Below are positions 1-64,000 of a DNA stretch of 64,000 nt, piece after piece; position 1 is the stretch's first letter, and every line of letters starts with the position of its first letter. Under the pieces are notes generated by a model. It saw only the letters and a program-made list of their open reading frames with translations, was not told the DNA's origin and made no database searches. The position numbers and the translations under genes are program-made. Origin of the DNA: Pseudisothecium myosuroides (lineage: Eukaryota; Streptophyta; Bryopsida; Hypnales; Lembophyllaceae); assembly GCA_951799445.1 (NCBI GenBank), contig OX637293.1:7812001-7876000 (forward strand). Direction: 5' to 3'.

Positions 1-3000
1 TGGCATTGGTAGGGAGACCAATTTGGTCTACAACAAGGATTATTTCAGGTGTGTGTGTGGGTTGGTAACCCCTAAAGATCCAAAGCTTTTTTTTTTTAAT
101 AAAAAACAATAGAAACTGCCATTTCTATTGTATAGAAAACTTTGATCCTTGACCCAACCAGCATTTTTAAAAGTCAAAGCTTGAATTTTGATAGAGATCT
201 TGATTTGAAAAGTTTTTAAGTTTAGCTAAGAAAATGTAATTTTAATAATCTACTTTTAACTCCATTTCAATTTTTTTTTCAAAATGTGCGATTCACAATT
301 GCAATAATTCATTGAATACCAGAATTTTTATTTTTTAAAAACAGATCAAGAAATACAATTGATGAGCTTCATTTTGTTGATTGAAGATAAACAAAAAGCA
401 TTTATATATTCAAGGATAAAATAGAGTTTGATAAAGGCACATGCATTATAAGAAACCTGTGCAAGAAAGGTGTATAATTTTAGGAGGCGGATTTTAGTGG
501 ACATCCAATAAAACAACTTGTGTTTGTATATCAATAATAACGTCCAATGTAACATCTAGATATAAGGCGTGGTATAGACTAGTGTGCTCTTGTTCCGTTG
601 CCACAATCAAAATAAAAGCAAAAGATTTTTGTAATTTTTTAATTCAAAAATAATTTTTTTATACGTGAAGGAGTGCAAAAGACTTTCTTGACATGAATAG
701 AAAGCTCTATGCACAAAGGAATGCAAGAACCCTACAGTTTCATGGCGTTTAGGCATGCAATGCAAAAGTTACGTTTTTTCCAAAATAAAAGGTAATTTAA
801 TTCAACTTTCTGATCCATATAAAATTTTGAAATTCAAGAACTTTCATACCAAAGGTCCAAACGCCACAAGTCCGTGCACCCCTCCTCACTAAGAGCTTTT
901 GAGCAGTACCAAGAGTGCCGCCAAATGCCTCACGGTTTGTTATATTTCAACGTATCAAACAAAATAAAACAAACAAACAAAATATGGTACCTAAATATAG
1001 TAAAAAGCTAATTTAATGTACAGATGAATGAAGAGTACTACATTCAAGAACTTACAAGCATTTTCAATATAAGATTTTTTATGACCAAAATCCAATTGTT
1101 TCATCACTTTCATATATAATGCTCATATTTCTTGGTGGAAAATACAAGTTCACAAGTAGTTCTTTTCTATTCGATAACATTACCACTAAGGTAAACCAGC
1201 CCATCATGGTCAAATGACCCATGACGGACACCTAAGGAATGACCCCATGATGGTTATTCTCAGCTTACAAGATTTTGGACCACAATCAATGCCTTACTTG
1301 ATACTAATGAATTAATTAATAACCTCATTAGGAACACCTAACTATTTCAGTGTAAATCACTATAGGAAGTGACTTTTTAAGGCCTTTCACTTTAGAAAAT
1401 ATTTTGACTGGTTTAGAAGAGTAAGGTGAGCATTATGGATATAGTTGCATGTTGGTTTTGGGGTAGTCTACAAACTCTTTTGGGCTGAACACTTCAAAAA
1501 ATTATAGCTAATTCATACTTTGTTGAAAAAATATAATTTCAATTGCTCTTGCTATTTTTCACACTTGTCTGTATGTGGGAAAAAAATTAAAAAAAATTCA
1601 GCCATGGCATGAAGGTAAACTAGCAATTCTTACCATGATGGGCTGTTTTACCTTATGTGTTCATAATCCAAATGAGGCTCATTCTTGCCATCTTCTCTTT
1701 GTGATTAAGGTGAGACACTCTTTTTCATACATCACCTCTCAATACGCTCACTTTGGTCACAGTTTTCTTTCAACGCAAACAATGGATCATGATCATTTTC
1801 TACACATGGCATGTCCATCACATCACTATACACTTCCATTTTATACAAGTGGGAATGAGCACATCTGCCAGATTTATTCTAAAACCAGTGATGTAAAAAA
1901 GAATTTCTTGATATTCTTGTCCTGGCTAAAACTGCCTTGCGACCTAAGGGTTCAATTTGCACTGCAGATCACCTAGGATGAGGTGCTTCAATAGATGCAC
2001 GCTCATGATGCAAAGGTTAACTGTGCCGGAGCATCTTAATTAGGAAAAGATGTATGATTGGGGCTAGTCGAGTGAAACAAAGGAGGAGTTGTTACTTATT
2101 TCCAATCTGCTGATAGAAATCTGCACTGAACATAGTTTATTGTTCTTATGTTACGTTATACGCATGAAAGGACACAAACTTCATACAAAACATCTAGTGC
2201 AACTGCCAGAAATCCCGATTACAAACCAAGACGAAACTGCTGTAGTAACCTACTTAACAAGAGGCAAGCGACTGCAACGGCAATTGTCCTAATCTTGACT
2301 TGCATTTCAATTTGAAAAGTGATATGGGTACAACTCTATTTATTGCTACATCTTAAAACATTCCGGGTCTCGCATCAATCTCGGCCTAAAGTCTCCCCCA
2401 AAACCTAAACACACGCACAAAAGGAAAATAAGCAGTATAACAGGCACCATGACAGCCCCTTGAGATAAGAAGTATAACCCCTGGACCTAGACCTGGAGAA
2501 AACTAACTCACTCCAGCCAGCTAAAGAGGATCTTGTTGATCAATTTTTATTTACTTATTGAACTCATTTCTGTGGTATAAAAATAGGTTCCATTTGAATT
2601 ATAGATTTTACAATATGATCAACCAAAACCATGAATCCTTTGTCAGGAATCCCAAAACGGTCACAGTAAGTCAGCCTAAGAAGCAACCGCAAGAACGCAG
2701 AAACCCTCAATACGTAATATGTCATTCACAATCAACAAGAGGAAACTCCAGGAACATCGCTGAATTTGAAAGTACAGGGTGCTCGGAGAGCAGTACCCTA
2801 GAGTTTACAAACACAGTCGTCACCCTTCCACTCGCTTGTCAAGTGATCTCCATGATCATGATCTACCCTAAATTTGCGAAAATTTTGATGAAGAATCGGT
2901 AAGAAAAATTACTAACAAGGCTTGCATTTCCATTGACCCTAAACACACGAAACGAAACAGGCTCCGAAGCTTGCTCTATCTAACAGAAGCACTGGTACAT

Positions 3001-3321
3001 GCTTATGTACACTTCGCACCAGAGGATCAGTCTACAGAAACAAAGCGACTAACTCCATCGAAGAATCGATCAAATAGTTCTTCTATACATTGGAGATTAA
3101 CCTAGCTCGAAGCCCGAGTTTCGAGACTAAAATCTGAAAGGCGCGGTCAAAATCCATGGAACATAGAGTTATCCTTCAGTAATAGTCGTCTGAACCAAGA
3201 GCTTTTTTCTATTGACACAGGGTCAGCAACCTGTCTTGCCCTACTTAAAGGAAAACTCTATTGTCCCCCTTACTGAAGGCTCAAGACATCAAAGTCTCAA
3301 GAAATCAAGCCATCTCAGTCT
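1..3321. other. AT-rich intergenic DNA, no supported gene
   Basis: I see no ORF with coherent composition or a recognisable domain. The longest open stretches (1575-1976 and 2558-2902 on the plus strand) have stop-limited, low-complexity translations. An AACCCCTAAAG word near 65-76 resembles the end of the MITE-like family described at 16,849. Part of 2,300-3,321 may hold the 3' UTR or a further exon of the minus-strand FHA gene. Confidence 0.5.
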
Positions 3322-3903
3322 TTAGTCGATACCTGCGTGTTCTCGAAACCTTTTTTTCAACTCGTCCGCATTTTGCTTCATCTCCAAGATGGTGGCATCG
3401 GCCATCCCCCGGACCCCTCGCACAAGACGCAGCCGCTCCTGCTCGAACCACTCCTCCACCGTGATGCCCTGCTCTTCCTCCTCCTCTTCTTCTTCTTCTC
3501 CTTCCATTTCTTCCTCCTCCTCGACCTTTACTTCAACCTCTTCTTCTTCGTCTTCCTCTACCTCTACCTCTTCCTCTTCTTCTTCCTCCTCCTCGATTTG
3601 CACTCTGACCTTAATCATTTCCCCAAATCGAATCAAGTCACCATTCTGGAGCCGCATTGGCTGATTCTCCACGAGAGTTTTCCCATTCACGTCCGTCCCA
3701 TTGGAGCTCCCGACGTCCACGATGGCCCAGTGATCCACTTGCCACTCGATGAAGGCGTGCTTCTGAGACACCGTGGGATCCTTGATCGGGTAACTATTCG
3801 TGCGTGTCCGTCCAATGGTGGTCTTCTTCAAATGCGTAGCGAGAAAACTCTTGCCCTCGCCTGGGCCGTGCTCCATACAGAGCGTGAGCGGTAGTTTCTC
3901 CAT
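3322..3903 (-). CDS. FHA-domain protein with long acidic tract
   Basis: The product is about 193 aa if translation starts at the ATG complementing 3901-3903. I chose this start because the FHA fold begins right after it and the 29 upstream codons look like leader. The FHA domain (about residues 5-103) keeps the phosphothreonine-binding signature: G31-R32, S46-x2-H49, the SSNGT loop at 66-70 and N73-G74. A tract of about 40 Glu/Asp/Val residues follows (about 104-146), then a charged helical tail containing an EEWFEQERLR motif. FHA domains bind phosphothreonine peptides, so a nuclear signalling or scaffold role is likely but not shown. The frame stops at 3322. A GTATCG just upstream of the stop could be a splice donor, so the true C-terminus may lie further left. 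This is the only intact-looking host gene in the window. Confidence 0.82.
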   Translation of the reverse strand: MEKLPLTLCMEHGPGEGKSFLATHLKKTTIGRTRTNSYPIKDPTVSQKHAFIEWQVDHWAIVDVGSSNGTDVNGKTLVENQPMRLQNGDLIRFGEMIKVRVQIEEEEEEEEEVEVEEDEEEEVEVKVEEEEEMEGEEEEEEEEEQGITVEEWFEQERLRLVRGVRGMADATILEMKQNADELKKRFREHAGID

Positions 3904-5319
3904 AACGGCTTGCTTCATCGACAAAAGCTTCCTACTCCTCGGGATACGACTGCAAATCAACCTCCCGCTGAAAAAACAGAGAATCCACAAAACTACAGCT
4001 CTTCCCGAACCACCGATTCCTGCACGCTGTGAGATAACCCTAAATTTCGAAAATAGGCGTGATTGATCTCGTTTGAAAGCTGTGCACTAAAATAGAAATC
4101 ACTGGTATGGACTTTGCGAACTAGAACAACGCATTCAGCCAGGAAACGTGCACCAATTCTTCGTCACAGGCACGTCGTGCAAAGAGTAATAGAGCTCGAA
4201 TGTGCAAAGCGTGAACCCCGATGACGACGGAGGGTGTCACTTTGGATGAGAACTGTTCATCCAGAATCACCTAACGTCTTATTCGTAACGGTCGACAGTC
4301 TAAACTGCTTGTGCTGTTTCGAAATTTTGAAAAAACCAAAGTGACCATGATTTGAGGCCGCCAATTTTTTGTTTTTTTTATTTTAGGCGGTAGAGCGACC
4401 TGCACCTTGGAACCAGTGATCGCAAAACAGGTTCAGGGTTTTTAGCCAAATGTTCATTTTTGGAAGATTTTTTTTGAATTTACATTGAGGGCAAAAAAAA
4501 TAAAGTAGAAACCGGGCGAAATTTAGCCAGTTTTGAGATCGCTACTAGGAATTGAACGCAAGTAAGTAAAAATTGGATAGAATCACTCACAAAATTATTT
4601 ATTAGTAGGAGAATTCATTCAAATATTGGTAAAATTATTATTTTTTTGAGAAGGTTTTAGTGATTTTGTAAATTTTGTCAAGCATTTTTCTTAGTGTTAA
4701 AGGAGCCAATGCCAAAATCAAGTAAGGTTCTAGCAAAAATTTGGGTAATTTAAGGTAAGCAAGTAAGCAACACTTTCTTTTTGAAGAAAATGCCAAAATA
4801 GCAAAATCATTTGTAATTTGTTGAAGCACTATATTTCTATATTTATCCAATATATTAGGGAAAAAAATTCAATTATATTCAAATTTTTTATAAAATCCAA
4901 AATTGACATATTTTTAATATTTTAAATATGGTGGTTGCAAGAAATAGTCACCTCGATAGTCACTTATTAATTTTGTTTCACTTGGGAAACAACTAGGAGA
5001 AGTGAGCTTTTGAAAAAAAATATTTAAGAATATATTTAAGATTATTTACAAATAAATCAATGAAAAATTTCAAGAAAATAGATACTTCAATGTTCAAATT
5101 ATTAGAAAATAGTAAAATTGATGTATAAATAAAGCAAAAATTGTCAATTCTTAAGAACTTTATAAAGATAAGATTCAATCAAAGAAATGATGGAAAAATA
5201 TTCCTAAATGTCTAAAATTGTGTGTGCTATTTATAGAGGCTTATTATTTGCACCTATAAGGAGGACATGAATTTTTTTCTTTGCACCATAAATATATGTC
5301 TATGGTATAAATCCCTATG
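3904..5319. other. FHA gene upstream region and AT-rich spacer
   Basis: The first 400 bases probably contain the promoter and 5' UTR of the FHA gene. From about 4,560 the sequence is extremely AT-rich, with short meaningless ORFs (4638-4850 and 4993-5178, minus). No repeat or gene is recognised. Confidence 0.45.
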
Positions 5320-6760
5320 AGCCCCAAATTCATCACTTGGGACTCACAATTTTTATTTTTTTCGTTTTTACAAATTTAAATATAGTTTTATATACCAAAA
5401 GCCTCCAAAAGAGTGTAAAACCAAAATAGGTATGTCACGTACCAATATAGCATTTGGTCCTTTATAGGTTGTTTTTCCCCAAATAAATCCCATTCCCATT
5501 TGTACATAAGTTAAAACGTAAAAATATAGGAAAACAATAGAATTAGGGCTAACCTAGCCCAAACAGCCCAAACCTACGATACATGTAACATCTTATGGCT
5601 AAAATTGGTCCGAGGGTACACCGTCGAGGTCCTAAGTCCATTTTTAGAGATAGGTTTCACTTTTCCCATAGTATCGAAGAAATAGCGGAAACCCCAATTG
5701 TTAGCCTACAAGAGTTACAAACTCAAGATGGACCCGTAAAAGGAATCTACGGGTGGAGTATGGTGCTCTAAGGTGGAAATCACATTTGGGACTCAATGGT
5801 GAAATCGGCTTGCCAAGATATCTTTGTATGTGAAAGATTCCCTAGTTGCAGGAATTAAAAGGAGAAGACAGAATTTGATTCTCCTCTGACTTTTGTATAA
5901 AGTAAGAATATGAGCTTGCATATCCTTTGTGGAATTCTATGAAAAGTTCCATAAAAAGTTTCGAAATTTTTTGACTTGCAGAAGATGCCCTTCCAGACGG
6001 TCAACCGCCCAAACCTATGATGGAAAATTCCTAAAAATTACCTAAGTTGCGATAAAATCTCACTATAAAATTAGACTATCTTCTTTTATGCTAATAAGAT
6101 TCTACCCCAAGTTTCAAGACATTCCGATAGCCAGAAGTGCCTGAACCAGCGAGATTCCCCGATAATTGGTAAATTTGAAGTTTACGGTGGAGTTTACTTG
6201 CGTACCGAGAGCATACGAAATCAGAATGAGGTCAAAGCTAGGTATTTTCTTACTCCCCCATATCTACTAAAGAACCTAAACTAGTTACTTTTCTCAGAAA
6301 AGTCAAACTCCAAGATTTGGATTTTTACTCCGTTTTGGTGTTTAGTTAGCGATAGGTTATGTTGAGTTTTTTAGAGTTTGGTTAAGGGGTGAAAGATTCT
6401 TCATAATTAAAAATGACCTTCTGAAGCCAATGGTGCAATCGGTTTTCAATTTGGAGTTAATCTCCAAAGTTAGAAGTTTGGACCAGTGTAGAAAGTCAAA
6501 ATTGATTATTTAGGATGAAAATCTTAGATGATAAAATTACTACTAGGAAAAAGAGAGGGGGTGAGTGCCCTTGAAAATGTATATAAAGGGGCTCATTTCC
6601 CTCTCACAAACATCCTTTGTAGCCATATTTTGGCTCATTTTAGGCCAAGTTGCTAAAATTGTGTATTTTTGGAGCATTTTGAGCTCTGTTGTTGCTACTT
6701 TTCAAACTTGCTTTGAAGGACATTTGGATCCCTTCAAAGTTTGTCTTGTTTATATGCATT
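5320..6760 (+). repeat. LTR-like repeat, left copy (plus orientation)
   Basis: This stretch is homologous, in inverted orientation, to 19,060-20,455 and in part to 20,940-21,440. Examples are the AGAGTGTAAAAC block at about 5412 against 20,370, and the GAAGCCAATGG block at about 6425 against 19,360 and 21,235. A TATA box (TATATAAAGGGG, about 6579) precedes a conserved GCTCATTTCCCTCTC initiator-like stretch, as in an LTR promoter. No flanking short duplication or primer-binding site was found, so LTR identity is an inference. Confidence 0.6.
6579..6590 (+). promoter_or_regulatory. TATA box in the LTR-like repeat
   Basis: TATATAAAGGGG is conserved at the same place in the inverted copies (CCTATAAAAGG near 19,193 and GTATAAAGAGG near 21,068, both minus). 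It supports a promoter-bearing repeat. Confidence 0.5.
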
Positions 6761-6934
6761 GAAGCCTTGTAATGTTTTGTTGAAGTTTTTGGGAACTTTT
6801 GCACTAATTCTAGAGTTTACCCCTCACCATACTTTGGCGATGCCGCTTTGAGGGGACTCTAGTACTTGACATGTAATCTTGCGGTGTTGTTCATGTGGCC
6901 AAGTTGTTAGTTGTTGTGAAAATTAGCACGTGGT

Positions 6935-7315
6935 GTAATTGCGGCAAAGCCTTAGTCATTTATGTTTAGAATTTCGAATATTAGTGAATTTACGGCGAAG
7001 CTATAGACTTTTATGTTTAGAATTTTGGATGTTAGTGAATTTATGGTGAAGCTATAGAGTTTTATATTTAGAATTTCAGGTGTTAGTAACATCACGGCGA
7101 AGCTTTAGTTTTTAGTCTCTAGAATTTAGGTGTGTTTCAAAATCATGGTGAAGCTTTAGTTTTTGGTCTCTAGGATTTAGGTGTATTTCAAAATCATGGC
7201 GAAGCTTTAGTTTTTGATCTCTAAAATTTAGGAGTATTTCAGAATCATGGCGAAGCTTTAATTCTCGGTCTCCAGAATTTAGGTGTATTTAAAAATGACG
7301 GCAAAGCTTTGGCTT
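6935..7315 (+). repeat. 51-bp tandem repeat, about 7.4 copies
   Basis: Consecutive units share the core ACGGCGAAGCTTTAG and a TCTAGAATTTAGGTGT tail. The spacing is 51 bp by direct count. The unit is divisible by three, but each copy contains in-frame stops, so it is not coding as it stands. The array lies between the LTR-like repeat and a stretch that is missing from the right-hand arm. Confidence 0.85.
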
Positions 7316-8131
7316 CCTTATAAATAACTCTCAAAGTTTAGTTTCCAAAATATTTGGAATTCCCTAAAATTTTAGCCTCCAAAATTAGTGCCCCAAGTAT
7401 CAATTTAGCATTCCAATTTAGTGTGTAATTAGTTTGCCAAGAGAAAAGCAACTCTTGGTGTTCCCAAATTTCCAAAAATTAGAAATCCGTGTTCAAAAAC
7501 ACGTTTGGTAGCCCCAAGGTGCCCAAAAAATACGAACCAATTGGGGAGCAGTGAAATAGCCAAACAAGCCGGCCACGCAGGGCTTCCCCAAGCCGACATG
7601 TGGCGCTGCTAGAGAGTTAAAGTTGGTTGGGGTCTCCTCCAACTGGTATGCTGGGGTTTCCAAGCCCGAACTGAACCAAACCTTGATTGTTTTCTGAACT
7701 GGACAAAGCTTGATTGTTTTCAAACTGGATCGAGTCTTTGATTATCTACTCACTTCCTTCCTTGAAAACTAAAGTAGTATTTTTGAAAACTAATCTTGTC
7801 TCTTGACATTGACTTAAGGAAAATCCATAAAAATCAAATAGGCTTAGAACTAAATTTTTTTGGAAACTAGCAATTAAATTAAGAATTAGAACCCACTTAA
7901 ATAAACCATTCATCATCAAAATGTCATCTTAAAAGGAAGGTAGAGAATTAGAAGTAGTATAGGAAGTTAAGAATATCTTACTTAGTAACGTTTCCATTGC
8001 CAAAAGAGAACCTCTCATAGGACTCTCCAACCTTTCAAAACTCAATAGAATAGAAGGCCAATGAAGTAGAGAGAAGTGATAGTTTGATTAGAAGTTGAAG
8101 AAGAGTTTAAAATTTAAGATTAGGTGGAAAT
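7316..8131. other. Repeat-arm internal sequence, no gene recognised
   Basis: This is moderately AT-rich spacer between the 51-bp array and the LINE insertion. The short open frame at 7493-7723 (minus) has no recognisable domain. Confidence 0.4.
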
Positions 8132-8143
8132 CCTTGAGAGCCA

Positions 8144-9162
8144 TTTTTTTTTTTTTTTTTTTGAACAAATGGAACGAACCATTGCATTAAAAAAAATCCA
8201 AGAACAACAACCAAACTCAAGAGCTGGACAATGAAGAGATAAGAGCAAGAGCCAAAAAGAAACCAAGAGAACTACTGAAGCAAACAAAGGGGAGGGCCCT
8301 TCTTGTTCCAGATAATGCATGAGTCTAGCCTGCTAGCAAGAACAGGAGAGTGGATCCAAATGTTATAAAATCTATCCCAAATGGTAGAAGCTTGTTGGGG
8401 GCGCTGTTGAGCCCCTATTCGTGCCTTTAATTGTGCCGCGCGTCCAGAATCAAGTAGCGCATTCCACATATTGTCGTGAGTAACCTCCAAAGGCCACCGA
8501 TTGTTAGAAAAAACCGTACTATTACGGGAAATCCAGATAAGCCAAAGCGACGAGCCACGTAGAAGGGTCCAAATGGTTCGGAGAACATGAAAACGTCGTG
8601 GAATCGAAGACCCAAAAATACATTGGGAGAAGTCAAAACGGGTGTGGGGTCCGGTTGAGTCCCCTTGGATGTGGTAGAAAATGGACTGAGCATAGTCCCA
8701 AACCTCTTGGGCCCTTGGACAAGAAAAGAATCGATGTCTAGGTGTTTCTTCGCAAGCTAAGGAGCAGCAATTACAGGTGGTATCAATGTCCGGGGCAATT
8801 CTCGCACGCCATGAGTGTACCGCTACCACATTGTGCCATACAGACCATATGAAAGCAACCTCTTTCTGTGAACGTGATTTGTGCCAAACTTCTTTCCAAT
8901 TAGGTAGAAATACTGAAGGGAGATGGCCAGACCATTTTGAGGATACGGATCTCTTTAATTGGCGATGTCTGGTGATGAGGTTACGGCCCAAAGATGTAGA
9001 CAGTATAAGCCACCAAACTGTTGCCATCATCCCATTGCCAACGAGCAGGATCAAACTTCATAGATTGGATAGCACCGGAGAAGAGCAAATGCAAAGTGTT
9101 GTTGCTTCCTTTCTTAATTTCTAAAATGCGAACCCTGTAGACATGGCCAGTATGAGTTACAA
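8144..9162 (-). mobile_element. 5'-truncated LINE (L1-type) insertion with TSD
   Basis: On the minus strand the element ends in a 19-base poly(A), read as T at 8144-8162. It contains the C-terminal part of a plant LINE ORF2. Flanks form an imperfect 12-bp target-site duplication, CCTTGAGAGCCA at 8132-8143 and CCTCGAGAGCCA at 9163-9174. Only about 1.0 kb is present against 5-7 kb for full elements, the usual 5' truncation of target-primed reverse transcription. Confidence 0.85.
8272..9054 (-). pseudogene. LINE ORF2 C-terminus, zf-RVT domain fragment
   Basis: The 260-codon frame includes the plant zf-RVT signature. It has WHNVVAVHSWRARI, then a Cys/His cluster with CNCC, CEETPRHRFFSCP and a following VWDY. 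Downstream comes the WLIWISRNSTVF stretch common near the ends of plant L1 ORF2 proteins. The reverse transcriptase and endonuclease are absent, so the fragment is non-functional. The LINE poly(A) lies downstream on the same strand. Confidence 0.85.
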
Positions 9163-9299
9163 CCTCGAGAGCCACTTTGAACCATTAGAATGTAGATAAA
9201 ACAATAATTGACTTGAAGAGTTGATAGAGGATCAATTATTGTTTTTGTAGGCCAAGTCAACCTTTGAAGTAGAAATAATTGAATTAGAATAGTGTTTGA

Positions 9300-9368
9300 A
9301 GAAAAAGAAAGATAAGGAGAAAAAGAAAGATAAGGAGAAAAAGAAAGATAAGGAGAAAAAGAAAAGAA
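9300..9368 (+). repeat. 18-bp purine tandem repeat, about 3.5 copies
   Basis: The unit is close to AAAAAGAAAGATAAGGAG and is repeated head to tail just beyond the LINE. It is a simple low-complexity array. Confidence 0.8.
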
Positions 9369-9479
9369 AGAAGTCCAAGAAATTGGCAACTTTGTATTAA
9401 AACTCTTTTTTTAAGCGATGAGCACAATTCGACAAGGGTTCCAAACATAGAGAATGATGGGGAATTCGAAGGAGTGTAT

Positions 9480-10715
9480 GACTACCTCAACAAAAACACT
9501 AATTTCAAGGTAAATTCCTAATTACAACCCTCTTCTTTCAAATTATCAAAATTGGACGTTTAAAGGTAGGGCCGAACTTCCAAGTCAATTCAGAGTGTGC
9601 AAACTAGGATTATTCCAAGAATTATATAGATAGTGTTACAAAACTTGGTTATAGGTTTTCAAAACCGTCTTACACTTAGGATTTGGAATTGAATTGAAAG
9701 AGATATCAGCGGATGAAGTTTAGGAGTCATATAAGATGAAAATTAGTACATTTCATCCAAGAGGAACAAGAATGGAAACTTAGGTAGAGACATAAATTCA
9801 GAAGCCATAAGTGAAACAAAAACTAGAATTCAAGTTGTAGGTTAGTAGAAAACCACGGATGAAGTTAGAAGTACCGATTAGCGGTCAAACTTCATCCACT
9901 TGTAACTCTCACTAGGAAGGTCCAAACTTAGAGTTCTTTAACAATTTGGGAATTCAATTTTAGACACTACAAGAAATTAAATTCAAAGGTTTAAAAATAA
10001 TAAACTGATAGTAGAAGCCCCGTGCTTTAGGAATGAAATAGAAAGTAAAATAGAATCTTTTGAACAACATCCAAATAGAAAATTAGATTGAAAAATAGGT
10101 AGAAGGAACTTAGCGGAGTCCAAAACTAGTTTAATTTCAAGGAAATTCTTAATCATCTAGGAGTAAACAACGGATGAACTTTGGGTTAAAATATGGATGA
10201 AATAAGACAAAAATCATCCATCCAAGTCCAAACTTAAAACTTAGGTAGAAGTTGGTATTCGAAAGTCAAAGTCCAAAATTCAAAGTAAAATAAAATAAGG
10301 AGAGGGTCTAAGCCCATGGATGAAGTTTAGATAGGCTTATAGAAGCTAAATCTTCATCCATCCATAATTTTTGCTAGGAAGGTCGTACGATTTCGAATTT
10401 TATGTTCTTAGAAATGGCATGAAATATTTTCACCTTATGTGGCTAAATTTAGACTATCTCAACTTTCACTCAAAAATTGTAGCGGCCTAGTTAGTATACC
10501 CTGATTAGGATAAATATGACAAATTGAAGTAGTTTTTCTTGGTTTTCTTGCAAGTTGTATATGTTTAGGAGTTAGAAAAGATCCATTGCTTGGAAGGCAC
10601 ACTGGATTGACGCTAGGCACCCATAGGACAAAATCAAACCTCAAAACATCTAAAGCCTGGTTGTGCTCATTTATTTACCAAGAATGGGTAAATAAGCGCT
10701 CACAATCCCTAAAGG
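9480..10715 (+). repeat. Repeat arm, left (inverse of 16,390-18,520)
   Basis: The reverse complement of this stretch aligns with the right arm through several landmarks: CCTTCCAAGCAATGGATC, TTTCATGCCATTTCTAA, TTGTTCCTCTTGGATGAAAT and repeated GATGAAGTTT/CTTCATCC words. The arm ends in an imperfect hairpin (GTGCTCATTTATTTA ... TAAATAAGCGCTCAC) at about 10,664-10,705. The left arm lacks the MITE-like insertion found in the right arm and so acts as a related empty site. Confidence 0.75.
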
Positions 10716-10719
10716 ACCA

Positions 10720-11110
10720 GGGGATTTTTTTAGAGAAACATTGTCAAAAACTGTGTTTTTTGGTACGTTAATAAAAAATGAAAATGAAAACTTTTTTCTG
10801 AAAATTCAACCATATGAAACTATAGTAAAATATTTTATCAATGTGTGGAAAAAATTTCAATGCATTTCACCACACGGATTGAAATATTATAACATTCAAA
10901 GTTTAAAGAGAAGTTTTTTTCATCACTGCCCAACAGGGACAACAGACTTTGGCCCTCTTAGAGAAAAGAATTTCCTCCACAGAAGATTGAATCTCTTCAC
11001 CATTCAATTATATGCCTTTTTAGGTATAGTCATGCAAAATTTTGGAAGCAAATTCAAGTTCTAACTCTCTCTAAATCACCCTGCAATTCAAAGAGGTATA
11101 AAAAATTGGT
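10720..11110 (-). repeat. Partial copy of the 0.95-kb MITE-like family
   Basis: The GTGGAAAAAATTTCA and CACACGGATTGAA stretches match the corresponding part of the full copy at 16,849-17,791 (GTGGGAAAAATTTCAG ... CATGTGGATTGCAAG). The ends are not conserved. The open frame 10741-11064 lies within it and is not a gene. Confidence 0.5.
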
Positions 11111-11464
11111 CATATACTATTCAATTTTTAAATTTTTTTGGTACTCGGAGGAATTTGTTTTTTAGAAATCTAAACAATGAAAACATACATGATAGCATTA
11201 AAAGAATAACGAGGGCCGTGAGTCGAGGGTATTTGGGTAGAAGTGTTGAAAGTCTGCCTGCCAATAAACCTGGCCCATAATTTCAATATGCGGTGGCATT
11301 AATTATGACAACATGGCGCGCGAACTGATCTCAGGCGCTGCAAAAAGCGTGGGAAGCGCTGCAGTTGAATCCTGGATTTAAGAGTTGCGATCCCTTTTTG
11401 TTCCTCTCGAACGAATGATGTCCCTCTTGAACGAACTCTGTCCAATTGTGCCAAAGGGTTGAAC

Positions 11465-11592
11465 GAACACTGAGAGTTTTTTGAGGGCTTTGTTGAGAGT
11501 TTTTTTGAGGGTTTTGCTAAGAGTTTTTTAGGGCTTCACTTAGAGTTTTTTTGAAGGTTTTGCTGAGAGTTTTTTGAGGGTTTTGTCGAGGG
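11465..11592 (+). repeat. About 24-bp tandem repeat, five copies
   Basis: Units of GAGAGTTTTTTGAGGGTTTTGCT type are repeated with small length changes. They lie upstream of the decayed gene at 12.1 kb. Confidence 0.75.
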
Positions 11593-11677
11593 ATCCACTA
11601 TGGGTTTTATTGTAGATTTTGTTGTGTTTTTTGTTGGATTTTGAAGCCATTTGTAAGTTTTTTTTAAGCTTTGTTGC

Positions 11678-12140
11678 AATTGGAGAGCATTCGTTCATGA
11701 GAGTGATTTTGGAAGTGAAGAGCTAAAGAGTTGTGACTTTGTGAGTGGTTTAGGGTTTGTTAGAACAATGCCTAAACAACTGTAAGTAATTATTTTGCAT
11801 TAGAATTATTGCTGAGAGTGGCTTGTCAATCAATTACACGGGCAAAAAAAAGAGATCCGGGTAGTGATTCATCTCAAATAAAAATGTTCTAAAGTGACCT
11901 TATAAATACTTTTTTAAGACATTTGTGAAGTTATTGCTCACCGAGAAGAAGACAAAAAGTGCAAAAAAATCTCTGGTAGTTTGACACAACCTTTGTGAAA
12001 GTTTCAATTTTGCGGAGGTTTTTGGATCCGTTTGTTTGTTTGAAGCTTTGTAGCGACTAGAGAGTATTCATTCATAAGCTGGTGAGTGATTTTAGAAGTG
12101 AAGAGCTGTGATTTAGTGAGTGGTACAGGGTTTGTTAGGA
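11678..12140 (+). repeat. Direct duplication of about 90 bp
   Basis: The stretch 11,678-11,775 recurs with changes at about 12,056-12,140. Shared blocks include GGAAGTGAAGAGCT, GTGAGTGGT and GGGTTTGTTAG. The duplication covers the place where the start of the following gene is expected and may have destroyed it. Confidence 0.65.
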
Positions 12141-13343
12141 CGAAGAAAGATAAGATCCAGGAGTGAGATTCAGAGTATTATTCTATATACCCAAACAAAA
12201 GATGGTGAGTATATTCCTAGAAAGATTGAAATACATTCATGGGTTGTAATATCTCTGGAAAAAAAAGGCGGCCATGCAAAAGATTCAAGGAAGTACGGCA
12301 TTGCTACCATTGTAGGTGCATACAAAACAAAAGTACTTGAATTTCAAATGAAAGGTACAACAATTTCTACTGTAAAAGTTGCCCATGCCTACATACATCG
12401 GCAACTACAGCTCAACCCTATTGCCCCAACATTACAAGCAGCTTGCAATTGTAAGTGTTTTATACTTTTCAATCTATTTGAATTTACTTGTTAATGCCAT
12501 TGAATTGTGATTAAATTGAATGTTGATGTTGCCACTATAAGTGCTTACATCTCAGTTTAAACTTGAATTGTAATTCAGATTTGTAACCTACAAACACGAG
12601 GATTGGATTGATCCATTTAGTATTATGGAATCAATATGTGTTGTCCATGCTAAAATTGGAGAGGCTACTAGAGGTGATCAAAGTCACAAAGACCTTCAAG
12701 ATGATTCTATTTTCTTTTACAACGCAACATACTATTCTGTCCAAGGGGAATATGGACATGTGGAAGTTATACTGGTGCCGGACTTCAATGACCCAGAATG
12801 GCCATTACTAGACATGGCTACTAGTGAAGCTTTTAGAGCTCGTCTTCGAGAAGATTTTCTAATGGCCATGAAACCAAATACTGGGAGCAAAGCAACACAC
12901 CTTAGTTCGTTTATGCCTATAGAAATTATGGTCGATTTATTTGCATGCACCCCGTACATACACAAAATGTGGACGTTTTTTTTCTTCAAAGAAATGTCAT
13001 AGGAACTACTTGACTTACTAATGGACCGAGGTTGGAATGAAAAAGGAACATGGAGCGGTGATCACATCAAATGCCGAGTTGATTCAAAGACATTACAATT
13101 TAAATATCGTATTGGTAGATCGACCCTCTATGCCAATTCCAATACAATAGATGGAGAATCATTGAAGAAAAGTGGCAGCAAATTGATCAAAGTCAAGCTG
13201 TCCAAGTTGTATCGATTGATTGTAAGATGGGGGACTGGAAACATCATGTTGAAGTAGGCTACAACTGGAATTTGGAATCCATTCGGAGTGAGATTCTAAT
13301 GATAATGCCAGATGTAGACAGTAGACTTCACTATGTATACAAG
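12135..13343 (+). pseudogene. Unknown two-exon gene, copy A (decayed)
   Basis: I do not recognise this family. Exon 1 (to 12,450) and exon 2 (12,579-13,343) are homologous to copy B at 26,681-27,903 on the minus strand. Shared features are KKGGHAKD, a following GAYK...EF block, HAY(I/M)(H/Y)RQL and AACNC. Exon 2 of both has a MATSEAF/MASSEAF block, KPxTGSxxTHL, a PI(E/G)IMVDLFA block and DDWK/GDWK. The exon 1 donor (GTAAGT after GCTTGCAA) and the exon 2 donor are at the same places in both copies. Damage: no obvious start codon, a TAG at 13,000-13,002 in exon 2, and a frameshift near 13,165. At about 400 aa, with conserved introns, it was a real gene once. Confidence 0.7.
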
Positions 13344-14394
13344 GTATCACTCTTTTCTCTTTATTTTTCAAGTGACTTGTATTTAGTCAAAAGAAGTATA
13401 TTCAATGGCAAAAAAATGACATTTTTTAAAGCACTTAATTACAAAATTTTGTTGCCTTAGGTGTGACATGAGCTGGGTCTATATACAGGATGGTTTTAAT
13501 TTCATTAGGACTCATTTCTTAGTATTAGTTTATTTGTGTTTAAAGTTGGTTTTTAAACCACTACATTAGACTAACATTGTTTGCTTTTAGGTGCTCAGAA
13601 GGAGCAAAAAAAATCAAATAGCTAAAGATGTGTTACCTCCATATCAACTTCAATTTATTCCACATCCCAAGAACTAAGACAGACATTATAAATGAAGAAC
13701 ATTCAAACATTGCAAGTGACTAGTAGAATTACAAATTTGCAAGGGCCAAGAGAAGTATGTGCAAGTTGTCAACGGATGACGGTTCACATTACAGAGAAGA
13801 GTTGATAATGTGTCTGCAATTTTGCATGATAGGAATTGATAATGTTTTTTTATTAGTGACTGAAATAAACAAAGAATTCTCACTAAAATGTCTCCTAAAT
13901 TCCCATTCCTACTCTACCCTAACTTCATAGCAAACTCCTTCAAAAAAATTGATTTTGAGAACACTTCTCTAAACATGCTAAAATACTATACGTACTCAAT
14001 TCCTCTCTAGACAATGCATGTAGTGGCTCTTAATTTTATTTTACACATCCTTTTCATTTCATGTCAAGTACGACTAATATGATCTAGTAAATGTAAACCA
14101 AAGGTTGGCATAAATTACCCGGGGTCCAAGTACTCCCCGGATGAATTCCAAAGCATGAGCAGGCTATTTTTCAATCACATCATCACTTGCAAAGGAGAGA
14201 GTTGGTATAATTTTCTGAAATAAATTAAAGTTGTCTGCAACAAACGCATCAAAATGCTCACGTCTGCAGTAGACGCATCAAGTAACTCTTTCTCTAAAAT
14301 GGAAGATGAATCACATGGTGAGAGAAACAACTCTTTCTCTAGTTGTGGAAGATGAATCACATGGCGCTTGCAATCCAAATGAATTGGCTCACCA
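13344..14394. other. Downstream of decayed gene A; no gene seen
   Basis: This may include the last intron and exon of copy A, but no coding stretch is convincing. A 35-bp direct repeat (GGAAGATGAATCACATGG blocks at about 14,304 and 14,346) precedes the CHLH pseudogene. Confidence 0.4.
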
Positions 14395-14997
14395 AAAATA
14401 GTGCTTTCCCGTACTGTGCCGGCTTTGGCAAATGCAAAGCTCAAGTTTGATGATCTTGTGATGTTTTTGGATACTAGAATTTGGCATCCGATGGTCCAGT
14501 CAGTGGTTTCTTTGACTAGATTTGCATTGGTTGGAGGCCCTGCTAACCAGCATCACCCTAAGGCCATTGAAGCATTGTTGAAGCTGGATGTACCATATCT
14601 GGTTGCCTTTCCTTTGGTTTTCCAAATTACTAAATAGTGTTTGGGTAGCTCCTTGGGATTGCACCCCATTCAAGTTGCCTTTGAGGTTGTTCTTCTTGAG
14701 TTGGACGGAAGATTAGAGCCAATCTTGTTTTGCAGGCGTGATAGTTGCATAAGTATATGAAATGCAGTCATGTCCTTGTCCTTTTTTGTTTTGATTTTCT
14801 TTTTTTTCCATATTTGTATGTTTGTATTAGTAGGTTACTTATATTTGAATATTTTGTGAACTGAAACGCGTTCTTTCATTGCAGGGAAATCTCATGCTCT
14901 CTATGACTGTGTCGATTAGCTATGCACTTGTACAATAAAGTGGGAAAATCTCAAGCACTTGTCCAAAGCTAAGAAAAAGTTGCCCATCATCAGAAAC
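14395..14997 (+). pseudogene. CHLH: Magnesium chelatase H subunit pseudogene fragment
   Basis: The plus-strand translation from about 14,401 contains stretches diagnostic of CHLH, the large Mg-chelatase subunit that inserts Mg into protoporphyrin IX in plastids. They include a [11 protein letters not shown] block, then [37 protein letters not shown]-like, [10 protein letters not shown] and [10 protein letters not shown] second block from about 14,885 reads GKSHALYDCVD and then KAKKKLPI. An unspliced intron with an AG acceptor at 14,883-14,884 separates them, so this is a genomic, not a processed, copy. The fragment has lost about 100 codons between the IWHP and VVSL blocks, has a stop at 14,635-14,637, and has another after GKSHALYDCVD. 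A full-length subunit has about 1,380 residues, so only a small part remains. The working gene must be elsewhere. Confidence 0.85.
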
Positions 14998-15544
14998 AGT
15001 GCTTTCTCGTGTTGTGGAGGCCAAATTGGATACTTGTTTCGTTTACATCTACAACCTAGTTGTAAGAGGTTTGCATTTTGATGTAGTCAAGTGCTACAGT
15101 TTTCCCTTTTTTCCTTATTGTAATCTGGATGTAGGTTTCTCTGACGTTTCTGTATCCTCTTATATACTCTTACGCTTTATAGCTTGATATTTTTGTGCTC
15201 CGCACACATGCAGAGTGCTGAATTGACAGAAAAGGCAACAAACTATTTGAAAGGAGTTTTCTGGGCATTAGATCACGATAGGCTATGAAAATACTGATCT
15301 TAATTTCGGTAAGAATCTCAGACTGCGGGTTACTTATAGTGATCAACATTGTCTTCAAGTGAAATATGGTGACCCAATTTATGCTGTTGTAGGGTATGGG
15401 ACTTGGCATTTAAAGTAGTGGAATGCTTTTATCAGATGATGAATATGCAGAGTTGGATTGATTAGGTGCCATTTCTTCTTCCAAGTAAATGTCAAGTTCA
15501 ATTGAGTACATGGTAACATCTGAAATTTTTCATTCATCCAACCT
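14998..15544. other. Spacer after the CHLH fragment
   Basis: A second AGTGCTTTCTCGT block near 14,998 resembles the start of the CHLH fragment at 14,400 and may be a duplicated edge. A short coherent translation (KATNYLKGVFWALDHD near 15,230-15,280) is not recognised. Confidence 0.35.
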
Positions 15545-16075
15545 TAACCCCTAAAGTTCCAAGGTCTTTTTCTGGCAGAAAACACTAAAAAATATCATTT
15601 CAGTTGCGTTCAGTTTAGAGACCAAAAAAAAAACTTTTTTTTAGAATCTAACTATAGGATCTTGTAGAATTGTAGTTCACTTGTCTGAGATGATGTAGTA
15701 AAAATTTCAAGGAATTTGACCGTACAGATTGGAAGATATTGACTTCCAAAGTTGGAACAAATTTTTTTTTTTTCTTGCCCAAAACTTCTTCTTCACTTTG
15801 ACCACTCTTAGAAAGAAAAATTTACTTTATATGAAGTTGAGTTTTAATTGCTCCATGTAGGTGAGCATGTTACAAATCTGTGGAACAATTTCCATATCAA
15901 TTGGAAGGGTAGAACATATAGGAAAAAATCTTGTAATAGAAGAAAGTGTTTGAAAATGCATATGCATTAGGTGAAATTGAAACTTTTTTGTACATCTGAA
16001 AAATGTGAAAAATGGAAATCCAAGCGGTCAATATGTACACGTGTCATTGTGCTACAATTTGGAGAAAAAACTAAA
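15545..16075 (-). repeat. Partial copy of the 0.95-kb MITE-like family
   Basis: It begins with TTAACCCCTAAAG at about 15,545 and follows the order of the copy at 16,849: poly-A stretch, TAGGATCTTGTAG, then a GTAAAAATTTCA block. The far end is lost. Confidence 0.6.
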
Positions 16076-16149
16076 ATTAAATAAATTAAATAAAGGCCGC
16101 AAAAAAAAAGCACAAAATGCCCAGATCAATTTTGGACTTGGGCTGTAGG

Positions 16150-16395
16150 AGAGGCCGATTTTTGCTCCGCATCTCGAATCCCTGCCTATGCATGGGAGGG
16201 TGGCAGAGATGGGCCGGAGAGGCTTGCCCCCCTGTCAGGCGCCCTCCCTTGGTTGTTGACTGCCGCACCGACAACAGGGGGCCCTCCCATAGAGTCGGCG
16301 GGCGGGGCCTTCCCCCACAAGCCGGACAGGGTCTCCTTGTGCAGGTAGGGCAGGGCTCCCTGCCTAGGCTGCGGTGCAGTGGCTGGGCCGCTAGG
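16150..16395. other. Short GC-rich island
   Basis: About 250 bases of GC-rich sequence lie in an AT-rich neighbourhood, immediately inside the right repeat arm. ORFs on both strands are a consequence of composition. The origin is unknown; it may be the edge of another element. Confidence 0.5.
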
Positions 16396-18520
16396 TGTGA
16401 GCACTTATTTATCCACCCTTGATAAATAAACAAGCACAACCAAGCTCTTGATAAATTACGTTTGACTCGATCTATGGGTGTCTAGTGCCAATCCATTTTT
16501 CCTTCCAAGCAATGGATCTTTTCTACATTCCTAATGTTTGCTAACTTGGATAAAGAAAATAAGAACCGAATCGGAACTACCTCAACTTCCCTAGCTAACT
16601 TCAAGCTAAGAGGGCTTGATAGCTGAGGAAAGGAGGTGGTCTCAGTCTAAATTTATCTAGTCTAAGTGAAAAAGTATCTCATGCCATTTCTAAAAATATA
16701 AATTTTATCTAATTCAGACACTCCTAGAAGAAGTTATGGACGGATGAAGTTCCAACCCTAACGGGTGCTCCAAAATTCATCCACTTTTTCCTATGGACTC
16801 CCAATTCCAAGTTGACTTGGAATTTGGGCTATGGGTCTAACTTCTTAGGGTTAACCCCTAAAGGTTTTTGACTATGTTTTCACCAAAAACGCTCCAAAAC
16901 TGCTATTTCTAAAGTAGTGCCAAATTTTAGAAAAAAAACATTTTTGGACACATGTAACTGTAGGATCTTGTAGTAAACTTGTTTAAGAAGATGTGGGAAA
17001 AATTTCAGAATTTTCCACCATGTGGATTGCAAGATAATAGCGTTTGAATTGACAAAAATCCTTTTTTTGTCCCTGCAAAAAAACGAGCAGCTGCCCTTCA
17101 CAAGGTCACATTTATATGAGAAATGTCCAAAATGGTGGTTACTCTTTGGATTTATTCTTCAAGGCAAGTTGGCTACATGCTTGAAAAATTTCAAATCATT
17201 TAGAATTGTAAAACATATAGGAAAAAAATAGTAAGTAGGAAGAGATAGAGAATGATTCAAAACACTAAATTGTTAAGAATTTATTTATGGAATTGAAAAA
17301 TGCCAATCCCAACGGTTGTAATGTTGTAATAAACAATCTACACCCAATATTTTATTTTTTTTCAAAAATATTGAAAATTGAGTTAAATAAAGGACTTCAA
17401 AGTTTATTTTAGAGTTGAGATTCCATAACTACCCTCAAACTAAGAATCCTCATAACTTTTGACTAATTGATCGAAATGGAATGATTCAAAGCTTCCCGCG
17501 TACATATAAATCTAATGAACCAATTTCAATTTTTTATTTTTTTTAAAAGTGATTTTTAAAGAAGTTTTTTTTGTTGCCCAAGTTGCCCGCCGAGCAATGA
17601 AAATGACATATCATGCAATAACTTTTTAACCATGTAGTCAAAAGTTATGAAAACTGTTGGGCCTTAAAGCTACTCATTGGGAAAATGTTGTGTGAAAATT
17701 TGAAAGAAAAAAATAAAAAATCCGCTTGTAGTGAGCTGCCCAAAAAAGCTATGTTCTCAAAAAAGCATGTTCGGTGCTTTAGGGGTTAACCTAAATGCCA
17801 AGACTTGACTTGGATGGATGAAATCCCCTAGGATTCATCCATTACTTATTCTGGACTTCATCCCTTCCTAACGGTTATGATTTTCGGTCTTTTCTTGGAT
17901 TGGTTCTAGCTTTGGTTCACTCTAAGCTTATTCTATGAGGTTCTAAATTTATAGTTGACCTACACCTAATCCTACAAGCTCCTAATCTACCTTCTAGTTT
18001 TACCTAAGGGGCTGAATTACGGTCACCAAGTTACTATTTTTAGAAAGTTAATACTTGTTCCTTGTAGACCTTGGTTTTATCTTTCCAACATGACTAGTCA
18101 CTCTAGATTTGGACTCTCCTAGCAAAAGTTATCCATGGATGAAGTTTGAACACTAATCGGTGTTTAAAACTTCATCCACTAATTACGGTTAATCTTAATT
18201 TCAAAACTAATTTATAATTTCACTTCTGGATTCTAGATTATTCCTACTTCTTAGATTCTATTTCTTGTTCCTCTTGGATGAAATTTGCGAAGCTTCATCC
18301 AACATGACTCCCTAACTTCATCCGTTTACAACTTTTTTGTTTTGGCTTGGATTTTGATGTATTTTAGGTTTTTGGAAACCTCTAGACTTCTACTTTAGTA
18401 TTCTCTATTTAATTTTGACCTCACTTCTAGTCCTAATGGCCTGACTCCTTTCTAGGCCTCGGCTCTAACTAGAGATCACTAATTGCAAGGATTAGGATGC
18501 GAGGAGAGAGTTTAGCAACC
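16390..18520 (-). repeat. Repeat arm, right (inverse of 9,480-10,715)
   Basis: It starts with the same hairpin-like GTGAGCACTTATTTA ... TAAATAAAC unit as the left arm. It continues with collinear blocks in reverse orientation (CCTTCCAAGCAATGGATC, CATGCCATTTCTAA, TTGTTCCTCTTGGATGAAA). It is longer because of the 0.94-kb insertion at 16,849-17,791. The two arms enclose about 5.7 kb holding decayed gene A and the CHLH fragment. Confidence 0.75.
16849..17791 (-). mobile_element. MITE-like element with GGTTAACCCCTAAAG TIR
   Basis: Termini are perfect inverted repeats: GGTTAACCCCTAAAG at 16,849 and CTTTAGGGGTTAACC at 17,777-17,791. There is no coding capacity. The left arm (about 10,222-10,260) shows the same flanking sequence without the element, which supports insertion. 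Related copies lie at 10.7, 15.5, 36.8, 40.8, 46.7 and 55.5 kb. A short target duplication could not be fixed with certainty, so the superfamily is open. Confidence 0.8.
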
Positions 18521-18994
18521 TACCTTGTATTGGAAATCATGTCTTAAGTTGCTAAGGTTCCTTTCATGTGCCATCTTGGTGATCCTTTTTGCTCTTGGAA
18601 AAGTTGTCAATTTATATTATGGAATTTGCCTTAAATTGTCTAGCTATTTTCTTTTCCTTCCCCTTTCTATCTTTTCTTTCTATAATATTCTACATAGTCC
18701 CTTACACCTTCTTAATGTCTACCAACCACTTTTGCATAATTTGAATGACACGTTCTCTTTTTCCTCTTACACTAGGTCCAACCGGTGGCCCACGAAGCTT
18801 CGTGGGATCTCCCTAATCTACTTCATATTTCACCTTCTTCCCCAATTTTCACCTATTAAACCACTCCTCCTTCTTGCTTTCAAGTGGTCTTTGTCGTTTA
18901 AGGGTTTTAGGGTTAGTGCAACAACTCAACACACGTACAAAGACTTGTTTACTCACGAGGCACGTGCAAACTAGAACCGGGACTAGAATTCAAC
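18521..18994. other. Repeat-arm linker, no gene
   Basis: The ORF at 18,525-18,974 (plus) has a hydrophobic, composition-driven translation on the strand opposite to the repeat. I do not regard it as a gene. Confidence 0.4.
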
Positions 18995-20460
18995 GTGTAT
19001 GTTCCACCTAGACAAAAACACTTCAAGGATGGGGAGAGCTCAAGCAAAATATATCAACGAGGCCAAGATTTGCCCCTAAAACACCGTTCAAGGTTTTTGG
19101 CTAAAACCGCCAAAATATCCACAACCACGTGGATCCAACGGACCTCAGACAAAGAATGGGGGGTGGCTTTGGAGAGAAATGAGGGCCCTTTTATAGGTTT
19201 TCCAAGGCCCTCACCTCCCCTCTTTTAACCTAGATAATCCTATCTTTTCGGATTTTCATCCTTATCGTTTAGGATTTTCACCTATTTTGGGGTTTACTCT
19301 GGTCCAAAACTCTAACTATTGGAGATCAACTCCAAATCGAAAATCGATTGCGCCATTGGCTTCAAAAGGCCATTTTTAGTCTTAGAGTTCCCCTACCCCC
19401 TATTCCAACACCAAAATCCCACCGTAAACTATCGCCAACTGGAGTCTGTAAAAGAGGTAAAAATCTATTTTTTGGAGGTTACCTTTTCTGACAAAGATGA
19501 CTAGCCAGGGTGGTCTGGGAGGTCTCAGGGAGTAAGGAAAGACCCTTTGTTGACTTTGTTCCGACTTTGTGTGCTCCCGGGACGCCGGTCAACTCCACGT
19601 AAATCTCGCCATGTGGATAATTTGAAGGAATGTCAGTGATTCGGCCATCTCCCGCTATTGAAACACCATGAAACTTATTGGGGCGCGTTATTAGCATAAA
19701 AGAAGCTAATTTAATTTTTAGTGAGATTTTACCGCCACTTGGGTAATTATCGTGAATTTTCCATCGCGATTTTAGGCAGTTGACCGTCCAAAAGGGGTAT
19801 TTCTTCAATTCAAAAAATTTCGAAACTTCTTGGGGAACCTCTCATGGATTTTTCCAAGAGATGTGCAAGTTCACATCCTGATCTTTCATGTCTTGATACG
19901 GAGGGCAGAAAGATACCTCCATTGGTTTACCGGTAGTCAGGGAATCTTCCGCATATAGGGGAATCTTGGCGAATGGGTTTCGCTTTTGACTTCCCGGTAC
20001 GGTTCCGACCCAAAATCACAATCCGGTGACCGTAGATTCCTCCACTGGCCTGTCTTGAGAAAGTGACACCTGCATGCTAATAATTAGGGTTTTTACTATT
20101 CGTCGATGGGATGGGGAAACTAAAATCTCTCTTATGGAATCTATCTAAGAATCTCCCTAGACTTCCTTGAAACCAATTTAGCCAAGCCTGATCATATGCA
20201 CAGTGATTTTAGGCTATTTTGGGTAAGAACCCTCAAATCTGCTAGTTCCCACTACTCCCGTGGTTCTAACCTATTTACAAGTGGATTTTAGGGCCATTCT
20301 AAGGAGAAAAGGCTATTTCGGACCAAAGTGCATATTGGTATGTAACATGCCCATTCTAGTTTTACACTCTTTTTAGGGCTTTTTGTATATAATTACGACT
20401 TAAATTGCAAAATTTAAGAAAAAAGAAGACTATGAGTCTCAAGTGACGAATTGGGAGCTC
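18995..20460 (-). repeat. LTR-like repeat, right copy 1 (minus orientation)
   Basis: It is collinear in reverse with 5,320-6,760. The block 19,060-19,510 is also repeated directly at 20,940-21,440 with high identity (shared GGGGTGGTTT/GGGGGTGGCTTTG, GGAGATCAACTCCAAA, TTTTTGGAGGTTACC). The minus-strand TATA box is near 19,193. This looks like one LTR of an old element, but no PBS or TSD was found. Confidence 0.6.
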
Positions 20461-20689
20461 ACACTTTGCCGTCCCAGGATTTGTCACATGCTTCTCTACT
20501 CCACCAACGCTTAGGATTTTGACATCCCGTGGATTTATAAAAAATACCAAACTCTTCTATGGTAAACAAAGCCAAAGCTTTGCTATGCTTAGGGACACGA
20601 GGGCCAAGGATACAATGAAGTCATTGTGTTAGTCAGCTCACTAGTGAGTTCAATATCTCTCACTCGAACAAGACATCCAACAGTTATAA

Positions 20690-21440
20690 TATGAGAAGAA
20701 AATGGCAAGGAACTCAAGTTAGTACAACCTCACAATTAGTTTCACTCAAGAGTACTCCTAAAGATCCCCCAAAGCGGCATCACCAAGGTATGGTGGGGGT
20801 GGCTTTGGAGTTAGTACACACTTCAATCACTCACAAGAATATATACGGGCCAAGTCAATTATCACGAGGGCACAAAGATAATCACAATGCTTGGAGGGAC
20901 CTCTGGCGCTTATCAAGAGCTTATACATTGCCAACAATGGGGCCAAAAGTGCCCCAGAAACACCGTTATGATTTTTTGGCTCAAACGCCAAAAATACCCA
21001 ACACAAGTTGGACCCATGGACTCCAAAACAAGAATGCGGGGTGGTTTGAGAGAGAAATGAGGGCCTCTTTATACTCTCCCAAGGCCCCCCACCTCCCCTC
21101 TTTTTAACCTAGGAAATCCTATTTTTCTAGATTTTCATCCTTATCTTTTAGGATGTTCACCTATTTTGGGGTTTACGCTGGTCCAAAACTCTAACTACTG
21201 GAGATCAACTCCAAATTGAAAACCAATTACGCCATTGGCTTCAGAAGGCCATTTTTAATCCACGGATCCCCATTCCCCCTATTCCAAAACCAAAATCCCG
21301 CCCTAAACTAGCGCCAATTGGGATCAGTAAAAAAGGTAAAAGTCTACTTTTTGGAGGTTACCTTTTTTGACAAAGGAGACTAGCTAGTGTGGTCTGGAAG
21401 GCCTTAGGGAATAAGAAAAGATCCATTAGGAGGAAAATGG
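20690..21440 (-). repeat. LTR-like repeat, right copy 2 (partial)
   Basis: The last 500 bases repeat 19,060-19,510 in direct orientation. The portion upstream in repeat orientation is missing beyond 21,440, where the unrelated gene-bearing segment starts. That boundary probably marks an insertion or recombination point. Confidence 0.6.
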
Positions 21441-21817
21441 ACTGTGCAAGGGGCTGTTTCCCTTCATACCAACTTGAACGTTCTTGAAGTTCCCATGACT
21501 TGAGATGAACCCAATATGGATGAAAAACCTATCATGAACGTGCATTCTGTAGCTTCAACGTGCATTCAAAATTGTACGTTTTGCGTTGTTGTCACTCGGC
21601 CTTGTTTTGCTGTCACCCGCTCTTTGTCCTGCTGTACCCGCGCCCGCGGATTCTAACGGCCAAATTAGGCGGCTGAGTTTGCCGCTCCCTGTCACGGCAG
21701 CTGCATTGGGCGGTTGATTTGCCGCTCACTCTCTCTGTGCATTTCTTTGGGCGGAATCAAATTTTGGCTGATTTGCTGCTTGAATTTTTGTTGCGTCAGT
21801 TTTCTCAGTTTTCTACG

Positions 21818-24800
21818 ATGGTCGAATTAGATCATGATCCCAGTGCTACAGTGAAAGTGCATGCAACGATTGCAAGAAAATATAGATTTGCAATTGTGAG
21901 AAGGGTTCCAATTTACTTGCAACCGTCTAAATCGACATTTCCAGCAAAGCAAAAGGCTGGTGATACTAACTTAGATTTATATTTAGATGGTACAATTTAT
22001 CCTCTGGATCTTGTTACTAGCAAACATCCAAATTTTCAGTGTCTGAAGTCGTTTCTGGAATTTGTCGGAGAAGGCAATTCTGGTTTGCTTGGTTACTTAA
22101 ATAATGTCGCTAATGGAGGAAGGTTGGCAATAGAATCAGTTCTCGCTGATCAGAAAGAGAGACAAATGGAAGTGAGATTACTTCGAGGTCAAGTAGAGGG
22201 CCTTCTTAGTAGTTGGGCGCAGAGAGAAGGAGAACTTCAGACGGAGAGACAACTAGAGGCAGCTATACTTCGAAGTGAGATTTTGAGTTTGCGGGATGAG
22301 CTCACAGGCTTAGAGAGGTGTCTGAGCAAAACCAAGGCATCATACGAAGTGAGGGTTCGTCAACTAGTCAATAGAGTAGATTCGGCGTTAGAATCTGAAG
22401 TATCTCATACCCAGAAATTAGACTCCATCATTGAATTGCACAAGAGTGAGATTGATAGCATTCGAGAGCAATTGTCTACTTATAACCGATCACTACGGAT
22501 TCTTCAGAGAAAGATGGATCGATTGAAAAAAATGCCGTATGGATATAGGCAGCAGATACGACCTCGTAAAGATATCCCCGCCTTATCACAGAAAGGAGGC
22601 CATGCAAAAGCTCAGAAGCGTTTACTTCGAAATTTCATTGCTCCTGCCACTACCAAAAAAATTCAGGAGGAGAATGCCACTAATTCATGCACAAAAAGAT
22701 TGTATGGACCGAAAGAGACTCAAGCCCAAACTGGAGCCCTCATGGCAAATGTACTCTCCCAGGCGGAAGTAGAATCGATGTTACAGAACCCGAGCTTGAA
22801 AATAGTTGGAATGCGAATGGCCAATTATTACATCTCTAAGATTGGTGCCCATGTTGGTCCTCACGAGATCTTGGAAGCTTGCAATCGTAGTAACGTCTCT
22901 AGTGCAGGGTACGCAGAGGTTTACAAAAAATTTAAAGGCGGGGTCGCAGCAGCAGGAAGAAGTTTGAAGATCACTTGTTTACCGAACCCACACCAAGTTT
23001 CCATCCTTCGAAAAAGCTTAAACAACAAGCTTCATGAATTTGTGGGAGAGTACTACTCCCTTCACAATAGTGTGGAGATACCTCGGACCCAAAAATCGGC
23101 AAAGAAAAAGCCATTGCGTGTATCCTTAAACGATCAGAATAATCTCTTTGTAGATGTTGAATCTGTTCAACGTACCATGGTAAACTTGTACAACATCACT
23201 CTACAGGGTAAGCATCTTCTCATCCTTTAATTTCTTTAATTCTGTTAGTAGCCTTCATGACGTAGAGACGTTCAGATTGCGTAGACTTTCACAAGCCTCC
23301 AACATCATTGGGCTTTGTAACGACTGCAATTGGGCTTTGTGAGACTACGATTAGGCTTTGAGACACGGTTGCAATAATAGACAGAGTAATAATAGACAGA
23401 CAAGGCTGAGATGAGTACAGTAACCTTGTCATGGGACCCCGTCCTAAAACGATACTCTGATTCGGAGCAATCCAGACATTCCTGACAGGGTGCTTTACAT
23501 TCCACATAATACTCATTTGCCAGTGCACTTGACTCCGGTAGACTCTTTTTAGGTGGAGCCCCAATCAATTGTGTAGAACTGTAGATCTTTTATGTAATTT
23601 CAACTTTGATTTAATGCGGCACTTTAATCCCGGTTACCCAAAGTGCTTAGCATGTGCGGTAGAATTGCTTTGGCCCACTGACAGTATGACAACAATATTT
23701 CGATTTACAAATTTGATTCAAAATTCTTTGAACCAATTCATTCGTCATTGATGGGAAGATCAAGTTTAGAAAATTTGTAACTGCTAGCTCAGTCTGATCA
23801 ATTACCATCAGTTAGCTCTGGATCAATTACAATACCATCTGATCAATTACCTAATCAATTACCATCAGATCAATTACCTATGAATTACCATCAGATCAAT
23901 TACCATCTGATCAGGTAGCTCGATCAATTAGCTCTGGATCTTCCTGTTCAATTACCATATGATCAATTAGGTCAATCAATTAGCTCTGGATCTTCCTGCT
24001 CAATTACCATATGATCAATTAGCTTGATCAATTAGCTTGATCAATTAGCTCTGGATCTTCCTGATTAATTAGGTCTGGATCTTCCTGGTAGCTGCTTCTG
24101 TATAATTCCATGACAAAGGTTACCAACTCTTGTTAGTTTAGCTATTTAAATCGACATGATTCACTATAGTACATGACATTTTTATAATCTATCTGACTGC
24201 GTAATTCTTCTGTTATGCAGAACTTGCTGGTGAACCTTTAATCTTCTGCCTAAAACTTGACGAAGCAAAAATAGTACACGCCCAAAAATTGGAACGTGTC
24301 AGCATGACTCTCATAAACCGAGCTTTGAATCCGTCCATTACAAAAGGGAGTGCAGAATATTTCAGTGCCCAGTCGGAACGAGAGATCTGGCCTATTGGCT
24401 GCTTTCAAGTCGAAAAGGAATCTCATGCAGTGTTGAAGTGGGTCTTTGACCAAACAAAACTATCGGAATTAATAAAAGCTCAAGAATCCGGACAACTGTT
24501 GCTTGTACCTGGAGTAGGACAATTTCGAGTACAATGGCACATGGCTGGAGACATGAAGACAATTAAGTGTATGTTCAACTTGAAGCATGGCGCTAGCAGT
24601 AAATACTATTGCATTTACTATATGCAGGAGAGGACAAAACAAGCAACAGTTGGCATTGAGGCAGCTCAAAAAGCAATGTCCAGACGACCTTCTACTTGGA
24701 TAGGAGGGCTCTTTTCATGGTCAGTAACGTCAGAACCAGTGAGCGGGTCCCAACTGACAGATCGGTGGCAGCCTATCTTAGCCATTCCATTAGAACGAGT

Positions 24801-26472
24801 ACACATTTGTATTCTGCATGCTCTGAATAGGATTTGCGAGAAGATGGTTCACATACATTTCATGTTCATCTGGACACAACGAAATAAGACTCTTCAAGAG
24901 CAAGCGATAACTGAAATGCAAAGAATATTGTCTAGCACTGGTGCCCATGGAGGAAATGTCAAAATACTAAAAGATGAAGAATTGAGCGGGAAAAGCAACA
25001 ACATTCCAAACAAGCCATCACTTAGCGGCACTAACGCAAAGAAGTTGTTCAAACCAAGTACACTACCTGAAGGTTCTCAAGAAGCACTTTATATTGACAT
25101 TGTGAATGCTGAAAAGAATTGACTCAACAACGGAAAGAGCAGAAGAGAAAGGCTACAAACTTGGAAAGATCTACATGCACTATTGCCATATTTTCAGGGC
25201 TTGACCTTAAGTGAGGAAGAAAAGGAAGCATTCCCAGCATTAGTTCAGAGCTTCGGCAAGAGTTACATTGAATCATTTGGGGAACATCATGTCAGCCACT
25301 ATTTGGTGACTTCTATTGCTACACTAAACCTTAATCTTTTAATGCTGGCCCTCAACTGATTGATGTGAGTACTAACTCGTTGCTAAAGAAGACCGATTGG
25401 ATGAAAGAGTGATGCTGCTCTCGTTTCTGAAAATGCTGCAGATGAAAAATTGATTTGTTCGTTGCCAAATTCTCAAGCTAGGGTCATGAACACTTGGACA
25501 ATAGGTTACTTACTATAGGTTAACTACAGGTTTACCAAAAGATTTCAAACAAAACAGCAGGAGTGATTACAATACCAAGTCAAAACAATGTAACTGCCTT
25601 GTAGACCAGGAGGTTTCAGAGATAATATATCACCATTACCTAGATTTTACAAGTTGATTTTGGATTCAGTGCTGTAGCAAACTTTTGCTCCTCCTTCCCA
25701 GCAAATCCTCTACTATTGACTCTTTTTCTCGACTCTTTTTCTCAACTCTTGCTGATCACCATGCACAGCTGATGTAGTCACTCTTCATGTTTCGTTTGAA
25801 ACCTATAGTATACTTGTGTTTAAGTTCAAAACATATAGTTTTAATACCTATGTTAGATTAGGGATCTGATCTCCTTGAACCCTGTCATATAGCTAACATT
25901 GGTATACTATAACAATTAGCTAACAAGATGAAAACGAAATTTCTAAGAAGTTGTCTGCAAAATTGTAAACGTAAAACAACAAAATGCAAACCACGATTCT
26001 ATATAGCCTAGAATGAACTGACAAAAGAACATTGTTTCGTTTGTTGCAGCATGTGTTTATTAGACATGCCCCATGGTTTGTGCAGCAATATGGGAGTTTG
26101 TCCATCTGGTCATGCCAGGGCATGGAAAACTCCCATCATGCTGCTAAAGCTGCATTCCAAAGACATACTCAGCATGGTGGTGGGAAGTCAAAGATCAGCC
26201 CTTTGATTCAAACCTATCAACATTGGTTTCGAATTATCCAGCACTGGTTTTACGACAAAGACAAGGAAGCAACTATCCTAATACCAAGTGACTTAGCAGA
26301 TGAAGATATTATTCAGAGAAGACAGGAAGCATCGCTTAATTCTAGCGCATCAGCTCATCACGCTTTATGGAGAGCTAAGTGCACAAGAGTTGGATCAAAG
26401 TGGCTTCCTAATTCAGACATTCAAACAGAGATTGGAGGGGAGGGAGTCAACGTACAATTGGACGTCATGTAG
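21818..26472 (+). pseudogene. Three-exon transposase-like gene of unknown family
   Basis: The exons are 21,818-23,207, 24,221-25,305 and 26,050-26,472, chosen from GT/AG sites that keep phase (GG|GTAAGC to GCAG|AA; TTG|GTGAC to GCAG|CATG). The product would be about 965 aa. The N-terminal half has a long coiled coil (about 22,140-22,540) and a basic stretch. The second half has a GDMKT motif, a YYCIYYMQ motif that looks like a zinc CxxC with the second Cys lost, VHICILHALNRICEKM, and then HAPWFVQQYG followed by WSCQGMENSHH and a RHTQHGGG motif. This order resembles uncharacterised eukaryotic transposon-type proteins with a GQGVEK(N/S) block; the assignment is from memory and tentative. A TGA at 25,120-25,122 interrupts otherwise coherent exon 2. 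I start at the ATG at 21,818 rather than 21,719 because the extra codons look non-coding. Confidence 0.65.
23780..24095 (+). repeat. GATCAATTA(C/G) tandem array inside intron 1
   Basis: About 20 degenerate copies of GATCAATTACCATCA and GATCAATTAGCTCTGGATCT occur within the intron 23,208-24,220. They are simple tandem expansions with no coding meaning. Confidence 0.8.
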
Positions 26473-26680
26473 CTTTTGCAGTGAATTCCCCTGCCTTAAT
26501 TTCTCTCAATGATTTGCAGCAGCTTAGGAAATAGTACTTCTGCTGCAGTCATTTTTTCTTCATTTCGTTGATTGATCTGTATGGCAAGTCATTGTATTCA
26601 ATTAAAAAACAAGCAATGAAGAAATAAAATGCCTTAACAGAAAGGACAAACATTTTTGACAAAGGAAAGTTGATGTTTAC

Positions 26681-27903
26681 CTTCACTTTTGGAGCATTGT
26701 CCTGTAGGATCCAAAGTGTAAAGTTTTCTGGAGCCCTCGATCCCATAGCTATTAGTATCTCTTGCCTAATAGAAGATAAACTCCAATTTTCGACCCACCT
26801 CAATTATCTCCTTCCAATCATCCATCTGACAATGTATGTTTACCATGCTGATCTCTTCACACTGGTCTATGTACTCCCAATTAGACCCACCCATGTTGCG
26901 CTGCCTATTAAACTGGAAATTTGCATAAAGAATGGACCTTCCAATATGATATCTGAAACTTAAAGATTTCTGGTCGACAATGCAACGAATCGCATCTAGA
27001 CCTATTGTAACCTTTTCGTCCCAACCATTGTCCATTAAAGATTCAATGAGCGGCTTAGAGAGGCTTCGCCAGACAAACATTGTCGGTGTTTTGTGCATAC
27101 AGTCGGTTCCTGCTGCGAACAAGTCTACCATAATGCCGATTGGCATAAACCATTGCAGATGTGTGGATCTGCTACCAGTACTGGGCTTCATAGAAGTCTG
27201 AAAATCAAGTCTTAACTTTGCCCGGAAGGCCTCACTACTTGCCATGTCAAGAATAGGCCAAACTGAATCATGAAAAGCAGGCAAAGGAACAGGTTCTATT
27301 GTACCAAAGGTGCCGTTTTTTTTCTTTGGAATGTACATGGCATTGTAGAAAAAAATACCGTCATGTAATAACTCTTTGTGTGATCTAGATCCTCTTCCAA
27401 TTTCGCCTATCTCAGCATGATGTACGACAATTAGGTCAAGTACACTCTTCGGATCAACCTAGTTCATCGACGCAGACAAGTACAGATCTGAAATACAACC
27501 GTGGAGTGGAGATGTCAAGTCCTGTAAAAGCTAACAAAGCTAACAAGAACTTGAAACAAACAAATAAACTTACAATTAACAAGTGAAGAAACTTACAGTT
27601 GCAAGCAGCTGTTATCGGCAAGGGTTTGCTCCGATCTAAGTCCAATTGTCTGTACATGTATGCGTGTTGTACCAAAATCTCAGAAACTGTTTTCTTCTCC
27701 ATTCTAAACTCTTGTACTCTTGCTTTGTAAGCGCCTTCAAAACTTGTACTCCCATGTTTTGCTGCGTCTTTAGCATGGCCACCTTTCTTCCCTGGTAACA
27801 AAGTAACCCAAGAGCCGATCTCCACTCGCACTGGTATATAGTCATTGTTCTCATCTCTCATGTTGTATAACAACATAGCTTGCAAAGACGATCGCCGCGG
27901 CAT
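26681..27903 (-). pseudogene. Unknown two-exon gene, copy B (decayed)
   Basis: Exon 1 is 27,597-27,903 (ATG at 27,903, MPRRSSLQ) and exon 2 is 26,681-27,487. It is the same family as copy A at 12.1-13.3 kb with identical splice-site positions (GTAAGT after AACT; acceptor TTTCAG). It retains a start codon and a cleaner N-terminus than copy A: IGSWVTL, PGKKGGHAKDAAK, GAYKARVQEFRM. Exon 2 carries a TAG at 27,459-27,461, where copy A has Trp, and a one-base frameshift near 26,795. The gene converges on the transposase-like gene, whose stop at 26,472 is only about 200 bases away. The two may be partners in one element. Family not recognised. Confidence 0.68.
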
Positions 27904-28155
27904 TGAATCCAACAATGTCGTATCAAAAGACAATGAAGCTACAAAACAGGAGAAGGTGAGGCGCAACACAAGAGAAGGTGAGACGCAACACAGGAGAAGA
28001 TGAAAGTGCAACACATTAGAAGCCGGAACACATCTTGAAGAAGGCGCAGAGATGTTGGAAACTCGTAAAGGTAGCCATAGCCGCAAAGGTAGTCGCAAAG
28101 GTAGCCGCAGTTGCTCACATGGTTCCCTTGATTCATCGCCCTTTTACTTACAAAT
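27904..28155 (-). promoter_or_regulatory. Upstream region of copy B, cut by the Ty3 LTR
   Basis: Short GAGAAGGTGAGGCGCAACAC-type direct repeats occur at 27,950-28,015. The LTR starts at 28,156, so any further upstream sequence lies beyond the retrotransposon, outside the window. The last five bases, CAAAT (28,151-28,155), should be one copy of the retrotransposon target duplication. Confidence 0.4.
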
Positions 28156-29670
28156 TGTCGCAGCACAGAGTAAGTGAATTCCCTGTTATACTCCCCAAAA
28201 CCACTCTAAAGCATAACAAAATGACTCTAAAGATCAAACCCACGAGATTCTGTGAAGTGTCTAGCTCTGTTCCCAACTTAAGCTCCTGTCAGTCTCCAAT
28301 TTCTACTTTCCGGTCCTAGATCTAAAACCGGAAACAACAACACACCGAAAACAATGACCAGACCTATCTCTATCTCTTCCGGTTTGTCAAGCTATTCGGT
28401 CCTGTAAAACTACCACAACCCAGGATCAACTTCTGATCCTGGTACTCCTTTGGACCGATCCGTTCCGGTCCGCTCACACTTACTCTCACTCTACTCCGGT
28501 TTAGTTTTGCCTCTGTTTCACCATCAGAGGGTTTGCCGCTTGTTTTTGAGAGTGGCAGGCCCGCCACTCCTTCCATGAATTATAGTGGCTGAAGACCCAC
28601 TTCTCTAATCCACTACTTCCTACACTAGCGCGGATCCGGTTTGATCTCTCACAGCCACCCGGATGGCGATCCGGTTTGCAGGTCACACAAAGACCCCCCG
28701 TACGATCCTCTCATACTACAACGACCTTGATGCCAAGTTTCCTCCGTGCAAAGTTAGGTGGTTACAAGCAAACTCGTCCGTTCCAACATCAACTAAAGTC
28801 CTTCTGTTTACCAACTGGGGCAGCGAGACCTCACGGGAGATCGGACACTCAACCGGATTTCCTATCCAGGAGTTCTAGCGCGACTAAGGACTCCTTCCCT
28901 ATCCGCCTAGCCTAACAACGGTTTTCTCGCCAGGAATCATGAACTATAGAAGTGCTGAGGCACTAAAATCCGCTCCCAACACTTAGAATACCCACTCACA
29001 TGCACATAAGAGCAAAACAAACGCACTAAGGGGAGAAATCTCTCTAGAATCTGCATACATTTTCCTAACTCCTCACCAAAACAGCCCTGCCACGCGCGGG
29101 AGAGACGTACAACAAGAAATCAATAGAAAACGCACAAAAACTCAAGGGAAAAGACTCCCAGTCTCCTTCGCAGAGACTGACTAATATACACTTTAAAACT
29201 CAAAAGTCAACAAAAAGGGGCCCGGAAAGTCCGCGCGGAACTTTCGGTCCCTGCCGAGCCGGCCAGACCGGAAAACATCCGATTCAGACCAGACACACCG
29301 GATCAAATCCGGTCCGGTCCTAACTAACAAATATTTACAACTAAAATCCTAACTATCCTATCAGAACCGGATCTACTCCTTGATCCGTTCCTTCGTCCAT
29401 AACTTGGTCTTCACCTTGGTCCACGCTCTGATCTCGTTCTTGATCCGCACCCTGATCCGGGGTCAGATCCATACTTTGATCCTGCCCCTAGTTCAGTGTG
29501 GGACTTCTAGGCGGTTCCGTTCCAAGCTGTTCGAAGACGTCCGTCAGATTCCGGTTCCGTAGTTAATTTCCGGTTTCCTGTTACCTCCTGCTCAATTCCG
29601 GATACCAGATCACGGTTTCCGTTCCAAGATTTAGATAACTTACAAAAAACCAAAAATTCACATTGCGACA
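28156..29670 (-). repeat. 3' LTR of the Ty3 element (1,515 bp)
   Basis: On the plus strand it runs from TGTCGCAGCAC to CATTGCGACA, giving terminal TGTCGCA/TGCGACA inverted repeats. The start and the first 1,366 bases recur at 62,631-64,000. ORFs of 60-80 codons inside it (for example 28,663-28,915) occur in both LTRs and are not genes. Confidence 0.95.
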
Positions 29671-29673
29671 TTA

Positions 29674-29683
29674 TCCCTTCCTC
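29674..29683 (-). other. Polypurine tract of the Ty3 element
   Basis: On the minus strand GAGGAAGGGA lies three bases before the 3' LTR. It is the expected primer for plus-strand DNA synthesis. Confidence 0.8.
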
Positions 29684-29709
29684 ATCTATAAGCGTCCTCA
29701 CGAACACTA

Positions 29710-31059
29710 TTAATCCTCATCTGATGAAGAAGCTTCGGTATACTTCTTCACTCTCGATCCATTCACACGGGTATCAAGCCACTGTCCTTGCAGATTCTGG
29801 AGTTGCAGAGATCCGTTTTGGAAAACCTGATTGACTCGGAAAGGTCCCATCCAACGAGTATGTAACTTACCCGGAAAGTCTTTATGACGGTTGTCATAGA
29901 GAAGAACCAGGCCTCCTTCTCTGATTCCGTGATCCGCTGGGATTTTCCGATCGTAATCTTCCTTGCGCTTATTCTGCACTCCTAGGGTTCTTTCCAGGGC
30001 TGCATTCCGGATTTCTTCCAGTTCTTCAATGGCGAGAAGTCTTGGAAGAGTATCCATCCTTGATACTGCACTTCGAGCTGCCATGACTCGAAATGTTTCC
30101 ACCTCCAACTCCACTCCATGGACTGCTTCCTAACCGAAAACCAAAAAGTATGGAGTTTTTCCGATTGTGGTCTTCTCTGTGGTGTTGTACGTGTGAACTG
30201 CTGAAGGTAGTTTCCGGTCCCAATCCGTCTTATGAGCGGAAACCATCTTGTTTAAGATCTTACCAACTATTCCGTTCGCCCGCTCCGTCAATCCGTTCGC
30301 TTTCGGGTTGTAAGGAGTCGTCTTCCGGTGCTTGATAAGATACTTGTTGGTTAGGTCGACGATGACATCATTGAGGAAATGGGTTCCCCGGTCGTTGACC
30401 AACTCCAATGGGTGTCCAAAACGCATGAGGATTTCTTCAAACAGAAAGTTTGCTGAAGTTTCCGCATCGTTCTTCCGTGTTGCCTTGGCCTCTACCCATT
30501 TGGTCACGTAATCCGTGGCTAGAATAATGTACCTCTTTTTTTGTGTACTGACTGGAAAAATAGGTCCTATAAAATCTATTCCCCATTTCTCAAAAGGTGC
30601 TAGGAGAATGATAGGAGTCAGCGGCTAGTGATTCCGGAAGGATGGTGCTCCTGTCCGCTGACACTGATCACAACTCCTAACAAAATTCCTAACATCTCTG
30701 TGTAAATACGGCCACCAGTTTCCGGTTGATCGGATCCGGTTCACTGTATTAACAAAGGCAAAATGTCCTCCCAAATCTCCGGCATGAAGAGCTTGAATCA
30801 CTTTCTTTTGTTCTGCAGGTTCTAGACATTGCCTGAGAATATCATCCGTTCCTAACTTGAAAAGGACTCCTCTAATCAGGGTATAAGGAGCTACTTTTCT
30901 TTGGAAAATTTCTTTTTCCTCTACACTCATCTGTTCCGGGTATCTGGACTTTATGAGGTAGTCTATGATATCTTGATACTCTAAAACAGTTTCGTTGTTG
31001 AAGTGAAAGACCTCTGCCAAAGGAGGATCCTGGTTTTCTACAAAAACCGGATCTTCCAC
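29710..31059 (-). pseudogene. Ty3 integrase, broken by two in-frame stops
   Basis: The frame covers the zinc-binding region (HAGDLGGHFAF, then CDQCQR), the core with its first Asp in GIDFIGP, the second in NDRGTHF and the Glu in NGLTERANG, and a C-terminal segment with the GPFRV block. Stops lie at 30,625-30,627 and 30,130-30,132. The three open pieces are all in the same frame, so point mutations rather than deletions broke it. Integrase normally inserts the cDNA into the genome; this copy cannot do so by itself. No chromodomain follows. Confidence 0.9.
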
Positions 31060-31119
31060 AGTATCCGGGAACTCGTCCGGAAACTGAGCGGAAGTATCCG
31101 CTACGGATTTCTGTCCTCT

Positions 31120-31539
31120 CTATCTGGACAAGTAATCCACATTCACATTTGCTTTTCCCGGTTTCACTACAACTTCGTAGTCAAACTCTTGTAAAAGCAA
31201 AATCCATCTAGCAATCCGGCCTGACAAATCCAGTTTGTTGACAAGGTATTTTAAAGAATCATGATCTGTGTGAAAAATTACCTTGTATCCGAGTAGATAG
31301 TGTCGGAACTTCTTACAGGAATACACCACTGCTAACGCCTCTCGTTCTGTAGTCGTGTAATTCCGTTCAGCCAAACTCATTTGTCTACTCGCATAGTAAA
31401 TCGGATTCTCACGCCTTTCTGAGTCAAACTGCCAGAGAATTGAACCCAGACACCAACCAGGTGCATCGAGAGTAACATGGAACTCCTTCGTCCAATCCGG
31501 AACGGAAAGGATCGGAGCTTTAGCCAACTGGATCTTCAA
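31120..31539 (-). pseudogene. Ty3 RNase H domain fragment
   Basis: It carries the FHVTLDAPGWCLGSIL, NYTTTEREALAVV, TDHDSLKYL and YEVVVKPGKANVN blocks typical of the Ty3 RNase H region. It is in the same frame as the RT fragment at 31,588-31,914 but is separated from it by two stops. The frame ends in the usual ADYLSR-like motif (VDYLSR) followed by a stop before integrase. Confidence 0.9.
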
Positions 31540-31587
31540 ATCTTCGAAGGCCTGTTGTCTCTTTTCCGTCTAGACGAATTCCGTATC

Positions 31588-31914
31588 TTACTTTAAAAGT
31601 TCCGTGAGCGGAATAGCCCTCTTGGCATATCCGTCGATGAACCGCCGGTAGTATCCTACACATCCAAGAAATCCATGGATTTCTTTAACACAGGTTGGAG
31701 GTAGCAAAGTGAGCATCACTCTCACTTTCTCCAGGTCAGCCTGTAATCCGGTCTTGCTCACTACATGACCAAGTAAAATTCCGGATCCCATCCCGAAAAA
31801 ACACTTGCCCGGATGTAGCTTCAAACCGGTTTCTCGGCATTTTTGGAATGTCTTCCTTAAACACTCGAGATGACTTTCCCGGTCACTGAAAACCGCAAAG
31901 TTGTCTATGAACAC
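31588..31914 (-). pseudogene. Ty3 reverse transcriptase, C-terminal part
   Basis: It begins at the catalytic box, where the expected x-x-D-D reads FIDN, so the second catalytic aspartate is lost. Downstream are LHPGKCFFG, GHVVSKTGL and the FLGCVGYYRRFI thumb motifs. A frameshift near 31,910 separates it from the first part of RT. Confidence 0.88.
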
Positions 31915-32822
31915 CTCAAGGAAATGTCGAAGAAAATCCTTGAAATATCCATCATCAGTCGCTGAAACGTTCCGGGTGCATTACACAGGCCGAACGGCAT
32001 CCGGGTGAAAGCATAAGTCCCCCATTCCGTCGTGAATGTGGTCTTGAGCTGATCGCACCACCGGATGAACACCTGGTTGTAACCGGAAAATCCGTCTAAG
32101 AAACTGTAACAATCGTGGCCAGCAACGTGGTCCAAAATAAGATCGGTGAACGGAAGAGGGAAGTAATCCTTCTTCGTGGCTGCATTCAATTTCCGGAAAT
32201 CTTGGCAAACCCGGATCTTGACTTTCCCATCCGCTCCAACTTTCTTTGGAACCACCACAATAGGAGAAACCCATTCAGAGTTGTGGACCGGATAAATGAA
32301 TCCTGCTTCCAGCAACCGATCGATTTCCTCCTTCACCATCAACGAATACTTGGGGTTGAGCCGGTACTGTCGCTGTCGAACCGGAACATTTCCTTCTGTC
32401 AGGTTGATGCGGTGTTCTCCTAAATGAGGGGGGATGCCCTTCAGATCGGATGGCTCCCAAGCAAAAACGTCGAGATACTCCTTCAGAAGTTTAGTATAAC
32501 CGGATTTCTCCGTATCCTTCAAGAGTTTACTAAGGTAAAAACTCCTGTTGGGTTCAATACTCTCCTTCTCATACTTAGTGAGTGAAACAACCGGTTTGAC
32601 TTTTTCCTCGTAAACTTCCTCAGGAAAGGAAGCTAGATTTCCCCAACCGGATTCTCTTGTTTCACTCTGACTAACCAGTAGATTTTCGGTCCTGATCTGT
32701 TGAGCGATCCACTCGACTGTAAGTGGAACACTCGACTCTCCCAGAGATCGATCTTCTACCACTGGTTTCTGGATTTCTTCCGGATGATGCTCTATCACAA
32801 CATCGGAAAATCCATAGTTCAT
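31905..32822 (-). pseudogene. Ty3 reverse transcriptase, N-terminal part
   Basis: Clear RT motifs are present: PVRQRQYRLNP, SPIVVVPKK, CQDFRKLNA, a YSFLDGFSGYNQ box with the first catalytic Asp, and MPFGLCNAPGTFQRLM. The 305-codon frame also covers the linker after protease. It is out of frame with the protease segment (frameshift near 32,880) and with the RT C-terminal part. Confidence 0.92.
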
Positions 32823-32884
32823 CTCGGACTGGTGCTCGAATGGATCTACAAAATAACTGGTGGCGGAATCTTTCGGATCCGGAA

Positions 32885-33358
32885 TCAGTCCATCGTGTAG
32901 CCATCCGAATCACTCGTCTCTCCTAAATGCTTCTCAGTGGTCCAAGGAATCCGGTTGGAAGGTTTCCCTACCACCAGTTCCTTGGCTCCCCAATCCACAA
33001 GTACTCGAGCGGAATATAACCAGGGTCTACCGAGTAACATCGGAAAAGGTCTACCTTTATGAACACGTATAATAACGTAATTCAGCAGGTAGTCTTTTCC
33101 TCCAATCCGGGTTGGAACTTGTGAAAGTTTCCCGATCGGATTTACTCGTGACTGATCCGCCATTCTGAGGACTTGTTCCGTGGCTTCGAAAGTGGTGAAT
33201 CCCAAGTCAAATGCTGTATCCTCCAACATCAGGTTCACTCCCGATCCGCCATCGATCAGAACCTTGGGAATGGCACATCCTTCTATCTCCACAGTGACCT
33301 CTGGAGCTCCGGAATCTTCCGTTTGAGAAAAGTTGACTGCGACCGCTGGCAGCTTCAC
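32885..33358 (-). pseudogene. Ty3 aspartic protease region
   Basis: The retropepsin active-site block VLIDGGSGVNLM has its Asp codon at about 33,251-33,253. The second hallmark, an LGRPW block, follows about 75 residues later. The same frame continues upstream to 33,814 but is cut by a TAG at 33,398-33,400. The protease would process Gag-Pol. Confidence 0.85.
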
Positions 33359-33400
33359 CTTCTTCCTCCGTTTCCGGGTCCAAGCGTCTCGGATCAGCTA

Positions 33401-35019
33401 CTGGTACATCACGTTGTCATGCAGGAGCTGCCCAGTTGTGACATTCGCCTTCTGATCCTTTATATCCTGGATGATGTTACACTCATGCGTATTTACATCC
33501 GGATTAATGATCACTGGTGTGTCACTAAAACTAACCTTCTTCTGATTCCGTAATATATCCGGTCCAGAGATTTCCGTTCGGATCTCTGCGCTGATATCTA
33601 TCGGAATCCGATTACTGCCTACCCCTTCCTCAGAGTGAACTAACTCTGGTTCCGGTCTAGGCTCTGGAGAAGGACGATCCGAATCGCTACTCGATTCCGG
33701 TTTCCTTCTCGACTTCTTCTTACTACTCCTAATGGTACGACCGGATTGGTTCCTGGTGGAACTGCGCGTCGATACTCGGTTGACCGCGCTCTCCGCTCCT
33801 CCTGGCAGCTCCACCTCGCACCGTCATTTCTCCGGATTCTCCGTTCCAGCAGAGTGACCGTAGTTGAGTGCGGTCTGCTCCCTGGGAAGAATCTGGACTT
33901 GCTTGTAAACCGGTCGCGGCTGTACTGGTTTTGGACATTGATCCTCCGGATGTCCATACTCCTGGCAATTTTGGCATGGAAGGATCCGTGGCGCACCTTG
34001 TGCTACTCCCTTGTTAGGACAGTTACTAGAATAGTGTCCCGGTTCTCCACAGCCATAACAAATCACCACTTGTCTGTCCGGATATGCTCGCATCGGTTGC
34101 TGCATCATGATGCCTTGACTAGGACCGGGTAGAAAATTCCGGTTTAGCATGTTGGAACGGATTGGAACAGCAATCCCTTTTCCTCTCGCATAAGTCGGCT
34201 GAATCTGGTAAACTTCCTCCTCTTCCTCAGGTGCCATGGTGTAGTACACCTCTTCTTCTTCAGGATACACGAAGTGAACGTGCTTCGGGTTGATTCTTTG
34301 GCACTCGCTCGGGTAATGACCCGGTTCTCCACAACCATAACTTTCACAACGGTCTTTCGACTCTGCCCCTGCTTGGACGAACGTCGGGGAGGTGAAACAC
34401 TCCGTTCCGCATCCGAACTGGATGAACTCCGATTGGAAATATCCAATCCGGTCGACTCAAAAGTACTTTCCGAGTCTGAGACCTTCTTTCGATGCTTCGA
34501 TTTCCGGTCGATTTTCTTGCCCTTTCCTCTGGCTTGCTCTTCGCTTCGTTTTAGGGACTTCCGGAGTGACTGCGCTGAATTCTCGTAATTGGTTGCAGCG
34601 TCCATGGCTTCTCTGAGCGTTCTTGGGCGCGTCTGTCGGATCAGGAATCCCATTGACTCGGGTAATCCGGCTACGTACCACTCCACCTGCAAACTAGGAG
34701 CAATCTCAGTGGTTAACTTTTGCATGAGAGCTTTCACTCTCTGCCCGTACCTTCGCACGGATTCGGATGATTTCATTGTCAATGTGCTCAACCGGCCCAA
34801 AGCTCTGGCTTCTCCGCCAACTTCCCGGAAAGCTTGCAGAAAGTCCGTTCTCAGCTGATCCCAATTATCCCGGATCAGATCCGGAACATCTTGGTACCAT
34901 TTGAGAGCTTCTCCCTTCAGCAATCCTTGGAAGATTCTTCGCTGGGCCGCCTCATTCTCTTGGTTGGCGAGTGCAGTCGATTCAAACTCGCACAGCCATT
35001 CAAACGCATCTTGGCTACC
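33401..35019 (-). pseudogene. Ty3 gag, 3' part (capsid and zinc knuckles)
   Basis: The retrotransposon gag domain (FEWLCEFE, then LLKGEALKWYQD, FLQAF, VEWYVAGLPE) occupies about 34,500-35,010. CCHC knuckles follow: a first one near 34,340 with Cys replaced by Ser, a second at 34,019-34,060 (CYGCGEPGHYSSNC), and a third at 33,935-33,976 (CQNCQEYGHPEDQC). Frameshifts near 34,350 and 33,820 split the frame. The N-terminal part is 27 kb away at 62,211-62,488, separated by the hAT element. Codon phase at the two edges fits once one TSD copy is removed. Confidence 0.88.
35012..35019. other. 8-bp target-site duplication, left copy
   Basis: TGGCTACC directly abuts the left terminal inverted repeat and is repeated perfectly at 62,211-62,218. 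Eight bases is the hAT hallmark. Confidence 0.95.
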
Positions 35020-35100
35020 CTGGGTTGTCAAGACGTTCGGACGTTCGGACGTTCGGACGGACGTCCAAAGTCCGGGGACGCTGCCCCCTCAACGTCCTGT
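35020..35100 (+). repeat. Left terminal inverted repeat and GACGTTCGG cluster
   Basis: The 12-bp perfect TIR is followed by tandem GACGTTCG units (35,033-35,056), GGACGTCC and AAAGTCCGGGGACG. The right end shows related words (GACGTCCGG and GGACGTTCAG) just inside its TIR. These are probable transposase recognition sequences. Confidence 0.85.
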
Positions 35101-35139
35101 GACATTCACTTTTTATGTTTTTTACCTACATGGTAAATT

Positions 35140-35745
35140 CCGCGACCGAAAAACCGACCGAAAAACCGACCGTAAACCCGACCGAAAAACCGACTGAGAG
35201 AAACCGACCGAAAAACCGACCGAAAAACCGACTGAGAGAAACCGACCGAAAAACCGACCGAGAGAAACCGACCGAAAAACCGACCGAGAGAACCCGACCG
35301 AAAAACCGACCGAAAAACCGACCGACTAACCGACCGAAAACCCGACCGAAAACCCGACCGAGAGAAACCGACCGAAAAACCGACCGAAGACCTGACCGAA
35401 AAACCGACCGAGGACCCGACCGACTAACCGACCGAAAACCCGACCGATAACCGGACCGACCGAAAACCCGACCGACCGAAAACCCGACCGAAAACGCGTC
35501 CGAGAACCGGACCGACCGAAAACCCGACCGAAAACCCATCCAAAAACCGGACCGACGGAAAATGCGACCGACGACCGAAAACCAGACCGACCGAATTCTC
35601 GACTGAAAACCGGACCAAAAATCGGACCGACCGACCGAAACGCCGACCGAAAACCTGACCGTCCGAAATCACGACCGAAAACCCGACCGTCAACCCGACC
35701 GATAACCCATCCGAAAATCCGACTGAAAACCTGACCCGACCCCAA
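35140..35745 (+). repeat. CCGACCGAAAAAC subterminal array (about 50 units)
   Basis: Units of 10-13 bp, CCGACCGAAAA(A)C with AGAG or CC variants, run for 600 bp next to the left end. The same unit in reverse complement forms the 45,130-45,730 array. Long ORFs on both strands (for example 35,115-35,450) are simple products of the repeat. Confidence 0.92.
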
Positions 35746-35754
35746 TCCCGACCC

Positions 35755-36800
35755 GTTTTTACAAGTTCTCCGAAGAAATTAATAAACATACTTCAAATCG
35801 ATTGTTAAAATAATATGAGCTTTGGGATTGTTGTGTTCTGTTTTTCTTTTTTTTTTAAAACACATGAACAATTTCCATTGATAAAAAGGATACAATACAC
35901 CGAACTAAAGGGAGTTGTGTTCCAAGTTCCACTTTCATAATAAATGTATTAATGATTTTTTTTTTTCCGGGATTCTGAAACCTAGTTCCACTTACCAATT
36001 TTATAATGAATGAAAATTTAGTTATATTTTCCTAAATTTGTTTCCTAAATTTTTCACTCAAATATTTAAGAGAAAAAAAATTTAAAAAATGAATATCAAT
36101 AGTTAAAAACTTATAAGCTTAGAAGGCACAAAGTGACAAAGCCAAATAATCTTGTCATACAAATTGTACAGAATTTTTTTTTTTCCTTTTTTTTTTGGTT
36201 TACAAGCTACTGAATGTTATAGGAGTAATGGGACTAGGTCACTAGGAACTCAACAATGAACGTACGCGGGTGTTTGAGTGGAAATAGAATTTTGCGTAAG
36301 GGTCCTTGAGAAGTTTTGGCTATGGTAAGAATTGCTTGGTGTGATGTAAATGTTTGAAATAAATTAAGGATATTTTGAAGAGTGCTGATTTTCATTGAAA
36401 GAAATAACAGTTATTAGGAACAAAGGTCATCCCGCAATGTCATGCAACTGCTTGCTATGAAAATGCGACTACCATTGCGTTGAAGTAACCAAACAAGAAC
36501 AATAGAGAAGTTTGGATTACCAGAAGAGAAGATCATCAATTTGGAACAATCAAAAATAAGAAATTTTAATAGGTGTGGCATTTTTGGTTTATTATCACAC
36601 CCTACTTTTGTGGAAAGACACTTCAATCGGTGTAAAAAGAAGTTCCTCTTTTTACACATTACTTTCAAGGAGGGGGGAAAATAACATTGTCTCAATATGG
36701 TTGTTGTACATTTTTTTTAAGTTATTTTCACACCATCTTATTTTGGGTAAGATACTACGACTTCTATCAAAGTCTCAATTTAATCCACAAGGCATTGAAC
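35755..36800. other. AT-rich hAT interior, no gene
   Basis: A poly-T with a following AACAATTTCCATTGATAAAA stretch (about 35,840-35,890) resembles the reversed 3' end of another LINE fragment. Nothing else is recognisable. Confidence 0.4.
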
Positions 36801-37726
36801 ATGCATTTTGGTCTTTGGAGAACATAGCATTTTTGGGCAACTTACTACAAGCAGAGTTTTTATTTTTTTTAGTTCAAATTTTCACAAGGCTTTCAGGAGG
36901 AGTAGCTTTAAGGTCCAACTTTTCTTCATAACTTCTAACCTAGAGATTAAAAAGTTATTGTATGATATATTGATATGTGATTTTTAATGCTTGGTGGGCA
37001 GCTCAAAAATTCTTAAAAATCGCTTTAAAAAAAGAATAAAACTTCAAACTAGTTCTCTAGATCTATATATGCAAGTTTAGGTTTGAATTTTTTTTTTTTT
37101 CATTTATGAGATCAGAAGTACGCGGTGATCTAGTTTGCGGGCAATTCTGGATTCCTTGCTCAGAAATAAACTTTAAAATCCTTTATTCAATTTAATTTTC
37201 AATATCTTTTGAAAAAAAGAAAAAAAAGAATGTAGATACATTACTACAACATTATAACCATTGGGATTGGCATTTTCCAATTATATAATTAAATTCTTAA
37301 CAATTTAGTGGTTTGAATCATTCACTACTTCTTTCTGTTTGCTATTTTTTTTCTATATGTTGTACAATTCCTAATGTTTTGGAAATTTTCAAGCATAGAG
37401 CCAGCTTCACCTTGAAAATGAATCCAAATGAAACCACCATTATTGATACTTTCCGATACAAATGAGACCTTGTGAAATGCAGCTGTCTGGTTTAGGCCCG
37501 GACCTAAAAAACATTTCTGTCGATTCAAATGTTGTTACCCTGCAATATACATGGTGGACAATTCTGAAAATTTTTCCACATCTTCTTAAACCAGTTCACT
37601 ACAAGATCCTATGATTACATGTGTCCTAAAATATTTTCATTCTAAAATTTGGGTTATTTTCTGGAAATGGCAGTTTCGGAACGTTTTGGGTGAATATATA
37701 GTCAACAACCTTTAGGGGTTAAGCTC
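36800..37726 (+). repeat. MITE-like family copy inside the hAT
   Basis: It is collinear with the reverse complement of 16,849-17,791: a GGCAACTTACTACAAG block, a TTCAAATTTTCACA block, a GTAGCTTTAAGG block, TAGGATCTTGTAG in reverse near 37,605 and the terminal TTTAGGGGTTAA at 37,711-37,722. The left end is worn. Confidence 0.65.
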
Positions 37727-38403
37727 ACACCCTCAATTTTTCAAAAACAAACTTTTTGCAGCGTAAAATTTTTTTTTTACATTGACACCTTCTCATCTTC
37801 AATTATGTACTATCATTGCTTTCGTTTTCTACCTCTCTTTTCACACCCTATTTTTTTGTGGGTAGGGGATTTGTATCCATGAAATGGTAAAAACCTTCAA
37901 TCCTTATGAATCTTTTGAATGATATGAATTAAAATTTCCTTCCTAATTTACACTTCACTTTCTGGCCTTTCGGATCTTGAAATTTTTCTAATATTCCTTT
38001 CACCCTACACATGTGTCCCTTGACGCCTAAGTTCAAAATATCCAAATGTCATATATCATTCTATTTGTCATGCAACCGCGACAATCCAATATCCATTAAC
38101 AAGGAGTACTGCACTTCTCATCCACACAAAGCATACAATTTGTATAGTAAACATTTGTATTCATTACAATTTGAAAAACACACAAAAAATCAAATTGTAT
38201 ATCCAATTCCACATACATTGGTATAGATTATATGTGCATACATACTACGTCTTCTACACACGATAAATCCTCATATCTAAATTCATCCCCAAGTCCCCTA
38301 CTTATGTACCTCTATAGATTACGGTAAGTTGGTAACCTACTGATATTTAGTATGATTGCCGGAAATATTCATCGGGCATAGGAAACTTGAAAGTAGTGCA
38401 GAA
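37727..38403. other. Spacer downstream of the kinase-like gene
   Basis: AT-rich, probably the 3' UTR and flank of the minus-strand kinase-like gene. No separate feature is seen. Confidence 0.4.
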
Positions 38404-39831
38404 TCAATTTACGACGTGAGCCAAAGTGCTTTCTTTTCTGATGACCCATTGTAAGTACTCGTGAAACGCCAGTCCCAATGTGTGGTGTTCGAATCTGCTG
38501 CATTGTGGAGTTTCCTTCTGCAATGCAGTGTAAGCCTCGAACATGCACTGCCTGTTCATCCTCTGAGCTATTTTAGCAACCGCATATGCTTCCGTTTCAC
38601 ATGATAACCTTGGAATGACGTCCTCATTCGCATCAATTTTGTGCAAGTAGGCGCTACTGGGATCCAACCACCACCTCTGTGTCAAAGTTTGATCCCTCTG
38701 AATGGTAGATGTGAATGTGTACAAGGATTTAGGACGTTCACTAGCTAAGCTAGTTAAGCCCCAATCACAAATTCCAACATACACACGTGACTCATCATCA
38801 GGAAAGTGAAACATGATGTTGTCTGGAGAAATATCATTGTGGAGATGTCCAGCAACATGCACTGCATTCATAATGTGCACGAACGCCCATGTAAGTTTCG
38901 TTCGCTTCTTCCTAAATCGAGCGAGGCGGAAAGCGTTAATCACCTCTGCTTCCGATGGATTGTCATACATCAACCGAACCTGTATGTTGTCTGGATAATC
39001 ATTATCCATGTTTAGCATATTTCGCAGTGTCCCACCATTCCGCCAATAGGAGTACCCTTCATTCCTTGTTGCATGCACTGCAAAAAAACGTATTACTCCA
39101 GGGTGCGCAATCCTCACTGCCATTGATTCGTTCAGGTGTTCCAACTTCGCTAACTCAGGCCTTTTATTGTGTTGGTGAGATCTCTTTGCTGCAAACTCCC
39201 AAAACGGTACTATAGGAGCACATCCTTCAATTCGGACCCTCCGAATAGTAGCATATCCACCCTTTATAATTTTATCATCTTGGGCAATCACTTGTGCCGT
39301 ATCTGGAAGTGCAATGAGATGTCTCCTGCCATGGTACAATTCATCCTTTCCATCATCGCTATTCCACCATGTCATTGATTTCCTTCTATTGCGCGTGTTA
39401 GCAAATGGCTTGCACCGCTTCGTGAATAAATCAGCTCTGAGGATAACTTCTTGAAAGGCTTCATCATCGGCGCGGTGTTGCTTCACATATTTTGCGAGAA
39501 CCACTTTGGAATTCCACAACGCATCATACGCCCTGTTGTGAAGGAATTTCACAAAGCCCTTCTTCTCCATTTCATGATGCCATTCAGGAACGTGAAGGGC
39601 TTCCATCATCTTCTGCGACATATCATCCATGAATTTCTTTGGGCACTCCTCTTGGTATCTGATGTATTTATTGTCCAAGGAAAGAGTGGTTTCAGACTCA
39701 AAGAATTTCAAGGTGAATTCGATGAGAAAGTTCTTGCATGCATCAGAGGGAATTTCCTTCAACTCTTTGATACTTGGTTGCCCTGATTGCACCCCGTCTC
39801 GCCTCTTTGCAGCCTTCTTTGCCCTTGGCAT
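38404..39831 (-). CDS. Protein-kinase-like cargo gene
   Basis: The product is 475 aa with no internal stop. The basic N-terminus (MPRAKKAAKRR) looks like a nuclear localisation signal, and residues 20-180 form an unknown domain. A kinase fold follows: glycine loop IIKGGYATIRRV (188-199), candidate ATP-binding Lys in EFAAK (K217), catalytic loop HLHNDISPDN (Asp 333 and Asn 338), and metal-binding CDWG in place of DFG (Asp 356). A TQRWWLDP block stands where APE-like sequence is expected. The catalytic residues are therefore present and activity is plausible, but the substrate is unknown. It is transcribed toward the left end from a promoter at about 40,085 that carries the element's GC-rich motif array. 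No homolog was identified beyond the kinase fold. It appears intact. Confidence 0.8.
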   Translation of the reverse strand: MPRAKKAAKRRDGVQSGQPSIKELKEIPSDACKNFLIEFTLKFFESETTLSLDNKYIRYQEECPKKFMDDMSQKMMEALHVPEWHHEMEKKGFVKFLHNRAYDALWNSKVVLAKYVKQHRADDEAFQEVILRADLFTKRCKPFANTRNRRKSMTWWNSDDGKDELYHGRRHLIALPDTAQVIAQDDKIIKGGYATIRRVRIEGCAPIVPFWEFAAKRSHQHNKRPELAKLEHLNESMAVRIAHPGVIRFFAVHATRNEGYSYWRNGGTLRNMLNMDNDYPDNIQVRLMYDNPSEAEVINAFRLARFRKKRTKLTWAFVHIMNAVHVAGHLHNDISPDNIMFHFPDDESRVYVGICDWGLTSLASERPKSLYTFTSTIQRDQTLTQRWWLDPSSAYLHKIDANEDVIPRLSCETEAYAVAKIAQRMNRQCMFEAYTALQKETPQCSRFEHHTLGLAFHEYLQWVIRKESTLAHVVN

Positions 39832-40082
39832 CTTGATGAACTACCGGTATTTAATTACAATCGGTAATGAAAATTATCAGTCGCGATTTCACTTCACTCT
39901 GGAGTACACGTAATCTGCAATCAAGTTGTCAAAAAAATTGGCAATAAGTGGCCCCCAAAACCGGACTCTTGCTTTCCCAAGGAGAGGAGCCAATGGAGGA
40001 CAAACCACCAAGCTCTCCGCTCCACGCTTGCACAAGGCAAGGGGGATAGCAAAAGTGAGGGAGCGGTCTGGCCGTCCGCCCC

Positions 40083-40210
40083 TCTTATAGTTTGCGGTTG
40101 CCCCGACCGCCGAATCGGACAGCCCGACCGCTCCATCCGCCGCATCGGACGGCGGTGACAGATTAGGGTTCGGCTCGCGGTCGGCAGACTGGGCGGTCGG
40201 CGGGGAGTCG
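40083..40210 (-). promoter_or_regulatory. Kinase gene promoter: TATA box and CGGTCGG array
   Basis: On the minus strand CTATAAGAGGGGCGGACGG (about 40,072-40,090) lies about 250 bases before the ATG. Immediately upstream (40,100-40,205) are at least six copies of CCGACCG, CGGTCGG or CGGACGG words. The RING-H2 gene promoter at 50,341 has nearly the same CTATAAGAG-CGGACGG core. Confidence 0.72.
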
Positions 40211-40384
40211 CTGGTTTTCTTAAGTTCGTAGAAAGATGGAAATAGAATTTTTTTCGCAACCATGCCTACATTCCGGAAATCCAAAGTTCTGCTGAAATAA
40301 GCTGAAAATAGGGAAGAGGAGGGCTGAGGGCAGCCCAAAAGAAAGTTTTTTTGAGTGGATTTTTTTCCCATTCGTGCTACTGTT

Positions 40385-40700
40385 GTCTACCTAGAAATCT
40401 TTCATTCATTCCATTTCAATTGGTTACAAATAGTTTTACACAATCTTATTTTCAAGGCACTTGAGAAAACAAACTTGTAGAATTTCATTGATGAATGCAA
40501 TTTCTTCAATTTTTTTTTTCACAGAAACAGGTCTATGTGGTTCATTTTTTTGGGCTACAATAATCTTACCATTGAATTACCCTAGTCTTATTTAATGCAA
40601 AAGATATTAAAATTTAATGATTCATTGTATCCACTTTGGCACTTCCATATATGAATAATAAAAAATTTTGACAATTAAATTTTTTTTTAATTTCCTCTCG
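40385..40700 (+). repeat. Second interspersed family, copy 1
   Basis: It shares the order TTCATTCCATTT, ACTTGTAG(A/G)ATT, TGAATGCAAT, a long poly-T, a (G/T)CTA-CAATAATCT block and AAAGATATTAA with 42,425-42,720, 48,890-49,215 and 61,255-61,580. Non-coding, about 300 bp, only found inside the hAT in this window. Confidence 0.6.
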
Positions 40701-40839
40701 GCTAAACTACCAACACAATTCTCCAACTTCCAGATTCAAAGCTCACAACTCACTATTGCAAAAATTTCAAGTGCGAAATCTTCAAAATCAAAACACTGCA
40801 TTCCATAATGTCTTTAAGAACTTCTTTTCTCCACTTTAA

Positions 40840-41800
40840 CGCCTATAGGCCCAAATACTATTTTGGGGCAAAATATCAATTTTGGATAGTTTATTATGCA
40901 TAGAATTTTTATTTTCATTATTTCAAATTTTCACACACGATGTGCTCTCCGAGTAGCTTTCAGGCGGATTAGGCCCAATAATTTCATAACATCTAACCAC
41001 AAGGTCAGAAAGGTTTTGCATGATAAGTATTTTTTTTTATCTCTAGGCAGCTCAGGCAGCAAGAAAACGTCTTCAAAAATCACTTGCTTCAAAAATTAAA
41101 ATTTAAAATTGGTTCTTCAGATTTGTATAAACAAAAGAAGCTTTGAATCATTCCATTAATCCATTCCGATCACCAAGCCAAAACTCAAGCGGATTTTTAG
41201 TTTGACGGTATTTTTTCAATCCTTACTCCCAAAAAAAAATCAAAGTCATTTGTTTAATTCAAATTTCAGTATTTCTAGGAAAAAAAAAATATATTGGGTT
41301 TCAAGATTCTTTATTTCAACATCACAACCATTGGGACTGGCATTTTTCAATTCCTTCATCAAATTCCTAACAATTTAGTGTTTTCAATCATCCTCTACTT
41401 TTTTCTATTTTGTATTTTTTTCCTATGTGTTGTACAATTGTAAATGATCTGAAAATTGTCAAGCATGGACCGAACTTGCCTTCAAGAATGAATCCAAAGA
41501 GTTACCCCAATTTTCGTCATTTTTTAAAATGAATGTGACCTTGTGAAGTGCAGCTGCCCCGTTTTCCGGAGGGACCAAAGAAGCACTTTTGCGGATTGAA
41601 ACACTATTATCTTACAATCTAGATGGTGAAAAATTCTACAAGTTTTCCCGCATCTTTTCTAACCAGTTTACTACGAGATCCTACGGTTATATGTGTCCAA
41701 CATTAAAAGGTTTATAAAATTTGGTACTTATACTGAATCCAATAGTGCTACAGTAGTTTTGGTACAAACTTAGTCAAAAATCTTTAAAGGCTAAACACAA
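40840..41800 (+). repeat. MITE-like family copy inside the hAT
   Basis: Collinear with the copies at 36.8 and 46.7 kb: a TTTTCACACACGATGTG block, AGTAGCTTTCAGG, a CCATTGGGACTGGCATTTTTC block, and CTACGAGATCCTA in reverse of the 16,849 copy. It ends with CTTTAAAGGCTAAAC, a mutated TIR. Confidence 0.65.
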
Positions 41801-42424
41801 ATATCTTGCAATATGTGTGGTCCAAAATTATGTCTAATGCTCCACAAATTCTTATACTAGTTGGGTATAAGATCCTATGGCTACATGTGCCCAAAAATTA
41901 ATTTTCTAATTGTTCTCTTCTTTCCTATAGAAATGGCAATTCACAATTGTAAAATTTGTTGCCAAAAATAAGGCCTTCGGCCTTGCGGGTTTAGGAATGT
42001 AAGTCGAGCTCTATCTTCCTTAGAAGAGTTTTTTAAGTTTTCAACTGCATTCTTGGGGATAAGAAATTGTACACTAAAGATCCATGGTGCGAAATATTTC
42101 TCCGAATGATAGTCCACTTGATGGAGCCCAAAATGCACATCCAATGTTGAACCCCAGAACTTCCATTGTCCCGTTCCAAGACAAAGGGAATTTTGAGCGG
42201 TTACCTCTAACCTCAATTTGTAATAAAACGTTCTGAAACTTTCCTATTTCATAGGAAAGTTGATTAGCTTTGTCATAATATGTTTTTATTTCAATTGGTG
42301 CCTGGGAGTAGAAGTTACACCAAAAAAACTCTGAAATTGAACTTGACGGGAAGCACAAATTATTTGGCAAATAGACAAAATGATTTTTTTTCCTTTTCTT
42401 CAAAAATTTTATAATTCTCTCTAT

Positions 42425-42720
42425 ATGCGAACCTTCCATTCATTCTGTTTGGATTAATAATGGAAAAGTTATGGAGAACTTTGCTTTTCAGGGAATTTGA
42501 GCATCTTCTTAGGAAAATGACTTGTAGAAGTGTAGAACTCTTTTATCAATGCAATTCCCACAATTTTTCAAATTTTTTTTTTCAAAATGTTGTGTTTTCT
42601 AGCTTAAATAATCTCACCAATGGGATCATTATACTTCAACCCTATGTAAGATCTACTAACAATTTTTTTTCTTTCTTGTCTTCGACGTACTTCTATAGTT
42701 CTATTTAATAATTCTTAAAA
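42425..42720 (+). repeat. Second interspersed family, copy 2
   Basis: The CATTCATTCTGTTTGGATTAA and GACTTGTAGAAGTG blocks and the following poly-T match the copy at 61.3 kb closely. The preceding 41,940-42,420 stretch resembles, in reverse, parts of 61,000-61,200 (TTTCAATTGGTGCC). Confidence 0.55.
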
Positions 42721-42722
42721 TA

Positions 42723-43595
42723 ATGAAAATAAAGTGTTCCTTTTTTAAGAAAAATATAGACTTTCAACTTACGTCTCCAACACATAAAACCTTAAATTCA
42801 ATGTTTATATTTCAAAAATATTCCACAACTAGCGATCAAATTCACCCTAAACTGAAAGCCAGTATTCAAAAAAAAAATCTTTTTCGACTTCGAATGCTAA
42901 TAACCTCAACCTATACAGTGAAACTTCATGAAATTTTGACAACATCATCTACAATAAGTGAAGTACAAGATCATACGCTTAGATTGGAAAAAAAAAGAAA
43001 AAAAAAGGGTTCATGGGTGAATGCAGCAAAAATGGCAGCTTCGGGTGTTTGTAAACCAAAAAATGACCTTCGAACTTCAAGGGTTGAAAACACCCAATTT
43101 CTCCAACTTCAAATGTTTACACCTTCCTTTCATGCAATCCGACTTTGTACATTCACATACAACACCCAACTAACTGAAGACAAATGCAGCCAAGGTGACA
43201 ATTTCTAATTTTCTATAGCTTTTTGAAAAAATGATAGACTTAGAATTTCAAGGTTTAAAAGCAATTCAATGTTTTTGTTGTATATTTGGACTATGCTTTT
43301 CATTGGAGAGTCTATATTGACTTGAACATGAGATGATGGGAGAAAGCGATCCGGTACAATATTTATATTAATAAAAAAAACTGGTTACACAGAAAATGGT
43401 ATTCAATAATAGTAATCTCAAATACCTACCAATGTCTCACATATTCTCAAAAAAGGCCATTCTATCTATAGTGCGAAATACAGTACTACAATTGAACAAG
43501 ATCATTGTACTACGCTTGGCATGAAAAAACATTGCATATACATTTAACAATATACATGATCGTATTCTAAAAGAAAGTCGTTACAACAATACACA
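42723..43595. other. Spacer, no supported gene
   Basis: The plus ORF at 42,723-43,208 has a Lys/Ser/Thr-rich, composition-driven translation and no domain. The rest is probably the 3' flank of the minus-strand Gly-rich gene. Confidence 0.4.
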
Positions 43596-44702
43596 CTATT
43601 CCTCCTCGGAATCTGAATCGGTGTCATCTCTCTGACTTGGCCCAGTAGAAGCAGACCCATAAATCCCAAGATATGGACCTCCACCATAGATGTCTCCACG
43701 TCCACTTGATGCACCTGTTTGTCCATAATTGCCGTAGCCAGGACCTCCAAAAGTTGGTGGAGGAGCTGAAACGTTGTGGTCAGAACGATCTTTGTTTGGA
43801 CGACTATAATAAGAGCTCCCGTGATGTTCATATGACCCACCTCCAGTGGTTCCACCGTAGTATTGTGAGCCTCCTTCGCTGGAACCACCATACTGTACGG
43901 TTCCATGGGTTCTTTCTCTACCTTGAGATTCACCTCGGGGATCATTAGCATATTGAGAATGACTTCCGCCTTGTGGTGGGCCATATGCACCACGGTCATG
44001 TCCGTATGACCTATCGTGCCCAGGTTGTCGACCATGATCTTCTAGGCTTCTTCGCATTGCCTCATGCATTTCTTGTTCGTATTGTATGTTGTCTCGTTCT
44101 TCTTGGCGTTCGTGTCTTCCTCCAAATGTTACGGGTGCAGGAGCATCATCATCTTCATCATCGAGTTCATCCTCTGCATCCGGCAACACAACTGTGGGAA
44201 GATGGCCAAATCCTCGATTAGACCACTCGTACATACAATCGCTCGGACCTTCCCAGTTCGAATCAATCACGTGGGTGCTGCGATTCAATTTGTGCACATC
44301 TTTACCCGGAATAGTGCGCCAATCCACTTCTTTGTGGAGTACAATCTCTGCCCAAATCATGGCCATGACACCATACAACATTATATTTGGTTTGTTGTTT
44401 GGTAAACCTGCTGCTTTTTGGATTTCCTTGTACCGTTGCACAAAGTGCTCGCTCTTATATGTGCTGATTTGACCTTCCCAACGGGGATGTTGATAAAGCG
44501 TGCGTTCACGTGACCAGAGTTTGGAGACGTGTGTCATTTTCACGTACTTTTTGCACATTGTGGAGGTCCACAATTTCTCCTCCTCATCATCCCATCCAGG
44601 CTCAGCTACACAAAATGAGTTAGCCCAATCATCCCAATTTATGTCCTGCGATATTCCCCTTTTGGCCTTCTTGCCTTTGCCCCTTGGTGTTCCGTGTGAC
44701 AT
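43596..44702 (-). CDS. Acidic/Gly-rich cargo protein sharing a domain with RING gene
   Basis: The product is 368 aa with an intact frame. The basic start MSHGTPRGKGKKAKRG is followed by a domain at residues 36-130 (GWDDEEEKLWTS, CKKYVKM, then LYGVMAMIWAEIVLHKEVDW). This domain matches residues 49-150 of the RING-H2 protein at 50.6 kb (GWEEEGAEYWTS, CKQYVKM, LASMVYAELILGRKVDW). An acidic linker (EDELDDEDDD) and a Gly/Ser/Tyr/Gln-rich low-complexity tail of about 150 residues follow, ending in DSDSEEE. Such tails are often prion-like or condensate-forming; that is inference. I do not recognise the shared domain. Position 44,702 is chosen as start because it is the first ATG downstream of the TATA region and the basic N-terminus follows. 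Confidence 0.75.
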   Translation of the reverse strand: MSHGTPRGKGKKAKRGISQDINWDDWANSFCVAEPGWDDEEEKLWTSTMCKKYVKMTHVSKLWSRERTLYQHPRWEGQISTYKSEHFVQRYKEIQKAAGLPNNKPNIMLYGVMAMIWAEIVLHKEVDWRTIPGKDVHKLNRSTHVIDSNWEGPSDCMYEWSNRGFGHLPTVVLPDAEDELDDEDDDAPAPVTFGGRHERQEERDNIQYEQEMHEAMRRSLEDHGRQPGHDRSYGHDRGAYGPPQGGSHSQYANDPRGESQGRERTHGTVQYGGSSEGGSQYYGGTTGGGSYEHHGSSYYSRPNKDRSDHNVSAPPPTFGGPGYGNYGQTGASSGRGDIYGGGPYLGIYGSASTGPSQRDDTDSDSEEE

Positions 44703-44984
44703 GATGATCTTTTGAAAATTGAAAACAACAAATCGTAAATTTCAATTTCGATTGTGCAACGCGTGGTCCAAATACTCGAGAATTTTAGTGAGTGAATTAT
44801 TAATTGAAACGGTACAATAGTCACTCAACCGCAACACATAACTAGCACTGAAGTACTGAAAGCACTTCAGTGTCCCAGCCTAGTCCCTCACACACCAAGC
44901 CGGAAGGGGCGCGCAGATACCCAAAGGCGCTGGATCTGCCCACTCCGGTCGGGAAGGAACTGTGAAGAAATGAGGTTCCGCCCC

Positions 44985-45130
44985 GCTATTTATGCGTTCG
45001 GTCGGCGGAGCAGCCGAGGCGGTCGCGTACGTCCGAATCGGACGGCAGGCCGACCGACCCCAAGATCCTGCGGTTCTCATTTGTCGGTCTGTTGATCGCA
45101 CGGCCACCGACAAAGGAGCGGACGGAAAAG
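44985..45130 (-). promoter_or_regulatory. Gly-rich gene promoter: TATA box and CGGTCGG words
   Basis: On the minus strand CATAAATAGCGGGGCGGAA (about 44,977-44,995) lies about 280 bases before the ATG. Upstream, toward higher coordinates, are CCGACCG, GTCCGAATCGGACGG and CGGTCGG words that run into the long array at 45,130. Confidence 0.7.
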
Positions 45131-45735
45131 GCGGACGGCGTGGACGGAGTCGGTCGTCCGATCGTTCGGTCGGGTTTTCGGTCGGTCATTTTTTCGGTCA
45201 GTTATTCGGTCGGGTTTTCGGTCGGGTTTTCGGTCGGTCGGGTTCTCGGCCGGGATTTCGGTCGGGTTTTCGGTCGGTCCGGTTATCGGTCGCGTTTTCG
45301 GTCGGGTTTTCGGTCGGTCACGTTTTCGGCCAGGATATCGGTCGGGTTTTCGGTCGGCCCGGTTATCGGTCGGGTTCTCGGTCTGGTTTTCGGTCGGTCA
45401 GGTTTTCGGTCGGGATTTCGGTCGGTCGGGTTTTCGGTCGAGTTTTTGGTCGGTCAGGTTTTCGGCTGGGATTTCGGTCGGGTTTTCGGTCGGCCCAAAT
45501 ATCGTCTGGGTTCTCGGTCGGATTTTCGGTCGGTCAGGTTTTCGATCGGGATTTCGGTCGGTCGGGTTTTCGGTCGGGTTTTCGGTCGGTCAGGTTTTCG
45601 GTCTCCGGTTTTCGGTCGGCATTTCGGTTGGTCAGTTTTTCGGTCGGCTTCTCGGTTGATCAGTGGGGTTTTCGGTCGGCTTTTAGAGCGGTCGTCCGAG
45701 CGGTCTGGACAGAGGTCGGGAAATCGGTCGGTCAC
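45130..45735 (-). repeat. CGGTCGGGTTTTC array, inverse of the left-end array
   Basis: About 600 bp of 10-13 bp units, TCGGTCGGGTTTT, the reverse complement of the unit at 35,140-35,745. The two arrays form a 600-bp inverted repeat 9.4 kb apart that encloses the kinase and Gly-rich genes. ORFs through it (44,992-45,817) are repeat artefacts. Confidence 0.92.
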
Positions 45736-45869
45736 TTGGCACATCGGTCCGGAGAACAAACCTGAAGCAAAAATGCACCACATATGGACTCATGAAGTTC
45801 ACGTGGACCAGAAATAAGTCACTAACTCAAAGTTCAAACGAGTTCTTTAAGTTCCTCATTCGATATCAA

Positions 45870-48780
45870 ATGATTGTGTGCTTCAGATGTGCCTCAAGTA
45901 AACATGAAGCACACCTCAAGCACACTTATACAATTATTATTGCTTTTAAAAAATAATCACCTCAAAAATAAAAACGTTCTTTGAAATTTCAAAATTGAAC
46001 TAAAAATGTTTGGGTGGGTTTAAGGTATGCTTGAGGTTCACGTTAAGAACACATAAAGCACACTTGAAGCGCACTTCGTGACTTCGTCTAATGAAATTGC
46101 CTTGGAATAAGAAGCTATGAAAAATTTAACTTGGATTAAAAATACTTTGCTTTTGCATGAAGTAACCTTGAAGCAAAATTGAAGTATATTTCCACTATTA
46201 TCTTATGGTTGGTCGGTTGGATCATAAAAATAATTTCAAATTGAAACCTTCTACTAAGTGTACTAAATGAAATCATAAGGTTCTCAAAGTGCGCTAACAA
46301 TAGACGTCACGCACATCTACAAATCATCTCTTCTATTTGCATTGCTTTGAAATGATGATGAATTTTAAAATGAAATGCTAATTTCCAAAATGAAAAGCAT
46401 AAGTAAAAGTGATTGAAGTATGCCTGAGTTCTAGTTGAAGCATATTTCAAGCAAATTCCATCTTGTCAAGATACCTCGAATAATTTATATATTTTGTTGA
46501 ATTCAATTCTTTTCATATAAATGCCAATCGAAATCATGAAAAGTTTGAAGTGTGCTTAAATAGACTTATAGACCTAAGGTCGAACGGGCAAAATACTTCC
46601 TTCATTTTCAGTGCATTATAAAGAAGTCAAAAAAAAAATCAAATGTACTAGGGAAAAAAAAAATAATGGCGTGTGCTTCAGATAGACGTGAAACACACCT
46701 CAAGCACATTTGTATCGTTTAACCACTAAAGCAACAAACACCATTTGTTGGCAACATAGCGATTTTGGACAGCTCCGTACAAACGCAATTTTTATTTTTT
46801 TTCTTTAAAATTTTAACACAAGATGTGTCGAAGGAGTATCTTTAAGGCCCAACGATTTTTATAGCGTTTGACAACAAGGTTAAAAAGTTACTGCATGATA
46901 GGTAGTTCTGTTTGATCTTTGGGCAGCTCGGGCAGCCAATAAACTTCTTTAAAAATCACTTTTAAAAGAAATAGAAATTAGAAATTGGTTCTTCAGATGT
47001 ATATGTACGCGGGAAGCTTTGAATCATTCAATTCCAATAAATGAAGAAAAAATTATGAGGATTCTTACTTTAAGGGTACTTATGGAATCATTAGTCTAAA
47101 GAAAACTTTGAAGTCATTTATTTAACTCAATTTTGAATAACTTCGAAAATAAAATTAAAACATTGGGTGTACATTATTTACTTTAATATTACAACCGCTT
47201 TGGATTGGCATTTTTCAATTTGATAATTAAATTTGTAACAATTTAGAGAACATTTGAATCATTCTCTACTTCTTTCAACTTACAATTTTTTTCCTGTACA
47301 TTGTACAATTCCAAATGATCTAAAAATTTTGAAGCATGTGGCCAACTTGTCTAAGGAAAAGAATCCAAAGAGTAACTACCACTTTGGACATCTTTTCATA
47401 TAAATGTGACCTTGTGAAATGCAGGTGCCTGGTTTAGGGCAGGGACCAAAAAAGCATTTTTGTCATTCCAAAGTTCAAACGCTATTAATCCTATTATCTT
47501 GCAATCGACATCGTGGAAAATTCTGATATTTTTTCCACATCTTCTCAAATTAATTTACTACAAGATCCAACGTTATATGTGTCCAAAAATATTTTTATTT
47601 CAAAATTTATTACTTGTACCAGAAATGGCGGTTTTGGAGCAGTTTTGGTGAAAACTTAGTCAAAAAAACTAAGGGGTCAAATTATGTTGGATTATAAAGA
47701 CAACTTTAAATTGAAATCTTTTACAATAAAAAGATTGAATTTCAAAAAATAAATAAAAATAGCGTAAGGTGTATTTCATGTGTACTTCAAGCTCACCTAA
47801 AGGTTGAAGCACGTTTTTACTGTTCAAAGTAGTGTGGATCCTAAAAATGATTTTAATTTAAATCTCTTATTGAATAATTCAATATCAACTCATCAAAATA
47901 CCAAATGCTTAAATTATGCTTGAAGTACACCTCAAGCACATCTAGTATACATTTTCACTATTTCCATTCATTTCAAATTAAATAAATTTGAAGATAATAG
48001 AATCTTCTTTTCAAAATTTCAAAATTTACAGTATAAATGAAATTGCTTGAGTTGCATTTGAGGTCCACCATCAGTTCACCTCAAGCAAATTCCTACTACT
48101 TAGATTTCTTCATATTAAAAGAATAAAAATTTGAATTTCTTCTGGTTTAGAAATTCAGATGTAGTAATACAGTGCTTAAAGTGTGCTCCTACCATGCTTA
48201 AGGTTTATTTCAATTCTTCAAGCAACTTTCAAGCACATTCTTAAAATTTCTTGAATTTATGAAGAACAAAAAGTATAGTTATTTGAATTTATGATTGAAG
48301 GGGTGGAAAATAAGGTGCCATGCATGTAAACTTTAAGTTCATTTGAAAAATTCTCTCCTAATTTGAAATGCATTCAATATGAACTCTTAATAAACTATTT
48401 TTTTGAATAAAGGAGATCATGAATTTCTAAAATAGTAAAATTGAGGTTCAGTTGTGATTGAGGTGTGCTTCAGGTCTATCTACGTGTCTTTAGTGTTTTT
48501 GTTTCATTTGAAAACAAAGAACTGCTGATTCAATTTTTTCAGATATGGTTTTCCAATGTGTGTTTTATGTGTGCTTGAGGTTTATTAAGCAAAGTTGTTT
48601 GCTCTTCATTTGTAAAATATATTTTTGGTTGCCAATTTTGGGGGAGTTTCTGATTCAAATGAAATGAGAAAAGTAATGGTGCCCTTTTAGTTGAGAGATA
48701 AACCTTTCACCCTATATCTAAAGACTACAAGAAGTACACGTCAAGTGCACTTGTGAAATTGCCCCAAAAATTGAATATAA
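45870..48780 (+). repeat. Degenerate 129-bp satellite, about 15 units
   Basis: A semi-palindromic core of the type GTGTGCTTGAGGT ... AAGCACACCTCAAGCAC recurs at about 45,876, 46,026, 46,154, 46,283, 46,412, 46,543 and 46,670. After a 0.96-kb MITE-like insertion it continues near 47,780, 47,916, 48,043, 48,171, 48,316, 48,450, 48,569 and 48,731. Spacing is mostly 127-131 bp. The unit bodies are AT-rich and strongly diverged. Confidence 0.75.
46717..47681 (+). repeat. MITE-like copy inserted in the 129-bp satellite
   Basis: It begins with GTTTAACCACTAAAGC and ends with ACTAAGGGGTCAAAT, worn forms of the TIR. The internal order matches the 16,849 copy (TTTTAACACAAGATGTG, AGTATCTTTAAGG, GGATTGGCATTTTTC, TGTGACCTTGTGAA). 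It splits the satellite whose phase resumes on the other side. Confidence 0.7.
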
Positions 48781-48889
48781 TTGATAGTTTGAATCCTAAT
48801 CGAAGTGCAATGAGAGAAGTAAAAAAAAAAAAATAAGAGAAAATCAAAGTAATTTTTTCTTCAAATGTTTTTCTCAAAGATTACATTTT

Positions 48890-49215
48890 TGTCTACATGT
48901 GAAGCTTTGTTCCCTTCAATTTGAAATTTTGGATTAATAATGAAAAAGTTCTTCAGAATCTGATTTTTTCGGACAATTTAAGAATCTCAAGGAAAAAAAA
49001 ATTTGAATGATTCACTATTGGATGTTATTTTTAGAATTTTACCAAGGAAATTGTTGGACAATCTTAGTCTCTTAGATTTCCTAGCTACAAGAATCTCACT
49101 GTTGAGATTATTGTGATCCAATTCCATCTAAAAGTTATTACCAGTTTCGTTTTTTCTTCCATCTTCCATCCAATTCTACTTGACAATTTTATAATGAGTG
49201 AAAATCAAGTGGTTT
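48890..49215 (+). repeat. Second interspersed family, copy 3
   Basis: The GAAGCTTTGTTC, GGATTAATAATGAAAAAGTT, TTTTTTCGGACAATTTAAG and AATCTCACTGTTGAGATTA blocks match the copies at 42.4 and 61.3 kb. Confidence 0.6.
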
Positions 49216-49671
49216 TTTTCCTAAATTTTTTGGGTACATTATGAATTCAACTACTTTACGTAGATAAGTGGATAATCAAAATCATTAGTGTTAAAAACTT
49301 GAACTACAAAGATTCAAAGCCAAAAACTATAGTCAAGCAAGGTGCCACTAAACTAATTTTCTTCCTTCTAAATTCATGTATTTTATACTATACACAGTTT
49401 AGTTTTTGAAGCTTTCTTTTACATATCCATATACTAGTTAAGAATAAGATCTTATAGTTTGATATTCCCAAAAAGAAAGGTTTGATGGTTCTTTACTCTT
49501 TGAAATAGCACTGAAAATTTTTAGTTGTTTTTTGATAGGAATATCACCTTCCTCCTCTAGGGATTAATACAATTGGTCCTTCCATTGGATCCAAAATAAA
49601 AACTGAAGAATCATTTGATTATATCACATTGCAGTGTTTTGAATTTAGGATTTGTAGCATACGATTTCTGA

Positions 49672-49710
49672 TTAGGGTTTAGGGTTTAGGGTTTAGGGTA
49701 TAGGGTTTAG
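49672..49710 (+). repeat. Short interstitial TTTAGGG repeat
   Basis: Five plant-type telomere heptamers, one mutated to TATAGGG, lie about 200 bp upstream of the RING promoter array. They are too short to be telomeric. Confidence 0.9.
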
Positions 49711-49914
49711 GAAATACTACTTAGACAAGAGCCTTAAAACATGAAAAAAGAAATTCAATCACAATACACATTATTACTTCTACATGACTTCTACATTGGA
49801 TGCTTCTAGAAGGATGCATCCAATGTAAAAGCAAATCAAACCGTTTTAGTGCAGAATGCGAAATCCGAGGTTCCAGACAGTCGGTCTTCTGCAGCGGTGA
49901 ACAATTTTCGTCAA

Positions 49915-50350
49915 CCCTAGCGGTTGTCCAGGTCGGCCGTCCGAATCGGTCGGCGTACCCTGAAACGGCCGTCCGAATCGGTCGGCGTACCCTGAAACGG
50001 CCGTCCAAAGCGGTCGGCCGCCCCTAAAACGGCCGTCCGAAGCGGTCGGCCTACCCTAAAACGGCTGTCCGAAGCGGTCGGCCGCCCCTAAAACGGCCGT
50101 CCGAAGCGGTCGGCCTACCCTAAAACAGCCGTGTTTGGTTCGGATGGCTTCGTATGTTGGTTCGGGCGGTCGGTCAGTTTGGAGCGATCGCTAGGGTCAG
50201 TCGGTGCGCGGTCGGCAGAGGTTCGGGGCGGACTGCGGCTTCGGCGACTGCCGCAGAGGCGGAACGCGTCGGTCCGGGGTAGGTCCGCGAGGTTCGGGGC
50301 TGGTCCGGCGGCGGACGCGGCTTAGGTCTGGGGTCGGTCGGCTATAAGAG
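49915..50350 (+). promoter_or_regulatory. RING gene promoter: 32-bp tandem array and TATA box
   Basis: Six tandem units of about 32 bp (AAACGGCCGTCC, then GAANCGGTCGGC and CTACCCT) occupy 49,935-50,130. Further CGGTCGG/GCGGTC words continue to 50,340. CTATAAGAGCGGACGG at 50,342-50,357 is the TATA region, about 210 bases before the ATG. The core nearly matches the kinase promoter. Confidence 0.78.
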
Positions 50351-50562
50351 CGGACGGCCTCCTCGGACATCCTCACTTCAACTCCCCTTCGACGCCAAGT
50401 CGGCTGATCTCTGTTGCTTTATGCGCCAGTTGCTCCTACATGGTGGAGAGTTGAAGTCATTGAGCTTTTGATACGGGAACTTTTTGACATTTTTACTTGT
50501 GCATATACATTGGACGTCACTTGCGGAGTATTTCTTGAATTGGAGGTGAAGGCAATTTCAAA

Positions 50563-53451
50563 TTGCCAATCATGACTGGTGAAGGTGATGCGACTACCGA
50601 TGGGATGACTTCAGGTGGTGATAACACGAAAAGGATTAAACAGAAGGGAGCCAAACATGAGCTTCATTATGAGATTTTAGATAATCCTGACATCAAAGTC
50701 GAAAGCGGATGGGAGGAAGAGGGAGCAGAGTATTGGACCTCCAAAATCTGCAAGCAGTATGTTAAAATGTACCACATTGGCAAGTTGTGGCCTCGAGATT
50801 TTCACTCGGTCCACACACGGGCTTTCGGTTGCAAACCAGGGAGTTGCCAAAACTCGCAATTTGTTTGTCGATCGAAGGAGGTCTGGCGGGCGCTTTTTGG
50901 AGACAAGGGAATGAATAAGGGGTACATCAATTATACCTTGGCATCTATGGTTTATGCGGAACTCATACTGGGCCGCAAAGTGGATTGGAGTACGTTTCCG
51001 ACAATAGCACAGTGTCCACTTCTGATTGGAAGAAACCAGAAAGATATTCCCCATTGTCCCCCCAGGCCTCAGGCAAAACCCAAAGAAGCATTACAAATTA
51101 CTACAACGCATACAACGGAGGTTGGGGAGGGGACAAGTGATGCAGCGCAGTTGGGTTCATTGCATGCCCTTGCGGAAGTTGGCAATGCCCTCGCGGGAGG
51201 TACAATAGAAGAAGTCTTACCAACTCCCCCAGTGAAAGTGAGCAATACCGCTTCGGGAGGCGCAAAGAGACTGGTGTTTTTGACTCCTCAAATGTGTTTG
51301 ACTTCCAAACCGATTTTGAGTACTGTGTTAGGTCGAGAGACTGCTCCAAACAAATGCGGCCCCGCGATAGGAAATGGGACACCTATTTTGCCACGAAAGG
51401 AGGTTGGCGACAAAGAAGTTGCAAGGGCCAATGCTAGAATTGATAGTCTTCTAGAGAGCAATGCTCTACAGCCCTTGATGTACACACCTCTTCCGCCTTC
51501 GTCTTTACCGTCAAGTCCAATCCTAAGTCCAGAAATGGAAGTACAACCGACACGAAGATACGGAAAAGAACCCCAGGACGATGCCATGAACCTTTTTATT
51601 GATGGGATAGAGCCTGAAAGCGAGCATCCACATTTGTCACCACCAGGTGATGACCCAGTGGAGAACCTTGGTCTAATGCAAACTACCAAGGAAGTGGAAT
51701 TCCTGCTAGACTGCGACAATCGGTGGAAGAAGCATCAAGAAGAGCTTCAGAAAAATGACCCCAACCACGAGGCCAGCAGCTCTGGAGTGCATTTATGGGG
51801 AGCTATCAAGCCATCGGTTGTGGAAACTGCTTTCTCGCTAACTTCTTCAGCTCGACTTGTAGCTCAAATTACGCCAAGGATTATCGAGATGGCGCAAGAA
51901 TTTTCTAGAGTCTCTCCAGAATTGATGACTGGTGCCTTGTCTTTCTTGGATTTCACAAAGTCCATGGTACCACTTCTCGACGACAATGTAGGCAAAGCAA
52001 GCGAGGTGCTTCTCTTGGAGTCAGAAAACATGAAGTTGAAGGCAAAGTGCAAGGACTTGGCCCGACAAGTGCAGATGGAGAAAAAGCTTGTGAAGGCAGA
52101 AAAGCGCAGGAATTCATTAATGCTTGTCCGTGTGGATGAGAATGAAAGATTAGAAACTGAACTCATTAAATTCAATCGCATGCATGAAGGGGTACCCATC
52201 ACAGACAATGTGAAACCCCCGTCTGTGGAGCCAAGTCAAGAAAGTGAGGATAAACTCTCTCTTCCTTTCGATAAAGTTCAAGCAGTGCAGGAGACGGAAG
52301 TTGTGCATTTGGATGACGAGGAGGAAACCCGTAGATGGGAAGTGCAGGTACGACCCTCCACCAATAACCCTACCCCGACACTGGTGGATGCTTCCATGCA
52401 AACTGAAGGTCAGGAGTTTGAAGAGCTGAAACAAAAATTGAATGAAACAATTCGAGAAAAAGCCCTTCTTCAGTCGGACTTGGAACAAATGAAACAGACA
52501 ATGGACTTGCGTCACTATATGCCCGGATACGGATTGGAGTATCGGTGGTTGGCATGGATGCAGATTCTCCAAGACAGGCCCTCCGTGGTATCCCGAGCAA
52601 TGCAAGGGCTTCAAAAATTGGCAATGAAGTCGGCTGAAGATTGTAGTGCCATTGAGACCTCTTTAAAGAGGTTCCAAAATGCGTTCCATCAAGGAATTAG
52701 GGGGTATACCGAAATTATATGTTGGGGAGACATGGATGTCATGTTTGAGCGCTTGAATCACACGAAGAAGGAATCACCAATTAAGAATGTGAATTGGACC
52801 TTCGAAGCAGAGGAAGGATGGGTGCCTTACAATACACTTTCAGCACACATCAAGAAGCATGAGAAGGTTGTAGTGCACGCTTGTGATCCGGCTCCGGGCA
52901 TCTTGGAGGGTCATTGTAGTGTTTGTCAAGGCCCCTTTGGTCTTGAAGGAGCTCTAACTATGGGCCAATGTCGTCACACTTTCCATGTAACATGCATGGT
53001 TAGAGCATCGCTCATTCGTTCAGTTTGTGCGGAGTGTCGCTCTCCTTTGAGTCCTAGGTTCTATGAAATGCTTAGGATTTTGGAAGTGATGCCCCCTGGC
53101 CACGAATACAATCGTTGGAACCTTCCATTGGACCAAGGACCATACAAGTTTTCGAATTACTTGCATTGGGGAAAACCTCTGACATGGGATGCAAATGAGC
53201 GAAAGCATGGACTTTACGAGGAGTCCCAAGAACCGGTAGATGATCTCATGTGGATGACTATGAACAGAGAGGTGGAGTTGCGAGCACGAGTTATTGAAAA
53301 TGAAGAGGGTCGTGAATTATTTTGTCGCAACATGGGGGGGCATTGGAGCTTGCAGCACCAGAAATTCTTCCGATTTCCTAAAAAGGAGGTGAAAAAAGGG
53401 CCAGATGGCAATTGGGTGGAGGTGGAGGGTCCGAAAGAGTTTAAGGAGTAG
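50563..53451 (+). CDS. RING-H2 / coiled-coil cargo protein
   Basis: The product is 962 aa. Residues 49-150 match the domain in the Gly-rich cargo protein. Two coiled coils are visible (about 481-545 and 615-660). A RING-H2 finger occupies 785-825: CSVC, then GQCRHTFHVTC, then CAEC, spacing C-x2-C...C-x-H-x2-H-x2-C...C-x2-C. RING-H2 proteins are usually E3 ubiquitin ligases; the target here is unknown. A second ATG three codons downstream (50,572) is an equally good start. The frame stops at TAG 53,449-53,451, but coding-like sequence continues in the same frame for another 172 codons, so the stop may be a recent nonsense mutation. It lies between the 129-bp satellite and the transposase gene, on the same strand as the transposase. 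Confidence 0.8.
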   Translation: MPIMTGEGDATTDGMTSGGDNTKRIKQKGAKHELHYEILDNPDIKVESGWEEEGAEYWTSKICKQYVKMYHIGKLWPRDFHSVHTRAFGCKPGSCQNSQFVCRSKEVWRALFGDKGMNKGYINYTLASMVYAELILGRKVDWSTFPTIAQCPLLIGRNQKDIPHCPPRPQAKPKEALQITTTHTTEVGEGTSDAAQLGSLHALAEVGNALAGGTIEEVLPTPPVKVSNTASGGAKRLVFLTPQMCLTSKPILSTVLGRETAPNKCGPAIGNGTPILPRKEVGDKEVARANARIDSLLESNALQPLMYTPLPPSSLPSSPILSPEMEVQPTRRYGKEPQDDAMNLFIDGIEPESEHPHLSPPGDDPVENLGLMQTTKEVEFLLDCDNRWKKHQEELQKNDPNHEASSSGVHLWGAIKPSVVETAFSLTSSARLVAQITPRIIEMAQEFSRVSPELMTGALSFLDFTKSMVPLLDDNVGKASEVLLLESENMKLKAKCKDLARQVQMEKKLVKAEKRRNSLMLVRVDENERLETELIKFNRMHEGVPITDNVKPPSVEPSQESEDKLSLPFDKVQAVQETEVVHLDDEEETRRWEVQVRPSTNNPTPTLVDASMQTEGQEFEELKQKLNETIREKALLQSDLEQMKQTMDLRHYMPGYGLEYRWLAWMQILQDRPSVVSRAMQGLQKLAMKSAEDCSAIETSLKRFQNAFHQGIRGYTEIICWGDMDVMFERLNHTKKESPIKNVNWTFEAEEGWVPYNTLSAHIKKHEKVVVHACDPAPGILEGHCSVCQGPFGLEGALTMGQCRHTFHVTCMVRASLIRSVCAECRSPLSPRFYEMLRILEVMPPGHEYNRWNLPLDQGPYKFSNYLHWGKPLTWDANERKHGLYEESQEPVDDLMWMTMNREVELRARVIENEEGRELFCRNMGGHWSLQHQKFFRFPKKEVKKGPDGNWVEVEGPKEFKE

Positions 53452-53967
53452 TACGGCGCGTATAACCACACTTTGATTGGCAGGGCCTTCTTCTTGTCCA
53501 AGTTGGAAGAGGCTGCAAAAGTTCGCGCTCTTGTCCAAGTAGATGCAGCAACAAGTACAGAGCATGCATTAGTAGATGTGGCAGGGGCATTCGACAGGAG
53601 GATGTCCGACATTATAATTCAATGGAGGGCATTCTTGTTGCAAGGAGATCGACCGAACAATTTGCAATCCGAAGACGATGATGTGGCAGTGAACGCGATG
53701 GTAGATCGAGTGGATGTTGCTTTGAGAACTCTGAGCGCCGGCGAAGTAGATTTGACTCCCGCGAGGAAGAGGAAACGTAGGGTTGAAGATGAGGATGACC
53801 ACTCTCCGGAATCAAAGCGGTTGTTTTCCAAGGTTGACGAAGAAGTGCAATCCGGAGGGCGCATTGTTCGAGTAAGTCAACAACGCCAAACTCGACAAGC
53901 TGCTAGAAGACTCTTGGCTGGAGAAGGGACATCTCCTGTTTCGGGAGAAGGTAGTGGCAGGTGCTGA
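53452..53967 (+). pseudogene. In-frame C-terminal extension of the RING protein
   Basis: It is directly continuous with the RING gene beyond a TAG. It contains a helical stretch (FFLSKLEEAAKVRALV), an acidic region and a nuclear-localisation-like basic cluster (ARKRKRRVEDEDD). It ends at a TGA at 53,965. Most likely it was the original C-terminus. It could instead be reached by readthrough or a splice that skips the TAG. Confidence 0.6.
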
Positions 53968-55459
53968 AGAATGATGTAGTTGGACTTTGGTTTTTTTAAA
54001 GTAGAAGTATATGGACTAGAGAGTGTCGTTTGGATGTCATGAGGAATTGAGGATTGACTTTCAATATTTCATAGTACTTTTGGTATGTTATGAGCTGCTT
54101 ATAAAATGCAAATATATATGCAATACAAATATGTTTTGATTTTGCTATGACTTTATGGTACTTTTGAATGCACCTTCAGACAATTTTGTAAAATATATGT
54201 TTTGCGTGATTACATTGCAAAATAATGTTGTGTTTATGATTTGTCAATGTCTATTATTCCTTGCATATGGAACGGAGAAGTTCATTCATTTTTTGCGACT
54301 CTAATTCATAGAACCGTAAATGCCCTTGGCTTCAAATTTGGGTGGGGACAAAACTTTGAATTTTTTAAAAAAATAACAAAGTCGCTCTAATTAACAATGA
54401 ACATGCCAAAGAAATATCGTATGAAGTCTAATTTTATGGCCAAAAAAACCATTTTGGAATGATCGACTATGATTTTGCTATAAATGATTTTGTACAAGGG
54501 TACCAGTTTCAATCTTGATTTTCTTTATTATTCAATGTTCTTCAAAATGAGCGCTCGAAACAGTGGACGTTGGAAGCAAAAGCACATTAAAAATTCATTT
54601 AGAGAAATGTAGAGTACAATTTAAGAAGCCATGAACTGATTGAGATTGTGCATGTGATAAACCCCTAAACCTTAATGTTTTTGCTTACTAACTTCATAGA
54701 TTTGGAAAGGGAAAAGAGGCTCGGAAGACTTCAACTTTTGAAGTCATTTTTGCACTTAAAACACCTTCATGAATCATGATTATATAATCTTTGAATAGAA
54801 AAATTTTATTGTCATGAATTTTGTTCGCAGTAGGTCCTTTAATCCATAAGGTCTTCAACGTTCAGGTCCTGAATGATAATAGATTCAAACTTTTAGTCTT
54901 TTTTCATTTTGCTTCGATGATAGTGAACTTCATTTGTGGAAATACTTTTGTTATCACTTTGTTTCCATATGTGTTCGTTAGAGTTGGTGTTATTAGAATA
55001 CATATTTATCTAATTTCGCTAGAATTACAAATGTACAAGTATACGAAGTGGTCAAGTGGGCAAGTGGCTGTCCAAGCCAAGACAGCCTTGAATCCTTGAA
55101 TGTAGTTTGAAGTTGGACTTGCAGAAATGAGGTCATAGATATGAAGAACACAAGAATATTAGGAATTCATCATGCCAGAAGAATGTCCATTCAAATGCAG
55201 TCCAACAAATTTTTAATAAAGAAATGATGGTATTTTGCTTGTAGTTGAATGTAGAAGAAATTTCAAATTTTTCCTTGCTAAAGGTATAGAAAAATATTAG
55301 AGACAGCATTGTTGACTTTAAATGTATTAGGCGGAATGTATAATTCAGAATGCAGAACTTGAATGTGTATATTAAAGCCGGAATATTCTTTGAAGTAGTG
55401 CTTTGTAGAAATTTTCCTTGCATTTAAAATTGTAGAGAATAATCTTGATGTTTAGGGGT
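53968..55459. other. 3' flank of the RING gene, no gene seen
   Basis: AT-rich, with short ORFs (54,821-55,099 plus; 55,133-55,423 minus) of no recognisable content. Confidence 0.4.
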
Positions 55460-55499
55460 TCGTATGCAGAAATTGAATTTATATAGTGAATCCCTGAAG

Positions 55500-56458
55500 T
55501 ACGAGACATGGTTTTCTGGAAACATAGTGATTTTGGGCAACTCACTGTTAATGAAATTTTATTTATTTTCCTTTGAAATTTTCACACTAGATGTATGATG
55601 TATCCAAGGACTCAAGGAATATTTGTAAGGCGGTAAGGCCCAACAATTTTCATAACATTTGGTAACAAAGTGAAAAAGTTATTGCATGATATGTACTATG
55701 TAGTTTTCTTTGATGTTTGGACAACCCGGAAAGTAAAAAAAGGTTCTTCTAAAATCCCTTTTTATTAAATCAAAAATTTGAAATTGGCTCTATAGATTTA
55801 TAAATACGCGGGAAGCTTCAATCATTTATTTCAAATGAGTGAATCAAAATTTATAAGGATTCTTAGTTTGAAGGTAGTTATAGAATCCCTACTGTAAAAA
55901 AAGCTTTGAAGTCATTTATTTAATTTAAATTTCAATATTGTTGGAAGAAAAGAAAACATTGGATGCAAATTATTTATTTTAACACTGCAACCGTTTGAAT
56001 TGGCACTTTCTAATTCTATAATAAAATTCGTAACAATTTAATGATTTGATTCATTCTCCACTTCTTTCTACCTACTATTTTTTTTCTAACAATTGTACAA
56101 TTTCAAATGAACTTAAAAAATTTCAAGCACGTGGCCAACTTCTTTAGGAAAAAGAACCGAAAGATTTACAATCGGTTTTGTCATTTTATTATATAATGTG
56201 ACTTTGTGAAGTGTAGGTGCCTTGATTTTCGCAGGGCCCAATAAAGCGTGTTTGTCGATTCAGAAGCTATTATCTTGCAATGTACATGGTGAAAATTTGA
56301 AAAAGTCTTTCCAGAATTTGTTTGAATAATTTACTACGAGATACTCCGGTTATATGTATGGTGGAATTTTTTTTACCAAAATTTGCTACTTGTACTGGAG
56401 ATGGCATTTTTCAAACAATTATGGTGAAAACATAGTAAAAAACCTTTAAAGGTTAAAG
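55500..56458 (+). repeat. MITE-like family copy inside the hAT
   Basis: It has the same block order as the 46.7-kb copy (GAAACATAGTGATTTTGGGC, TTTTCACACTAGATG, CGGGAAGCTTCAATCATT, TGACTTTGTGAAGTG). It ends CCTTTAAAGGTTAAAG, a worn TIR. Confidence 0.65.
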
Positions 56459-56584
56459 TTCAAAGAAAATGAAGTTCACTTCAAAAAAATATTGAGTTTC
56501 TGTTCAATGTAGAGCAAAATTTTTAGAAGATCTGAAAAAGACTTTGGCATTTGTGGATTAAATTGAAAATATGATAAAAAAAAA

Positions 56585-56830
56585 CATTGAGGCCTAGTTA
56601 AAAGCACTCATAAATAGCTCTAAACCTCTATAGTACCCCATTTCAACTTGAAGTGGAATAGAAGTTTAGAACTATTTATAAGCGCCATATAGAGTAGGAT
56701 TCGAACTCATGACCTCGTCATGAGCAATAATGAAACAAACCTTTAAGTGCCCCCAATTGCAATGGCGGGTCAATCGTCTACTAAATCCTCTATGTTCTGA
56801 ATCCGTTATCCTTCATATTAAAGTGATGGG
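56585..56830 (-). repeat. tRNA-like (SINE-type) module, copy 1
   Basis: On the minus strand GAGTTCGAATCCT (about 56,699-56,711) fits a polymerase III B box (GGTTCGAANCC), preceded by GAGGTCAT. The stretch recurs at 61,675-61,945 (CCTCTATAGTACCCCATTTC and AACTTGAAGT blocks). No complete cloverleaf could be drawn. It lies immediately upstream of the transposase promoter array. Confidence 0.5.
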
Positions 56831-56854
56831 TGGACGCCGAATTCCTCCTGGCAA

Positions 56855-57150
56855 TTGCCCAGCTCCGCCGACCGCCCCGAATGGCCGATCGCCCTGACTT
56901 CCCCGACCGCCGCGATTGGCCGACCGCCCCGACTTCCCTGACCGCCCCTAATGGCCGACCGCCCCGAACGGCCGACCGCCCCGACTATCCCGACCGGCGG
57001 TTCCGGCCGACCGCTCCGAACGGCCGACCGCCCCGACTTCGCCGACCGCCTTGATCGGAAATCGGACGGCAGAAACTGACTGACCGTTGAAAGCGAGCAG
57101 ATTTCCTCTCCAACGGTCGGCAGCAGTTCAAGAGTATAAGTGCAAGGAAG
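56855..57150 (+). promoter_or_regulatory. Transposase promoter: CCGACCGCC array and TATA box
   Basis: About 18 GGCCGACCGCC/CCCCGACTT units fill 56,865-57,055. AGTATAAGTG (57,133-57,142) is the TATA box, about 245 bases before the preferred ATG at 57,388. Array-then-TATA is the same layout as at the other three cargo genes. Confidence 0.75.
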
Positions 57151-57387
57151 AAAGTTTTTAGAAGCACTCCTGAGAAACTGAACGCTAAGATTTCCGAGGG
57201 CTAGGAGCTGCAATTTTTTGTGTCCCCTGCTTGGTAATGCATAGTTCAGTGGACGGGGGGGCCTTGATTTTCAAGGCTTTGTACACATCATGCTAAACTG
57301 ATTTTGGACATTGTTGAGATTCTGACATTGTGTGTGCACTTTGTGATTTTGAATTGGTTCAATTATAAGGAATTCAAACTTGTCACT

Positions 57388-59847
57388 ATGAGCAAGGACT
57401 TCTCTCCTTGGTATGGCCTCGTGCCACCGAGTAAAGTGCAGTGCAAGGCTTACAACTTGTTGTTTGCTAAAAAGCCCGCGCGAATGTTGAGCCATCTAGG
57501 ATATGAAGGCGCATGTGGTGCTCGTGATACCGGAGTTTGCCTTTGTCCGAAATTGACATCAGAGATTCGAGGTCTATTTCGTCGTTGTGAAGGGAAATTC
57601 CCACGGAGATCGGGTGTGGACAATGTGGATAGAAACAACATGCCCACGGACGGGAGTGACCTCTCCAATGGCAGGGACAGATCACGTTCTACACAGGAAG
57701 ATTCATGCACAGTACCGCAAGAAATTCTTTATGTGGGTTCGGAAGGGAATCGAATTACTGAAACATCTGGTGAACGTGGAACTCCCAGGGCATCTAGCAG
57801 TAGGCCGTACAAACAGAGCAGGCTAATAAATGGATTTGAAGAAGCACACAAACGCAAATTGAATGCAATGTGGGCCAATTTTTTTTATGCGGCAAATATA
57901 CCATTTGCTGTAGCCCGAAATCCAGCCTTTAAAGAAGCAGTAAAACTCACGGTAGAGTGGAATAGGCCGTACACACCACCATCATATCATGATCTACGAT
58001 GCAAATTGCTTGACGAAGCAAAGACGGACCTTCAGGCAAAGCTCTTGAGGAGAACCGAAGATAGCATAAGGAAGTTTGGAGCAACATTGTCTATTGATGG
58101 ATGGAGCTCGATTAGAAACCGCCCATTGATAAATGCCATTCTCGTATCTTCTGCCGGAGAGGAATTTGTTGGATCGGTAGATACAAGCGGGATGGAAAAA
58201 AACGCAGAGTATATGGCATCTGTCTTGGAAAAGTTTATAGAGCACGTGGGTCCCACCAGTGTGGTACAAATCAGTGCTGATAATGCTCCGGTAAATCAAG
58301 CGGCATGGAATTTGGTATCCAGTAAGTATCCACACATTTATTCTCAAGGATGCGTGGTGCATGCCTTGAATTTGTTGTTGAAAGATTGGGGGAAGGAAAA
58401 ATGGATTGATGAGTATCTGAAGAAAGCCCATGCCATTGTGAAATTCTTCAAGAGTAGGCAGATGCCGCTTGCTATATTTTGAAAGCACGAGACGAAATAT
58501 AGCTTGTTGTTGCCGGCCAAAACGAGGTTTGCCTCGAATTTTATTATGATTCACCGTTTGTTGAAGGTCAAAGTAGCATTACAACAAAGTGTGGTGGATC
58601 CGCAGTGGGTGGAGTATGTGTGGAAGCTAAAGGACAATCGGAAAACACAACCCCGGTCTGAGTCTCGAGATGTCAAGAAATTTGTTCTCAATTCGCATTT
58701 CTGGAATCGTTGTGTCAATATCCGAGATGTAGTGGGTCCAGTTGTATTTGCTCTACGCGACTTGGATGCGAAGACACCATGCATGGGAAAGGTATTGCAT
58801 ATTATGAAGGGTTTAGAGAAACATGTGATGGACTTGGAGAAAGAGCCATTTTCTTTGCCCGCAAATCGAGCAGAACGACTGCAGGCCTCATTTGTGAACC
58901 GACGAAAAATGGGGGAGACAGATCTACACTATGCAGGAGCTCTTCTGAACCCGTACTTGCTGCACGATAAAGAACTAGCTGACGACACAAATGCAACGGA
59001 GGCATGCAAGCGAGTTATAATGAAAATTTGTAAACCCGAAGATTACGCAATGGTCGTGAGGGAATTTGTAGCCTTTCGACATAGAACCCCTCCGTTCCAT
59101 AACATGTTAGACTCGGGCAAACAGATGTTGTCGGCACATGCTTGGTGGGATTTTGAAGGTGCATGTGGGAAGCTCATTGCTCCAATTGCAAAGAGGATAT
59201 TGGCCCAACCAGTATCATCATCTTCATGCGAACGAAATTGGAGTAACTATTCGTTTGTCCACAACAAATCTCGGAACAAGTTGAAGCCACAAAGAGCAGC
59301 AGATTTGGTGTATGTGTACAGTAATTCGAAAGTTTTAACGGCATCAAAAGAAAATGATGAGAAGAAGTGGTACCATGAGAACGTGGAGTCAGAAGATTCA
59401 GAGGGGTTTATCTCGGAAGACGAGGAAGTTGACGAGGATTATGGGCCACAATTCAGTGAGGAAAATGCCATAAACGACGACATGCAGGACTATGACAATG
59501 GACCGCTTCAGAGCCCTAATCGCAGTAATGAAGACTTTGGGGTCAATCATCGAGACGCTTATGAGTTCGATGAATCGGACGAGGACATCAATATGGACAA
59601 TGAAGATAATATTCTCCTAGCTAGATTTTGCGATGGGACCGGATTTTTGAATAGCCAAAATATCGTATCGCAAGGGGAAGCGGCTTACGTAGAAGATCCG
59701 GAGGCAAATGGGACAAGGAATGTCAATGATGACACTCCAAAAGCGGATGAAGTTCTTCAAAGTTTGAAGTGTACATCCATGACAATGGTAGAAGTGCAAG
59801 AGAATGAAGAGCACATTGACAAAGGAGGATGTCAGTTGAATGTTTGA
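57388..59847 (+). pseudogene. hAT transposase (DUF659 / hAT dimerisation), one internal stop
   Basis: A degenerate BED-type finger lies at about 57,430-57,600 (VQCKAYNLLF with the second Cys as Tyr, then HLGYEGACG and CLCPKLT). The DUF659-type core has its first catalytic Asp in SIDGW (codon 58,096) and the second in SADNA (58,279). The C-terminal dimerisation region has the Glu in SSCERNWS (59,230) and RAADLVYVY. All three residues of the hAT catalytic triad are present. A single TGA at 58,480-58,482 breaks an otherwise continuous frame. I prefer ATG 57,388 (MSKDFSPWYG) to 57,304, whose extra residues look like leader. The transposase would bind and cut the element ends. As it stands this copy probably makes only a truncated protein. 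Confidence 0.9.
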
Positions 59848-60717
59848 ATGAATGTGGGCAATGCAAGTGTTCAATCTATTGTGGTATTGGCAAATGAGAA
59901 GAGCGGGGAACGAAGTCATGAAAATGACAAGCCAAGCGAAGTCCAAAGAAATGTTGATGGAGGTTTGATACATGGGTCTGAGAGCCCAATTTCTTTGGAC
60001 CATGATGAAGATAAGAAACAAGTCATTGAAGAATGCAGAGGAGCACGATATAGCGGTGTTCTTCCTGTAGCACGCGAAACTCCTAGTGTAGCATTGGATG
60101 GCTCAGGAAGTTCAGGTGTAGGAAGACGACTTGTCCGAATTTCAAAAAAAATGCAACCTCGTATCAATTCATCTCCAATCAATTTACCATCGACCGATGG
60201 TGAGATGAACGAGACATTGGAAGAAATGTTTATTCGGGAATCTGGTCATGCACCACCACGGCGCTCGACAAAATCGTCAGCTCCTACAACGTTGTCTTTG
60301 AATGCAATGAAGGTAACTATTTAAGGAGGAGCTGGAGCAGTGAAATTGGATGCCCAACACTCCATAAAATCCAAAAGTAAAAGTAAAATGGAGCCTTTTG
60401 CAGCGAGCCCAACCAAGAGACAAGGTGTAGGTAGAACTCCCCTTGATGCATGTCTTCTTTCTTCGAAGGGGAAAATGAAAACAATTCCTTCCCTTCATGA
60501 AGATAGGAGGAACGCCATATTAAGAGTAAAAAGGGAAAAGAGCAAGGACCAACCAAGGAGATTATCTACATCAAGGCAAGTACAGCACGGAGGAGTGAGA
60601 ACTTTGTATTCTTCATCTGACGACATGGAAGTGACATCCAATGAAGATGTGGAATGGAGAAGTAGAGGAGATTGTAGTGGGGCTGAGGTAAAAGGGGATA
60701 GTGATTATAAGCCTTAG
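59848..60717 (+). pseudogene. In-frame extension after the transposase stop
   Basis: The same reading frame stays open after the TGA at 59,845 and, after a TAA at 60,322-60,324, up to 60,717. The product is Ser/Arg/Glu-rich with no domain. It may be an eroded C-terminal tail or a second small ORF (ATG at 59,848). A polyadenylation signal AATAAA at 60,886-60,891 fits a transcript that covers it. Confidence 0.45.
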
Positions 60718-60885
60718 AGATTGAAAGGCCTTGAATCGCTTAGATGTTTTGATGCTCATACATAGAGCACGTAATGGTAATTGGTTGGTAGAACATTATA
60801 TTGTGGTACTAGTTGTCTACTTTGCTTAGTGATGTACAAAACACCACTAAGATGGTTTGATATTCAAACTGTTGGATTATAATTC

Positions 60886-60891
60886 AATAAA
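60886..60891 (+). terminator. AATAAA polyadenylation signal
   Basis: Canonical signal 170 bases past the last in-frame codon of the transposase unit, followed by a T-rich stretch. Confidence 0.5.
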
Positions 60892-60974
60892 GTTTGATTG
60901 TATGTTTTCTTTCTTCAATGAAGCATAATATATTGCAAGAATTGTATGTAGTGAAGAGTTTCACTTTCATAGTT

Positions 60975-61670
60975 GTCCTAGTTTAACCCCTAAAGGACCA
61001 TTGTCCGTTTGGCGGACATTTGGGATTTTGGGCAGGTACCTACAGGCTGAATTTTTGTCCTCATTTTTTGAAACTTTTTTTGAAGATAGGAAAACTGATA
61101 AGCTTCATGGGAATATAATTTTTTTTTCAATTGGTGCCCGGGAACAAAAGTTACGCCCAAATAAGCTCAAAACAAGGGAGAGGGGGTAGCAAAAAAAATG
61201 TTGCAAATTTCATTTTATTTTATTTTAAATTTTTTTCCCATAGATTATATTTTTGTCTATCCCTAAAGCTTTGATTCATTCCATTTGGATTTGTTATGAG
61301 AAAGTTATGGACAATCTATTTTTTCGGGCACTTAGAGCATCTTCTGATCTTTCTGAAAAAAAACACTTGTAGGATTCATTTTTGAATGCAATGTTTATAA
61401 TTTTTCAAAAAAAAAAATTCCGCGTGATTTAGTGTTTTTGCTAGAACAATCTCACCGTTGGGATTAGTTCATTTCAATTCTATGTAAAAGATATTAATAT
61501 TTTAGATTTTCCTTCTATCTCGTACCTATTTCTACTTAACAATTTTTTTAGTAATTCAGAAAAGAATGAATGTGACCTACGAAAATGTTGGATTTCTATT
61601 CGATGTAGATCAAAATTCCTAAAAGTTCCCAAAAAGACTTTGGCATATTTGAATTAAGATGAAAAAATGA
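60975..61670 (+). repeat. Composite repeat, incl. second interspersed family copy 4
   Basis: It starts with GTTTAACCCCTAAAGGAC (MITE-like TIR) but the following sequence differs from the 0.95-kb family. The 61,255-61,580 part matches the second interspersed family at 40.4, 42.4 and 48.9 kb. Confidence 0.55.
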
Positions 61671-61674
61671 GTCA

Positions 61675-61945
61675 AAAAACAATGAGGCCTGACTAAAAGC
61701 GCTTATACCTCTATAGTACCCCATTTCAACTTGAAGTAGAATAGAAATCTGTAACTATTTATAAGCGCTGGATATTGAAAATGAAGAACAAGGTACAAAG
61801 TAAGTTTCGAACCCATGACCTCTTGAACATCAATAATGAAATAACTCCGCAAGTGGCTGCAATTGCAATAGGCCAATAGCTGATGTACCATGTATGTTCT
61901 AAAATTTTTTCCGTCCCTGTTAAAGTGACAGCCTGAAATCCTGAA
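61675..61945 (-). repeat. tRNA-like (SINE-type) module, copy 2
   Basis: On the minus strand GAGGTCATGGGTTCGAAAC fits a B box. It is a direct repeat of 56,585-56,830 with clear but imperfect identity. Both copies stand immediately next to a CCGACCG array. Confidence 0.5.
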
Positions 61946-61949
61946 CCCC

Positions 61950-62210
61950 TCCGGCCGACCGCCCCGACCGACTCAACGCCGACCCCGATTACCGACACCG
62001 GCAGCCGACCGACGCGGCCGGCTCACCGACAATGGAAAGCCGACCGACCGCCGTCCGCCGACCGCGGCGTCCGAATTACCTGAGGTAATTTTTTTTTACG
62101 GCAGTTTTACCCACCTCGTCCGATCGGACGCTGCGTCCCGACGTCCGACCGTCCAGACGTCCGGATTTTGGACGTGATTTGGTCCCGGACGTTCAGTTTT
62201 GACAACCCAG
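61950..62210 (-). repeat. Right subterminal CCGACCG array and terminal repeat
   Basis: CCGACCG, CCGACCGACCGCC and GTCCGCCGACCGCGG words (61,950-62,070) are followed by a short AT stretch. GTCCGATCGGACG, GACGTCCG and GGACGTTCAG words come next, and then the TIR TTGACAACCCAG (62,199-62,210). Confidence 0.88.
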
Positions 62211-62218
62211 TGGCTACC
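62211..62218. other. 8-bp target-site duplication, right copy
   Basis: TGGCTACC, identical to 35,012-35,019. Confidence 0.95.
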
Positions 62219-62488
62219 GTCGCCCTTGTATCGTTTGTACCTTAACCGGGTCATGACTTCTTCTTCTTCCGAATTCGGTTCTTCCCCTTCCGGTTCCGAT
62301 CCTCGTTCAGAAGTTGACGGAGTATTCCCCGATCTCGGACTTTCAATCTGCTCTCCAGGCGTGGATACAAAGATCGGCTGGTCACCCGGATCAGAGTTAT
62401 CCGGATCACTAAAACCCGATCCAGACGATTCTCCTTGATTCTTCTTTAATCGTTCAGACCTTCTTTCACTTCCTGTATTTCTTCTCAT
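62211..62488 (-). pseudogene. Ty3 gag, 5' part
   Basis: It starts at ATG 62,488 (MRRNTGSERRSERLKK). A Ser/Pro/Glu-rich N-terminal region runs to the hAT insertion point. The frame phase at 62,212 equals that of the 3' part at 35,013, showing that a single uninterrupted gag existed before the insertion. The frame read through the hAT end runs into a stop near 62,096. Confidence 0.85.
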
Positions 62489-62599
62489 GAATGCGAAATC
62501 CGGTTTTTCGTCAAAAACCAGAACTCAATCCGGAAAAGACAAGACAGAAAATAAAACAACTACTGACTTCGCTACTAGGGATAAACACTGACAGCTTTA

Positions 62600-62620
62600 G
62601 AATCCCCGGCAGCGGCGCCA
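62600..62620 (-). other. Primer-binding site of the Ty3 element
   Basis: On the minus strand TGGCGCCGCTGCCGGGGA begins ten bases after the 5' LTR end. It closely resembles the tRNA-Asp-type PBS of plant Ty3/gypsy elements. Confidence 0.85.
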
Positions 62621-62630
62621 GATTTTTGCA

Positions 62631-64000
62631 TGTCGCAGCACAGAGTAAGTGAATTCCCTGTTATACTCCCAAAAACCATTCTAAAGCATAACAAAATGAC
62701 TCTAAAGATCAAACCCACGAGATTCTGTGAAGTGTCTAGCTCTATTCCCAACTTAAGCTCCTGTCAGTCTTCAATTTCTACTTTCCGGTCCTAGATCTAA
62801 AACCGGAAACAACAACACACCAAAAACAACGACCAGACCTATCTCTATCTCTTCCGGTCTGTCAAGCTATTCGGTCCTGTAAAACTACCACAACCCAAGA
62901 TCCTACAACTTCTGATCCTGGTACTCCTCTGGACCGATCCGTTCCGGTCCGCTCACACTTACTCTCACTCTACTCCGGTTTAGTTTTGCCTCTGTTTCAC
63001 CGTCAGAGGGTTCGCCGCTTGTTTTTGAGAGTGGCAGGCCCGCCACTCCTTCCGTGAATTATAGTGGCTGAAGACCCACTTCTCTAATCCACTACTTCCT
63101 ACACTAGCGCGGATCCGGTTTGATCTCTCACAGCCACCCGGATGGCGATCCGGTTTGCAGGTCACACAAAGACCCCCCGTACGATCCTCTCATACTACAA
63201 CGACCTTGATGCCAAGTTCCCTCCGTGCAAAGTTAGGTGGTTACAAGCAAACTCGTCCGTTCCAACATCAACTAAAGTCCTTCCGTTTACCAACTGGGGC
63301 AGCGAGACCTCACGGGAGATCGGACACTCAACCGGATTTCCTATCCAGGAGTTCTAGCGCGACTAAGGACTCCTTCCCTATCCGCCTAGCCTAACAACGG
63401 TTTTCTCGCCAGGAATCATGAACTATAGAAGTGCTGAGGCACTGAAATCCGCTCCCAACACTTAGAATACCCACTCACATGCACATAAGAGCAAAACAAA
63501 CGCACTAAGCGGAGAAATCTCTCTAGAATCTACATACATTTTCCTAACTCCTCACCAAAACAGCCCTGCCACGCGCGGGAGAGACGTACAACAAGAAATC
63601 AATAGAAAACGCACAAAAACTCAAGGGAAAAGACTCCCAGTCTCCTTCGCAGAGACTGACTAATATACACTTTAAAACTCAAAAGTCAACAAAAAGGGGC
63701 CCGGAAAGTCCGCGCGGAACTTTCGGTCCCTGCCGAGCCGGCCAGACCGGAAAACATCCGATTCAGACCAGACACACCGGATCAAATCCGGTCCGGTCCT
63801 AACTAACAAATATTTACAACTAAAATCCTAACTATCCTATCAGAACCGGATCTACTCCTTGATCCGTTCCTTCGTCCATAACTTGGTCTTCACCTTGGTC
63901 CACGCTCTGATCTCGTTCTTGATCCGCACCCTGATCCGGGGTCAGATCCATACTTTGATCCTGCCCTTGGTTCAGTGTGGGACTTCTAGGCGGTTCCGTT
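62631..64000 (-). repeat. 5' LTR of the Ty3 element (cut by window end)
   Basis: It begins with TGTCGCAGCAC like the left LTR and aligns with it through 29,521, so about 149 bp are missing. About 20 single-base differences and one 4-base indel were counted by eye over about 1,366 aligned bases. Confidence 0.93.

Follow-up and report, generated by a model that had tools for sequence, protein, structure and literature searches.

A single hAT transposon of 27,191 bp probably occupies positions 35020–62210 of the window (the whole stretch of DNA that was analyzed, 64 kb). In what we consider the best explanation of the whole, this element carries four genes of its own, is inserted in a retrotransposon gag gene and would be controlled through a sequence motif. 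The four gene units that the original prediction had announced for a 27.2-kb hAT-type element, namely a kinase-like, a Gly-rich, a RING-H2 and a transposase gene, were all found.

Ends and Target Site of the Element

The element is delimited by perfect 12-bp TIRs, and the sequence between them contains no N. The left TIR, CTGGGTTGTCAA, was located at 35020–35031 (+ strand), and its reverse complement forms the right TIR at 62199–62210 (− strand). The 8-bp duplication by which hAT insertions are recognized was present on both sides, as two identical TSD copies (TGGCTACC) at 35012–35019 and 62211–62218; the perfect TIR and the perfect TSD that had been predicted were thereby both confirmed. The TIR length of 12 bp lies within the range of 5–27 bp given for hAT elements in a portion of PMC12506042. 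The exact TIR occurred twice in the whole window, and the number of one-mismatch sites elsewhere in the window was zero. The TSDs of hAT subfamilies, Ac or Buster, follow the patterns nTnnnnAn or nnnTAnnn; at this single site, TGGCTACC matched neither pattern in either orientation.

A chance origin of the TIR/TSD pair was rejected by windows shuffled locally (200-bp blocks, single-base shuffle), in which a perfect pair of a 12-bp TIR and an 8-bp TSD appeared in 0 of 30 and in 1 of 200 cases. A second perfect pair was found in the real window (17541/46967, TTTTAAAA), because both of its ends fall in two inverted copies of one repeat of ∼950 bp.

The host sequence is a Ty3/gypsy retrotransposon on the − strand. 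One part of it, from the 3′ LTR (28156–29521) to gag, extends over 28156–35019 with Pfam matches for gag, zinc knuckle, RT, RNase H and integrase; the other, at 62219–64000, comprises the gag start and the 5′ LTR (from 62631, cut at the window end). The truncated gag ORF matched Retrotrans_gag in Pfam (E = 5.1e-11). When the flanks (299 + 300 bases) were rejoined with one TSD copy, a single open gag frame of 199 codons was obtained, which bears out the claim that the insertion lies in gag and that its removal restores the frame in phase. The LTRs of the host are 98.3% identical, and the gene cores of the element contain three premature stops, compared with 2.6–3.3 expected since insertion. Because of this LTR identity, a stop count that fits the expectation and the lack of a convincing nested hAT (see below), the element appears to have transposed in the recent past and as a single unit.

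Genes of the Element

The hAT transposase core was found at 57388–59847 (+ strand), with DUF659 and Dimer_Tnp_hAT domains and an in-frame stop at 58480–58482. The matches to PF05699 (E = 1.1e-09, 38.3 bits against a cut-off of 21.4) and PF04937 (DUF659, E = 1.8e-34) share one stop-interrupted frame, which therefore includes the hAT dimerisation domain. The same frame contains SIDGWSS, ADNAPVN and SSSCERNWS, beginning at residues 235, 297 and 611, respectively; these are D/D/E-like motifs, which may hold the catalytic D, D and E. Beyond the terminal stop of the core the frame stays open with one internal stop in 290 codons, a possible C-terminal tail (59848–60717, + strand).

The kinase-like gene (38350–39831, − strand) has 494 codons with an in-frame stop at 38404–38406, past which its homologs extend by ∼20 residues. 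The fold and the catalytic residues of the protein kinase superfamily were both recognized in its product. The protein search yielded 49 relatives, of which the two named ones come from the moss Ceratodon (M758_3G001500 and KC19_VG055000 of C. purpureus). In view of these moss relatives a plant origin of the element is likely, its host being probably a moss or another bryophyte. The kinase profile matched two MAP kinases weakly among the sequences of solved structures. When the alignment was compared with viral contigs, 40 pattern stretches and no confirmed relative were obtained; with bacterial and archaeal contigs, there were 227 stretches and likewise none confirmed.

The Gly-rich gene (43596–44702, − strand) encodes 368 amino acids without an internal stop, and the RING-H2 gene (50572–53967, + strand) has ∼1,130 codons with an in-frame stop at 53449–53451, a position through which its homologs are read. 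The RING-H2 protein is likely an E3 ligase. The two proteins have an N-terminal domain in common (hhalign, 99.7%). Moreover, relatives of both apparently lie together on one foreign contig, since their matches are on contigs of identical size (17,649 bp). Such linkage was seen for 1 of 14 Gly-rich matches, 1 of 10 RING matches and 0 of 49 kinase matches, each cluster being represented in these counts by its longest contig alone. The comparison with viral contigs gave 13 pattern stretches for the Gly-rich alignment and 19 for the RING alignment, with no confirmed relative in either. Against Pfam, 3 of 15 members of the Gly-rich family showed a weak zf-C3HC match (E ≤ 1, best 0.0054), and against the sequences of solved structures the Gly-rich profile matched one chain (E = 0.95). 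The predicted Gly-rich model (mean pLDDT 47.5) was too poor for a structure search with the common N-terminal domain.

The transposase, RING and kinase frames now contain stops, and the present copy is therefore probably immobile unless it is helped in trans.

Distribution of the CGGTCGG and CGGACG Motifs

The motif CGGTCGG/CCGACCG, first spotted by eye, has 95 sites in the window, all within the element and all in its end and 5′ zones; the coding zones contain none. All four genes are preceded by such sites, and each has a TATA-like box, the TATA patterns having been picked after inspection. The 5′ region of the kinase gene (39832–40420, − strand) has four sites (40103–40200) and a TATA-like box at ∼40084–40089, and that of the Gly-rich gene (44703–45154, − strand) has three sites and a TATA-like ATAAATA at ∼44987–44993. 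Nine sites, some within 32-bp tandem units, and a TATA-like box at ∼50343–50348 were found in the 5′ region of the RING gene (49900–50562, + strand), and ten sites with a box at ∼57135–57140 in that of the transposase gene (56800–57387, + strand).

The motif is also found near both ends. A left terminal array of (CCGACCGAAAAA)-like units contains 33 sites (35131–35760, + strand), and a second simple array of 29 sites, inverted relative to the first, lies upstream of the Gly-rich promoter (45155–45760, − strand). The right subterminal region (61950–62198, − strand) combines seven CGGTCGG/CCGACCG with seven CGGACG/CGTCCG sites, and the 99 bp adjoining the left TIR (35032–35130, + strand) contain four CGGACG sites and no CGGTCGG. 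CGGACG is less exclusive, with six sites outside the element and two in the transposase frame.

The presence of CGGTCGG near the ends and at four promoters suggests that the element turns on its own genes jointly, and from this arrangement of sites we interpret the element as a hAT whose several genes have a cis-regulatory code in common. It is conceivable that slippage could multiply GC-rich arrays that have no function.

Internal Repeats and Search for Nested Elements

Complete MITE-like repeat copies were found on the + strand at 36779–37723 (with ends of the TTAACCCCTAAAG type), 40835–41795, 46718–47681 and 55485–56457, together with a decayed partial copy at 60982–61568 (+ strand). The TTAA-type ends of these repeats are reminiscent of piggyBac elements. 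The four complete internal copies differ from one another by 25–33%. A duplication of gene units, at which the spacer repeats had hinted, was dropped as an explanation, because the repeats belong to a MITE-like family that is dispersed and has one more complete copy, the fifth, outside the element (16850–17790).

Internal TIR/TSD pairs, which would have marked the element as a nest of hATs, were sought within 35032–62199. With a TIR of 12 or 11 bp and an 8-bp TSD, no pair was found at up to one mismatch; with a 9-bp TSD there was likewise none at up to one mismatch, and with a 5-bp TSD no perfect one. A 3-bp TSD with a 13-bp TIR gave three perfect pairs, all linking the two inverted motif arrays. 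At two mismatches, five AT-rich pairs with an 8-bp TSD were observed in the interior, one of which (43477–48173) surrounds the Gly-rich gene; 100 single-base shuffles gave a mean of 0.72 and a maximum of 3. The left flank (35 kb) likewise contained five TIR/TSD-like pairs at up to two mismatches. The prediction of a single element rather than a nest was upheld by the zero count at up to one mismatch in 12 bp.

Alternative Explanations

The original prediction had regarded the extra genes as cargo, and a hAT element with three unrelated host genes taken up as passengers would be compatible with the wide occurrence of kinase and RING domains in hosts and with the fact that none of the 49 kinase matches is on a contig of the same listed size as a Gly-rich or RING match. 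We nevertheless consider this capture improbable: the Gly-rich and RING proteins have a domain in common, the 5′ motifs of all four genes match the element ends, and one foreign contig seems to carry relatives of both Gly-rich and RING genes. In addition, each gene can be read as a single ORF that spans as much as its relatives do, and the relatives fall in many divergent clusters, unlike those of a single host gene. The three extra genes thus look like the element's own, because two of them have a common domain, the 5′ motifs of the four genes match the ends and two have apparently linked relatives; the cargo interpretation is not supported.

A composite origin, in which gene units were added later to an ordinary transposase-only hAT as repeat-flanked blocks or small nested elements, would account for the fact that two successive complete MITE-like copies, always in the + orientation, bracket each of the three genes other than the transposase, and for the two-mismatch pair that encloses the Gly-rich gene. 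Yet the internal MITE-like copies are much further apart than the host LTRs, so that any such capture would predate the present insertion and the 27 kb would still have moved as one; nested pairs at up to one mismatch are lacking, and the motif common to the ends and the genes would require a second cause. This origin is therefore judged unlikely. It is very improbable that the two ends come from different elements through misassembly or chance. Although a single sequence is at hand, the TSDs are identical, gag is in frame across the join, the sequence is free of N, and the motif islands mark the element from end to end.

Proposed Mode of Action

Under the preferred explanation of one hAT with genes of its own, the element would have inserted itself into gag of a young Ty3/gypsy retrotransposon, bringing the transposase, kinase, Gly-rich and RING-H2 genes with it. 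The transposase, the common-domain proteins or both may bind CGGTCGG or its companion CGGACG, in a VANC-like manner. One motif-binding factor might then mark the ends for transposition and also activate all four promoters or keep them unsilenced, and the kinase and the RING protein might permit transposition and promoter activity by modifying or eliminating proteins of the host or of the element. After insertion the copy would have decayed, through stops in the transposase, RING and kinase frames. A wider proposal is tentative and on balance doubtful: a bryophyte lineage of giant multi-gene hATs may exist in which the common DNA-binding domain reads the motif while the kinase and the RING E3 lift silencing and license transposition, a system of the VANC kind with an independent origin.

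Comparison with Known Systems

With the hAT superfamily (DUF659-type plant transposases, with Ac as the classical member) the element shares the 8-bp TSD, a short TIR, DUF659, Dimer_Tnp_hAT and candidate D/D/E-like motifs. Classical hATs, however, are a few kb long with a single gene, whereas the present element has 27 kb and four genes. Ac itself is 4.6 kb long, according to a part of PMC3260210. Among the papers listed by literature searches, which covered few subscription papers and no preprints, no title or abstract opening describes a comparable multi-gene hAT. The word hAT, as a whole word, has no occurrence in the accessible part of PMC6431247, on giant transposons, and the accessible part of PMC9247546, on a moss genome, gives the share of DNA transposons and does not mention hAT.

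Several eukaryotic DNA elements are similarly enlarged. Teratorn of medaka fish is, in the partial account available, also an element of the cut-and-paste kind in which many genes have added to the size; it measures 180 kb and is a fusion between a piggyBac-like transposon and a second mobile entity. The fusion partner is a herpesvirus; unlike in Teratorn, no viral matches were obtained for the eight interior ORFs scanned. A tRNA scan of the present sequence with the bacterial code found no tRNA. The Starships of fungi are also large DNA elements with several genes beyond the mobilising enzyme, which according to a portion of PMC12506042 is a DUF3435 tyrosine recombinase, and their size reaches about 700 kb. 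The suggestion that the present element is a counterpart of such fungal giant cargo elements was not supported: its extra genes look element-own, and DUF3435, the captain that is the first gene of Starships, was not matched by Pfam in any of the eight interior ORFs scanned (E ≤ 1). ToxhAT of wheat-pathogenic fungi, a 14-kb DNA transposon with extra genes that was once called hAT, is held to be misclassified on account of its TA duplication and its TIRs of 74 bp, the name ToxTA being proposed (PMC12506042, in part). The ends of the present element, in contrast to those of ToxTA, are of the hAT type.

The element combines 27 kb of a hAT, three extra genes, each with its own set of relatives, and a single motif code shared by ends and promoters. 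hAT elements are usually viewed as small single-gene parasites; if the explanation given here is true, cut-and-paste hATs can become complex self-regulated units, as VANDALs, which are MULEs and thus of another superfamily, did with VANC. The element also lends itself to tests: a single motif can be paired with two proteins that are candidates for binding it, and targets can be sought for the kinase and the RING protein. VANDAL21/Hiun of Arabidopsis, with its VANC anti-silencing protein, is likewise a multi-gene plant DNA transposon (PMC5735166, in part); in the present element, by comparison, a motif-binding protein and any anti-silencing effect are what we infer. As in VANC-type systems, the motif arrays are confined to non-coding parts (95 of 95 sites).

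Ends and target site of the element

The hAT transposon is bounded by a perfect 12-bp terminal inverted repeat (TIR), CTGGGTTGTCAA, at 35020-35031 and 62199-62210, with a perfect 8-bp target site duplication (TSD), TGGCTACC, on both sides of the TIR pair, exactly where the original prediction had placed the ends. Neither a further exact copy of the TIR nor a site with a single mismatch was found elsewhere within the 64-kb window. A perfect pair of 12-bp TIR and 8-bp TSD was observed in 0 of 30 and in 1 of 200 locally shuffled windows, and the sole other such pair of the real window has its two halves in oppositely oriented copies of one dispersed repeat. Both flanks belong to a minus-strand Ty3/gypsy retrotransposon, and 6 of the 7 flank ORFs scanned matched Pfam gag, zinc-knuckle, reverse transcriptase, RNase H or integrase families. 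When the element was removed, the gag frame was restored as predicted, the joined flanks (299 + 300 bases) giving a single open frame of 199 codons. Based on the perfect TIR and TSD, their rarity in shuffles, the Ty3/gypsy flanks and the open gag after joining, the observation was confirmed to the base. The anatomy of the element is directly observed, and both its ends and its transposase are of the hAT type.

According to excerpts of PMC12506042, fungal Starships are mobilised by a DUF3435 recombinase, and the element differs from them, as described there, in enzyme, ends and gene content. In the same excerpts ToxhAT (14 kb), originally placed among the hATs, carries TA duplications, for which its classification is now regarded as wrong. 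No such multi-gene hAT elements were among the literature matches listed, whose scope excluded preprints and most subscription papers.

Integrity of the element

The original prediction had named internal TIR/TSD pairs as the mark of a nest of several hATs. No nested hAT-like pair with ≤1 mismatch was found inside the element, which upheld the prediction at that threshold; at two mismatches five pairs, all AT-rich, were present. These five exceed single-base shuffles (mean 0.72, maximum 3, in 100 shuffles), but their density does not surpass that of the left flank, which has 5 pairs at up to two mismatches. One of the five, at 43477-48173 (2 mismatches in 12 bp, 8-bp repeat AATACAGT), surrounds the Gly-rich gene; it is a candidate small nested element, probably formed by chance. 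Because of the two-mismatch pairs our confidence was lowered slightly, and it remains fairly likely that the element is a single unit.

A ∼950-bp repeat with TTAACCCCTAAAG-type ends is present within the element as four complete copies, one in each of four spacers (36779-37723, 40835-41795, 46718-47681 and 55485-56457), and as one partial copy (60982-61568). The four have common profile bounds (2-942) and are 13-19% divergent from the five-copy majority; the fifth complete copy, outside the element (16850-17790, minus strand), diverges by 8%. The host LTRs (28156-29521 and 62631-64000; 98.3% identical) diverge at 19 of 1,370 columns, or ∼0.7% per copy; the element seems to have moved in recent times. 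Provided that the repeat and LTR clocks can be compared, the host retrotransposon is much younger than the interior spacers, and the 27 kb would therefore have been assembled before landing. The repeat family is MITE-like, with ends TTAACCCCTAAAG...CTTTAGGGGTTAA, and perhaps of piggyBac type; all four in-element copies are in plus orientation.

Motifs common to the ends and the promoters

The motif CGGTCGG was initially spotted by eye; in a subsequent unguided listing of the 7-mers that all four upstream regions share, it ranked first of 15, and it was absent from flanks and coding parts. All 95 sites in the window (either strand) lie within 35020-62210. Two simple arrays, near the left end (35131-35760) and beyond the Gly-rich promoter (45155-45760), hold 62 of them, and the remaining 33 are located upstream of the kinase (4), Gly-rich (3), RING (9) and transposase (10) genes and beside the right end (7), with none in the coding zones or the remaining spacers of the element. 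Among dinucleotide shuffles (1,000 per region), the observed count was reached once for the Gly-rich region and never for the kinase, RING, transposase or right-end regions; a sixth region, the 99 bp from the left TIR to its array, contains no CGGTCGG. The second motif, CGGACG, has 36 sites in the window, 6 outside the element and 30 inside. Those inside include 4 sites within the leftmost 111 bp and 5 within the rightmost 110 bp, while the four 5' regions contain 2, 4, 6 and 1 and the transposase frame 2. A TATA-like box lies ∼220-291 bp before the start of all four genes, the TATA patterns having been picked after the motif islands were read. Given this placement, a single motif set is common to the ends and to the four promoters.

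Subterminal repeats are bound by hAT transposases, as established for Ac. Since the promoters hold the same motifs as the ends, all four genes would likewise be targets of an end-binding protein, for which the strongest candidates are the transposase and the Gly-rich and RING proteins, which have a domain in common. The kinase and RING protein could, at a guess, target silencing or cell-cycle factors for modification or degradation. We infer that the element's proteins would be expressed, bind the motifs and counteract silencing. Judging from excerpts of PMC5735166, the closest worked-out parallel is VANC, encoded by VANDAL21, which binds short motifs, often tandem arrays, in non-coding parts and causes methylation loss in its element.

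Probable gene decay and a possible transposase tail

One in-frame stop each was found in the kinase (38404-38406), RING (53449-53451) and transposase (58480-58482) cores, and none in the Gly-rich core. The LTR divergence predicts 2.6-3.3 stops across the four gene cores (8,439 bases). In a comparison covering the kinase and RING proteins, their relatives continue past the in-frame stops. Because the stops fit the LTR-based expectation and these relatives run on, the genes were probably intact at arrival and decayed afterwards.

The transposase frame is open far past the hAT dimerisation domain (59848-60717, plus strand): beyond the core-ending stop it reaches 60717 with one further internal stop in 290 codons, and the other two forward frames contain 18 and 26 stops. 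Judged from this frame, the transposase may once have had an unusually long C-terminal tail, in which case the decay would include two more stops.

Relatives and other loci in the window

The element is linked to mosses via relatives of one protein family. One relative of the kinase-like protein, P0018, has been assigned to a 'Bacilli bacterium' MAG, on a 2,919-bp contig, and is probably misbinned plant DNA. Outside the hAT, a pair of related ORFs occurs in two copies, at 12120-13002 (plus) and 26766-28098 (minus), encoding proteins of the KKGGHAKD... and WP-LDMA-SEAFRA... types (likeness judged by eye), and a 503-aa ORF at 21719-23230 has a similar GGHAK stretch. Scans of 4 of these 5 ORFs, all but 12120-12494, yielded no Pfam match at E≤0.01; together they are possibly another multi-gene mobile family. 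An ORF containing an FHA domain and a lengthy acidic stretch (3322-3990, minus) is probably a host gene, and a zf-RVT (reverse-transcriptase zinc-binding) match (8272-9054, minus) is probably a LINE fragment.
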